39,050 bases of DNA. Source: Bacteroidaceae bacterium. Its GTDB lineage: Bacteria > Bacteroidota > Bacteroidia > Bacteroidales > Bacteroidaceae. Within the stretch, counting starts at the first letter, position 1. Each line of letters starts with the position of its first letter. The notes under the pieces were generated by a model, which worked only from the letters and a program-made list of their open reading frames with translations, did no database searches and was not told the DNA's origin. A program made the translations under genes and the position numbers. This document shows positions 1 through 39,050 of this stretch, piece after piece. Location of the stretch: assembly GCA_017940565.1 (NCBI GenBank), contig JAGAYH010000009.1:1-39050 (forward strand). The letters are read 5' to 3'.

Positions 1-33
1 AAAGGGGCAAAAGTAGCGCAGCGAAAGTAAAAA

Positions 34-58
34 GAAAGCTCCGGAATCCGGAGCTTTC
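34..58. terminator. Bidirectional rho-independent terminator after the BspA-like gene
   Basis: An 11-bp perfect stem (GAAAGCTCCGG paired with CCGGAGCTTTC) with a 3-base loop lies just beyond the stop codon of the minus-strand BspA-like gene. On the minus strand it is followed by CTTTTTA and on the plus strand by TTTTTTTA, so it can stop transcription from both sides. This suggests a convergent plus-strand gene just outside the window. Confidence 0.85.
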
Positions 59-63
59 TTTTT

Positions 64-3000
64 TTATTTCATCGCCTTGATGACCGCCACGATGTCGGCC
101 GAGTCGATGACCCCGTCGCCGTTGACGTCGGCCTTTTTGTCACCGTCGGGCATTTCCTTAATGACGGCTACGATGTCGGCCGAGTCCACCGTGCCGTCAC
201 GGTTGACGTCGGCGGGGTTGTATGTGAACAGCATGATTTCCACAGCATCGGCGATGGTCTTGCCGTCGCACACGGCGTGCAGCGTAGTGCTAAACACGCC
301 GCCCTCAGGCTTCGTGATTACATGACTCTTGGTCATTACCAGTTGGGCCCAGTCGGTCACCTGGCCACACGACAGGCTCGACTTGCCGGCGATTGAAAGC
401 GTCGAGTAATAAGCCGGCTTGGCCAATTTTGCATAAGAATTGCCGACAAGATTGCCTTTTATCGTCAATGCGACGTCGCCGCTGAGGATAAGCGTGTCAG
501 CACGGGCGGTACGGTCGGAGGCACCCTGTTTCACCATGCCTGTGCAAGCCAAAACGGGCGTTTTCAAGCCGGGCAGAGGATTTAGCACTTTCCCCGTTGT
601 GATTGTATTCTTCGTTCCCAGCAGGGCCAGAGAAACCTTGCCGCTGCCGGCCAACAGGTTCTGACCGGTCACTTGGATTGTCAGATTGGCCAGTTCGCTG
701 TAGATGGCGGCACCGTAGCCGGTGGCGGCCGTGCTGCCCTGGCCTGTAATCCTTGCGTTCTTCAGCAAGAGCGTCTTGCTCTTTGGGCTGTATGTCACCT
801 TGCCGTCACCGAGGATGTCTGCCTGGTTCTCGTCCGTCACCTGAACACCGCCTACCCAGAGGTTGTACTTCTCCACAGTCTTGGCCTTGGCAATGATGAC
901 CCACTGGCCTGCCACGACGTTGCTGTCGGCATCACACATGGTAAGTTTGTCGGGTATGTATACCGTACCCGCCGGCTCAATGATGGCACGGTCGTTTTCG
1001 AGAATTAACTCCTTCCAGCCGTCATAGCTATAGTTCTCGCCTTTCGCCTTCACCGTGGCGTTTTCCTTTACAACGAGCGCAGACTTAGCCATGGACAGCG
1101 TGCGGGGTCTGTAGTAACCTTTCAGACCGGTCAAGGCTCCGTCGGCCACCAAGGTCACATCTCCTCCTACCGTCAGCGACGTGGCTTTGCTGTAGAGCCT
1201 TACGGCGGTGGGACCGACAGCCGTCAGTTGGGCACGACCTTTAATAGTGGTGTTGCCGTCCAAATAGATACCGGTGCCGGAACTGTTGTCAGTGCCGCTT
1301 GTAACGGTGGTGGTGTCCTGTACATCGATGATCAGACTGTCTATTTCGCTGTAGATGCCGTAACTGTAACCGGTTTCCGGATTATTGAGGGAACCCGTTC
1401 CTGTTATTTGGGCACCGTTGAGCAACAGCGTCTTGCTTTCCACGTCATACAAGACCTTGCCGTCGCCAAGAACATCTCCCACGTTTTCGTTTGTCACCTG
1501 GGTTCCGCCCACCCACAGGTTATACTTCTCTGACGGGGCTTCAATCACGACCCACTGGTCGAGGATGGGATGACCGTTGTCATAGGTGTCGCAAATCATG
1601 TGTTGGTTGGAATTCCATTGCGTGTGCTGCGGGTCGGGCGAAGTAATTGTCAGACGCGGGTGGCCGCTGATCTCTTGCCAATAAGAAATACCGCTGATGG
1701 TACTGCCTTTGCCCATCACAACGACATTCTTGTCCACCAGATGGAGCGGGCGGTTGTAGAAATAAATCAATTCCGGACGGGTCCGTTTGTCGCGTTTGGC
1801 CACCAGACCGCCGTTGGTGCCCTCGGCGATGACGGTCAGTTTTCTGTTGAATATGTCATTCACAGAACAGATACTCAACGTGTCACTGTAGATGCCATCA
1901 TTACCCTTGGCTATCAGCGTGCCGGTTCCTGTCAGTTCGGTCCGGTCATCGAAAAAGATGCCGTCGCCATTGTTACTCGAACCGTTGACCCTCACGGTGT
2001 CCTGTACATAAACAGTCAGTCCGTTGATGTTGCTGTAGATGCCTGCGCCGTAGCCGGTGGCGGCATAGCTCCCGCCGGTGCCTCCCGTGCCGTTAATGGT
2101 ACAACCAAGAAGCCAAAGGACTTTGGTGTCCGGATTGTAAAAGGCTCTTCCGTTAGGCACGGGGATTCGGTCCTTATTGGCTGATGTCACGGGCACGCCG
2201 CCTACAATCAGGCCATAGGACGTCAGTTCGCCCTCCGACAGGTAGCCGGGGTTGCTCGTTCCGCCGTCAATGTGGGCATAGGCGGCATCGTAATGGGTGC
2301 CGTCATAAGTTGTGCCCGCGCTGCCGGCGAGTTTGATACAATTCTGGAACATGATGTTTGAGAATCCTGTTCCCACGTTCTTCATAGTCCAGCCCTCACC
2401 CACAAATATCGAGGTAAGAGATATCGAATTAAAGAACATGCCTTTCGTCACCTTGACGCTCTCCGTGTTAAAGTCGCTAATATTGAGAGACGGCAGTGCG
2501 TGACAATTGGCAAACATGTATCCCATGTCGGTCACGTTCTGGGTGTCAAACTCCTTCAGGTTAATCTCCGTCAATGACGTACAGCCGTAGAACATATAGC
2601 CTGCGTCTTTGAGGCGTGGCGTGTTCAGACCGCTGAGGTCGATGCTCGGCAACGACGTGCACTCGTTGAACAGGGCGCGCATCGTGGTCACTTTGTCCGC
2701 CTTGAGGTTGGCTGTGCCTGTCACTGACGTCAGTTTGTCCATTCCTTCAAACCAGAAGTACATGGACGTGGGTTGCGCATTGGCAAACGAAAAGTCGAAC
2801 ACCACCTTGGTCACTTTCTTATTGGTGCCGTCGGTATTCCATTCCGGCTTGTCTGTACCGGTGTTCAACGTATATTTTTTGCCCTCGCGGTTGTCCTTTT
2901 CTCCATCACAATAGAACTTCAGCCAGCCGGTCTCCTGGTCAAATACGACATACGTTTCTTTCAACGTCAGATACCCCGGGTTCGATGTGCCGCCGTCAAC

Positions 3001-4020
3001 ACGGGCGTAAGCGCCGTCGGCATTATACTCATTGTAAGTCGTGCCTGCACCGCCTACCAGTTTATAGCAGTTGTAAAACATGGCGGGTGATGTCAAGCCT
3101 TCTTCACTCCAACCGCGTCCCACATAGATGGTTTTAAGATTTTTGTCACAATAAAACATGCAAGACGCATAACTGTTTAGTGTCATATCGAAATTGCTCA
3201 GGTCCATATCGAAATTGCTCAGGTCCAGACTGGTCAGATTATAACAATAGGCGAACATGTGATTGAAATTCGTCCCTCTTTTAGTGTTGAAACCACTTAA
3301 GTCCAGGCTGGTCAGTAAATCACAGTTTTTGAACATACAACCGAATGTCGTCACGTTCGCCGTATTGAAGTTGCTGACATCCAAACTGGCTAAACTCTTG
3401 CACTCTGAAAACATAGACCTCATGTTTACGGACTGGCTTGTATTGAAATGGCTTACATCCAGACTGGACAGTTTACGACAATGTTCAAACATGCTATTGA
3501 AATACTTCACGTTCTCCGTGTTGAAGCTGCTTATATTCAATTTTGTCAAACTGCTGCAACCAAAAAACATCTGCTTCATTGTGGTCACCTTGGAAGTATT
3601 AAAACCGCTTAGGTCAATAATCTTCAGACCACTGCACCCGCTGAACAGCTCGGCCATATTCGTCACCTCGCTGGTGTTGATGTCATTAAGAGCTTTAGGC
3701 AGGTTAATCAGTTTACTCATTCCCCTAAACCAAGCAAACATGGTAGTAGGTTTAACGTTCTGAGTAAAGGCCGTGCGAATATCTATGTAATTGATTTCCT
3801 CGGCGTGTTCAAGCCACCCGGGCTCGTTGTCTCCGGAGTTCAAAGGATAGTGCGTCACACCGGGGTCAAGATGTCCGTTGAAATTGTTGTCATAACGGAA
3901 AGTAAGCGCGCTCCGTCCATTACCATCATTTAGCGCAAACGACACATAGGCGGTCTGTGCACTCATCGTCTGCCAGCCATACAGGATGCAGAGCATCGTC
4001 AATAACAGTGTTCTTTTCAT
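64..4020 (-). CDS. BspA-like leucine-rich-repeat surface protein with C-terminal dockerin
   Basis: This 1318-residue protein begins with a signal peptide (MKRTLLLTMLCILYG..., cut likely after SAQ at about 22). Residues about 85-330 and 420-570 hold two blocks of BspA/DUF285-type leucine-rich repeats, each unit reading like FNTSKVTTMKQMFFGCSSL. From about 600 three copies of a roughly 220-residue domain follow, starting YGLIVGGVPVT (about 600), YNLWVGGTQVT (about 831) and YNLWVGGVQVT (about 1050). The last 52 residues form a dockerin with two calcium-loop repeats, DVNRDGTVDSAD and DVNGDGVIDSAD. BspA proteins of oral Bacteroidetes mediate adhesion to host proteins and other bacteria; that role here is inferred. 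No type IX secretion sorting domain is visible. A TAACTTTG box at 4062-4069 is a likely promoter. A 21-bp in-frame tandem duplication lies at 3184-3225. Confidence 0.9.
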   Translation of the reverse strand: MKRTLLLTMLCILYGWQTMSAQTAYVSFALNDGNGRSALTFRYDNNFNGHLDPGVTHYPLNSGDNEPGWLEHAEEINYIDIRTAFTQNVKPTTMFAWFRGMSKLINLPKALNDINTSEVTNMAELFSGCSGLKIIDLSGFNTSKVTTMKQMFFGCSSLTKLNISSFNTENVKYFNSMFEHCRKLSSLDVSHFNTSQSVNMRSMFSECKSLASLDVSNFNTANVTTFGCMFKNCDLLTSLDLSGFNTKRGTNFNHMFAYCYNLTSLDLSNFDMDLSNFDMTLNSYASCMFYCDKNLKTIYVGRGWSEEGLTSPAMFYNCYKLVGGAGTTYNEYNADGAYARVDGGTSNPGYLTLKETYVVFDQETGWLKFYCDGEKDNREGKKYTLNTGTDKPEWNTDGTNKKVTKVVFDFSFANAQPTSMYFWFEGMDKLTSVTGTANLKADKVTTMRALFNECTSLPSIDLSGLNTPRLKDAGYMFYGCTSLTEINLKEFDTQNVTDMGYMFANCHALPSLNISDFNTESVKVTKGMFFNSISLTSIFVGEGWTMKNVGTGFSNIMFQNCIKLAGSAGTTYDGTHYDAAYAHIDGGTSNPGYLSEGELTSYGLIVGGVPVTSANKDRIPVPNGRAFYNPDTKVLWLLGCTINGTGGTGGSYAATGYGAGIYSNINGLTVYVQDTVRVNGSSNNGDGIFFDDRTELTGTGTLIAKGNDGIYSDTLSICSVNDIFNRKLTVIAEGTNGGLVAKRDKRTRPELIYFYNRPLHLVDKNVVVMGKGSTISGISYWQEISGHPRLTITSPDPQHTQWNSNQHMICDTYDNGHPILDQWVVIEAPSEKYNLWVGGTQVTNENVGDVLGDGKVLYDVESKTLLLNGAQITGTGSLNNPETGYSYGIYSEIDSLIIDVQDTTTVTSGTDNSSGTGIYLDGNTTIKGRAQLTAVGPTAVRLYSKATSLTVGGDVTLVADGALTGLKGYYRPRTLSMAKSALVVKENATVKAKGENYSYDGWKELILENDRAIIEPAGTVYIPDKLTMCDADSNVVAGQWVIIAKAKTVEKYNLWVGGVQVTDENQADILGDGKVTYSPKSKTLLLKNARITGQGSTAATGYGAAIYSELANLTIQVTGQNLLAGSGKVSLALLGTKNTITTGKVLNPLPGLKTPVLACTGMVKQGASDRTARADTLILSGDVALTIKGNLVGNSYAKLAKPAYYSTLSIAGKSSLSCGQVTDWAQLVMTKSHVITKPEGGVFSTTLHAVCDGKTIADAVEIMLFTYNPADVNRDGTVDSADIVAVIKEMPDGDKKADVNGDGVIDSADIVAVIKAMK

Positions 4021-4227
4021 TGTCGTATCGGTTTTGGGTGATTAGTTCATTATAACTGCCACAAAGTTATATAAAAAAATTTTGTTTCCGTCATTTTTAT
4101 GCACAAAACATAAAAAAATGCAACTTTTCCGTCTTTCCAACTGTTTCAGACTGGATAAAGCCGGCGAAAGAAGGGAAAAAGCAGCCCTGCGAAAGTGGGG
4201 TGGCCAACGTAGCCCCGGCAGGGCGAA

Positions 4228-4408
4228 TTTGTCAAAATTTTTTGCACTTTTTCGGGCCTTTCATAAGCCATTGATTATCATCGAGGTTTGAAAAGACCAA
4301 AACAAGGCGGCGTTTCGGCGCGACAAAACGGCGCCTCGGCGAAACAAAACGCCGCCTTTGCGAGCCGAAATCAGACCACGGTCTGCGGTTTGTCAAGATT
4401 TTTTGTAA
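4228..4408 (-). repeat. Dispersed intergenic palindromic repeat, copy E (most divergent)
   Basis: This is the most diverged of five related copies in the window, in reverse orientation. It is bounded by near-identical direct repeats, GTCAAAATTTTTTG at 4231-4244 and GTCAAGATTTTTTG at 4392-4405 (13 of 14 match, 161 bp apart). The centre is a palindrome with 12-bp arms, AAGGCGGCGTTT and AAACGCCGCCTT, enclosing a second GGCGC-rich inverted repeat. Read on the minus strand, it keeps the family landmarks CTGATTTCGG and GATGATAATCA in the same order as the other copies. Confidence 0.75.
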
Positions 4409-4477
4409 AAAGCGTCGGTGCCCCGGCATAAATCACGACAGAGGGGAAAAAGTATATAGTATCTGTCGCGACTAAGG

Positions 4478-4505
4478 TTGTTTTGGAAAAAATATTGTAC
4501 ATTTG
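4478..4505 (+). promoter_or_regulatory. Bacteroidetes promoter for the CNNM/CorC gene
   Basis: TACATTTG at 4498-4505 fits the Bacteroidetes -7 consensus TAnnTTTG. A TTG at 4478-4480 sits 17 bp upstream, slightly short of the usual 19-21. The promoter lies inside the 5' extension of the open frame, which argues that translation starts at the ATG at 4529. Confidence 0.75.
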
Positions 4506-4528
4506 CAACGTATTTCGATAATTACGTA

Positions 4529-5821
4529 ATGATAGACATTCTGATAATAGCGATACTGGTTGGCTTCAATGCGTTTTTCTCTTTAGCCGAAGTGGCGCTC
4601 ATCTCGGCCCGCAAGAGCCGGTTGCAGGTGGAGGCCAAGCGCGGCAACCGCCTGGCCGGGATGGCACTGGAACTGATGGCCGACACCAACAAGTTTCTCT
4701 CCACCGCACAGATAGGCATCACGGTGGTGTCCATCCTGACGGGTATCTACACCGGCGCGGAGATGTCGGACGGACTAGCACAGTGGCTCACCACGGTGGG
4801 TGTGCCCGCCGGCAGCGCACCGTTTGTAGCCAAAACCGCCATTTTGATTATGGCCACTTACCTGCAATGCGAATTGGGCGAACTGTTTCCCAAACGCATC
4901 GGCATCGACCTGGCCGACACCATGGCGAAGCTCTGCACCCCGCCGATGCTCTTCTTCGCCGCCCTGACCAAGCCGCTGAGCTGGCTGATGTCGCAGAACA
5001 CGAACGTGCTGGTACACCTGTTCCATCTGCATAAGGAAGACCAGCGCGTGACGGAAGAGGAAATCAAGAACGTCATCGAAGAAGGCGCCCAGACGGGGGG
5101 CGTGGAAGAAGTGGAACAGGACATCATGGAACGCGCCATGGTGATGGGCGACCAGACTGTGGAACAACTGATGACCCACCGCACGGAAATGGTAAGCCTG
5201 CGCCTGGGCATGACCTCACAGGCCGTGGAGCAGGTGATACACGAGACTCCCTTCGCCAACTACCCCGTGCTGGCCGATGAGGACGTGGACAGCGTGTGCG
5301 GCTATGTGAGACTGAAAGACCTGGTGATGCAACTGGGCAAGCCCGCCTTTGACCTGAAAACCAGTTTGCAGAAACCCATCTACTTCCCGGAAACGATGAC
5401 CGTGTACCGCGCATTGGAACACCTGAAGAAATACGGCACAAGCTTCGGTTTCGTGTGCGACGAGCTGGGCGCCCTGCAGGGCATCATCACCTTCCGCGAC
5501 ATCTTTGAAGGTCTCGTGGGCACCATCCCCGAAAAGACGGAACTGCCCGACATCATCGAACGCCGCGACGGCGAGAGCTGGGTAGTGAGCGGACAGTGCC
5601 AATTCTACGACTTCGTAGCCTACTTTGACGAGGAAGACCTCTACGACTCCGACTTCAACACCCTGGCAGGCCTTATTCTGGTGCTGCTCGACCGCATTCC
5701 CGAAGTGGGCGATGAATGTTCATGGAAAACGTTCCACATGCGCGTTGTGGGCATGGACGGCAACCGCATCGACAAGGTGCTGGTGACACGGATTGCTCAA
5801 GTAGAGGATTCAGAAAAGTAA
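4529..5821 (+). CDS. CNNM/CorC-family membrane protein with CBS domains
   Basis: This 430-residue protein starts MIDILIIAILVGFNAFFSLAE. The first 185 residues or so are a DUF21/CNNM transmembrane domain. Two CBS domains follow at about 200-320, marked by the DQTVEQLMTHRTEM and FANYPVLADEDVDSVCGYV regions. The end (about 340-425) is a CorC/HlyC-type transporter-associated domain, containing SDFNTLAGLIL. The family is linked to magnesium or other divalent-cation transport; many bacterial members are called hemolysin-related on homology alone, and no haemolytic role should be assumed. The open frame extends 17 codons further upstream to a TTG, but the promoter lies within that stretch, so the ATG at 4529 is preferred. 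It is a single-gene unit ended by the shared terminator at 5842-5882. Confidence 0.92.
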   Translation: MIDILIIAILVGFNAFFSLAEVALISARKSRLQVEAKRGNRLAGMALELMADTNKFLSTAQIGITVVSILTGIYTGAEMSDGLAQWLTTVGVPAGSAPFVAKTAILIMATYLQCELGELFPKRIGIDLADTMAKLCTPPMLFFAALTKPLSWLMSQNTNVLVHLFHLHKEDQRVTEEEIKNVIEEGAQTGGVEEVEQDIMERAMVMGDQTVEQLMTHRTEMVSLRLGMTSQAVEQVIHETPFANYPVLADEDVDSVCGYVRLKDLVMQLGKPAFDLKTSLQKPIYFPETMTVYRALEHLKKYGTSFGFVCDELGALQGIITFRDIFEGLVGTIPEKTELPDIIERRDGESWVVSGQCQFYDFVAYFDEEDLYDSDFNTLAGLILVLLDRIPEVGDECSWKTFHMRVVGMDGNRIDKVLVTRIAQVEDSEK

Positions 5822-5841
5822 AAACGGACAATTCACAACTA

Positions 5842-5882
5842 AAAAAAGAGCAGGATGCCATCTAAGCTTCCCGCTCTTTTTC
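5842..5882. terminator. Bidirectional terminator between convergent genes
   Basis: AAAAAGAGC (5843-5851) pairs with GCTCTTTTT (5873-5881); after one mismatch the stem extends inward by GG/CC. A-rich and T-rich arms flank the GC core, so it works on both strands. It overlaps the stop codon and last codons of the minus-strand permease gene. Confidence 0.85.
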
Positions 5883-7079
5883 TTTGCGATTCTGATTTCG
5901 TATCATCACGCGGCAGGCCACGTAGGCCAAGGTGAAATAGATGCAGCAATGAGCCCACAGCGCCCACCACTCGCGTGTGACCTCCTCGAGTGTGGCACCC
6001 ATGACGCTGAGGCGTACGAAGCCGTTGATGCCAAAAGTGGAGGGGAAGAGCCATGACACGCCCTTCCAGAATGGCGGCACGGCGGCTCCGGGCCACGAGA
6101 TGCCGGAGATGAAAAGTAATGGCACTGAGGTGCAGACGAAGATGAGAATGCTCATCTCGCGGTTGCGGCTTAACACCGACAGGGCCTGGGCAAAGAGTAT
6201 GCACGCCAGCAGATAGGGCAAAAGGAACAGCACCAGATCGAGCGGACGGGCAATCTGAATGAGATTGAACAGACGCGGGATGACGCACACCATGAAAGCA
6301 ACGGTAACAAGGTAAACGAAGAAGTAAGCCATCGTACGTCCCATAATGATGTGACTGGTGCGGCGGTTACGGCGGCTGGTGGCCACCAGTTCGCTGTATT
6401 CCCCGCCCTCCTCAGCCGCCGTCCCGTCGGCCATGCCGATGCCGAGCAAGAGAGTCTGCTGTATGACGAGCATCAGGACGGCAGGGATAAGGAAGGCGGC
6501 AAACCCTTGCTGGGGATTAAACAAAATCACTTCTTCGTTTTCTACAGGGTATGCTACGAGGGAGGCTTCCTCATCAGTAGTGACAGCAGCCCGTTCCACC
6601 TTAATGTGCTTGTTCATTTCAAGCGACACCTCGGTGGCTCCCACAAGTATGCCTTTGTAGTAGAGCATACCGCTCATGTCGCCGAAGAAACCGATGTAGC
6701 CCTGACGGTTATTGACAATGTTGTCGGAGAAGTCGGAGGGTATCTCCAGATAGCCATAGGTGCGTTGCTCCTTAATCTGTTGACGGGCGTCGGCGGCATC
6801 GGCGGAGAGACCGACCACGCTGACCCACTGCGAGGCGTCGAGCCTACGGATAAACTCTCGCGACAGACTGCTGTGGCTGTTGTCAATCACTGTAACGGGT
6901 ACCTCGCGCGTCAGTTCCGTCGTATAAATGTATGAGTAAAGTAAAGGATACAGCACTGGCACGAAGATGCAAAAGAGCAATACCCCGTGGTCGCTCAATA
7001 TGATTTTCATCTCAAGCGCCCAGATGCGGAACAGGTCTTTCACGCTCTGTATGAAACTGTATTTCTCCTTAGCGGTCAT
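5862..7079 (-). CDS. ABC-2 type permease (second of two)
   Basis: This 405-residue inner-membrane protein has the ABC-2 permease layout (YbhR/YhhJ-like). It has one N-terminal membrane segment (about 28-50, VLLFCIFVPVLYPLLYSYIY), a large periplasmic domain to about 195, then five hydrophobic segments (for example FLIPAVLMLVIQQTLLLGIG and IMGRTMAYFFVYLVTVAFMV). In such systems two permeases form the channel, with HlyD and TolC proteins spanning the periplasm and outer membrane to export drugs or lipids. Its start overlaps the stop of the upstream permease by 4 bases (ATGA), implying translational coupling. It is the last gene of the tolC-hlyD-permease-permease operon. The substrate cannot be read from sequence, and no ATPase is encoded in the operon. 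Confidence 0.9.
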   Translation of the reverse strand: MTAKEKYSFIQSVKDLFRIWALEMKIILSDHGVLLFCIFVPVLYPLLYSYIYTTELTREVPVTVIDNSHSSLSREFIRRLDASQWVSVVGLSADAADARQQIKEQRTYGYLEIPSDFSDNIVNNRQGYIGFFGDMSGMLYYKGILVGATEVSLEMNKHIKVERAAVTTDEEASLVAYPVENEEVILFNPQQGFAAFLIPAVLMLVIQQTLLLGIGMADGTAAEEGGEYSELVATSRRNRRTSHIIMGRTMAYFFVYLVTVAFMVCVIPRLFNLIQIARPLDLVLFLLPYLLACILFAQALSVLSRNREMSILIFVCTSVPLLFISGISWPGAAVPPFWKGVSWLFPSTFGINGFVRLSVMGATLEEVTREWWALWAHCCIYFTLAYVACRVMIRNQNRKEKEREA

Positions 7080-8257
7080 GGCACGTAATAAGAATGGATA
7101 AGATTGCGCTTCAGCCGTATCATCAGTACGAAGGGCAATAACATGAAAACGAACAGGGCCGCATAGCTCTCGAAGGAATAGATGATGCCATTACCGTCGA
7201 GGGTCTGACTGGCATAAATGAGGAAATAGTGGCGCAGGGGGAACAGGTTGGTCAGTGCCTGCACCGGTCCGTTCATGGCCATCTTGGGAAAAGAGAAACC
7301 GCATACCGAAAAGGAGACCACGCCCCAAAGGCAACAAATGCTCAACGCCATGCGCAAAGTGGGAATGAGCGAAAAGAATATCAGTCCCAGAGCCTGAGCC
7401 GCCAACACCATGCACAATGTCAGGAAAGCCGTGGGCAAGAGACCACCGTTGCAGGGAAACTTGAGCACGCCATAGAGATAGAAATCGCAGAACAGTCCGA
7501 TGACGGTAAACGCCAGGGTGTAGGGCAGCAGTTTGGCTGTCAATGCCAGCAGTATCGAGTGGTTGCTCCGGTCCAGCCAATAGCGCGCCGTGTTATATTT
7601 CACTTCACTGCCCACGGCATAGACCGTCATTAGCGAGATGAGCAGCATCAGTACTCCCGGGATGAGTGTATTGGATAGGTAGATGGAATAGTTGAGCGAG
7701 GGATTGAACGTGGCGTGCGACTCGATGACGATGGGTTGCAATTGGGCCAGCATCACCTCTTCGGGCACGCCTCTGGCCCGCAACTGCGAACGTGTGGCCG
7801 AGGCCGACACAAGTTCCGTCAGTCGCTTCATATCTTTGTACGTCAGTGCGCCCGGCACCATCATGGCGTAACTGGTATAGTACGTCAGTTTCGGTTGGCT
7901 GAACGACTGGACGTCGTGTGAAAAATGACGCGGAATGAAAAGGAAACCGTAGATTTTGCCCCGTTGAACGTCGAGCCGTGCCTCGGTGTAGTCAGAATAT
8001 ACTTCGGTCACCTGGCTCTGGTCCATGGCGTCGAGGGTACGGATGACAGTACGTGACATGGCCGTACGGTCCAGGTCCACCACACCCACGGGCAGGTCGT
8101 GAGGCAGACCTTCGTTCATAAGCGAAGTAAAGAAAAACAATGAGAAGAGCGGTACCAAAATGATGCAATAGAAATAAATGGGCCGCGATGTCATGCGGTG
8201 GCACTCCCTAAGGAATACCTCCCAAAAACTTCTAATAGAATCGTACGGATTTCTCAT
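7076..8257 (-). CDS. ABC-2 type permease (first of two)
   Basis: This 393-residue paralogue of the next gene in the operon shares its architecture. An N-terminal membrane segment (about 22-45, SRPIYFYCIILVPLFSLFFF) precedes a periplasmic domain (about 50-185, beginning GLPHDLPVGVVDLD). A membrane block follows, including LIPGVLMLLISLMTVYAVGS and a last segment near YAALFVFMLLPFVLMIRLKR. Family knowledge places it in an ABC-2 exporter of YbhS/YbhR type. It starts 28 bp after hlyD and ends in an ATGA overlap with the second permease, so the two should be made in equal amounts. Without a neighbouring ATP-binding subunit, it must borrow one encoded elsewhere or work in an unknown way. Confidence 0.9.
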   Translation of the reverse strand: MRNPYDSIRSFWEVFLRECHRMTSRPIYFYCIILVPLFSLFFFTSLMNEGLPHDLPVGVVDLDRTAMSRTVIRTLDAMDQSQVTEVYSDYTEARLDVQRGKIYGFLFIPRHFSHDVQSFSQPKLTYYTSYAMMVPGALTYKDMKRLTELVSASATRSQLRARGVPEEVMLAQLQPIVIESHATFNPSLNYSIYLSNTLIPGVLMLLISLMTVYAVGSEVKYNTARYWLDRSNHSILLALTAKLLPYTLAFTVIGLFCDFYLYGVLKFPCNGGLLPTAFLTLCMVLAAQALGLIFFSLIPTLRMALSICCLWGVVSFSVCGFSFPKMAMNGPVQALTNLFPLRHYFLIYASQTLDGNGIIYSFESYAALFVFMLLPFVLMIRLKRNLIHSYYVP

Positions 8258-8285
8258 GGTTTCTCTATACCGGAATGCCCAACAC

Positions 8286-9278
8286 TCACCCCTTGATTAC
8301 CACCGTCATGCCCGGACGCAATCCATCGACCGCCTGTGTCGGACGTGCCTTCACCTCAAACGTCTTCAGGTCGAACTGGCCCGTCGATTTCGTGGCTTTC
8401 CACACGGCATACGAGCCCTGGTCCTTGAGGTTATACACTTTCAATCTTATTTCCTTGTTCTCAAGAGCCGGAACGAAGGCCTCTACCTCGGCTCCCATCT
8501 TGAGGCCTTTGAGCAGGTCTTCGCGTACATTGAACGTTACCCACAGGTCGTCCATCATTGACACGTTCATAATCGGAGCACCCGTGCCCACCAGTTCGCC
8601 CACCTTGGGGAAGATTTCGCTCACTTCACCGTCGGCACTGGCAGTCAAGAGGGTTTCACGCATATAGCTGCTCACCTCGTTCACAGCACCACGGGCCCGC
8701 GCCACCTGGGCTTGGGCCGCCAGTTTGTCTTCGCGCTGAGCCCCGTTCACTGCCATCTGATATTGCGACTTGGCCGCTTGTTCCGTTGCCACGGCGGCAT
8801 CGCGCTGAGCAGTGGCTTCGTCTAGTTTCTGCGCTGGCACCACACCTTCATCGTGCAGGTTCTTCACACGCTGATACGTCTTCTCGGCAATGGCTACACC
8901 GGCCTGTGCCTTTTTCCACATCTCCAGCGCGCCCTGTATCTGCTCCTGGCGGGTGCCTTTGCGGGCCTTGTCGCTAAGGGCCTGGGCTGCCTGTTCGGCC
9001 GACTGGGCCTGCGTCATCTTGGCCGACACCTCAGGGGCATCAAGGCGCACCAGGGTGTCGCCGGCCTTGACCTTCTGGCCTTCTTCCACATACACGGCCA
9101 ATATCCGGCCGGGCACCTTCGACGAGACGCGGTATTCGTTCACTTCCACCTGTCCCTGGATGGTTTCGGATTCACGGCCAAGGGTGAAGTAACCGATGAG
9201 ACCAACTATCACGACTACTAAAATGATAAAAATAATCGGGCGCAGGATAAGCGCCAGTTCAGATTTATTCTTTGCCAT
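8286..9278 (-). CDS. HlyD-family periplasmic adaptor protein
   Basis: This 330-residue membrane fusion protein has one N-terminal anchor at about 12-30 (RPIIFIILVVVIVGLIGYF). A split biotinyl-lipoyl-like domain follows; its first half contains VPGRILAVYVEEGQKVKAGD (about 54-73) and its second half LLTASADGEVSEIFPKVGEL (about 211-230). A long alpha-helical hairpin at about 78-200 is rich in Ala, Gln and Lys, as needed to reach TolC. A beta-barrel domain and a C-terminal RPGMTVVIKG complete it. It would bridge the two inner-membrane permeases and the TolC protein encoded just upstream. It lies 29 bp after tolC and 28 bp before the first permease in one tight operon. The length is normal for the YbhG/EmrA type. 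Confidence 0.93.
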   Translation of the reverse strand: MAKNKSELALILRPIIFIILVVVIVGLIGYFTLGRESETIQGQVEVNEYRVSSKVPGRILAVYVEEGQKVKAGDTLVRLDAPEVSAKMTQAQSAEQAAQALSDKARKGTRQEQIQGALEMWKKAQAGVAIAEKTYQRVKNLHDEGVVPAQKLDEATAQRDAAVATEQAAKSQYQMAVNGAQREDKLAAQAQVARARGAVNEVSSYMRETLLTASADGEVSEIFPKVGELVGTGAPIMNVSMMDDLWVTFNVREDLLKGLKMGAEVEAFVPALENKEIRLKVYNLKDQGSYAVWKATKSTGQFDLKTFEVKARPTQAVDGLRPGMTVVIKG

Positions 9279-9307
9279 ACTTATGTGATTATTTGCTTTG
9301 CTTAAAC

Positions 9308-10786
9308 TTATTCGTCCACATTTCCCATCACCTTGTTCAGGTAGAGTTCCGTCATTTTTACGTCAATCTCAGCGTCCACACGCTCCGACCGGGCCTGCAG
9401 CCAGGCCGTCTGTGCCTCGAGCAGGTCGGCGGCAGCGATGACACCTTCGTGGAAGCCCACATCGGCGTAGTGGAGGTTTTCATTGGCTTTTTCTTCATTC
9501 TTTTGCGTGGTGAGCAGTTTCTTCTGCGCTTCGTTCACCTTGTACTGCGCCTGGTTGAGCTGCAGGTTTATCTTCTCCTTGGCCTCGTCGTACAGGTAGC
9601 GCTGGCTCCGCGCCAATGACTTGGCGGCACGCACGCGGTAGCGGCCTTCACCCCACGTCCACAGCGGCACGTACAGGGCCACACCCACGCTCAAATTTCC
9701 GCCAAATTTGTTTTGGAAACCGTTGTACACGTTCGGATTGGTCAACGTATAGGCTCCGAAGGCCGATAGCGACGGCAGGTACAGGCTCCGCACCACTTTT
9801 ACGTTCTCATCGGCCAATTTCACGGCCTGCTCCAACATTTCCAAATCCTTGCGCTTGCTGAAAGCCTGCGCCGTGTCGGCTTGCACTTCGCTGAGTGCCG
9901 TCTCCACATGTTCTGCCCCCTCGTCGGCCAGTGTCACCGGTTCGGTCAGGTCCAGACCGCAGATTTGGCACAGCAACATGCGGCTCAGGCTCAGGCCGTC
10001 CTCCACTTTGGTCAGTGTCATCTCCGCCTCGTTCAGCTTCACGCCCACCGTCAGCGACGTGGCTTTGGTGGCCACACCCTCGCGGAGCATTTTCTGCACG
10101 TCGTCGTCGAGTTTCTGCAACAGTTTCACGTAGCTCTCGGCCAACCGGCGTTTCTGCGCCAGCGACACCACCTGCCAGTAGGCTTGGTCAACGGAATAGA
10201 TGACGTCCTGCGTCGTCTGGTCATACTGCGCCCCGAGCAGTTGGCGCGTATAGCCTGCCATGCGGTCCAGAGCCTTGATGCGTCCGCCCATGTAGAGCGG
10301 TTGCGTCAGCAGCAGCGAACCGGCATAGACATTATAGGTACTCGTGCGGAAGGCATCCACCACTCCCTGGCCGGCACTGCCTATGGCCTGCACCAGAGGG
10401 GTGCCCAGGCTGCCCAGCAGCTGCGCCATCTCAGGCGACTGCTGCGCTATCTGCTGTGCCAAAGCCTGCAGCTTGCTGCCAGCCGTCTCGCCGGCCGACC
10501 CCAGGGTCTCGCGCGTGTCTTTCGACAGCAGATGGGTCGAGCGCGAATTGTGAATATAGGCGGCATCGGCCGACACCTTGGGCAGATAGGCCGTCTTGGC
10601 CGCACGCTGCGTATAGTCGGCGGCCTCCATCTGCGCCTGGCCCGACAGCAACTGCTTATTGTTCTGCAACGCCAGGCGCCGCAGGCTGTCAAGCCCCAGC
10701 ACACGCTGTGCCACGGCTCCCATGGCAGGAAGCATAAGCAGCAGCGACATGACAATTATCGTTTTACGGTTCATAAATAACTTCAT
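9308..10786 (-). CDS. TolC-family outer membrane efflux protein
   Basis: This 492-residue protein has a signal peptide (SLLLMLPAMGAVAQ, cut near 27) and the two-fold repeated layout of outer membrane efflux proteins: long Ala/Gln-rich helices plus short beta strands. Examples are LRRLALQNNKQLLSGQAQME at the start of the first repeat and LEMLEQAVKLADENVKVVRS at the start of the second. Trimers of this family form a channel through the outer membrane and a tunnel into the periplasm. It is the first gene of the export operon. AGGAG lies 6 bases before the ATG at 10786; a second ATG four codons later is possible. A TATTTTTG box at 10816-10823 (minus strand) is a probable promoter with no clear TTG at the usual distance. 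A 21-bp-period motif array lies about 165 bp further upstream. Confidence 0.93.
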   Translation of the reverse strand: MKLFMNRKTIIVMSLLLMLPAMGAVAQRVLGLDSLRRLALQNNKQLLSGQAQMEAADYTQRAAKTAYLPKVSADAAYIHNSRSTHLLSKDTRETLGSAGETAGSKLQALAQQIAQQSPEMAQLLGSLGTPLVQAIGSAGQGVVDAFRTSTYNVYAGSLLLTQPLYMGGRIKALDRMAGYTRQLLGAQYDQTTQDVIYSVDQAYWQVVSLAQKRRLAESYVKLLQKLDDDVQKMLREGVATKATSLTVGVKLNEAEMTLTKVEDGLSLSRMLLCQICGLDLTEPVTLADEGAEHVETALSEVQADTAQAFSKRKDLEMLEQAVKLADENVKVVRSLYLPSLSAFGAYTLTNPNVYNGFQNKFGGNLSVGVALYVPLWTWGEGRYRVRAAKSLARSQRYLYDEAKEKINLQLNQAQYKVNEAQKKLLTTQKNEEKANENLHYADVGFHEGVIAAADLLEAQTAWLQARSERVDAEIDVKMTELYLNKVMGNVDE

Positions 10787-10815
10787 TTACACTCCTGAGT
10801 GCTTTTAATCACGCG

Positions 10816-10823
10816 CAAAAATA
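10816..10823 (-). promoter_or_regulatory. Probable -7 box of the tolC operon
   Basis: The minus strand reads TATTTTTG, fitting TAnnTTTG, about 30 bp before the tolC ATG. No TTG lies 19-21 bp upstream, so the box alone supports the call. Confidence 0.45.
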
Positions 10824-10984
10824 CACTTTTTCCACGCCTTAGCGGTCTAAAAACTCTTAAAAATGTCTTTCCGGCTCAAAGTCTGCACCTTTTCACACCT
10901 TTTGTGCATATTTCTCCATCTACGACTCTGAGCTCTCACACGCCAGTGCGACCGGAGCGCTTCAGGGAATGCTGCAGGGAGGCA

Positions 10985-11042
10985 CGAAATCCGTTTTCGT
11001 TTTTCCTATATCCGTTTTCGTCATTTCTAACTCCGTTTTCCT
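10985..11042 (-). repeat. 21-bp-period motif array 1 (three units), upstream of tolC
   Basis: Read on the minus strand, three 16-mers lie exactly 21 bp apart: AGGAAAACGGAGTTAG (11042-11027), ACGAAAACGGATATAG (11021-11006) and ACGAAAACGGATTTCG (11000-10985). The 5-bp spacers are unrelated. They match the units in the arrays at 13994-14051 and 27152-27230. The array points toward tolC, beyond the terminator of the candidate small RNA. Confidence 0.85.
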
Positions 11043-11067
11043 CTCTCACGGGCTGGCCTCCGGGCAC

Positions 11068-11101
11068 GAAAAAAGGAAGAGCGCTTCACAGAACCCTTCC
11101 T
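11068..11101 (-). terminator. Rho-independent terminator of the candidate small RNA
   Basis: On the minus strand AGGAAGGG (11101-11094) pairs with CTCTTCCT (11081-11074), including one G-U pair, followed by TTTTTT. It lies inside a long non-coding region with a promoter box about 220 bp upstream. Confidence 0.75.
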
Positions 11102-11317
11102 CCCAAATAGTTAACTCAATATGCTTATGAAAAGACTCGTATCTTCCTACTTTAATGATTGCGCCGCCCTCCATGAGGCTTTGAAAAAAGCGTTGTGGCA
11201 AACCCGTTGCGAACGCATGGCCTAATTGTATCTAAAAATGGAAAGTAGCGGCGGCGACTCACGTCGGCTGTCAGGCGGGCTTCGTCTCTCGCTGAAACGT
11301 GTTCCTCGCGTCTGACA
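11069..11317 (-). ncRNA. Candidate structured non-coding RNA, about 250 nt
   Basis: A Bacteroidetes -7 box (TACTTTTG on the minus strand, 11328-11321) places the start near 11317, and a terminator ends at 11069. The predicted transcript opens at once with TGTCAG (11317-11312), which pairs with CTGACA (11274-11269). Further on, GCTTT (11191-11187) and AAAGC (11182-11178) form a hairpin. GCCGCC (about 11255) can pair with GGCGGC (about 11166), while the adjacent CTACTTT can pair with AAAGTAG (about 11151); these two pairings cross, as in a pseudoknot. I find no signatures of tmRNA, RNase P RNA or SRP RNA. A 6S-like RNA, or a terminated leader of the tolC operon, are alternatives. No TTG is seen at the standard distance, so transcription is unproven. 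Confidence 0.4.
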
Positions 11318-11405
11318 ATGCAAAAGTACGCCAAGTGTAAAAATCACGGAAGTTTTAACTTAAAAAATCCGCGAAAACTAAGGTTTATTATTGATTTTTG
11401 ATTTT

Positions 11406-13295
11406 TTAGTTACGATTTTCGCAACTATAGGCATTTCCTACGCTCTCCACGTACTCATAAAGCTGCCGATAGAAGCCATGACGGGTGAGCGTGGCGGCAT
11501 CGCCAAGTATAATCAGCTGGAAACGAGCGCGTGTCATGGCTACATTCATGCGCCGCAGGTCACTGAGGAAGCCTATTTGGCCATCATCGTTGGAACGTAC
11601 CAGACTGATGATGATGACATCGCGCTCCTGCCCCTGAAAACCGTCAACCGTGTTCACCGTGATAAGCTGGCGCATGGGGCGGAGCCGTTTTTCCTGCCGG
11701 ATAAGCTGGCGCAAGCGCTGCACCTGGGCCTTGTAGGGCGAAATGACCCCCACGTCGATGCCCTCCTCCACGATGCGCCCGATGCCGGTACGCTCCACCA
11801 GCGAACAAAGCGTCTGCAAGGTGAGCCGGGCCTCGGTCTCATTGACACGGCCATAGGTGTCGCCCACAAAATGTTCGCGGGCATCCATTCCAGAGGTGTC
11901 AATCCACTGCAGAGGCCGTTGCAGGTCAAGGATACTGGCCCGCTGGCGCACGCCGGGGGCGGCATGCACACGGCCGCCGTAGAACCATTGTGACGAAAAA
12001 CGCATCAGCGTCTCGTTCATGCGGTACTGTGTCTCCAGAAGGGTCACGGCCTGCGGCTTTTGCTCGACGATCGTTTCCATGAGCGTCTTGGCCAATCCTT
12101 GACGCGCCGCTTCCACACACTTGATGGTGGGCGGCAACTGCTGGTGGTCGCCGGCCAGGACCACACGGTCGGCCTTGCGTATGGCAATCCAGCAGGCGGC
12201 TTCGAGTGCCTGCGCCGCCTCGTCGATGAAGAGCGTGTGGTAGTGCTGGCCGAAGAGCAAGGGATTGCCGGCGCCGGCCAATGTACTGGCAATGACACGC
12301 ACGCTGGCGAAAAGGCTCTCGCGGATGCGCAGTTCCAGCTCCGTGGCGCGGTCGCGCAGGCGGGCAATCTTCTGATGGAAACTCTCGCCGCGGCGGGCAC
12401 CCTTGCTGTCGTAGAGCTGGCGGATGGTGCGGCGTACGGCCCACAGGTCGGTATAGTCGGGATGGTTTTCAAACTGGCGCTCGTAGGTGAACGAAAGCAT
12501 TTTGTCGTTCACGCGGGTAGGATTGCCTATCCTCAGCACGGGAATGCCGCGGTCCACCAGCTGTTCGCTTATCCAGTCCACGGCCATGTTGCTCTGCGCG
12601 CACACCAGCACTTGGCTCTCGCGGCGCAGCACCTCGTAGATGGCCTCGACGAGCGTGGTGGTCTTGCCCGTGCCCGGCGGTCCGTGGACCACGGCCACTT
12701 CCTTGGCACGCAGGATTTCGTTGACGGCACTCTCCTGCGTCACGTTGAGCCACGGCAGGGCCACGGGCATGGGCTGAAGCTTGTGCAGCGGTAGCGTGCC
12801 GTGGAAGGTGTCGCGCAACAGGGCCAGACGGTCGTCCCTGGCCTGGATGACAGCATCGAGGGCCTCGAACATGAGGCGGTAGGTCTGTTCGTCAAAATAG
12901 AGCTGCACGCCCAGGCGCTCGGCACGCTCGATGGCGGGCAGGGCTTCCGGGCCGGGCAGGGTAACGACCATGCGGTCGTCCTCCACATAGCTGACGGTGC
13001 AGAGCGAAGGCAGATAGGTGATTTGGCCGGAGCCGTCCTCGCGAAAGAAACACACGGGGCGGCCGGGTTCGAAGTTATGGGTGATTTCGTGGTCCTCAGT
13101 GCGGTAGATTTCAACGACCAGCCGGTTGAGCGAATTGTAGTAGCTGCGGCCGGTGCGCACGGGAAACCAGCACATGCCGCGCTTCACCTTGCGGCCGATG
13201 CCCATGGTCTGCGTCTCTCGGCGGAACTCGTCGCGCTCGTAGTCGTATTCCATGCGCAGGAGTTCCTTCTGCCGCAGCAGGGTCAATTTGCTCAT
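11406..13295 (-). CDS. Superfamily 1 DNA/RNA helicase (UPF1/DNA2/IGHMBP2-like)
   Basis: This 629-residue helicase carries the SF1 motifs in order: Walker A GPPGTGKT at 205-212, motif Ia near VLVCAQSNMAVD (229-240), Walker B/motif II as DEAAQ at 358-362, motif III GDHQQLPPT at 382-390, motif IV near LLETQYRMNETLMRF, motif V VNTVDGFQGQERDVI and motif VI RRMNVAMTRAR. This is the Upf1-like SF1B pattern; such proteins unwind nucleic acid 5' to 3'. The N-terminal 180 residues are a probable beta-barrel/stalk region. Cellular role unknown; DNA repair or RNA metabolism are plausible. It follows the small outer-membrane-like gene by 14 bp and is likely co-transcribed with it. I see no sign of a defence-island partner on this strand. 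Confidence 0.93.
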   Translation of the reverse strand: MSKLTLLRQKELLRMEYDYERDEFRRETQTMGIGRKVKRGMCWFPVRTGRSYYNSLNRLVVEIYRTEDHEITHNFEPGRPVCFFREDGSGQITYLPSLCTVSYVEDDRMVVTLPGPEALPAIERAERLGVQLYFDEQTYRLMFEALDAVIQARDDRLALLRDTFHGTLPLHKLQPMPVALPWLNVTQESAVNEILRAKEVAVVHGPPGTGKTTTLVEAIYEVLRRESQVLVCAQSNMAVDWISEQLVDRGIPVLRIGNPTRVNDKMLSFTYERQFENHPDYTDLWAVRRTIRQLYDSKGARRGESFHQKIARLRDRATELELRIRESLFASVRVIASTLAGAGNPLLFGQHYHTLFIDEAAQALEAACWIAIRKADRVVLAGDHQQLPPTIKCVEAARQGLAKTLMETIVEQKPQAVTLLETQYRMNETLMRFSSQWFYGGRVHAAPGVRQRASILDLQRPLQWIDTSGMDAREHFVGDTYGRVNETEARLTLQTLCSLVERTGIGRIVEEGIDVGVISPYKAQVQRLRQLIRQEKRLRPMRQLITVNTVDGFQGQERDVIIISLVRSNDDGQIGFLSDLRRMNVAMTRARFQLIILGDAATLTRHGFYRQLYEYVESVGNAYSCENRN

Positions 13296-13309
13296 GTTGT
13301 TGGAAACGG

Positions 13310-13873
13310 TTAGCGCCAGGACGACACGCCGGCTGAGACTTGGATGAAGACGTTCTGGAGCAATTTAAAGAAGGCCGAGGCACCCACGCTATAGTCGCGC
13401 TCCGGTCCGTAGCGGTAGGGGTAGAGGCCCTCGGGGCGCACCAGGTCCTTGTAGCCGGCCAACGAGAGCGTCACGCGGTCGTTGACTTCGTAATTGAGCG
13501 TGCCGCCGATGCCGGCCTGATTATAATGGTAACCGCCCCACTCTATGCCGGTAGTGGTGGCGCCGAGCGTATAGGTAAGTTGCTTGCCCAGCGGCGAGGC
13601 ATAGACCAGATTGATGTCGCGGCCGAAACCCACGCCCTTGGGGCTGTGATGGCCCAGACCGGTCATGGCGCTGAGCGAAATCTGCGCGTTCAGCCCCTGG
13701 TGGACGGGGAAGAAGTCGGCGCCGCCGGTCCACACGTCGGGCCGCACGGCAAAATAGGCCGAGGGACGGAGCCACCGGGAGGTATCGGTGCGCAAGGTGT
13801 CGCCCGACTCGCCGCGCACCGGACCGGAGAGCACGGTCAGCACTACCGACAGGAGGAATGCCACGCGTTTCAT
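13310..13873 (-). CDS. Small secreted, probably outer-membrane beta-barrel protein
   Basis: From the ATG at 13873 this is a 187-residue protein with a clear signal peptide (MKRVAFLLSVVLTVLSGPVRG). The mature part alternates polar and hydrophobic or aromatic residues in short strands (for example QLTYTLGATTTGIEWGGYHY, TLNYEVNDRVTLSLAGYKDL), as in outer-membrane barrels. I do not recognise a named family. The open frame runs 12 codons further upstream, but that stretch is the promoter. A matching TTG (13908-13906) lies exactly 19 bp before TAACTTTG (13886-13879), and the ATG follows the box by only 5 bases. It is the first gene of a two-gene unit with the SF1 helicase, an unexpected pairing. 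Confidence 0.75.
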   Translation of the reverse strand: MKRVAFLLSVVLTVLSGPVRGESGDTLRTDTSRWLRPSAYFAVRPDVWTGGADFFPVHQGLNAQISLSAMTGLGHHSPKGVGFGRDINLVYASPLGKQLTYTLGATTTGIEWGGYHYNQAGIGGTLNYEVNDRVTLSLAGYKDLVRPEGLYPYRYGPERDYSVGASAFFKLLQNVFIQVSAGVSSWR

Positions 13874-13878
13874 GCCGG

Positions 13879-13908
13879 CAAAGTTACGCAGTTCCGCCCA
13901 TTCAGCCA
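13879..13908 (-). promoter_or_regulatory. Consensus promoter implying a nearly leaderless mRNA
   Basis: TTG at 13908-13906, exactly 19 bp, then TAACTTTG at 13886-13879 on the minus strand: a full match to the Bacteroidetes consensus. The start codon is at 13873. With the usual box-to-start distance, transcription would begin about 2 nt before the ATG, leaving no room for a ribosome binding site. Confidence 0.8.
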
Positions 13909-13993
13909 AGAAAAGCCTATCAATTACACTTAAATGATGCTGATTTTCTTAAAAAGAACGTGTTGCCCCGAGCGGCGGCCACCGCTTTGAAAA

Positions 13994-14051
13994 ACGAAAA
14001 CGGCGTTAGTCTGGCCTAAATCGGATTTAGCCGTAACGAAAACGGCGTTAG
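13994..14051 (+). repeat. 21-bp-period motif array 2 (three units), upstream of the ATPase/DUF4435 pair
   Basis: Units ACGAAAACGGCGTTAG at 13994-14009 and 14036-14051 are identical and 42 bp apart. A diverged unit, CCTAAATCGGATTTAG, sits exactly midway at 14015-14030, giving a 21-bp period. The middle unit is itself a small palindrome (CTAAAT-CGG-ATTTAG). The array points toward the ATPase gene and ends about 40 bp before its TAAATTTG promoter box at 14092-14099. Confidence 0.85.
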
Positions 14052-14091
14052 TTTTTCCCATCCGGAAAGTGTCCATTTGAAAGAGAATGTG

Positions 14092-14099
14092 TAAATTTG
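14092..14099 (+). promoter_or_regulatory. Probable -7 box of the ATPase/DUF4435 operon
   Basis: TAAATTTG fits the TAnnTTTG consensus and lies 26 bp before the ATG at 14126. A TTG lies only 12 bp upstream, so the -33 element is uncertain. Confidence 0.5.
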
Positions 14100-14125
14100 C
14101 CGGAAAGTAGAAAAAAGTGTTGGTC

Positions 14126-14947
14126 ATGGAAAAGTTTGCCAATTACATCAGCAAGATTGAAATACAGAGCCTGTGGTCGGGCCACAAGCACGTGGTATGG
14201 GAGCTGCGCCCCGACGTGAACATCCTCAGCGGCGTGAACGGCGTGGGCAAATCCACCATCCTGAACCGCATCATCAGCCAGGTGCGCCACCGCACCGACG
14301 AGCTGCGCAACGGCGCCCTGCCGGGCGTGCACGTGGAGTTCTCACCGGCCGACGCCACGGGCATCCACTTCGACATCATCCGCAGTTTCGACAGCCAGCT
14401 CATCCCCGGCTCCATCCTGTCGAAGATTGGCGACGACGGGGTGCGCTCGGAGCTCGACTGGCGCCTCTACGAACTGCAGCGGCGCTATCTGGACTATCAG
14501 GTGAACGTGGGCAACCGCATGATAGCCCTGCTCACCAGCGGCACCCCCAATGCCCAAGCCGAGGCCACCAAGGTGGCGCAGGCCAAGACACAATTCCAAG
14601 ACTACGTGGACGAACTATTTGCCACCACACAGAAGACCATTGACCGCACAAGCAACGAACTGCGCTTCACGCAATGGGGCGAACAGCTGTCGCTCTACAA
14701 ACTGTCGAGCGGCGAGAAACAGCTGCTTGTCATCCTGCTCACCGTGCTGCTGCAGGACAGCCAGCCCTACGTGCTCTTCATGGACGAGCCCGAGGTGAGC
14801 CTCCACATAGAGTGGCAGGAGCGGCTCATCAACCTGGTACGTGACATGAACCCGAACGTGCAAATCATTCTGACCACCCACTCGCCCGCCGTCGTCATGA
14901 ACGGCTGGGCCGACGCCGTGACCGAAGTTTCCGACATCACTCAATAG
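14126..14947 (+). CDS. AAA-family ATPase, AriA-like partner of the DUF4435 protein
   Basis: Starting at ATG 14126 (MEKFANYISKIEIQSLW) this is 273 residues; a GTG three codons earlier is an alternative. Counted from that GTG, the ABC/OLD-type ATPase motifs are Walker A GVNGVGKST (39-47), signature LSSGEKQ (196-202), Walker B VLFMDEPE (219-226) and switch histidine TTHSP (253-257). Between Walker A and signature lies a short helical insert (about 115-185) in place of a long coiled coil. It ends 6 bp before the DUF4435 gene, so the two are one operon. A family ATPase plus a DUF4435 TOPRIM-like protein is the composition of the PARIS defence system (AriA + AriB), in which the ATPase holds the effector until a phage protein triggers release. 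Whether this is PARIS or a housekeeping OLD-like pair is not settled by sequence alone. Confidence 0.88.
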   Translation: MEKFANYISKIEIQSLWSGHKHVVWELRPDVNILSGVNGVGKSTILNRIISQVRHRTDELRNGALPGVHVEFSPADATGIHFDIIRSFDSQLIPGSILSKIGDDGVRSELDWRLYELQRRYLDYQVNVGNRMIALLTSGTPNAQAEATKVAQAKTQFQDYVDELFATTQKTIDRTSNELRFTQWGEQLSLYKLSSGEKQLLVILLTVLLQDSQPYVLFMDEPEVSLHIEWQERLINLVRDMNPNVQIILTTHSPAVVMNGWADAVTEVSDITQ

Positions 14948-14953
14948 CGGCAC

Positions 14954-16036
14954 ATGGCTAAACGGCTGGTCGACAACCTGACGACAAACTATCTGGAAGC
15001 AGCCCAACGGCTCAATTCCAAACATGCCCGCCACAAGATAGTGGCTTTCGTGGAGGGCTACGACGACATTCTGTTCTGGCGCAATCTACTGAGCACCATG
15101 GAAAACGACCGCTACTACTTTGAGGTCATGCTACCCTCGCGCACTTCGCTCCAGAAAGGCAAGAAGAGCGCTCTGATGAACACGCTCGGGGCGGGGTTGG
15201 GCCAGTACATGATAGCCTGCGTCGATGCCGACTACGACTACCTGATGCAAGGCGCCACCGACATATCCAACGTGGTGTGCAACAATCCCTACGTATTCCA
15301 CACCTACGCCTATGCCATCGAAAACTTCCAGTGCTACGCTCCGGCACTCCACAACGTCTGCGTCATGTCAACACTGAACGACCACCAGCTGTTCGACTTC
15401 GAGAGTTTCATGCTCGCCTATTCCAAACTGGTCTACCCCCTGCTGGTGTGGTCGGTGTGGAGCTACCGCCACGGCTACCATTCACAGTTCTCCATGGCCG
15501 ACCTGTGCGTCACCGTGGCCGTGACCGACTTCAACCTGCAGAATGCGGAGAATACATTGGAGCGGCTGGCCCACAAGGTCAATGTGAAGGTGGCCTGGCT
15601 GCAGCGCCAGTTCCCCCAGGCCAAAGGCGGCTACCAGCGGTTGCGCGACGAGCTGACAGCACTGGGGGTAACCCCGGAAACCACATACCTCTACATGCGC
15701 GGCCACGACGTGTTCGAGAAGGTCATCACCCCCATCCTCATAGAAGTGTGCAAGGTACTGCGCCGCGAGCGCGAACGCGAAATCCGACGGCTGGCCAGCC
15801 ACAGCACCCAGCGGCAAAACGAGCTCTCAGGCTACCAGCACGCCTCGGCCGAGCCCGAAGAGATGCTGCGCAAGCACACCGAGTACCATTCGGCCCCGCT
15901 CTATCTGCGCATACAGCAAGACGTGCGCGAGTTCTTGGCCCACATGGACGACCACCGGCCAAACGAACCGGTGCTGAAGGAAGAGAAACATTTCAAAAAA
16001 CCCAAACGGGCCTTCTACCCCCGGAAGACGTCATAG
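14954..16036 (+). CDS. DUF4435 (TOPRIM-like) protein, AriB-like
   Basis: This 360-residue protein opens with a DUF4435 domain. IVAFVEGYDDILFWRNLL (about 29-46) supplies the TOPRIM-type glutamate (E34), and MIACVDADYDYLM (about 86-98) supplies the DxD acidic pair (D91, D93), the usual metal-binding set of TOPRIM nucleases. A hydrophobic middle region (SFMLAYSKLVYPLLVWSVWS) and helical regions follow, ending in a basic tail (HFKKPKRAFYPRKTS). In PARIS, the DUF4435 protein AriB is the toxic effector, reported to act on tRNA; a similar nuclease role is inferred here. It follows the ATPase gene by 6 bp with no separate promoter, and ends at the terminator at 16049-16085. The acidic residues look intact, so there is no sign of inactivation. 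Confidence 0.85.
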   Translation: MAKRLVDNLTTNYLEAAQRLNSKHARHKIVAFVEGYDDILFWRNLLSTMENDRYYFEVMLPSRTSLQKGKKSALMNTLGAGLGQYMIACVDADYDYLMQGATDISNVVCNNPYVFHTYAYAIENFQCYAPALHNVCVMSTLNDHQLFDFESFMLAYSKLVYPLLVWSVWSYRHGYHSQFSMADLCVTVAVTDFNLQNAENTLERLAHKVNVKVAWLQRQFPQAKGGYQRLRDELTALGVTPETTYLYMRGHDVFEKVITPILIEVCKVLRREREREIRRLASHSTQRQNELSGYQHASAEPEEMLRKHTEYHSAPLYLRIQQDVREFLAHMDDHRPNEPVLKEEKHFKKPKRAFYPRKTS

Positions 16037-16048
16037 GACAAGAAAAAC

Positions 16049-16085
16049 AATCCCGCAAGCGACTCAGTTGCCTGCGGGATTTTTC
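16049..16085. terminator. Bidirectional terminator between DUF4435 and glycosyltransferase genes
   Basis: ATCCCGCA (16050-16057) pairs with TGCGGGAT (16073-16080), with an inner stem GCGAC/GTTGC around a TCA loop. TTTTT follows on the plus strand and TTGTTTTTC on the minus strand. It overlaps the last codons of the minus-strand glycosyltransferase gene. Confidence 0.88.
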
Positions 16086-16840
16086 ATGAACCACATCTCA
16101 TAGAGTTTATAGACGTAGCGTAAACTGAGAATAAAGAAATTGGAATAAACGCCATTTTTTCGCAAGGCCCGCAGATGGTCGCCCATGATGGTCTTGCGGC
16201 TGGCAAAGCCCGCTGTGGAAGCCCCTCCGGTGCGCATGGTCACCACATCCTTTTTAATATATGTCGTACGGATGCGGTTCACATAGATGAGGCGCAGGAG
16301 ATTCTCGAAGTCAGCTGCCACACGGAACGATGTGTCAAACGTCCCGTAGTCTTCATACACCTTGCGGCGGGCGTAGAACGAGGGATGGGCGGGCATGAAA
16401 CCCAATCGCATCAGCGGACGGCGGAAGACGGCCGACGAATAATAGCGCACGCATTTCGTCAGGTCGCCATCGTTGACAAAGTGGATGTCGGCATAGACGG
16501 CATCGGCTCCGGTGCGCTCCAGTTCTGCCACAAGCGCGGCCACGGCATCGGGCGAGGTGTAGAAATCGTCGCTGTTGAGAAAGCCCACCACGTCGCCCGT
16601 GGCCATGCGGATGCCCTTGTTCATGGCATCGTAGATGCCGCCGTCGGGCTCGCTCACATAGCGCAGGCGCGGGCCGAAGCGCGGGGCATAGCTTTCAACA
16701 AGAGGGACGGTGCCATCGGTCGAGGCACCGTCCACTATGATGTATTCCAAGTCGCCGTAGGTCTGCCGCAACACGCTCTCGATGGTGTCGCGAATGGTTG
16801 CAACACTGTTGAACGACGTGGTGATGACAGATACTTTCAT
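16064..16840 (-). CDS. Family 2 glycosyltransferase
   Basis: This 258-residue protein has the GT-A fold signatures of family 2: the opening MKVSVITTSFNSVATI, VDGASTDGT (36-44), EPDGGIYDAMNKGIRMATGD (64-83), and the metal-binding NSDD (89-92). It resembles the compact WcaE-like glycosyltransferases found in cell-surface polysaccharide clusters, transferring a sugar from a nucleotide donor. Donor and acceptor cannot be told. There is no membrane anchor. No polysaccharide cluster surrounds it; it sits 42 bp after the M48 protease gene and is probably co-transcribed with it. The last codons double as part of the terminator hairpin. Confidence 0.92.
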   Translation of the reverse strand: MKVSVITTSFNSVATIRDTIESVLRQTYGDLEYIIVDGASTDGTVPLVESYAPRFGPRLRYVSEPDGGIYDAMNKGIRMATGDVVGFLNSDDFYTSPDAVAALVAELERTGADAVYADIHFVNDGDLTKCVRYYSSAVFRRPLMRLGFMPAHPSFYARRKVYEDYGTFDTSFRVAADFENLLRLIYVNRIRTTYIKKDVVTMRTGGASTAGFASRKTIMGDHLRALRKNGVYSNFFILSLRYVYKLYEMWFMKNPAGN

Positions 16841-16882
16841 TGCAATTTTCCGACAAGCCTTACTGCGTGAGCGCAGGGCGCT

Positions 16883-17770
16883 TTACTTTTTCTTGGTGGT
16901 TGTCGTCTTCTTCTTGGTCGTTGAGGTTTTCTTGGTGGTGGCCGTCTTCTTGATGGTGGCGGCAGGCTTCGGAGCCGGTTTGTAGTACTGTTCCTTCACC
17001 TTGGGCAGGTTCTTCTGGATGTCGGCGATGCGCTTGGCGTCGCTGGGGTGCGAGCTCATGATTTCGGGCACGCTTGCCGAACTGCTCGAGGCCATTTTTT
17101 GCCAGAAGGTCACGGCCACGTCGGGATTGTAACCGGCCATGCTCATCAGGATGAGGCCCATGTAGTCGGCTTCGCTCTCATGCTTGCGCGAGAAAGGCAA
17201 CATCACGCCGTACTGGGCTCCCAGGCCATACACCTGGCCGGCTATGGTCTGCGTGATGGCACTCTGGCCTGCCACGGCGGCTCCCAGGATGCTCGAGCCG
17301 TACTGCGCCAACACCTGCTGGCTCATGCGCTCGTTGCTGTGCTTGGCCACGGCGTGGGCCACTTCGTGACCGAGCACCACGGCCAGTTCGTCGTCGCTAC
17401 CGATGATTTTCATCAGGCCCTCATAGACCACAATCTTGCCGCCGGGCATGCAGAAGGCGTTGAGCTCGTCGCTCTGCACCAGGTTGAACTCCCAGGCAAA
17501 GTTCTGCACCTCGCTGGCCATGCCGTTGTTGTTCAGATAGCTCTCCGTGGCGGCGGCGATGGCTTTGCCCACACGCGTCACGGTGGCGTTCTGCGTCGTA
17601 TTGGACGACACTTTGGCCGAAGCCATATATTCCTTGTACGATGCCAGGCTCGAGGCCAACACTTCAGAGTCGGACACCAGGTTCAGCTGCTTGCGGCCCG
17701 TGATGGGCACACTGCTGCAACTCCACAGCAGCACGGCGGCGGCTGCAATCATTACCAAATACTTCTTCAT
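16883..17770 (-). CDS. M48-family metalloprotease lipoprotein with Lys/Thr-rich tail
   Basis: This 295-residue protein begins with a lipoprotein signal ending LLWSCSS (Cys 18), so it is likely anchored in a membrane facing the periplasm. The zinc site is HEVAH at 135-139, with the third ligand in HESEAD (Glu 200). The family (LoiP/BepA/HtpX-related) does quality control of envelope proteins. The last 28 residues are almost only Lys, Thr and Ala with Ser (KKTATTKKTSTTKKKTTTT...), an unusual basic tail that may bind nucleic acid, lipopolysaccharide or peptidoglycan. Its promoter is a perfect consensus. The glycosyltransferase gene follows 42 bp downstream. Confidence 0.93.
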   Translation of the reverse strand: MKKYLVMIAAAAVLLWSCSSVPITGRKQLNLVSDSEVLASSLASYKEYMASAKVSSNTTQNATVTRVGKAIAAATESYLNNNGMASEVQNFAWEFNLVQSDELNAFCMPGGKIVVYEGLMKIIGSDDELAVVLGHEVAHAVAKHSNERMSQQVLAQYGSSILGAAVAGQSAITQTIAGQVYGLGAQYGVMLPFSRKHESEADYMGLILMSMAGYNPDVAVTFWQKMASSSSASVPEIMSSHPSDAKRIADIQKNLPKVKEQYYKPAPKPAATIKKTATTKKTSTTKKKTTTTKKK

Positions 17771-17809
17771 GGTTCGTTGACGTTTAATTGTTCACTCTTA
17801 TAATGACTG

Positions 17810-17839
17810 CAAAGGTATGTTTTTTTCTTTAATCGCCAA
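17810..17839 (-). promoter_or_regulatory. Consensus promoter of the M48 protease gene
   Basis: TTG (17839-17837), exactly 19 bp, then TACCTTTG (17817-17810) on the minus strand, 40 bp before the ATG: a full Bacteroidetes consensus match. The spacer is rich in T and A. Confidence 0.8.
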
Positions 17840-17907
17840 AAAAAAACAGGCCATTTCACCCTGACGGGAAAGAAAAACTCCGCCGTGCGACCGGTTTCGT
17901 TTCTCAC

Positions 17908-18083
17908 AAAATTTTTTTGACAAACCGATGGCAGAGGTCCCATTTCGGCGTTCACAAGTGGGACTTCGGCGCGCAGAAACGGCGTTTCGAAAATCCGAGG
18001 CGCCGCTTCTGTCCGGGTACATTTGAGACCCGATGAAAATCAACGGATTAAAAAACCGCCGGAAAATTTCTGAAATTTTTTTA
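17908..18083 (+). repeat. Dispersed intergenic palindromic repeat, copy A
   Basis: Identical to copy B over about 47 bp at 17941-17987, including GCGTTCACAAGTGGGACTTC. Its edges share AAATTTTTTT, at 17909-17918 and 18073-18082 (164 bp apart). The internal palindrome pairs CAGAAACGGCG with CGCCGCTTCTG (one A-C mismatch). The right flank carries the family landmark GATGAAAATCAACGGATTA. It fills the gap between the sufB stop and the M48 promoter. Confidence 0.85.
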
Positions 18084-18090
18084 CCGATAC

Positions 18091-19536
18091 TCAGCCCACG
18101 CTGCCTTCGAGCGAGACGGAAAGAAGCTTCTGGGCCTCGACGGCAAACTCCATGGGGAGCTTGTTGAGCACCTCCTTGGCGTAGCCGTTGACGATAAGCC
18201 CCACGGCATCTTCCTGACTGATGCCGCGCTGCTGGCAATAGAAGAGCTGTTCTTCGGAGATTTTGGAAGTTGTGGCCTCGTGCTCCACCACCGACGTCTC
18301 GTTCTGCACGTCAATGTAGGGGAAGGTGTGGGCGCCGCAGGTGTCGCTCAGGAGCAGGGAATCGCACGAACTGTAGTTGCGCGTGCCGCTGGCCTTGGGA
18401 CCGGCCTTCACCAGTCCGCGGTAACTGTTCTGGCTGTGACCGGCGGAGATGCCCTTGCTCACGATGGTGCTGCGGGTGTTGCGGCCCAAGTGAATCATCT
18501 TCGTGCCGGTGTCGGCTTCCTGATGATGGTTGGTGACGGCCACGCTGTAGAATTCGGCTACGGAATTGTCGCCCGAGAGAATGCACGAAGGGTATTTCCA
18601 CGTGATGGCCGACCCGGTTTCGACCTGCGTCCACGAGAGTTTGCTGCCCTCGCCGCGCAGGTGGCCGCGCTTGGTGACCAAGTTATAGACCCCGCCGCGC
18701 CCCTGCTCGTCGCCGGGATACCAGTTCTGCACGGTGGAGTATTTTACCTCGGCGCGCTCATTGACTACAATCTCGACAATGGCGGCATGAAGCTGGTTCT
18801 CATCGCGCATGGGGGCGGTGCAGCCTTCGAGGTAGGACACGTAACCGCCGTCGTCGCAGACGATGAGGGTGCGCTCGAACTGGCCGGTATTGATGGCGTT
18901 GATACGGAAATAGGTGGATAGTTCCATAGGGCAACGCACACCCTTGGGAATATAGACGAAGGAGCCGTCGGAGAAGACGGCGCTGTTGAGGGCGGCGAAA
19001 TAGTTGTCGCGGTAGGGAACAACGGTGCCGAGATACTGGCGCACCAGGTCGGGATAGAGCTTCACGGCCTCGCTGATGGAGCAGAAGAGGATGCCCATTT
19101 CGGCCAGTTTCTCCTTGAAAGTGGTCTTCACGGAAACGGAGTCCATGACGGCATCGACAGCCACACCGCTCAGAGCCAAACGTTCGTGGAGGGGAATGCC
19201 GAGCTTGTCGAATGTCTTGACCAGTTCCGGGTCAATCTCCTTGGGACCGTCTTTCTTCTTGCCACGCGGGTCGGCATAGTAGGAAATGGCCTGATAGTCT
19301 ATGGACGGCAAACTGACGTGGCCCCAGTCGGGCTGCTCAAGGGTTTGCCAATAGCGGAAGGCCTTGAGACGGAACTCAAGGAGCCATTCGGGCTCTTCTT
19401 TCTTGAGGGAGATGAGGCGCACGACGTCCTCATTGAGACCCGTGGGAATGATTTCGGTGTCGATGTCGGTGGTGAAGCCGTATTCATACTTCTTCTCTGC
19501 CACATCGCGCACCAAGCGGTTGCCATCCTTAGCCAT
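18091..19536 (-). CDS. sufB: Fe-S cluster assembly scaffold protein SufB
   Basis: From the ATG at 19536 ([21 protein letters not shown]) this is 481 residues, the usual SufB length. The open frame extends 67 codons upstream into cvpA, but that part is low-complexity and not SufB-like. SufB regions are plain: [59 protein letters not shown] and the C-terminal [20 protein letters not shown] (with its conserved cysteines and histidines). SufB is the scaffold of the SufBCD complex, where new iron-sulfur clusters are built. It lies 10 bp after cvpA and is the last gene of the rimP-nusA-infB-cvpA-sufB run. sufC and sufD, normally next, are absent from the window; a repeat element follows instead. 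Confidence 0.96.
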
Positions 19537-19546
19537 GCTGTTTTTT

Positions 19547-20107
19547 TTAATTGTTGACGCGGGCGCTCCGCTGATGCATGTCGATATAGAAGGTATCGGG
19601 CGCTTCTTCCTTGTGCCGGTCGGGGAGCAACGGACGCTTGCCTTCAAAGAACGGGCGGGCCAACGAGGTGACCGGTCCGTAGAGGTGGGATGCGTCGCGC
19701 TTCTCCTGACTGATGATGCCGAAAAGCTCCATGGCACAGAAAACGAAACTCAGCAGGACAACATACTTCAACACGCCGACCAACAGCCCCAGCGAAGAGT
19801 TGATGCACCCCAGGCGAAGCCACTTGAGCGACTTGGTCAGTACATTGGCCACAATGCCGAGCACCATCGGCACCACGACCCAGATGACGATGAAAGCCAA
19901 CACGTAGCCCAGATACTTGGCTACACTCGGATTTCCCGAAAGGACAGGAGCCAGGTATTCACCGAACTTGTCGTAAAACTGGTAGGCAATGAGCAGGCCG
20001 ACAAAGAATCCGGCCATGGAAACCACCTCCTTGAGCAGTCCGCGGCGCCAGCCCTGCCAGGCCCCCCATACAAGAATAACCAATATGACAATATCTACGG
20101 CTGACAT
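19547..20107 (-). CDS. CvpA-family inner membrane protein
   Basis: This 186-residue protein has four predicted membrane segments ([18 protein letters not shown] near the start, then [40 protein letters not shown] and [20 protein letters not shown]) and the family's early GWRRGLLKE stretch. CvpA proteins were first linked to colicin V export and later to envelope or purine-related functions; their molecular role remains unclear. It sits 6 bp after infB and 10 bp before sufB, a placement recognised in other Bacteroidales, so it is expressed with translation genes. The C-terminal 60 residues are charged and probably cytoplasmic. Confidence 0.9.
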
Positions 20108-20113
20108 GGTCCG

Positions 20114-23050
20114 TTAGAGTTTCTGTTTCACTTCTATCTCGCGGAAGGTTTCAATGGTGTCGCCTTCCTGAATGTCGTTATAGTTCAGCAGGCTGATACC
20201 GCACTCGAAGTCCTGGTTCACTTCCTTGACATCATCCTTGAAGCGCTTCAGGGCATTGATTTCGCCGGTAAACTTCACGATACCGTCGTGAATGAGGCGG
20301 GCCTTGTCCGTACGGCTAACCTTGCCGCTGACCACGAAGGCACCGGCCACGGTACCCACCTTACTGATGCGGTAAACCTGACGCACTTCGAGCGTGGCCG
20401 TGGCTTCTTCCTTGATTATCGGTTTGAGCATGCCTTCCATGGCCGTCTTCACGTCGTGGATGGCATCGTAGATGATGGAATACAGACGGATGTCGATGCC
20501 TTCCTGCTCGGCTTCTTTACGGGCCTGGGCACTGGGACGTACCTGGAATCCGATGATGATGGCCTGCGAAGCGGCAGCCAACGAGACATCGCTCTCGGTA
20601 ATCTGACCCACAGCCTTATGGATGACACTGACAGCAATCTTCTCGGTGGACAGTTTGATGAGCGCGTCGCTCAAAGCCTCCACAGAACCGTCCACATCGC
20701 CCTTGACGATGATGTTGAGTTCCTGGAAGCCACCTTGTGCTATACGGTTGCCTATTTCTTCGAGCGTGGTACGGTGGCTGGTGCGCAAGCTCTGCTCACG
20801 CTGCAGCTGCAGTCGTTTGTTGGCGATGTCGCGAACTTCCTGTTCCGTCTCCATCACGTGGAAGGTGTCGCCTGCCTGAGGGGCACCGTTGAAGCCCAGT
20901 AGCGTGGCAGCCTTGGCAGGGCCTACACTCTTGATGCGCTTTCCACGCTCGTCGTTTAAGTCACGCACACGGCCGAAGCATGTTCCGGCTATCACGTTGT
21001 CGCCTACACGCAGCGTTCCGTTGCTTACCAGAACGGTGGCTACGTAGCCGCGGCCCTTGTCAAGCGACGACTCGATGACGGTACCCGTGGCACGGCGGTT
21101 GGGATTGGCCTTCAGCTCGAGCATGTCGGCTTCGAGCAGTACCTTTTCCAACAGTTCATTTACTCCGATACCCTTCTTGGCCGAAATGTCCTGACTCTGG
21201 TACTTGCCGCCCCAGTCTTCCACCAGGAAATTCATGTTGGCCAGCGTTTCCTTGATCTTTTCAGGATTGGCCGTTGGCTTGTCCACCTTGTTGATGGCAA
21301 ACACAATGGGCACATTGGCCGCCATGGCATGATTGATGGCCTCTTTGGTCTGAGGCATCACGTCGTCGTCGGCGGCAATGATGATAATGGCGATGTCTGT
21401 AACTTGGGCACCACGGGCACGCATGGCTGTGAAGGCCTCGTGACCCGGTGTATCCAGGAACGTGATGTGACGTCCGTTCTCAAGTTTCACGTTGTAAGCA
21501 CCGATGTGCTGCGTAATGCCACCGGCCTCGCCGGCAATCACGTTGGAGTTGCGTATATAGTCGAGCAACGAGGTTTTACCGTGGTCCACATGACCCATGA
21601 TGGTTACAATCGGGTCGCGCGGTTCGAGATCTTCCTCATTGTCTTCCTCTTCATGCACAGCCTCAGAAACGGAAGCACTCACATATTCGGTCTGGAAGCC
21701 GAACTCATCGGCCACCAGATTGATGGTTTCAGCATCCATGCGCTGGTTGATGCTAATCATCATGCCGATGCTCATGCAGGTGGCGATAACCTTGGTCACC
21801 GGCACGTTCATCATGCTGGCCAGCTCGTTGGCCGTCACAAATTCCGTCAATTTCAGAATCTTGCTTTCACGGCTTTCTTCGTTGAGGCGTTCCTCGGTGG
21901 CAGCACGCACTTGGTCGCGCTTCTCGCGGCGGTATTTGGCACTGTTGGCAAAACTCTTTTTGCTGGTCAGACGTGCCAGGGTCTTTTTCACTTCATTGGC
22001 CACATCTTCGTCCGACACCTGCGGCTTCAGGGCGATGTCGCCCTTCTTTTGCTTCTTGTTGCCACGCTGCTGATTTTGGTTGCGCTGATTGTTCTGGTTG
22101 CCGAAGCCTTGTTTGTTTTCCTGGCGGCCGTCGTCGGTCACTTTCTTGGCTTCGGTCGTGATGTCCACCTTGCTGCCTTGCACGCGGTTGCGCTTTTTCT
22201 TGCGTTGTCCTGAGCCGGGCTGCCCTCCTGCCGGAGCGGCTTGACGGGCTTTTTCCTCACGTTCCTTGCGCTTTTCTTCTTTCGTCTTTTTGCGCGGACG
22301 CATGTTCTCGTTAATCGACGAGAGGTCTATGGTACCGAGCACTTTGGGTCCGGATATGGTGGGGGTTGTGCCCAGGCGGAACACTTCTTCGGCTGGTTTG
22401 GTTTCTTTCTTGTCGGCTGTTTCCGTTTGGGGTGCCGGAGCCTCGGCCTTTGGCGTTTCTGCAGGCGTTTCCTTGGCCTTGACAGGTTCTGCTGTTTTCA
22501 CTTCAGCCTGGGGAGTCTCAGGCTGCGGTTTCGCCGGGGCAGATGCGGCTTTGGCTGCGGCTGGCATTTCCTGTTTGGGCTGGTCTTCGGCCTTGGCGGG
22601 TTCTTTCGGCTGGGCCGGTGCCGTCTTGGGCGTTTCCTTCTTGGGTTGCTCCTTAGTTTTTGCCTCTGTGGCGGCCGGTTTTGGCTTTCCGGTTTTGGCT
22701 GCCGGCTTCGGCTTGGCTTCCAAGTCTATCTTGCCCACGGTTTTGAACTGGGGTTTTATTTCATCGGGCACTTCGGTTTTAATGACCTCTTGCGCCTTCT
22801 TTTCCTTGGCAGCCGCTTTTTCCTTGTCGCGTTTTACCTTTTCCTGTTCTTTTTCGGTCTGGCGCTGCAACACGGTGTTGCGAAGGTTCTTGTCCGTGCT
22901 GAAGCGGTCAACCAGCAATTCATAGGCATCGTCTTCTATCTTGGTGTTCGGATTGGCGTCCACCGTGACGCCTTTCTTCTCCAGATAGTCCACGAGCGTT
23001 TGCAGGCCAACGCCCAATTCTTTAACTACCTTGTTCAGTCTGACTCCCAT
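20114..23050 (-). CDS. infB: Translation initiation factor IF-2
   Basis: This 978-residue protein opens with an IF2_N domain ([20 protein letters not shown]). A long linker at about 80-380 is rich in Lys, Ala, Pro and Glu, with Gln/Asn-rich [16 protein letters not shown]. The GTPase core follows: G1 GHVDHGKT (about 486-493), G3 DTPGHE (about 532-537), G4 NKVD (about 586-589), then the beta-barrel domain II, domain III and the C-terminal fMet-tRNA-binding domain ([19 protein letters not shown]...). It brings initiator tRNA to the small ribosomal subunit. It begins 6 bp after nusA. Long N-terminal linkers are common in Bacteroidetes IF-2. Confidence 0.98.
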
Positions 23051-23056
23051 ACGTTG

Positions 23057-24319
23057 TTATTCTTTCTCAAATTCTTCGTTCAAAATTCTCAGTACCCGGT
23101 CAATGGTTTCTTCTTCCAGGTCGGTTTTGGCTATGAGTTCCTCGCGCGGAGTGCCCAGCACGTCACGGGCTGTCTTCATGCCCACGCCCTTGAGGGTGTC
23201 GATGATCCACTGGTCGATTTCGTCGTCAAATTCCTCCAGATAGATATCGTCGAGCACGTTGTCTTCTTCCGATTCGCGGTAAACGTCGATGAGGTAGCCT
23301 GTCAGCATGCTGGCCAGTTTGATGTTCAGACCGCCGCGGCCGATGGCCAGCGACACTTCCTTGGGCTGCAGATAGACTTCTGCCTTCTTGGCCACATCGT
23401 CCAGATAGACATTCGACACTTTGGCGGGGCTCAAGGCGCGCTGGATGTAGAGCGAGATGTTCGACGTGTAGTTCACCACGTCAATGTTTTCATTGCGCAG
23501 TTCACGCACGATACCGTGCACGCGGCGTCCTTTCACACCCACGCAGGCGCCGACGGGGTCGATGCGGTCGTCGTAGCTCTCCACGGCCACCTTGGCGCGT
23601 TCGCCAGGCACACGGGCGATGCCCTTGATGGTGATGAGACCGTCGTTGATTTCGGGCACCTCGGCTTCGAGCAGGCGTTGCAGGAAGGCGGGAGCCGTGC
23701 GGCTCAGATAGATTTTCGGACTGTTGTTCAACATTTCCACCTTGTCGATGACGGCGCGCAATATGTCGCCCTTGTGGTAGAAGTCGCCCGGTATCTGCTG
23801 CGACTTGGGCAGGATGAGCTCGTTACCCTCTTCGTCAAGCAGCAGCATTTCGCTCTTCCATATCTGATAGACCTCGGCGCCTATCACTTCGCCCACGCGG
23901 TCCTTATACTTATTATAAAGCGAGTCGTGTTCCAGCTCCAGCACCTTGCCGGCCAGGGTCTGGCGCAGCGTCAGGATGGCGCGGCGGCCGAAGGCCGTGA
24001 AGTCTATCGGTTCACTCACGTCCTCGCCCACTTCATAGTCTTCGTCGATGCGCTGGGCGTCGGTCAGACAAATCTCCTTGTTGTCGTCCTTCACCTCGCC
24101 GTCGGCCACCACCACGCGGTTGCGGTAGATTTCGCAGTCGCCCTTGTCAGGGTTGATGATGATGTCAAAATTCTCGTCGCTGCCGAATATCTTGGCCAGC
24201 ACGTTGTGGAAACTCTCCTCCAGAACGCCCACCAGCGTGGCGCGGTCTATGTTCTTCGTCTCCTTGAATTCGGCGAAGGTGTCAATGAGACTCACCGTCT
24301 CTACTTTTTTCTTTGGCAT
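23057..24319 (-). CDS. nusA: Transcription termination/antitermination factor NusA
   Basis: This 420-residue protein has the NusA order: N-terminal RNA-polymerase-binding domain (MPKKKVETVSLIDTFAEFKE... to about 125), S1 domain (about 130-205, GEVIGAEVYQIWKSEMLLLD), then KH1 and KH2 (about 220-345), which include RIDPVGACVGVKGRRVHGIV and VSLAIGRGGLNIKLA. A short acidic segment and a helix-hairpin-helix-like end (LKGVGMKTARDVLGTPREEL) follow. NusA modulates pausing, termination and antitermination. In E. coli it represses its own operon through terminators in the leader, which makes the hairpin before rimP relevant here. It lies 67 bp after rimP and 6 bp before infB. Confidence 0.97.
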   Translation of the reverse strand: MPKKKVETVSLIDTFAEFKETKNIDRATLVGVLEESFHNVLAKIFGSDENFDIIINPDKGDCEIYRNRVVVADGEVKDDNKEICLTDAQRIDEDYEVGEDVSEPIDFTAFGRRAILTLRQTLAGKVLELEHDSLYNKYKDRVGEVIGAEVYQIWKSEMLLLDEEGNELILPKSQQIPGDFYHKGDILRAVIDKVEMLNNSPKIYLSRTAPAFLQRLLEAEVPEINDGLITIKGIARVPGERAKVAVESYDDRIDPVGACVGVKGRRVHGIVRELRNENIDVVNYTSNISLYIQRALSPAKVSNVYLDDVAKKAEVYLQPKEVSLAIGRGGLNIKLASMLTGYLIDVYRESEEDNVLDDIYLEEFDDEIDQWIIDTLKGVGMKTARDVLGTPREELIAKTDLEEETIDRVLRILNEEFEKE

Positions 24320-24386
24320 GATATTTATTTCTTTTTATTATTTTCTTCCTTCAATCTGCTTCACCCCGTCGGGTCGGGACTCTGGT

Positions 24387-24851
24387 TCAGAACTTGATGA
24401 GATATTTCACCGACTTCACGTCGCCGTAGCCCATCGTCACGTCCTCGTCCACCAGTTTGGGGCGCTTGGCGCCTTCGGGCTTCACCTTCGTCTGCACCGT
24501 CAGCGTAAAGCCATCGTCACCGGCCGCCTTAAGCACGCCTTTCAGCTTCCGGCCGTCCAGCGTCAGGGCCTCCACCGGGTCGCCCACATGGTTCACATAC
24601 TGCTGCTTTACCTTAAAGGGCTGCCCTATGCCGGCACTGCCCACTTCCAGTTCATAGTCCTCCTGGTCGCGGCTCAGCCGTTCCTCGATGAACTTGCTCA
24701 GCTCCACGCAGTCGTCAATCCATACGCCGTCCTTATGGTCTATTTCCACCACAATGCGGTCGTCTGCACTCACCGTCAGGTCGGTCAGGAAATACTCCTT
24801 GCCCGACAGCCACTCGTCAACAATGTTTTTTACGATGTTCTTGTCAATCAT
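24387..24851 (-). CDS. rimP: Ribosome maturation factor RimP
   Basis: From the ATG at 24851 (MIDKNIVKNIVDEWLSGKEY) this is 154 residues, the normal size. The frame extends 63 codons upstream through the promoter and leader, and that part is not RimP-like. The N-terminal domain carries VVEIDHKDGVWIDDCVELSK and the family-typical YELEVGSAGIGQPFKVKQQY, where most relatives read LEVSSPGLDRPL; the second domain is an Sm-like barrel with LTLDGRKLKGVLKAA. RimP helps assemble the 30S ribosomal subunit. It heads the rimP-nusA-infB-cvpA-sufB run, 67 bp before nusA. The leader holds a terminator-like hairpin. Confidence 0.94.
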   Translation of the reverse strand: MIDKNIVKNIVDEWLSGKEYFLTDLTVSADDRIVVEIDHKDGVWIDDCVELSKFIEERLSRDQEDYELEVGSAGIGQPFKVKQQYVNHVGDPVEALTLDGRKLKGVLKAAGDDGFTLTVQTKVKPEGAKRPKLVDEDVTMGYGDVKSVKYLIKF

Positions 24852-24872
24852 TTTTTCACTTCTGTATGTGAT

Positions 24873-24908
24873 TAAAAAAATGAGAAGCCTCTCGTGCGGG
24901 CCTCTCAC
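24873..24908 (-). promoter_or_regulatory. Terminator-like hairpin in the rimP-nusA-infB leader (candidate attenuator)
   Basis: On the minus strand TGAGAGGCC (24907-24899) pairs with GGCTTCTCA (24889-24881), nine pairs with one G-U, followed by seven T residues (24880-24874). It lies after the promoter (24953-24923) and before the ATG at 24851. So it would stop most transcripts before rimP unless overridden, and the G-U makes it functional only in the operon direction. Confidence 0.75.
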
Positions 24909-24922
24909 TCCTCTAACAGGTG

Positions 24923-24953
24923 CAAAATTAGCATTTTCCCCCGTTACCACCAA
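24923..24953 (-). promoter_or_regulatory. Promoter of the rimP-nusA-infB operon
   Basis: TTG (24953-24951), 20 bp, then TAATTTTG (24930-24923) on the minus strand; good Bacteroidetes consensus. Predicted start about 24919, giving a leader of about 68 nt that includes the terminator-like hairpin. Confidence 0.78.
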
Positions 24954-25025
24954 GTTTTTCGCAAAAAAACTTCCGTTTTTGCCCATTTTTACCCCGCAAT
25001 CGGCCTGCACGCCCCTGCCAATTAC

Positions 25026-25204
25026 AAAAAATCTTGACAACCGGGAGAAGGAGGCCGGATTTCGGCGTTCACAAGTGGGACTTCGGCGCGCAGAAACGGC
25101 GTTTCAAAATGACGAAACGCCGTTTCTGTTTTGGCATATCTGAGAGCGGATGAAAATCAACAGATTACAAAACCGCCGGATTTGTGGTGAAAAATCTTGA
25201 CAAA
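25026..25204 (+). repeat. Dispersed intergenic palindromic repeat, copy B (best direct repeats)
   Basis: This copy has perfect 14-bp direct repeats, AAAAATCTTGACAA, at 25027-25040 and 25190-25203 (163 bp apart). The internal palindrome has 15-bp arms, CAGAAACGGCGTTTC (25086-25100) and GAAACGCCGTTTCTG (25109-25123), with an 8-base loop. It shares the stretch GCGTTCACAAGTGGGACTTC with copies A and C. It lies between the rimP promoter and the terminator of the M56/TonB gene. Confidence 0.88.
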
Positions 25205-25236
25205 AACCACCGGGCGACTCTCACGAGCCGCCCGGT
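25202..25236 (-). terminator. Terminator of the BlaI-M56/TonB operon
   Basis: ACCGGGCG and CGCCCGGT (25209-25216 and 25229-25236) form an 8-bp stem with an inner CTC/GAG. TTTTT follows on the minus strand (25206-25202), 50 bp after the stop codon. It abuts the right end of repeat copy B. Confidence 0.8.
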
Positions 25237-25285
25237 CCACTGAAACTAAAAGTAGACTTCCGTCTATGGGTGTAACACTCTTTGC

Positions 25286-26611
25286 TTATTGCAATTTGAA
25301 GAGCACGGGCAGGGCCATCTGCATATCCACCGCCTTGCCGTTCTGGCGGCCGGGCGTAAACTGTTTGTCCTTCAGCAGCGAGACGACGCGCAGGGCCTCC
25401 GCGTTCATACCGTGGTTGCTGGTTCGCGGGTCACCGGCCTTGAAGTTGCAGGCCTTGCCCTCGGCCGTCACGGTGAAGAAGACGGTAACCATGCCCTCGG
25501 CTTTGGCATCGAGAGCGGCTTTGGGATAGCGCAGGTTTTCAGCAATGAAACGCTGCATGGCGATGTTGCCGCCCGGGTACTGGGGCAGAACATCGCCCTT
25601 GCGGGGCTTGACCGTGCCGTTGGCCTTGGCCTTCTGCGGCGACTTGTAGGCCGCACGGCGCACGGCAGACGGCGTGGCCTTGGCCTGCGCCTTCTTGACC
25701 ACGCTCTGGGGCATGGCAGCAGACGGCAGAGCCTCCGTGGCAGCGGCACGCAGCGTGCCGCCACACACCAGCAGGGCGGCGGCCACGGGCGCCAGCAGGG
25801 CATATTTGAGCGCGGCCGCACGACGGGTTCTGGTTTTGTTCATCATGTGAATCCTTTCTTTTAAGGGTGAAACATTGAAATTATTACATAGATTGGTCGC
25901 GACACTATGTCGGGATTGGACGAGCAGGGCCAACTGGTAGTCCTGCCGGTTGACAGAAGCCGAGAGCGCCTCTCGGTCGGCTTCGAATTCATGCAGTTTG
26001 CGGAGTTCGCACAAGGCGAGCCACACACAGGGATTGGGCCACAGCAGGGCGCACTGCAGGAGCATCCAGACGATGTCGCCGGAGTGGCCCAGACGCATGT
26101 GCACCTGCTCGTGGCGCACGATGGCCTCGCGGCGGGGCGACGTGAGCACTTCCTCGGGCAGACACAGGCTGTGGAAGAAGGAGAACGGCTGCGTACCCTC
26201 AGGCAAGACGCGGCAGGTCAGCCCGTCGGCCGTGCGGACCACGGGACAGCGGCGGATGTAGCGCAGCGTGGCCACAGCCTGCACCGCCAGCCGGAGGAGC
26301 AGCAGGAGACTGACGCCGAAATAGACGCAGGCCAGCCCGTGGAACCATTGGCCACCGCCACTGCGCGCGCCGACCACTACCGCCGGCAACCACCGTGTGG
26401 CCAGCGCTTCTGGCAAGGCGCCGTCCGTGGTTACGGGCAACCCCTCCCACTGACTCAGCAAGGGAAACGCCACCGCCGCGAGCGACAGGCCGAGCAACAG
26501 CTTCCGACGCAGGCGGAAAAACGTGTCGCGGCCGGCCAGCAACCGGTATGTGGCATAGCCCAGGAGCCACACGGCGTGGATGAGGACGAAGGAGACCAGT
26601 AAGGTGTTCAT
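25286..26611 (-). CDS. M56 (BlaR1-type) metallopeptidase fused to a TonB C-terminal domain
   Basis: This 441-residue membrane protein has N-terminal segments (for example VSFVLIHAVWLLGYATYRLL, FHGLACVYFGVSLLLLLRLA), then the M56 zinc motif HEQVH in IVRHEQVHMRLGHSGDIVWM. A further segment near RRAAALKYALLAPVAAALLV leads to a Lys/Ala-rich stretch. The last 90 residues are a TonB C-terminal domain (RFIAENLRYPKAALDAKAEG..., ending ALPVLFKLQ). BlaR1/MecR1 peptidases sense a signal and lead to cleavage of the BlaI repressor. The TonB fusion is seen in several Bacteroidetes relatives; its cargo is unknown. Its start overlaps the blaI stop by 4 bases (ATGA). No beta-lactamase gene is nearby. Confidence 0.88.
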   Translation of the reverse strand: MNTLLVSFVLIHAVWLLGYATYRLLAGRDTFFRLRRKLLLGLSLAAVAFPLLSQWEGLPVTTDGALPEALATRWLPAVVVGARSGGGQWFHGLACVYFGVSLLLLLRLAVQAVATLRYIRRCPVVRTADGLTCRVLPEGTQPFSFFHSLCLPEEVLTSPRREAIVRHEQVHMRLGHSGDIVWMLLQCALLWPNPCVWLALCELRKLHEFEADREALSASVNRQDYQLALLVQSRHSVATNLCNNFNVSPLKERIHMMNKTRTRRAAALKYALLAPVAAALLVCGGTLRAAATEALPSAAMPQSVVKKAQAKATPSAVRRAAYKSPQKAKANGTVKPRKGDVLPQYPGGNIAMQRFIAENLRYPKAALDAKAEGMVTVFFTVTAEGKACNFKAGDPRTSNHGMNAEALRVVSLLKDKQFTPGRQNGKAVDMQMALPVLFKLQ

Positions 26612-26979
26612 AAGGCGTCGTTTTCCTGTTGTTTAATGAGTTGTACCAGTTCTTCGAGTTCAGAGGCGGAGAGATGCTCTTCGCGCACGAAGAAGGAGAC
26701 CATCTCCTTGTAACTGTTGCCGAAATAATTGCTCACCATGCGGCGCAGACCGTGGCGCTTGTAGTCGGCCTCGCTGACGGCTGGGGCATAGAGATAGGTG
26801 TTGCCCACGCGGCGGGCCCGCACGTAGCCCTTGCGCTCCAAGTTCTTCACCACCGAAGCCAGCGTCGTGTAGGGCGGCACCGGCTCGTCGTACTGCTCGA
26901 GCAGGTCTTTCACTGTGCCGTCGCCCAAAGCCCACAGCCGGCGCATGGCAGTTTCTTCCTGTTGGGTAAGATGTTCCAT
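26608..26979 (-). CDS. BlaI/MecI/CopY-family transcriptional repressor
   Basis: This 123-residue winged-helix repressor matches the BlaI family in length and layout. It starts MEHLTQQEETAMRRLWALGD; the recognition region reads YTTLASVVKNLERKGYVRAR and the wing VGNTYLYAPAVSEADY. The C-terminal helices (about 80-120) should dimerise. BlaI-type repressors bind a palindrome in their own promoter and are inactivated by proteolysis triggered by the partner M56 peptidase. The operator at 27018-27036 overlaps its promoter, so it is autoregulated by inference. It is the first gene of the pair, coupled to the M56/TonB gene. Confidence 0.94.
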   Translation of the reverse strand: MEHLTQQEETAMRRLWALGDGTVKDLLEQYDEPVPPYTTLASVVKNLERKGYVRARRVGNTYLYAPAVSEADYKRHGLRRMVSNYFGNSYKEMVSFFVREEHLSASELEELVQLIKQQENDAL

Positions 26980-27013
26980 TCCGATAATTTTATTTGTTCT
27001 ACGATTTTCGATG

Positions 27014-27043
27014 CAAAATTACGAACATTTCGTAATTCTCCAA
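27014..27043 (-). promoter_or_regulatory. blaI promoter with a palindromic operator
   Basis: TTG (27043-27041), exactly 19 bp, then TAATTTTG (27021-27014) on the minus strand. A perfect palindrome with 8-bp arms, ATTACGAA (27018-27025) and TTCGTAAT (27029-27036), and a CAT spacer overlaps the -7 box and half the spacer. A bound repressor would block RNA polymerase, as expected for a BlaI operator. Confidence 0.85.
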
Positions 27044-27151
27044 AAATAAATAAGATATTTTTTGGAATTTTTTTTGCCCTTCATTGGTTGCTTCCGGAAC
27101 ACCAAGAGGAGCACTGACGGGCCCGGCGCTCATCAACCGTGACGGGTGAGA

Positions 27152-27230
27152 ACGAAAACGGAGTTAGGCCGAACGAAAACGGAGTTAGACGGCACGAAAA
27201 CGGAGTTAGACGGCACGAAAACGGAGTTAG
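27152..27230 (+). repeat. 21-bp-period motif array 3 (four near-perfect units), upstream of rhaB
   Basis: Four identical 16-mers, ACGAAAACGGAGTTAG, start at 27152, 27173, 27194 and 27215, exactly 21 bp apart, with 5-bp spacers (GCCGA, ACGGC, ACGGC). The array points toward rhaB and stands about 205 bp before its start codon and 130 bp before its promoter box. It is the best-preserved of the three arrays. Confidence 0.92.
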
Positions 27231-27360
27231 TGGTTCTGAAGCGGACAAGCCACCCGCTTTTTACACTTTTTTTTATTATTAAGGAACGCCAGCAGAGCCA
27301 CAGTCCGCTCTTTGCGGAAAAAATGATGCGGCGACAAAGCCGTTTCAACAAAAAAAGTAG

Positions 27361-27368
27361 TACATTTG
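27361..27368 (+). promoter_or_regulatory. Probable -7 box of the rha operon
   Basis: TACATTTG fits the Bacteroidetes -7 consensus, about 68 bp before the rhaB ATG; no matching TTG is seen at 19-21 bp, consistent with activator-dependent transcription. Confidence 0.5.
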
Positions 27369-27435
27369 TGGGTACAAAACAGAGCGTTGCCCAACCTACC
27401 GGACGCGCTTTGCAGAAACGGAACATTCAAGACAG

Positions 27436-28908
27436 ATGACAAATGCACAGTTCTTAGCCGTTGACCTGGGTGCCACCAGCGGCCGGACGGTATTGGGAAG
27501 CCTCGCCGACGGCAGGCTCCGGCAAAGGGAAGTGAGCCGTTTCCCCAACAACATCGTAGAACGCGACGGCCATTTCTATTGGGACATCCACGCCCTCTAC
27601 CGCGAGATAACCGGGGCACTGAAGCTGCTGGCCGACGAGGGCGTCAGCCTCACCTCGATAGGCATCGACACCTGGGGGTGCGACGTGGTGTGCATCGGCA
27701 GCGACGGCCAAGTGATGCGCGAACCCTACAGCTACCGCGACCCGCACACCAGGAATGCCATGGAGCAATACTTCCGGCTGGTGCCTAAGGAAACGGTGTA
27801 CGCCAAGACGGGCATCCAGTTCATGCCCTTCAACACGCTCTTCCAACTCTCGGCCATGCGGCACAGCAACGACGCCGTGCTGGCCAAGGCAGACAAAATT
27901 CTGTTCATCCCCGACGCCCTGGTTTATATGCTTACGGGAGAGGCCGTGTGCGAATACACCATACTCTCCACCAGCCAGATGATGAACGCCAGGACCAAGA
28001 CGATAGACCCGGAACTCATCGGTGCCATAGGGCTCAGGGAGTCACAGTTCGGCCGCTACGTCAATCCGTGCGACCGCGTGGGCGTGCTCAGTGCCGAGGT
28101 GCAAAAGTCGACCGGAATGGGCGCCGTGCCCGTAGTGGCCGTGGCCGAGCACGACACGGGCGCTGCCGTGGCCTCCGTGCCGGCCAGCGACGAACGCTTT
28201 GCCTACCTGAGTTGCGGCACCTGGTCGCTCTTGGGCATAGAGACCCGACAGGCCATCATCTCCGACAAAAGTTTCGAGCGCAATTTCACCAACGAGGGCG
28301 GTGTGGAAGGCACCACCCGTTTTCTGAAAAACATCTGCGGCATGTGGCTGCTCGAGCGTTGCCGCAAGGAATGGACAGCCGGCGAGGCCCCGGCCGACAT
28401 CGCCGTCCTGACCCGCGACGCCGCTCAGGCCGAAGGCTTCCGCTCATTCATCGACCCCGATGACCCGCGCTTTGCCAACCCCGTAAGCATGACCGCAGCC
28501 ATCCGCGACTACTGCCGCCAGACGGGACAGCCCGTGCCGGAAGATTACCGCCAGACGGCCCGTTGCATCTTCGACAGCCTGGCCATGCGCTACCGACAGG
28601 TCACCGACTACCTGAGAGAGTTTGCCCCCTTCCCCATAGAGCGGCTCCATGTCATCGGCGGCGGTACCTACAACCGTCCGTTCATGCAAATGACGGCCGA
28701 CAGCACCTCGCTCACCGTGGTGACAGGCCCGGCCGAGGGCACCGCCATAGGCAACATCATGCTCCAGGCCAAGGCTGCAGGACTGGCGGGCGACATCTAT
28801 GAAATGAGGCAAGTCATCGCCAAGAGCATTGACACCTGCACCTACCAGCCCGCCGACCGCGAGAAGTGGAACAAGGGTTATGAGGCCTATCTGAAAGTGA
28901 CCGGTTAG
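27436..28908 (+). CDS. rhaB: Rhamnulokinase
   Basis: This 490-residue FGGY-family kinase phosphorylates L-rhamnulose with ATP, the second step of L-rhamnose breakdown. The N-terminus has the phosphate-binding LAVDLGATSGRTVLG; GIDTWGCDVV follows. The catalytic aspartate is in VAEHDTGAAVASVP (about residue 240), and the C-terminal GGGTYNRPFMQMTADSTS (about 410-427) with TGPAEGTAIGNIMLQA fits the FGGY adenosine-binding end. Rhamnose isomerase and aldolase genes follow, confirming the specificity. The ATG at 27436 follows a TACATTTG promoter box by about 67 bp. The rhaA gene is 53 bp downstream. Confidence 0.96.
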   Translation: MTNAQFLAVDLGATSGRTVLGSLADGRLRQREVSRFPNNIVERDGHFYWDIHALYREITGALKLLADEGVSLTSIGIDTWGCDVVCIGSDGQVMREPYSYRDPHTRNAMEQYFRLVPKETVYAKTGIQFMPFNTLFQLSAMRHSNDAVLAKADKILFIPDALVYMLTGEAVCEYTILSTSQMMNARTKTIDPELIGAIGLRESQFGRYVNPCDRVGVLSAEVQKSTGMGAVPVVAVAEHDTGAAVASVPASDERFAYLSCGTWSLLGIETRQAIISDKSFERNFTNEGGVEGTTRFLKNICGMWLLERCRKEWTAGEAPADIAVLTRDAAQAEGFRSFIDPDDPRFANPVSMTAAIRDYCRQTGQPVPEDYRQTARCIFDSLAMRYRQVTDYLREFAPFPIERLHVIGGGTYNRPFMQMTADSTSLTVVTGPAEGTAIGNIMLQAKAAGLAGDIYEMRQVIAKSIDTCTYQPADREKWNKGYEAYLKVTG

Positions 28909-28961
28909 CAAGGCACCGGAGATTTATACACATAAAATTAGGAACAAAAAAAAGACAGAAT

Positions 28962-30218
28962 ATGAAAGAAGCATTAGTAAAGAAAGCCTATGACGTGGCC
29001 CAAAGCCGCTACGCCGAAATAGGCATCGACACCGAAGCCGTGCTACGCCAGCTCCAGGACTTCCACCTTTCGCTCCACTGCTGGCAGGCCGACGACGTCC
29101 ACGGTTTTGAACAGCAGGCCGGACAACTCTCCGGCGGCATACAATCGACCGGCGACTTCCCGGGAGCCGCCCGCAACATCGACGAACTGCGCCAGGACAT
29201 TCTCAAGGCCAAAAGCCTCATCCCCGGCAACCACCGCCTGAACCTGCACGAAATCTACGGCGACTTCAAGGGCAAGGTCGTGGACCGCGACGAGGTGACC
29301 GTGGAGTATTTCCAATCGTGGATAGACTGGGCCAAGGACAACGACACGCTGCTCGACTTCAATTCCACATCGTTCTCCCACCCCAAGTCGGGCAATCTCT
29401 CGCTGGCCAATCCCGACAAGGGCATCCGCGACTTCTGGATTGAGCATACCAAGCGCTGCCGCGACATTGCCAACGCCATGGGCGAGGCCCAGGGCGACCC
29501 CTGCATCATGAACCTTTGGGTGCACGACGGCTGCAAGGACGTCAGCGTCAACCACGCCCTCTACCGCCATTTGCTCAAGGCCTCGCTCGACGAGATTTTT
29601 GCCAAGCCGCAGCCCATGATGAAGGATTGCATCGAAGGCAAAGTGTTCGGCATCGGGCTGGAGAGTTTCACCGTGGGCAGCCACGACTTCTACACGGCCT
29701 ATGCCGCACAGAACGGCAAGATTGTCACCATCGACACGGGCCACTACCACCCCACCGAGTCGCCTGCCGACAAGGTTAGCGCCCTCCTGCCCTTCATCAG
29801 CGAACTGATGCTCCACGTGAGCCGCCCCATCCGCTGGGACTCCGACCACGTCACCATCATGGACGATCCCACACAGGAACTGTTCTCCGAAATCGTGCGC
29901 GCCGGAGCCCTCGACCGTGTCCACTACGGCCTTGACTTCTTCGACGGCAGCATCAACCGCATCGGCGCCTACGTCATCGGGTCGCGCTCGGCCCAGAAGT
30001 GCATGCTCCGTGCCCTGCTCGAGCCCACGAAGACCATTTCAGAAAAGGAACTGGCCGGCGAAGGCTACAAGGTGCTCGCCCTCATTGAAGAGCAGAAGGC
30101 CATGCCCTGGCAGGCCGTTTACGACGAATTCTGCCGCCGCAACAACGTGCCCGTGGGCCAGGATTTCATTCAGGAAATCGACCAGTATGTCGATGCCGTC
30201 ATCTCACGCCGCTACTGA
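28962..30218 (+). CDS. rhaA: L-rhamnose isomerase
   Basis: This 418-residue enzyme converts L-rhamnose to L-rhamnulose, step one of the pathway. RhaA features include the early FHLSLHCWQADDVHGFEQ, then the metal-binding region with NLWVHDGCKDVSVNHALYRH (about 182-201) and GLESFTVGSHDFYTAYA. Later signatures are IDTGHYHPTESPADKVSALL and HVSRPIRWDSDHV, each contributing His or Asp to the manganese sites in known structures. The length is normal. GAACAAAAAAAAGACAGA precedes the ATG as an A-rich Bacteroidetes leader. The gene for the aldolase follows 6 bp downstream. Confidence 0.97.
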   Translation: MKEALVKKAYDVAQSRYAEIGIDTEAVLRQLQDFHLSLHCWQADDVHGFEQQAGQLSGGIQSTGDFPGAARNIDELRQDILKAKSLIPGNHRLNLHEIYGDFKGKVVDRDEVTVEYFQSWIDWAKDNDTLLDFNSTSFSHPKSGNLSLANPDKGIRDFWIEHTKRCRDIANAMGEAQGDPCIMNLWVHDGCKDVSVNHALYRHLLKASLDEIFAKPQPMMKDCIEGKVFGIGLESFTVGSHDFYTAYAAQNGKIVTIDTGHYHPTESPADKVSALLPFISELMLHVSRPIRWDSDHVTIMDDPTQELFSEIVRAGALDRVHYGLDFFDGSINRIGAYVIGSRSAQKCMLRALLEPTKTISEKELAGEGYKVLALIEEQKAMPWQAVYDEFCRRNNVPVGQDFIQEIDQYVDAVISRRY

Positions 30219-30224
30219 CAAGCC

Positions 30225-31043
30225 ATGAGCATACTCACCAACCGCCCCGACCTCGAAGCTGCCGTCGCCCAGGTGGCCGAAGTGGCCGGCTATCTCTGGC
30301 AGAAAGGATGGGCCGAGCGCAACGGCGGAAACATTACCGTCAATGTCACCGACTGTGTCGATGACGACCTGCGCAACCTGCACGCCCTGACCGGCCCCCT
30401 GCCCATCGGCACAGTGCTGCCCGACATCGCCGGCTGCTATTTCTACTGCAAGGGAACGGGCAAACGCATGCGCGACCTGGCCCGCCGGCCCATGGAGAAC
30501 GGCAGCATCATACGCATCCTCCCCGACGGCGCTTCCTACGTCATCGTGGGCGACCGGCCCGTACAGCCCACCTCGGAGCTACCGTCGCACTTGATGATAC
30601 ACAACTATCTCATCCACTCCGGCAGCCGCTACAAGGCCTGTCTCCACACCCACCCCGTCGAGATGGTGGCCATGAGCCACAATCGCCAGATGCTCGAAAA
30701 GGACGTGATGGGCCGCCTGCTCTGGTCGATGATACCCGAGACACTGGCTTTCGCCCCGCTGGGCCTCGGCATTGTGCCCTACCGGTTGCCCGGCAGCGTG
30801 AAACTGGCCGAGGCCACCCTGGAGCTCATCCGCGACTATGACGTCGTTTTATGGGAAAAGCACGGCACCTTTGCCGTAGGCACCGACATCATGGATGCCT
30901 TCGACCAGGTCGATGTGTTCAACAAGGCCGCCACCATCTACCTGCGCGCCAAGAGCATGGGTTTTGAGCCCGAAGGCATGACCGACGAGGCCATGGAGGA
31001 GGTGCAGCACGTCTTCCGCCTGCCCAAGAGGCGCCCTGTCTAG
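30225..31043 (+). CDS. rhaD: Rhamnulose-1-phosphate aldolase
   Basis: This 272-residue class II aldolase cleaves L-rhamnulose 1-phosphate to dihydroxyacetone phosphate and lactaldehyde. Zinc-binding signatures are visible: KACLHTHPVEMVAMSH (about 138-153, with two His) and VVLWEKHGTFAVG (about 206-218). An N-terminal AERNGGNITVN stretch forms the phosphate site. The gene starts 6 bp after rhaA and ends the visible operon. In Bacteroides the operon normally also carries a permease and an AraC-type regulator; neither follows here. The 287-bp gap downstream is mostly repeat copy C, up to the convergent S41 protease gene. Confidence 0.96.
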   Translation: MSILTNRPDLEAAVAQVAEVAGYLWQKGWAERNGGNITVNVTDCVDDDLRNLHALTGPLPIGTVLPDIAGCYFYCKGTGKRMRDLARRPMENGSIIRILPDGASYVIVGDRPVQPTSELPSHLMIHNYLIHSGSRYKACLHTHPVEMVAMSHNRQMLEKDVMGRLLWSMIPETLAFAPLGLGIVPYRLPGSVKLAEATLELIRDYDVVLWEKHGTFAVGTDIMDAFDQVDVFNKAATIYLRAKSMGFEPEGMTDEAMEEVQHVFRLPKRRPV

Positions 31044-31119
31044 CCCGGAGGGAAAGAGCGATAGACCATAGTTGCCCGTCAGGTCAAGGCAAAAGCAGTA
31101 CCCGGAAAAGGATGGGTAT

Positions 31120-31297
31120 GTAAAGATTTTTTGAAAAGAATCCGGCCGTTTTGTAATCCGCTGATTTTCATCCGGTCTTAAACATTGTAAAACAGAAGCG
31201 GCGTTTCAAAATTTTGTAACGCCGCTTCTGCACGCCGAAGTCCCACTTGTGAACGCCGAAATCCGGCCTCCGGTTGGGAAATGTCAAAATTTTTTAC
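31120..31297 (-). repeat. Dispersed intergenic palindromic repeat, copy C
   Basis: Reverse-oriented copy in the convergent gap between rhaD and the S41 protease gene. Near-identical edges GTAAAGATTTTTTG (31120-31133) and GTCAAAATTTTTTA (31283-31296) are 163 bp apart. The palindrome has 13-bp arms, CAGAAGCGGCGTT and AACGCCGCTTCTG (31194-31231), around an inner CAAAATTTTG that is itself a palindrome. On the minus strand it carries GCGTTCACAAGTGGGACTTC in common with copies A and B. No separate terminator is visible in this gap, so the hairpin may serve both genes. Confidence 0.87.
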
Positions 31298-31330
31298 CAC
31301 TTTCCGCGAGGCAGAGGCTCCTGCGGAAAT

Positions 31331-32998
31331 TCACTTGTCCGGTGTCAGGATGGCCCGATACTCGTCGGGGTGGCGGAGCAGCCGCACGGCGGCTTGCACC
31401 ACGCGGTCGTCGCGGAGACCATTTTCGATGGCGCCACGGGTGAAATAGCGGTCGCGGCATATTTCCTCGTTGAGCAGCCGCACCACGTAGGGTTTCCAGG
31501 CGTCGAGGTCCTGGGCCAGATTGTGTTCCAGTTTGGCTTCCAGAGCCTTGATTTCGTCACCGGCGGTGCGGTCGTAGCCTTCGAAGCGGGCTATCTTCTT
31601 CAGTTCCTGCAGGGCCTTGTAGGTCTGGCGGTCGTAGGTGAAGTCACTGCCGGCCAAAAACTGTTTGAACTCCTCGTAGTCGCCGTCGGTGATGGTGAAG
31701 GTGGCGGCCGGTGCAATGGTGTCGTGCTTGGCACGGTAAAGGGCGATATACTCCGATAGTTCATAGCTGTTTTGCAGGTAAGCCAGCAGTGTGGGCATGC
31801 TGTCTTGCTTCACTTCCACATCGGGCGTGATGCCTCCGCCGTCGCGCACGATGCGGCCGGCGGCGGTGCGGAACTCATGGGTCAGACTGTCGGGGGTGCG
31901 ATAGACCTCGCCGCTCTGTCCGCGGCGGCTGTAGTCGAGAGCCTGGATGCAGCGGCCGGAGGGGATGTAATAGTGGCTGGTGGTGAGTTTGAGCATGCCG
32001 CCGTAGGGCAGCTGGCGCGGTTGCTGCACGAGACCTTTGCCGTAGGTGCGCTCGCCCATGATGACGGCGCGGTCGAGGTCCTGGAGCGAACCGCAGGTGA
32101 TTTCGGACGATGAGGCCGACGCACCGTCAACGAGCACCACAACGGGCATGTCGGGCTCTTCGGGCTGCCAGCGCGTGCTGTAGGAAGAGTTGGCGCTCTT
32201 GTTCTTGCCCTTCATCTGCAGGATGAGTTTGTCTTTCGGCACGAAGAGATTGACCACATTGACCGCTTCAATGGCCAGTCCGCCGCCGTTGCCGCGCAGG
32301 TCGAGCACCAGATTGCGGGCTCCCTGCTCCTTCAATTGCCGCAGGGCGCGCTTCACCTCCTGGCTGCAGTCGCGGGTGAAGGTGCTCAGCACGATGTAGC
32401 CCGTGGTGTCGGTGAGCATGCTGCTGTAGGCCACGGCAGGCATCTGGATGGAGGCCCGGCGGAACTGGAACGTCATTTCGCCCACCCCGGGACGGTCCAC
32501 GACGAGCACAATCTCGGTATCGGGGTCGCCGCGCAGGGCATTGGAGATGGAGGCCGTGTATTTGTCCGTCGGGGTGTCGCCCTTTTTGTCTATGGCCTTG
32601 CCGTCGATGCTGAGAATGACGTCGCCCTGGCGCACGCCGGCATTGGCCGCAGGCTGGTTTTCATAGGGCTCTTTCACCACGCAGCGGTCGTACTTCTTGT
32701 TGTAACCGATAATGGACCCGATACCGGCATACTTGCCCGTGGTCATTGTCTCCAGCTGACTGGCGTCCTGCTCGTTGTAGTATTCAGTATAGGGGTCGAG
32801 CCCCTCGAGCATGTAGCCGATGGCATCGCCCACACGCTGCTCGGCATTGAGCGTATCGACATAATAGAGGTCAAGCGACTTGTAGATTTTATTGAAAATG
32901 TCGAGCTGCTTCGATACTTCGAAATTGTGATTCTGTTGCGCCGCAAGCGGCAGGGCCAACAGCAAGCCCAGTGTTAAGGAAAGGTATTTCTGTTTCAT
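31331..32998 (-). CDS. S41-family carboxy-terminal processing protease (CtpA-like)
   Basis: This 555-residue protein has a signal peptide (MKQKYLSLTLGLLLALPLAA) and then a PDZ domain around 88-175 (AGIGSIIGYN, GVRQGDVILSIDGKAI). The S41 catalytic core is VLVDGASASSSEITCGSL (288-305, catalytic Ser near 296) and GERTYGKGLVQQ with Lys 321, the Ser-Lys dyad. A C-terminal extension of about 150 residues follows. Such proteases trim or degrade periplasmic proteins, typically from their C-termini. Its start overlaps the stop of the PfkB kinase gene by 4 bases (ATGA), so it is probably co-translated with that gene. Confidence 0.94.
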   Translation of the reverse strand: MKQKYLSLTLGLLLALPLAAQQNHNFEVSKQLDIFNKIYKSLDLYYVDTLNAEQRVGDAIGYMLEGLDPYTEYYNEQDASQLETMTTGKYAGIGSIIGYNKKYDRCVVKEPYENQPAANAGVRQGDVILSIDGKAIDKKGDTPTDKYTASISNALRGDPDTEIVLVVDRPGVGEMTFQFRRASIQMPAVAYSSMLTDTTGYIVLSTFTRDCSQEVKRALRQLKEQGARNLVLDLRGNGGGLAIEAVNVVNLFVPKDKLILQMKGKNKSANSSYSTRWQPEEPDMPVVVLVDGASASSSEITCGSLQDLDRAVIMGERTYGKGLVQQPRQLPYGGMLKLTTSHYYIPSGRCIQALDYSRRGQSGEVYRTPDSLTHEFRTAAGRIVRDGGGITPDVEVKQDSMPTLLAYLQNSYELSEYIALYRAKHDTIAPAATFTITDGDYEEFKQFLAGSDFTYDRQTYKALQELKKIARFEGYDRTAGDEIKALEAKLEHNLAQDLDAWKPYVVRLLNEEICRDRYFTRGAIENGLRDDRVVQAAVRLLRHPDEYRAILTPDK

Positions 32999-33969
32999 AT
33001 TTTCATCGCTTTAAGTTCCTGCCAAGCGGCTTTGGGCAATGTGGTACCCACCACTTGAATGACCTCTGCGGCCAGTCGCCCGCCCCACTCCAGGCATTGC
33101 GCCAGCGGCTGGGCGTTGACATAAGCATAAAGGAAGCCGGCTGCGAAATAGTCGCCCGCCCCAGTGGTATCGACCACTTGGGCTACCTCTGCGGCCGGGG
33201 CGGCAGCAAATCGGTCGCCACTGCACACACAGGCACCGGCCTTGCCCAACTTCACGACGGCCGTCCGGCACATCCGGGCCAAGTCGCGGGCAGCCTCAAC
33301 GCCTTCCTTGCCCGTAAAAGCCAGGGCTTCCTCCTCGTTGGCAAAGACGATGTCAACATAGTCGTTGACCAGCCGGCGGAAGAAGTCCAAGTCGGCTGCT
33401 ACGACATTGTAACTGGCCAGGTCAAGACACACGGTCAGCCCCAATTCACGCGCCAGCGACAGCACGCCGGTCATGAGCGCATGGTTCTGGACCAAATAGC
33501 CCTCAACATATATTATATGGTATCCACGGAGCATGTCAGCCGTCACGTCTGCAGCATCCAAGCAGGCCGAAGCACCGAGGTAGGTGGCAAAAGTGCGCTG
33601 TCCGTCGGGCGAAATCAGCGTGGAAGCCACACCCGTACCCTGTCCTTGCATGACGGACAGACAGGTAACGACACCCTCTCGCTCCAAATCCTCACCATAG
33701 AAACGGCCGTCGGCATCGTCTCCCACCTTACCAATAAAAGCACTCTCGACGCCCATATTGGCCAGAGCTTTGATGGTGTTGGCGGCCGAACCGCCCGAAG
33801 CCTTCTGACTGTCCATGACGGCCAACTGCGCCGCTACCCGGCTGCGGCCGGCTCCGTCAATCAGTTGCATGGAACCTTTGGGCATGTCCATCGTCTGCAG
33901 CAGGCCATCGTCGTCCAAACGCACCAGCACATCGACCAAACTATTGCCTATTCCGATGATTTTTTTCAT
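32995..33969 (-). CDS. PfkB-family carbohydrate/nucleoside kinase (adenosine-kinase-like)
   Basis: From the ATG at 33969 (MKKIIGIGNSLVDVLVRLDD) this is a 324-residue ribokinase-fold kinase. The frame extends 22 codons upstream, through the promoter. PfkB signature 1 is GGSAANTIKALANMGVESAF, and signature 2, with the catalytic base, is DTTGAGDYFAAGFLYAY (aspartate in GAGD). The lid and substrate region matches adenosine kinase-like proteins common in Bacteroidetes; the true substrate is not certain. A TAACTTTG box at 33997-33990 is the promoter, and the S41 protease gene is coupled downstream by an ATGA overlap. Confidence 0.9.
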   Translation of the reverse strand: MKKIIGIGNSLVDVLVRLDDDGLLQTMDMPKGSMQLIDGAGRSRVAAQLAVMDSQKASGGSAANTIKALANMGVESAFIGKVGDDADGRFYGEDLEREGVVTCLSVMQGQGTGVASTLISPDGQRTFATYLGASACLDAADVTADMLRGYHIIYVEGYLVQNHALMTGVLSLARELGLTVCLDLASYNVVAADLDFFRRLVNDYVDIVFANEEEALAFTGKEGVEAARDLARMCRTAVVKLGKAGACVCSGDRFAAAPAAEVAQVVDTTGAGDYFAAGFLYAYVNAQPLAQCLEWGGRLAAEVIQVVGTTLPKAAWQELKAMKI

Positions 33970-33989
33970 ATTTTCCACAAATTTCTCCG

Positions 33990-34027
33990 CAAAGTTATTG
34001 CTATTTTCAAAAATATAGCTACTTTTG
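33990..34027. promoter_or_regulatory. Divergent, abutting promoters of the PfkB kinase and tRNA-Asn genes
   Basis: Plus strand: TTG (33998-34000), exactly 19 bp, TACTTTTG (34020-34027), driving the tRNAs. Minus strand: TAACTTTG (33997-33990), driving the kinase. The plus -33 element abuts the minus -7 box, so RNA polymerase can probably occupy only one at a time. Confidence 0.75.
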
Positions 34028-34059
34028 CAGCGCAAAACGAAAAAATAGTTTTCGCAACC

Positions 34060-34133
34060 GCTTCAATAGCTCAGTTGGTTAGAGCACCTGACTGTTAATC
34101 AGGGGGTCGTAGGTTCAAGTCCTTCTTGAAGCG
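34060..34133 (+). tRNA. tRNA-Asn (GTT), first copy
   Basis: A 74-nt cloverleaf: acceptor GCTTCAA/TTGAAGC with discriminator G, D-arm with AGTTGGTTA loop, anticodon stem CCTGA/TCAGG, anticodon GTT at 34094-34096, T-loop GTTCAAGTC. CCA is not encoded. It lies about 30 bp downstream of a consensus promoter start; the leader can form an imperfect hairpin. Confidence 0.96.
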
Positions 34134-34154
34134 CAACATAATGAAAATTAGTCT

Positions 34155-34228
34155 GCTTCAATAGCTCAGTTGGTTAGAGCACCTGACTGTTAATCAGGGG
34201 GTCGTAGGTTCAAGTCCTTCTTGAAGCG
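34155..34228 (+). tRNA. tRNA-Asn (GTT), second copy
   Basis: Identical in all 74 positions to the copy 95 bp upstream, and followed by the same GCAACA flank. A 21-bp spacer separates the two; they should be one transcript ended by the hairpin at 34231-34271. The duplication keeps the flanking bases, so it looks recent or maintained by gene conversion. Confidence 0.96.
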
Positions 34229-34230
34229 CA

Positions 34231-34271
34231 ACAAAGAAGCCCCGCAACCTCGGTTGCGGGGCGCTTTGTTC
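34231..34271 (+). terminator. Terminator of the tRNA-Asn transcript
   Basis: GCCCCGCAAC (34239-34248) pairs with GTTGCGGGGC (34253-34262) around a CTCG loop; an outer ACAAAG/CTTTGT stem extends it. The U-tract is short, but the stem is very stable. Confidence 0.7.
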
Positions 34272-34312
34272 ACAGATACCTCACAATGCGGATATCCCGC
34301 CCAATGAAACAA

Positions 34313-34349
34313 AACAAATCCCTCCAGGCATCGGCTTGGAGGGATTGTT
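34313..34349. terminator. Bidirectional terminator between the tRNAs and the acyl-CoA dehydrogenase gene
   Basis: AATCCCTCCA (34317-34326) pairs with TGGAGGGATT (34337-34346), flanked by TTTGTTTTGTTTC on the minus strand. It lies about 20 bp after the dehydrogenase stop codon, so it ends that operon and backs up the tRNA terminator. Confidence 0.78.
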
Positions 34350-34366
34350 ATAGACAGGAGCAACTG

Positions 34367-36097
34367 CTATGCCTCGGCTTCGGCCGTCTCGCTGGCGCGG
34401 AAGTTGGTGAGGTCTTGCTCCACGAAGTTCTTAATGTAGGCACTCTTGCCGATGACGTCTTCCTCGGCCAGACGTACATAGACGTTGGCTGACTTTTGGA
34501 AGAGTTCAGGAGCACGGGTGGCATCGTCAAGAATGAGGAGCGACATGATGATTTCGGCTGTCATGTCGTAAAGACGGCGTGCGAGGAAGTCCTGCACCTC
34601 CTGATTGCCCTGCTCCTTGACGGCGTTGACACTCTGCTCGTAGAGGTCCACCAGTTTGGCCACGCGCTGCTGCAACGGGCGCAGTTCGTCGCTCACCTGG
34701 GCTTCGAGCATCTCGCGGATGACACCGAGATAGGTGCCGTTAGTGATGTAGCGGATGGCAGCCACCACCTGGAGCTGTGTCGTACCTTCATAGATGGAGA
34801 AGATGCGGGCGTCGCGGTAGAGGCGCTGGCTCTTGTACTCCATGATAAAGCCCGAACCGCCGTGGATGCTGATGGCATCGTAGGCGTTCTGCGTGGCATA
34901 CTCGGAGTTCATACCCTTGGCCAGCGGTGTGAAAGCATCGGCCAGACGGGTGTATTTCTTCAGTTCGTTGCGCTCTTCAGGCTCAAGTTTGCGGTCGCGC
35001 TGAATGTCCTCGAGGGCCTTGTAGATGTCCACGTAGCGGGCCGTCTGGTAAAGCAGCGAACGGCCGGCGTCAAGTTTGGCCTTCATGCGAGAAAGCATGT
35101 CGTAAACGGCTGGGAACTCGATGATGGCCTGACCGAACTGCTGGCGTTCCTTGGCATAAGCCAGACCTTCGTTGTAGGCTTCCTGCTCCACGCCGACACT
35201 CTGTGCGGCGATGCCCAGACGGGCGCCGTTCATCAGGGCCATCACATATTTGATAAGTCCCAGACGGGTGCTTCCACAAAGTTCGGCCTTAGCATTCTTA
35301 TAGGTCAGCTCACAGGTGGGCGAGCCGTGGATGCCGAGCTTGTGCTCAATATGGCGCACGTTCACGCCGCCCTGGCGCTTGTCGTAGATAAACATGGAGA
35401 GGCCGCGGCCGTCCTTCGTGCCTTCCTCGGAGCGGGCCAAGACGAGGTGGATGTCAGAGTCGCCGTTGGTGATGAATCGCTTCACGCCGTTCAGGCGCCA
35501 GCAGTCTTCTTTCTCGTCGTAGGTAGCTTTGAGCATCACACGCTGCAAATCGCTGCCGGCGTCAGGCTCGGTGAGGTCCATCGACATGGTTTCGCCCTGG
35601 CATATGCGCGGGATGTACTTCTGGCGCTGCTCTTCGCTGCCGAACTCATAGAGCGTGTCGATGCACGACTGGAGGGACCAGATGTTCTGGAAACCGGCAT
35701 CGGCGGCGGAGATGACTTCAGAAAGCATGGAGAATGTGGTGTTGGGCAGGTTGAGACCGCCGTAGCGTCGCGGCATGCTCACGCCCCACAGGCCGGCCTT
35801 GCGCGTGGCGTCGAGGTTTTCATAGGTCTTCGAAGCATAAATCATGCGCTGGTTCTCCAGGTGGGGACCTTCGAGGTCCACGTCCTCTGAGTTGGGCTCA
35901 ATGATATTGGCAGCCACATCACCGGTGATTTCCAGGATGCGCTTGTAGTTCTCAATGGCGTCCTCGTAGTCCACGGGGGCGTCTTCGTATGTCTTTGCGT
36001 CTTCGTAGCCTTTTTCCTTCAGTTCTACGATACGTTTCATCAGCGGGTGATGCAGGTGAAACTCCAGTTCGGGATGATCGCTATAATAGTTTGCCAT
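34367..36097 (-). CDS. Acyl-CoA dehydrogenase
   Basis: This 576-residue flavoenzyme is longer than the usual 380, with an extra C-terminal domain of about 130 residues as in VLCAD/ACAD9-like or FadE-type forms. Family signatures: MSMDLTEPDAGSDLQRVMLK (about 170-189), a flavin-contacting region near CWRLNGVKRFITNGD, and the second signature IHGGSGFIMEYKSQRLYRDA with the catalytic-type Glu in IYEGTTQLQVV (about 440). It oxidises an acyl-CoA to the trans-2-enoyl-CoA and passes electrons to ETF, whose subunit genes are directly upstream. It follows etfA by 3 bp. The chain length it acts on cannot be read from sequence. Confidence 0.94.
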   Translation of the reverse strand: MANYYSDHPELEFHLHHPLMKRIVELKEKGYEDAKTYEDAPVDYEDAIENYKRILEITGDVAANIIEPNSEDVDLEGPHLENQRMIYASKTYENLDATRKAGLWGVSMPRRYGGLNLPNTTFSMLSEVISAADAGFQNIWSLQSCIDTLYEFGSEEQRQKYIPRICQGETMSMDLTEPDAGSDLQRVMLKATYDEKEDCWRLNGVKRFITNGDSDIHLVLARSEEGTKDGRGLSMFIYDKRQGGVNVRHIEHKLGIHGSPTCELTYKNAKAELCGSTRLGLIKYVMALMNGARLGIAAQSVGVEQEAYNEGLAYAKERQQFGQAIIEFPAVYDMLSRMKAKLDAGRSLLYQTARYVDIYKALEDIQRDRKLEPEERNELKKYTRLADAFTPLAKGMNSEYATQNAYDAISIHGGSGFIMEYKSQRLYRDARIFSIYEGTTQLQVVAAIRYITNGTYLGVIREMLEAQVSDELRPLQQRVAKLVDLYEQSVNAVKEQGNQEVQDFLARRLYDMTAEIIMSLLILDDATRAPELFQKSANVYVRLAEEDVIGKSAYIKNFVEQDLTNFRASETAEAEA

Positions 36098-36100
36098 GGC

Positions 36101-37123
36101 TTATTTGCTGTTTTGTTTGTAATACTTAATCAGTTTGGGCACCACTTCCTCCACTGTACCGACAATCACGTAGTCGGCAATCTTGTTGATGGGGGCGTCG
36201 GGGTCGGAGTTCACGGAGATAATGATACCGCTGTCTTGCATGCCGGCGATGTGCTGTATCTGACCACTGATGCCACAGGCGATGTACACTTTCGGGTGCA
36301 CGGTGACGCCCGTCTGGCCTATCTGGCGGTCGTGGTCGCAGAATCCGGCGTCAACGGCAGCGCGGCTGCCGCCCACTTCGCCGTGGAGCACCTTGGCGAG
36401 TTCAAACAGCTGGTCGAATCCTTCTTTCGAGCCCATGCCGTAACCGCCGGCAACCACGATGGGGGCGCCCTTCAGATTGTGCTTGGCGGCTTCCACATGG
36501 TGGTCGAGCACCTTCACCACGTAAGCTTCGGGGCTGACATATTTCGATACCTCGGGATAAACGGTTTCCTTCTTGCACGCTCCTTCATAGACAGCTTTCT
36601 GCATCACGCCGGAGCGCACGGTGGCCATCTGGGGGCGGTGTTCGGGATTGACGATGGTGGCAACGATGTTGCCGCCGAAGGCCGGACGAATCTGGTAGAG
36701 CAGGTTGTCGTAATGGGTCTTCGTCTTGTTGTCGTCATACTCGCCGATTTCGAGCTCCGTGCAGTCGGCCGTCAGTCCGCTCGTCAGCGACGACGACACG
36801 CGGGGGCCGAGGTCGCGGCCGATGACGGTGGCGCCCATCAGGCAGATCTGCGGCTGTTCTTCTTTAAACAAGTTGACGAGGATGTCGGTGTGCGGGGCGC
36901 TGGTATAGGGGAACAGGCCTTCGCCGTCGAAGACGAACAGCTTGTCCACGCCGTAAGGCAGAATCTGTTCTTCAACCTTTCCCTTGATACCCGTGCCGGC
37001 AACGACGGCATGGAGTTCCACACCCAGTTCATTGGCCAGTTTGCGGCCTTTGGTCAGCAGTTCCTGCGACACTTCCTGCACCAGGGTGCCTTCCACTTCG
37101 CAATATACAAATACGTTGTTCAT
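36101..37123 (-). CDS. etfA: Electron transfer flavoprotein alpha subunit
   Basis: This 340-residue protein has the EtfA layout: an N-terminal domain starting MNNVFVYCEVEGTLVQEVSQ, then the FAD-binding C-terminal domain with GGYGMGSKEGFDQLFELAK (about 217-235), GSRAAVDAGFCDHDRQIGQT, ACGISGQIQHIAGM and SVNSDPDAPINKIADYVIVG. With EtfB it carries electrons from acyl-CoA dehydrogenase to the respiratory chain, or in bifurcating forms couples NADH oxidation to crotonyl-CoA reduction. Sequence alone does not decide which. It lies 5 bp after etfB and 3 bp before the dehydrogenase. Confidence 0.94.
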   Translation of the reverse strand: MNNVFVYCEVEGTLVQEVSQELLTKGRKLANELGVELHAVVAGTGIKGKVEEQILPYGVDKLFVFDGEGLFPYTSAPHTDILVNLFKEEQPQICLMGATVIGRDLGPRVSSSLTSGLTADCTELEIGEYDDNKTKTHYDNLLYQIRPAFGGNIVATIVNPEHRPQMATVRSGVMQKAVYEGACKKETVYPEVSKYVSPEAYVVKVLDHHVEAAKHNLKGAPIVVAGGYGMGSKEGFDQLFELAKVLHGEVGGSRAAVDAGFCDHDRQIGQTGVTVHPKVYIACGISGQIQHIAGMQDSGIIISVNSDPDAPINKIADYVIVGTVEEVVPKLIKYYKQNSK

Positions 37124-37128
37124 AATGC

Positions 37129-37998
37129 TTAGCCAATGATTTTTTCGTTCAACAATTCCTTAATCAGCCCCTCCACATCGGCGTCGCTGCCGGTGAGCGT
37201 CTTGCTCTCCTTGGCTTGGAAGACGATGTTCTTCACGGCCTTCACCTTCGTCGGGCTTCCGGCCAGACCGCACTGCTGCGGGTCGCCGTCCACGTCGGCC
37301 ACGCTCCACTGGTTGAGCGTCAGGTAGGGACGCTCCTCATAGAGATTCTTGCGCGGGCAGTCGTCCGTGCGCTCCATGGGGCAGGTGGCATACTTGTATT
37401 TCATCACCAGCTTGGCATTTTGCGGACGGCAGGGGGCAGCACTGCCGTTTACCGTGATGACCACGGGCAGCGGGGCTTCCACCACCTCCACACCGCCGTC
37501 GATGACGCGGCGGATGGTTGCCTTGCCGTTCTCTATTTTCAGTATTTCCTCGGCGTAGGTCACCTGGTTCAGTCCCAACTTCTGGGCCACCTGCGGACCT
37601 ACCTGTGCCGTGTCGCCGTCGATGGCCTGGCGGCCGCCGATGACGATGTCCACGTCACCAATCTTCTGGATGGCCGTGGCCAGGGCATAACTCGTGGCCA
37701 GCGTGTCGGCACCGGCAAAGAGCCGGTCGGTCAGCAGCCAACCCGTGTCGGCACCGCGGTACAGGCCCTGGCGGATGATTTCGCCGGCGCGGGGAGGACC
37801 CATCGTCAGCAAGCCGACCGTCGTACCGGGATTCTGGTCCTTGATGCGCAGAGCCTGCTCCAGCGCATTGAGGTCTTCGGGATTGAAAATGGCAGGCAGG
37901 GCGGCACGGTTCACCGTTCCCTCCGCCGTCATGGCGTCCTTGCCCACATTGCGCGTGTCGGGCACCTGCTTGGCAAGAACTACGATTTTGTAACTCAT
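37129..37998 (-). CDS. etfB: Electron transfer flavoprotein beta subunit
   Basis: From the ATG at 37998 (MSYKIVVLAKQVPDTRNVGK) this is 289 residues; ten codons upstream are non-conserved. The beta-subunit signatures are VLAKQVPDTRNVG, FNPEDLNALEQALRIKDQNP, MGPPRAGEIIRQGLYRGADT and VIGGRQAIDGDTAQVGPQVA. It is the first gene of etfB-etfA-acyl-CoA dehydrogenase, 5 bp before etfA. TAATTTTG at 38075-38068 (minus strand) is a probable -7 box, with no clear TTG. The gene order points to a fatty-acid or short-chain acyl-CoA oxidation/reduction step. Confidence 0.95.
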   Translation of the reverse strand: MSYKIVVLAKQVPDTRNVGKDAMTAEGTVNRAALPAIFNPEDLNALEQALRIKDQNPGTTVGLLTMGPPRAGEIIRQGLYRGADTGWLLTDRLFAGADTLATSYALATAIQKIGDVDIVIGGRQAIDGDTAQVGPQVAQKLGLNQVTYAEEILKIENGKATIRRVIDGGVEVVEAPLPVVITVNGSAAPCRPQNAKLVMKYKYATCPMERTDDCPRKNLYEERPYLTLNQWSVADVDGDPQQCGLAGSPTKVKAVKNIVFQAKESKTLTGSDADVEGLIKELLNEKIIG

Positions 37999-38113
37999 AC
38001 TTATTTCTTTTTTTATGTATTTATACACGAAAAACGCGCGGAAAACCTATTTCTCCGCTTGAAGGTGCAAAATTACACATTTTCTTTGAGATAGGCGCTA
38101 TCCTGCGCCCCAT

Positions 38114-38551
38114 TTATTCAGCAAAAGCCGCCTTCAGCTCGTCCAGGTTGCACAGAATGCCACCTGAAAACAATTTGTACATCAGTTCGGGCTCCTGCCT
38201 CACCGGCTGATACACATACACCGGCCGGCCGGCACCGCTGTACCACCCCGCCTCCGTATGGGCCGAGCGCCCGCAGGGCAACACCAGCACACACACGTCG
38301 CACGCCAGCATCGCGTCCAGGTCGCTCTTGAAACCGGCCTCGGCTATGGGATGGTTCAGGTTCTCGCGATACTGCTCCGCGCTCCACTCCAACCAGTCCT
38401 CGCCTATGCTCGACCACTGGAAACCGCCCCGCCCGTGCGGCGGGTTGCGGAAATCGTACACCTCATGCCCCAGCGCCCGCAGCGTCTTCACCACCTCGGG
38501 CTGGAACTCGTTGCGCCAACTGCTGGCCACGTAAATCTTCTTTTTTGCCAT
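38114..38551 (-). CDS. Nucleoside 2-deoxyribosyltransferase-like protein
   Basis: This 145-residue protein resembles the nucleoside 2-deoxyribosyltransferase/RCL-like fold. It starts MAKKKIYVASSWRNEFQP. A CDVCVLVLPCGRSAHTEAGW stretch (84-103) holds the family's likely catalytic Glu 100, and YSGAGRPVYVYQPV follows. Enzymes of this fold transfer or hydrolyse the deoxyribose-base bond; some relatives act in nucleotide salvage. The exact reaction is not clear, and the early GGFQWSSIGEDWLEW segment is unusual. It is a single gene whose promoter box is TATCTTTG at 38584-38577. Confidence 0.75.
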   Translation of the reverse strand: MAKKKIYVASSWRNEFQPEVVKTLRALGHEVYDFRNPPHGRGGFQWSSIGEDWLEWSAEQYRENLNHPIAEAGFKSDLDAMLACDVCVLVLPCGRSAHTEAGWYSGAGRPVYVYQPVRQEPELMYKLFSGGILCNLDELKAAFAE

Positions 38552-38670
38552 AGAGTGGTTTATGAACTTTTGCTTACAAAGATACGAATAAACGGGCGCA
38601 GACTCTATGGAAATGAGTTAAAAAGTTATATAGCCCCTATATTTTCTATAGATACTATAACCACTATTAG

Positions 38671-38834
38671 AAAACATCTGATTTCGGACTTCAAAGGCGG
38701 CGTTTCGGGGCGCAGAAGCGGCGTCTCAAAATTTTGAAACGCCGCTTCTGTTTGGCAGTGTCTGATGTCTGCTGACAATGTGCGCATTACAAAACGCCCG
38801 GTTTGGGGGTGGATTTTTTGGACAAAAACATCTG
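38671..38834 (+). repeat. Dispersed intergenic palindromic repeat, copy D
   Basis: The internal palindrome is strong: CAGAAGCGGCGT and ACGCCGCTTCTG arms (38715-38752) with an inner TCAAAATTTTGA. Its left flank is diverged and lacks the usual left edge, but GGATTTTTTGGACAAA marks the right edge. The copy is bracketed by AAAACATCTG at 38671-38680 and 38825-38834, a 10-bp direct repeat not shared with the other copies and possibly a target duplication. Confidence 0.75.
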
Positions 38835-38848
38835 TTGCGCGATGGGTG

Positions 38849-38884
38849 TAAAAAACACGGAAGCGCCGTGTGACGCTTCCGTGT
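38849..38884 (-). terminator. Terminator of the gene at the right edge
   Basis: ACACGGAAGCG (38855-38865) pairs with CGCTTCCGTGT (38874-38884), an 11-bp perfect stem; TTTTTT follows on the minus strand (38855-38850). It lies 25 bp after the stop of the partial gene. Confidence 0.88.
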
Positions 38885-38909
38885 ATGGGGGGTTGTTGAT
38901 GGCGGTGTG

Positions 38910-39050
38910 TTACATGCCGTAGCTGAAGGCGTCGATGTACTGGTAGAAGCAGCTGACGATGCCGGTGAGCACTACGCCGAGGAGGCAGAGGGCCAGACCC
39001 ACGCGGGTGTAGCCGTCGCTCTGGAAGCGGGCGATGGGGGCGTCGTTCTC
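38910..39050 (-). CDS. C-terminal 46 residues of a membrane protein, possibly NuoN
   Basis: The gene continues beyond the right edge; only the end is visible. Its reading frame runs from the edge to a TAA at 38912-38910, and contains the hydrophobic segment VGLALCLLGVVLTGIVSCFY followed by QYIDAFSYGM. A single last transmembrane helix before a short tail, with a strong terminator 25 bp later, would fit the end of the NADH-quinone oxidoreductase subunit N gene, the last gene of the nuo operon. The match is from memory of the family's C-terminal shape and is weak. Confidence 0.5.
   Translation of the reverse strand, partial: ENDAPIARFQSDGYTRVGLALCLLGVVLTGIVSCFYQYIDAFSYGM

Follow-up and report, generated by a model that had tools for sequence, protein, structure and literature searches.

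Helically phased box triplets between the transcription units of a Bacteroidaceae genome: candidate protein-docking arrays

The genome of a Bacteroidaceae bacterium (GCA_017940565.1) carries arrays of short pseudo-palindromic boxes between its transcription units. The boxes keep a strict phase, a usual number of three and a recognisable order. Their letters are specific to each lineage, while the geometry is kept in many, not all, of the relatives sampled. The reading preferred here, with a probability of roughly 0.45, is that the arrays are docking sites at the boundaries of transcription units, ordered triplets to which a putative reader protein would bind cooperatively.

Arrays in the window

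The window is the whole stretch of DNA that was analysed, 39,050 nucleotides of contig JAGAYH010000009.1. It holds ten matches of a 16-mer, where 100 shuffles gave 0.76 on average and 3 at most. All ten units of the original prediction (three, three and four) are present, and the start-to-start step in their three arrays is exactly 21 bp. These arrays are real but are only the strongest, and the window contains others.

10985-11042, minus strand: three family-1 boxes, each with one mismatch, about 210 bp upstream of a TolC-like gene (9308-10774, minus strand)
13994-14051, plus strand: three family-1 boxes in the divergent gap before an AriA/AriB-like pair
27152-27230, plus strand: four near-identical family-1 boxes, exact 16-mers, in the divergent gap that separates a rhaB-like gene from the gene of a BlaI-type repressor (PF03965)
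25027-25204, plus strand: copy of a ~175-bp element upstream of rimP-nusA-infB genes, its four boxes at 25050, 25071, 25092 and 25113 and so in 21-bp phase
About 17905-18088, plus strand: copy of the ~175-bp element, ends judged by eye
31119-31300, minus strand: in a convergent gap, a copy of the ~175-bp element whose ends were set by eye
38680-38829, plus strand: diverged copy of the ~175-bp element, 73.5% identity over 151 bp
4300-4357, plus strand: 21-bp array of other boxes (ACAAAACGGCGCCTCGGCG type), BLAST match only to a 45-bp end stretch (4364-4408)

The middle unit of the array at 13994-14051 has three mismatches and is the symmetric box CTAAATCGGATTTAG; the promoter motif TAAATTTG lies between this array and the AriA/AriB-like pair, at 14092-14099. 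The promoter motif TACATTTG lies at 27361-27368, near the four-box array, which looks like a recent duplication. The array at 4300-4357 is probably a far-diverged copy of the ~175-bp element. The window neighbours of the arrays range from housekeeping through sugar use to defence.

Samples and gene calls

The genome under study (G000) is 63% complete. A 435-kb set comprises the window and loci L284-L303, which were chosen by coordinates on contigs with earlier motif matches; it partly overlaps a set of 72 arrays that was gathered with an exact seed and is hence biased. Array counts vary with the thresholds of the scoring matrix, which was trained on motif-chosen loci and also scores the ~175-bp element. 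Genes were called with a custom codon-score script, from whose first pass the ORF 19547-20107 was absent.

Box, phase and internal build

The repeating unit is a pseudo-palindromic box of 15 bp (7-1-7), centred on base 9 of the 16-mer, with a spacer of 6 bp. The 16-mer originally taken as the unit is present but is only part of this box. Start to start, pairs of the 16-mer are 21 bp apart when direct, 22 bp when convergent and 20 bp when divergent; since the box is pseudo-palindromic and has its centre at base 9, all pair types share a centre spacing of 21 bp, and the phase survives a change of box orientation. Among the distances below 200 bp between strong boxes in the 435 kb, 90 of 91 are 21, 42 or 63 bp. 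The spacing of two helical turns that had been pointed out is borne out for the phased arrays, and protein binding is probable. One motif is common to 66 clusters at separate places.

Three boxes are present in 80 of 110 arrays, the commonest pattern being three boxes that all run in the same direction (22 arrays). The positions within a triplet are not equivalent, since the second base of the left half is C in 7/32 first boxes, 1/32 middle boxes and 20/32 third boxes, a distribution reached in 0 of 5000 permutations. The halves of a box tend to be unlike; the 126 non-seed boxes include 78 of A/B type and two of A/A type, where 15 would be expected.

The spacers had been described as 5 bp long and of no conserved sequence. 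They are 6 bp long and recur in A-rich and CGCG-like classes, with 283 identical between-array pairs against 46 expected. Within one array they do mostly differ, only 5/74 neighbouring spacer pairs being identical. A profile of 92 exact units has no conserved flanking columns beyond the phased boxes around family-1 arrays, and shared flanks, terminal inverted repeats, a leader or a tail were not found there. The second family, the ~175-bp dispersed element (27 copies in the sampled DNA), unlike family 1 has conserved flanks and directly repeated ends. It contains a strong inverted repeat, and conservation across the 27 copies is 0.83-0.92 in the boxes and 0.69-0.86 in the spacers.

Number, placement and orientation

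In the 435-kb sample 46 arrays were counted, most with three boxes; this extrapolates to about 190 arrays per genome, a figure that takes in copies of the related ~175-bp element. The non-coding placement reported earlier is confirmed, 83 box pairs lying outside and five inside called coding DNA. So is the position before a promoter: the promoter motif TAnnTTTG lies between array and start in 85/115 array/start pairs. It occurs 96 times in forward and 10 times in reversed orientation, once inside arrays and 12 times beyond them, and its distance from the array is not fixed but ranges between -4 and 276 bp. The arrays sit outside promoters.

Gaps of at least 200 bp contain family 1 in 16/46 co-directional, 12/29 divergent and 6/17 convergent cases. 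Gaps that hold promoters are not preferred (convergent 6/17 against 28/75 for the rest, p=1.0), contrary to the claimed upstream preference. The consistent orientation towards the downstream gene, regarded as the best hint of function, is not supported either. In co-directional gaps the direction is that of the downstream gene in 21 cases and opposite to it in 19 (p=0.87); in divergent gaps 22 face the nearer start and 12 point away (p=0.12). The shared orientation of the three window arrays is a coincidence of three cases. With neither preference found, the regulatory inference of the original prediction is refuted by the criterion that was set with it.

Relatives and turnover

A search of the whole genome and its relatives gives the exact pattern 93 times here (reversed control 0), but exact family-1 sites number 0 in 17/18 other genus genomes, the motif being nearly confined to this genome. 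Many sampled relatives have their own 21- or 22-bp intergenic arrays built from other palindromes, while some have none; the unit step is 22 bp in many Prevotella as against 21 bp here. An excess of matches at lag 21/22 is present in several relatives whose palindromes differ and absent in G017, G009 and G041, a comparison from which G023 (20 kb) and G031 (20 kb, partly N) were left out as too small.

In the sister species some array sites are kept: of four gaps compared, one retains an array but with changed boxes, one retains a cut array, one has the other family instead and one has none. No array is visible by eye in three syntenic gaps of more distant genus members in which both flanking genes are conserved (L106, L155, L134), and in G007 (L148) boxes of a different motif form an array upstream of the gene that is the left neighbour of the L038 array; array position is therefore not generally conserved in distant genus members. 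Loci of rhaB occur in 10/19 genus genomes, and in one such gap, of G017 (L125), no array is visible. One orthologous Prevotella array differs at 2/90 core and 7/42 other positions (p=0.005, one array pair); the count for L264/L278 takes in the first of two neighbouring arrays, as the second is too diverged to align. A stretch of G018 (L032) is 98% identical, out of line with the usual 79-93%; contamination or a transfer may explain it. A direct-pair pattern gave 0 matches in a collection of genome contigs, from which records of this or very near genomes were possibly left out. Among IMG/VR viral contigs a direct-pair pattern has no exact match, and carriage on these was rejected on that ground.

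Interpretation

Each array would be an ordered docking element, usually of three boxes of 15-17 bp exactly two helical turns apart. With this spacing a single DNA-binding protein, as three dimers or as one oligomer, would occupy neighbouring boxes on the same helix face, and its binding would be cooperative. Repeated about 190 times per genome by extrapolation, in gaps with neighbours of any direction and outside promoters, such elements would most likely be architectural, each a patch of nucleoprotein by which the limits of a transcription unit are marked or insulated, rather than a means of controlling particular promoters. We infer protein binding, cooperativity and this architectural role. 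The letters of the boxes are replaced from lineage to lineage, presumably along with the reader protein, while the geometry is kept. In favour of docking are the strict phase, the usual count of three, the order within the triplet, the unlike halves, the placement, the stronger conservation of boxes than of spacers and the geometry that several relatives share with other letters. Several observations count against docking, namely the failure to find a reader protein in the two families whose known geometry fits, the fast turnover relative to the sister species, the three syntenic gaps and three genomes that lack arrays or a lag excess, and the single array pair behind the comparison of core and spacer. 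Identical spacers between arrays, together with one family that is a plain dispersed repeat, are hints of copying and also speak against it.

The main rival is quite possible: the arrays may be selfish, a non-autonomous satellite scattered through the genome in the manner of REP/BIME or BrickBuilt. A putative enzyme that recognises the boxes in their phase would copy it, and copies would be tolerated solely in gaps, at a distance from promoters. The boxes and their phase would then mirror the needs of the enzyme, not host function. The lineage-specific burst of exact sites, the several families per genome (the ~175-bp element among them), the turnover between sister species, the recurring spacers and the indifference to gap type all agree with copying. 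However, family-1 arrays lack shared flanks and terminal inverted repeats, their boxes are conserved yet most spacers differ, and the core of one old orthologous array is constrained. RAYT (Y1 transposase, PF01797) is absent in G000, at its 63% completeness, and in 14 other genus genomes, being present in 4/19; as the driver it is disfavoured.

Ordinary operators of one transcription factor, defining a regulon and acting on the adjoining promoter, are improbable. Pseudo-palindrome triplets do look like operator clusters and a promoter motif usually follows the array, but convergent gaps are equally occupied, orientation is unbiased, the promoter distance is not fixed and the window neighbours are mixed. 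An element acting in RNA, for instance as a terminator or as a processing hairpin that opposed boxes would form, is very improbable. Some arrays do have opposed boxes and the ~175-bp element its inverted repeat, but the commonest, one-directional pattern would give no strong hairpin, and because promoters usually lie between array and gene the arrays are mostly outside the leader. An Rfam search of the window gave two tRNA only, so a known RNA was rejected. Replication slippage, to which the few identical neighbouring spacers and the duplication-like four-box array might point, is hardly credible as a general origin and is rejected for most arrays, which are supported as not being simple repeats: opposite boxes keep phase, spacers mostly differ and the motif is spread over the 66 clusters.

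If docking is taken further, Prevotellaceae chromosomes might have docking sites genome-wide, forming a grid at the boundaries of transcription units and served by a fast-evolving DNA-binding reader, with about three palindromes two turns apart kept across much of the family and letters replaced even between sister species; this wider proposal is less likely than not. Co-evolving centromere or PRDM9-type sites would be a parallel to such a grid. Docking sites would be a large overlooked layer of chromosome organisation in common gut bacteria, with a species-specific code and a ready site list for fishing out the reader, while a selfish repeat class would reveal, through its strict helical phase, the DNA grip of its copying enzyme. 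On either reading, arrays of this kind are found in many genomes of the Prevotellaceae, where predictions of promoters and regulons can be led astray by them.

Comparison with known systems

In the available text of open-licence PMC literature (CC0, CC BY, CC BY-SA) on Prevotella and Bacteroidetes repeats and on Lrp geometry, arrays like these are not described; this includes the available parts of PMC4596501, PMC4755523, PMC5771137, PMC3733652, PMC4060949, PMC8222616 and PMC2995911. REP/BIME sequences, as far as the accessible text of PMC3733652 goes, are likewise short, intergenic, many-copy, lineage-specific palindromes, single or in groups of mixed orientation, but the present arrays differ in their exact 21-bp phase, ordered triplets and unlike-half boxes. 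A REP unit folds on itself into a stem-loop and bears a GTAG or CGTC tag (same source), whereas boxes here mostly have unlike halves and the family-1 consensus ends in TTAG. CRISPR repeats measure 24-48 bp (PMC3733652, available part) and are separated by unique spacers of about that length; boxes of 15-17 bp with recurring 6-bp spacers do not match this, and a CRISPR array was rejected. The single origin of plasmid iterons is implausible because about 46 arrays are spread over 435 kb.

BrickBuilt, a MITE of Porphyromonas gingivalis, which belongs to the same bacterial order, is according to the accessible text of PMC4596501 always intergenic and has head-to-tail 23-nt units, a leader, a tail, terminal inverted repeats and 19 copies. 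It shares intergenic position, units near two helix turns and many sites per genome, but family 1 has a 21-bp unit, variable spacers, no conserved flanks and roughly tenfold more sites. PINSR of Prevotella intermedia/nigrescens, a 188-bp intergenic repeat with one consensus and about 180 copies (PMC4755523), is also many-copy and lineage-specific within Prevotella; phased boxes are not part of its description in the available text, and it resembles the ~175-bp element more than the phased arrays.

Lrp/AsnC and IclR operator clusters are pseudo-palindromes on one helix face, with centres two turns apart and cooperative oligomer binding (available parts of PMC2995911 and PMC8222616). Their geometry fits the arrays, the difference being about 190 arrays here without promoter bias. 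Neither family supplied the reader protein, which was not found. IclR occurs in 0/19 genus genomes (control positive in 8/14) and is disfavoured for this absence. Lrp/AsnC (PF01037) occurs in 17/19, as a single copy in 16, but its SRAVVHQR stretch, the recognition helix, is identical in 17 sequences (G000 and 16 others) while the motif changes, so that Lrp is disfavoured as well; a lag-21/22 match of at least 12 lies upstream of lrp in only 4/16 other genomes. Phage lambda OR1-OR3 are three ordered pseudo-palindromes with unlike halves that are bound cooperatively. They form a single phage locus with less regular spacing and are tied to a promoter, but they share with the present arrays the ordered triplet and the unlike halves.

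Unit, phase and anatomy of the arrays

The original prediction described a 16-mer repeated every 21 bp in three arrays (10985-11042, 13994-14051 and 27152-27230), and all ten of its units are present where it placed them (10 matches when up to three mismatches are allowed; 100 shuffles give 0.76 on average). The source genome, 63% complete, comprises 56 contigs (1.79 Mb) and contains 93 exact copies of the pattern ACGAAAACGGNNTTAG and 0 of its reversed control. Pairs of 16-mers in this genome lie, start to start, 21 bp apart when direct, 22 bp when convergent and 20 bp when divergent. These distances fit together if the real unit has its centre at base 9, as a 15-bp pseudo-palindrome (C-K-AAA-W-C / S / G-W-TTT-M-G) separated from the next by a 6-bp spacer. 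When 92 exact units are profiled column by column, two more units stand on either side in exact steps of 21 bp, along with a faint third, and no flank is conserved other than these phased units. In a 435-kb sample of the source genome (the window and loci L284-L303, picked by coordinates), boxes that score above 10 bits and are less than 200 bp apart are spaced by 21 bp in 62 cases, by 42 bp in 26, by 63 bp in two and by 104 bp in one, so that the exact phase first proposed is borne out. Many lone box matches are due to chance, because 59 of 157 boxes have no partner at 21, 42 or 63 bp and the reversed control gives 41 matches.

Most arrays have three boxes (80 of the 110 in all source-genome sequence examined, with four boxes in 16 and two in 14). 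The 435-kb sample holds 46 arrays (29 three-box, 9 four-box and 8 two-box), which extrapolates to about 190 per genome; both counts include copies of the second family described below. Most boxes pair one half of type A (CGAAAAC) with one of type B (CTAAATC, CTAACTC and others). Of the 126 boxes not matched by the search seed, 78 are A/B (52 expected), 33 are B/B (45 expected), two are A/A (15 expected) and 13 have an unclassed half. The boxes of a triplet follow an order. Across 32 arrays whose three boxes all point the same way or whose middle box is symmetric, the left half has C as its second base in 7 first, 1 middle and 20 third boxes (0 of 5000 permutations), and the centre is GC in 3, 0 and 10, respectively (p=0.0014); two other box features have no order along the triplet (p=0.28 and 0.55). 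The spacers are variable yet non-random: identical ones recur between arrays in 283 pairs, against 46 expected, with A-rich and CGCG-like classes among them, a hint of some copying or of a secondary preference.

Second family: a ~175-bp dispersed element

A second family is a dispersed element with four boxes in the 21-bp phase, several copies of which lie in the window.

Features of the window
17905-18088: copy of the ~175-bp element, four 21-bp-phased boxes
25027-25204: copy of the ~175-bp element, four 21-bp-phased boxes
31119-31300: copy of the ~175-bp element, four 21-bp-phased boxes
38680-38829: copy of the ~175-bp element, four 21-bp-phased boxes
near 4300: probable copy of the ~175-bp element
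14117-16036, + strand: ATPase/DUF4435 pair, matching AriA (E 1e-60) and AriB (E 5e-60) in PADLOC
34060-34233: two tandem tRNA-Asn genes inside a 95-bp perfect direct repeat

The 27 copies aligned from the source-genome DNA searched all have the four phased boxes. Conservation is 0.83-0.92 in the boxes, 0.69-0.86 in the spacers, 0.62 and 0.71 in the flanks and 0.49 outside the element, and a AAAATTTTGACA-like sequence stands at both ends in the same direction, as a direct repeat. Some 21-bp-phased array is present in 7 of 7 window gaps longer than 200 bp, a count that leaves out the gap with the tRNA-Asn genes and an apparent gap that is an uncalled ORF (19547-20107). By these matches, the AriA/AriB pair is a PARIS-type anti-phage defence system. 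Separate from the arrays, tandem repeats of 18-21 bp lie in the coding sequences of a DUF285/dockerin protein (3184-3227) and an M48 peptidase (16886-16960).

Placement relative to genes and promoters

In the 435-kb sample, of which 370 kb is coding, 83 box-pair matches fall outside called coding sequence and five inside. First-family arrays occupy 16 of 46 co-directional, 12 of 29 divergent and 6 of 17 convergent gaps of at least 200 bp; the supposed preference for upstream positions is thus not seen (convergent 6/17, the rest 28/75; p=1.0). When any 21-bp array is counted, 52 of these 92 gaps are occupied, the convergent ones more often than the rest (14 of 17 vs 38 of 75, p=0.03). Nor do the arrays point consistently toward the downstream gene, as had been claimed: 21 exact units run with the genes and 19 against in co-directional gaps (p=0.87), while 22 point toward the nearer start and 12 away in divergent gaps (p=0.12). 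In 85 of 115 array/start pairs, the motif TAnnTTTG, which we take to be the promoter consensus, stands between the two; motif counts over these pairs are 96 forward, 10 reversed, 1 within arrays and 12 beyond them. The array-to-motif distance is not fixed: over the 78 pairs of an earlier set, it varies between -4 and 276 bp. Based on the motif and gap-type counts, the arrays sit in the spaces that separate transcription units and outside the promoters, irrespective of gene direction. We tentatively regard them, with a probability of about 0.45, as ordered, cooperative docking elements for a putative protein at transcription-unit boundaries, with an architectural role.

Arrays in related genomes

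The exact motif is absent from 17 of the 18 other genomes of the genus and has two sites in G018, the sister species. The two-unit pattern (at most one mismatch, either box type) has 114 forward matches in the source genome and at most two per genome in the other 398 genomes of the family, 15 of which have a match, partly at control level. Many sampled relatives have intergenic arrays built from their own palindromes, such as TGGAACGTACGTTCCA in G001 and CTAAAGC/GACTTTG in G007. An excess at lag 21 is found in G012, G001, G007, G014 and G018, with a smaller one in G002, and an excess at lag 22 in G005, where it alternates with 21, and in G020, from another genus. There is no lag-21/22 excess in G009 or G041, no lag excess in E. 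coli K-12 (two pieces of 50 kb each) and no 21-bp peak in G017. The G017 loci L117-L131 have 42/43-bp intergenic arrays instead, with a palindrome that differs in nearly every array. G+C varies widely, from 0.44 to 0.56, across sampled species of the genus.

At the nusA loci of named relatives (best 80 of 536), 62 clusters have lag 22, 30 have lag 21, and 18 and 17 have lags 20 and 23; other lags have a mean of 8.3 and a maximum of 18. Box palindromy is 29% vs 9% in shuffles for this named set (92 clusters), 34% vs 6% for the source genome (58 clusters), 30% vs 6% for six genomes of the genus (76 clusters) and 10% vs 6% for G020 and G041, with 10 clusters only. Within the same best 80 of 536, the highest NusA identities are 96% for an uncultured Prevotellaceae genome, 83% for a Bacteroidaceae MAG and 76% for the closest named species, Alloprevotella rava. 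The 96% relative, of the sister species, lies in G399, whose matches share contig coordinates with those of G018.

Turnover of the arrays

The arrays may instead be a selfish, phased satellite, which is nearly as likely as the docking reading. Most of the stretches that align between the source genome and the sister species are 79-93% identical in nucleotides, and four aligned orthologous gaps were compared. Both species have in-phase arrays at L046/L316, the G018 copy having six boxes with the two families mixed. At L005/L317 the first box, with one base different, and its spacer are in common, and the match ends inside the second box. The sister species has the other array family at L038/L318 and no array at L007/L317. 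A 98%-identical stretch (L022/L032) carries an identical four-box array. In a six-box orthologous array of two Prevotella loci (L264/L278), 2 of 90 core positions differ vs 7 of 42 others (p=0.005), a count from one array, the adjacent second array having diverged too far to count. Two 22-bp arrays with unlike motifs sit side by side in one gap of these Prevotella-type genomes (L264 8787-9008, L278 2192-2488). By eye, the array common to P. jejuni and P. histicola has no clear core/spacer contrast, and three syntenic gaps in more distant members of the genus have no array.

Candidate proteins and known systems

For docking elements, the array geometry fits IclR and Lrp/AsnC proteins. IclR regulators are reported to recognise palindromes in tandem whose centres are 18-22 nt apart (PMC8222616), and Lrp sites form clusters with two- or three-turn spacing (PMC2995911). 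IclR is rejected as the reader, since the family is present in 0 of 19 genomes of the genus. An AsnC/Lrp gene is found in 17 of the 19 (one copy in 16; G011 has two, and no copy is found in G007 or G018).

AsnC/Lrp gene of the source genome
G000:C8:7097-7315

Lrp is also rejected, as its helix stretch SRAVVHQR is identical in all 17 sequences. Of 16 other genomes, only 4 have a lag-21/22 match of at least 12 upstream of lrp. An array does lie 264 bp upstream of the source-genome lrp, but first-family arrays fill 12 of 29 divergent gaps anyway. RAYT transposases, which move REP elements, are dismissed as a driver, being present in 4 of 19 genomes of the genus and not in the source genome.

Searches of openly licensed PMC papers on Prevotella/Bacteroidetes repeats found no description of such arrays. 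They have their geometry in common with known operator clusters and their way of life in common with REP- or BrickBuilt-type repeats; what looks new is the combination of an exact helical phase, an order within the triplets and box letters that are replaced between lineages.
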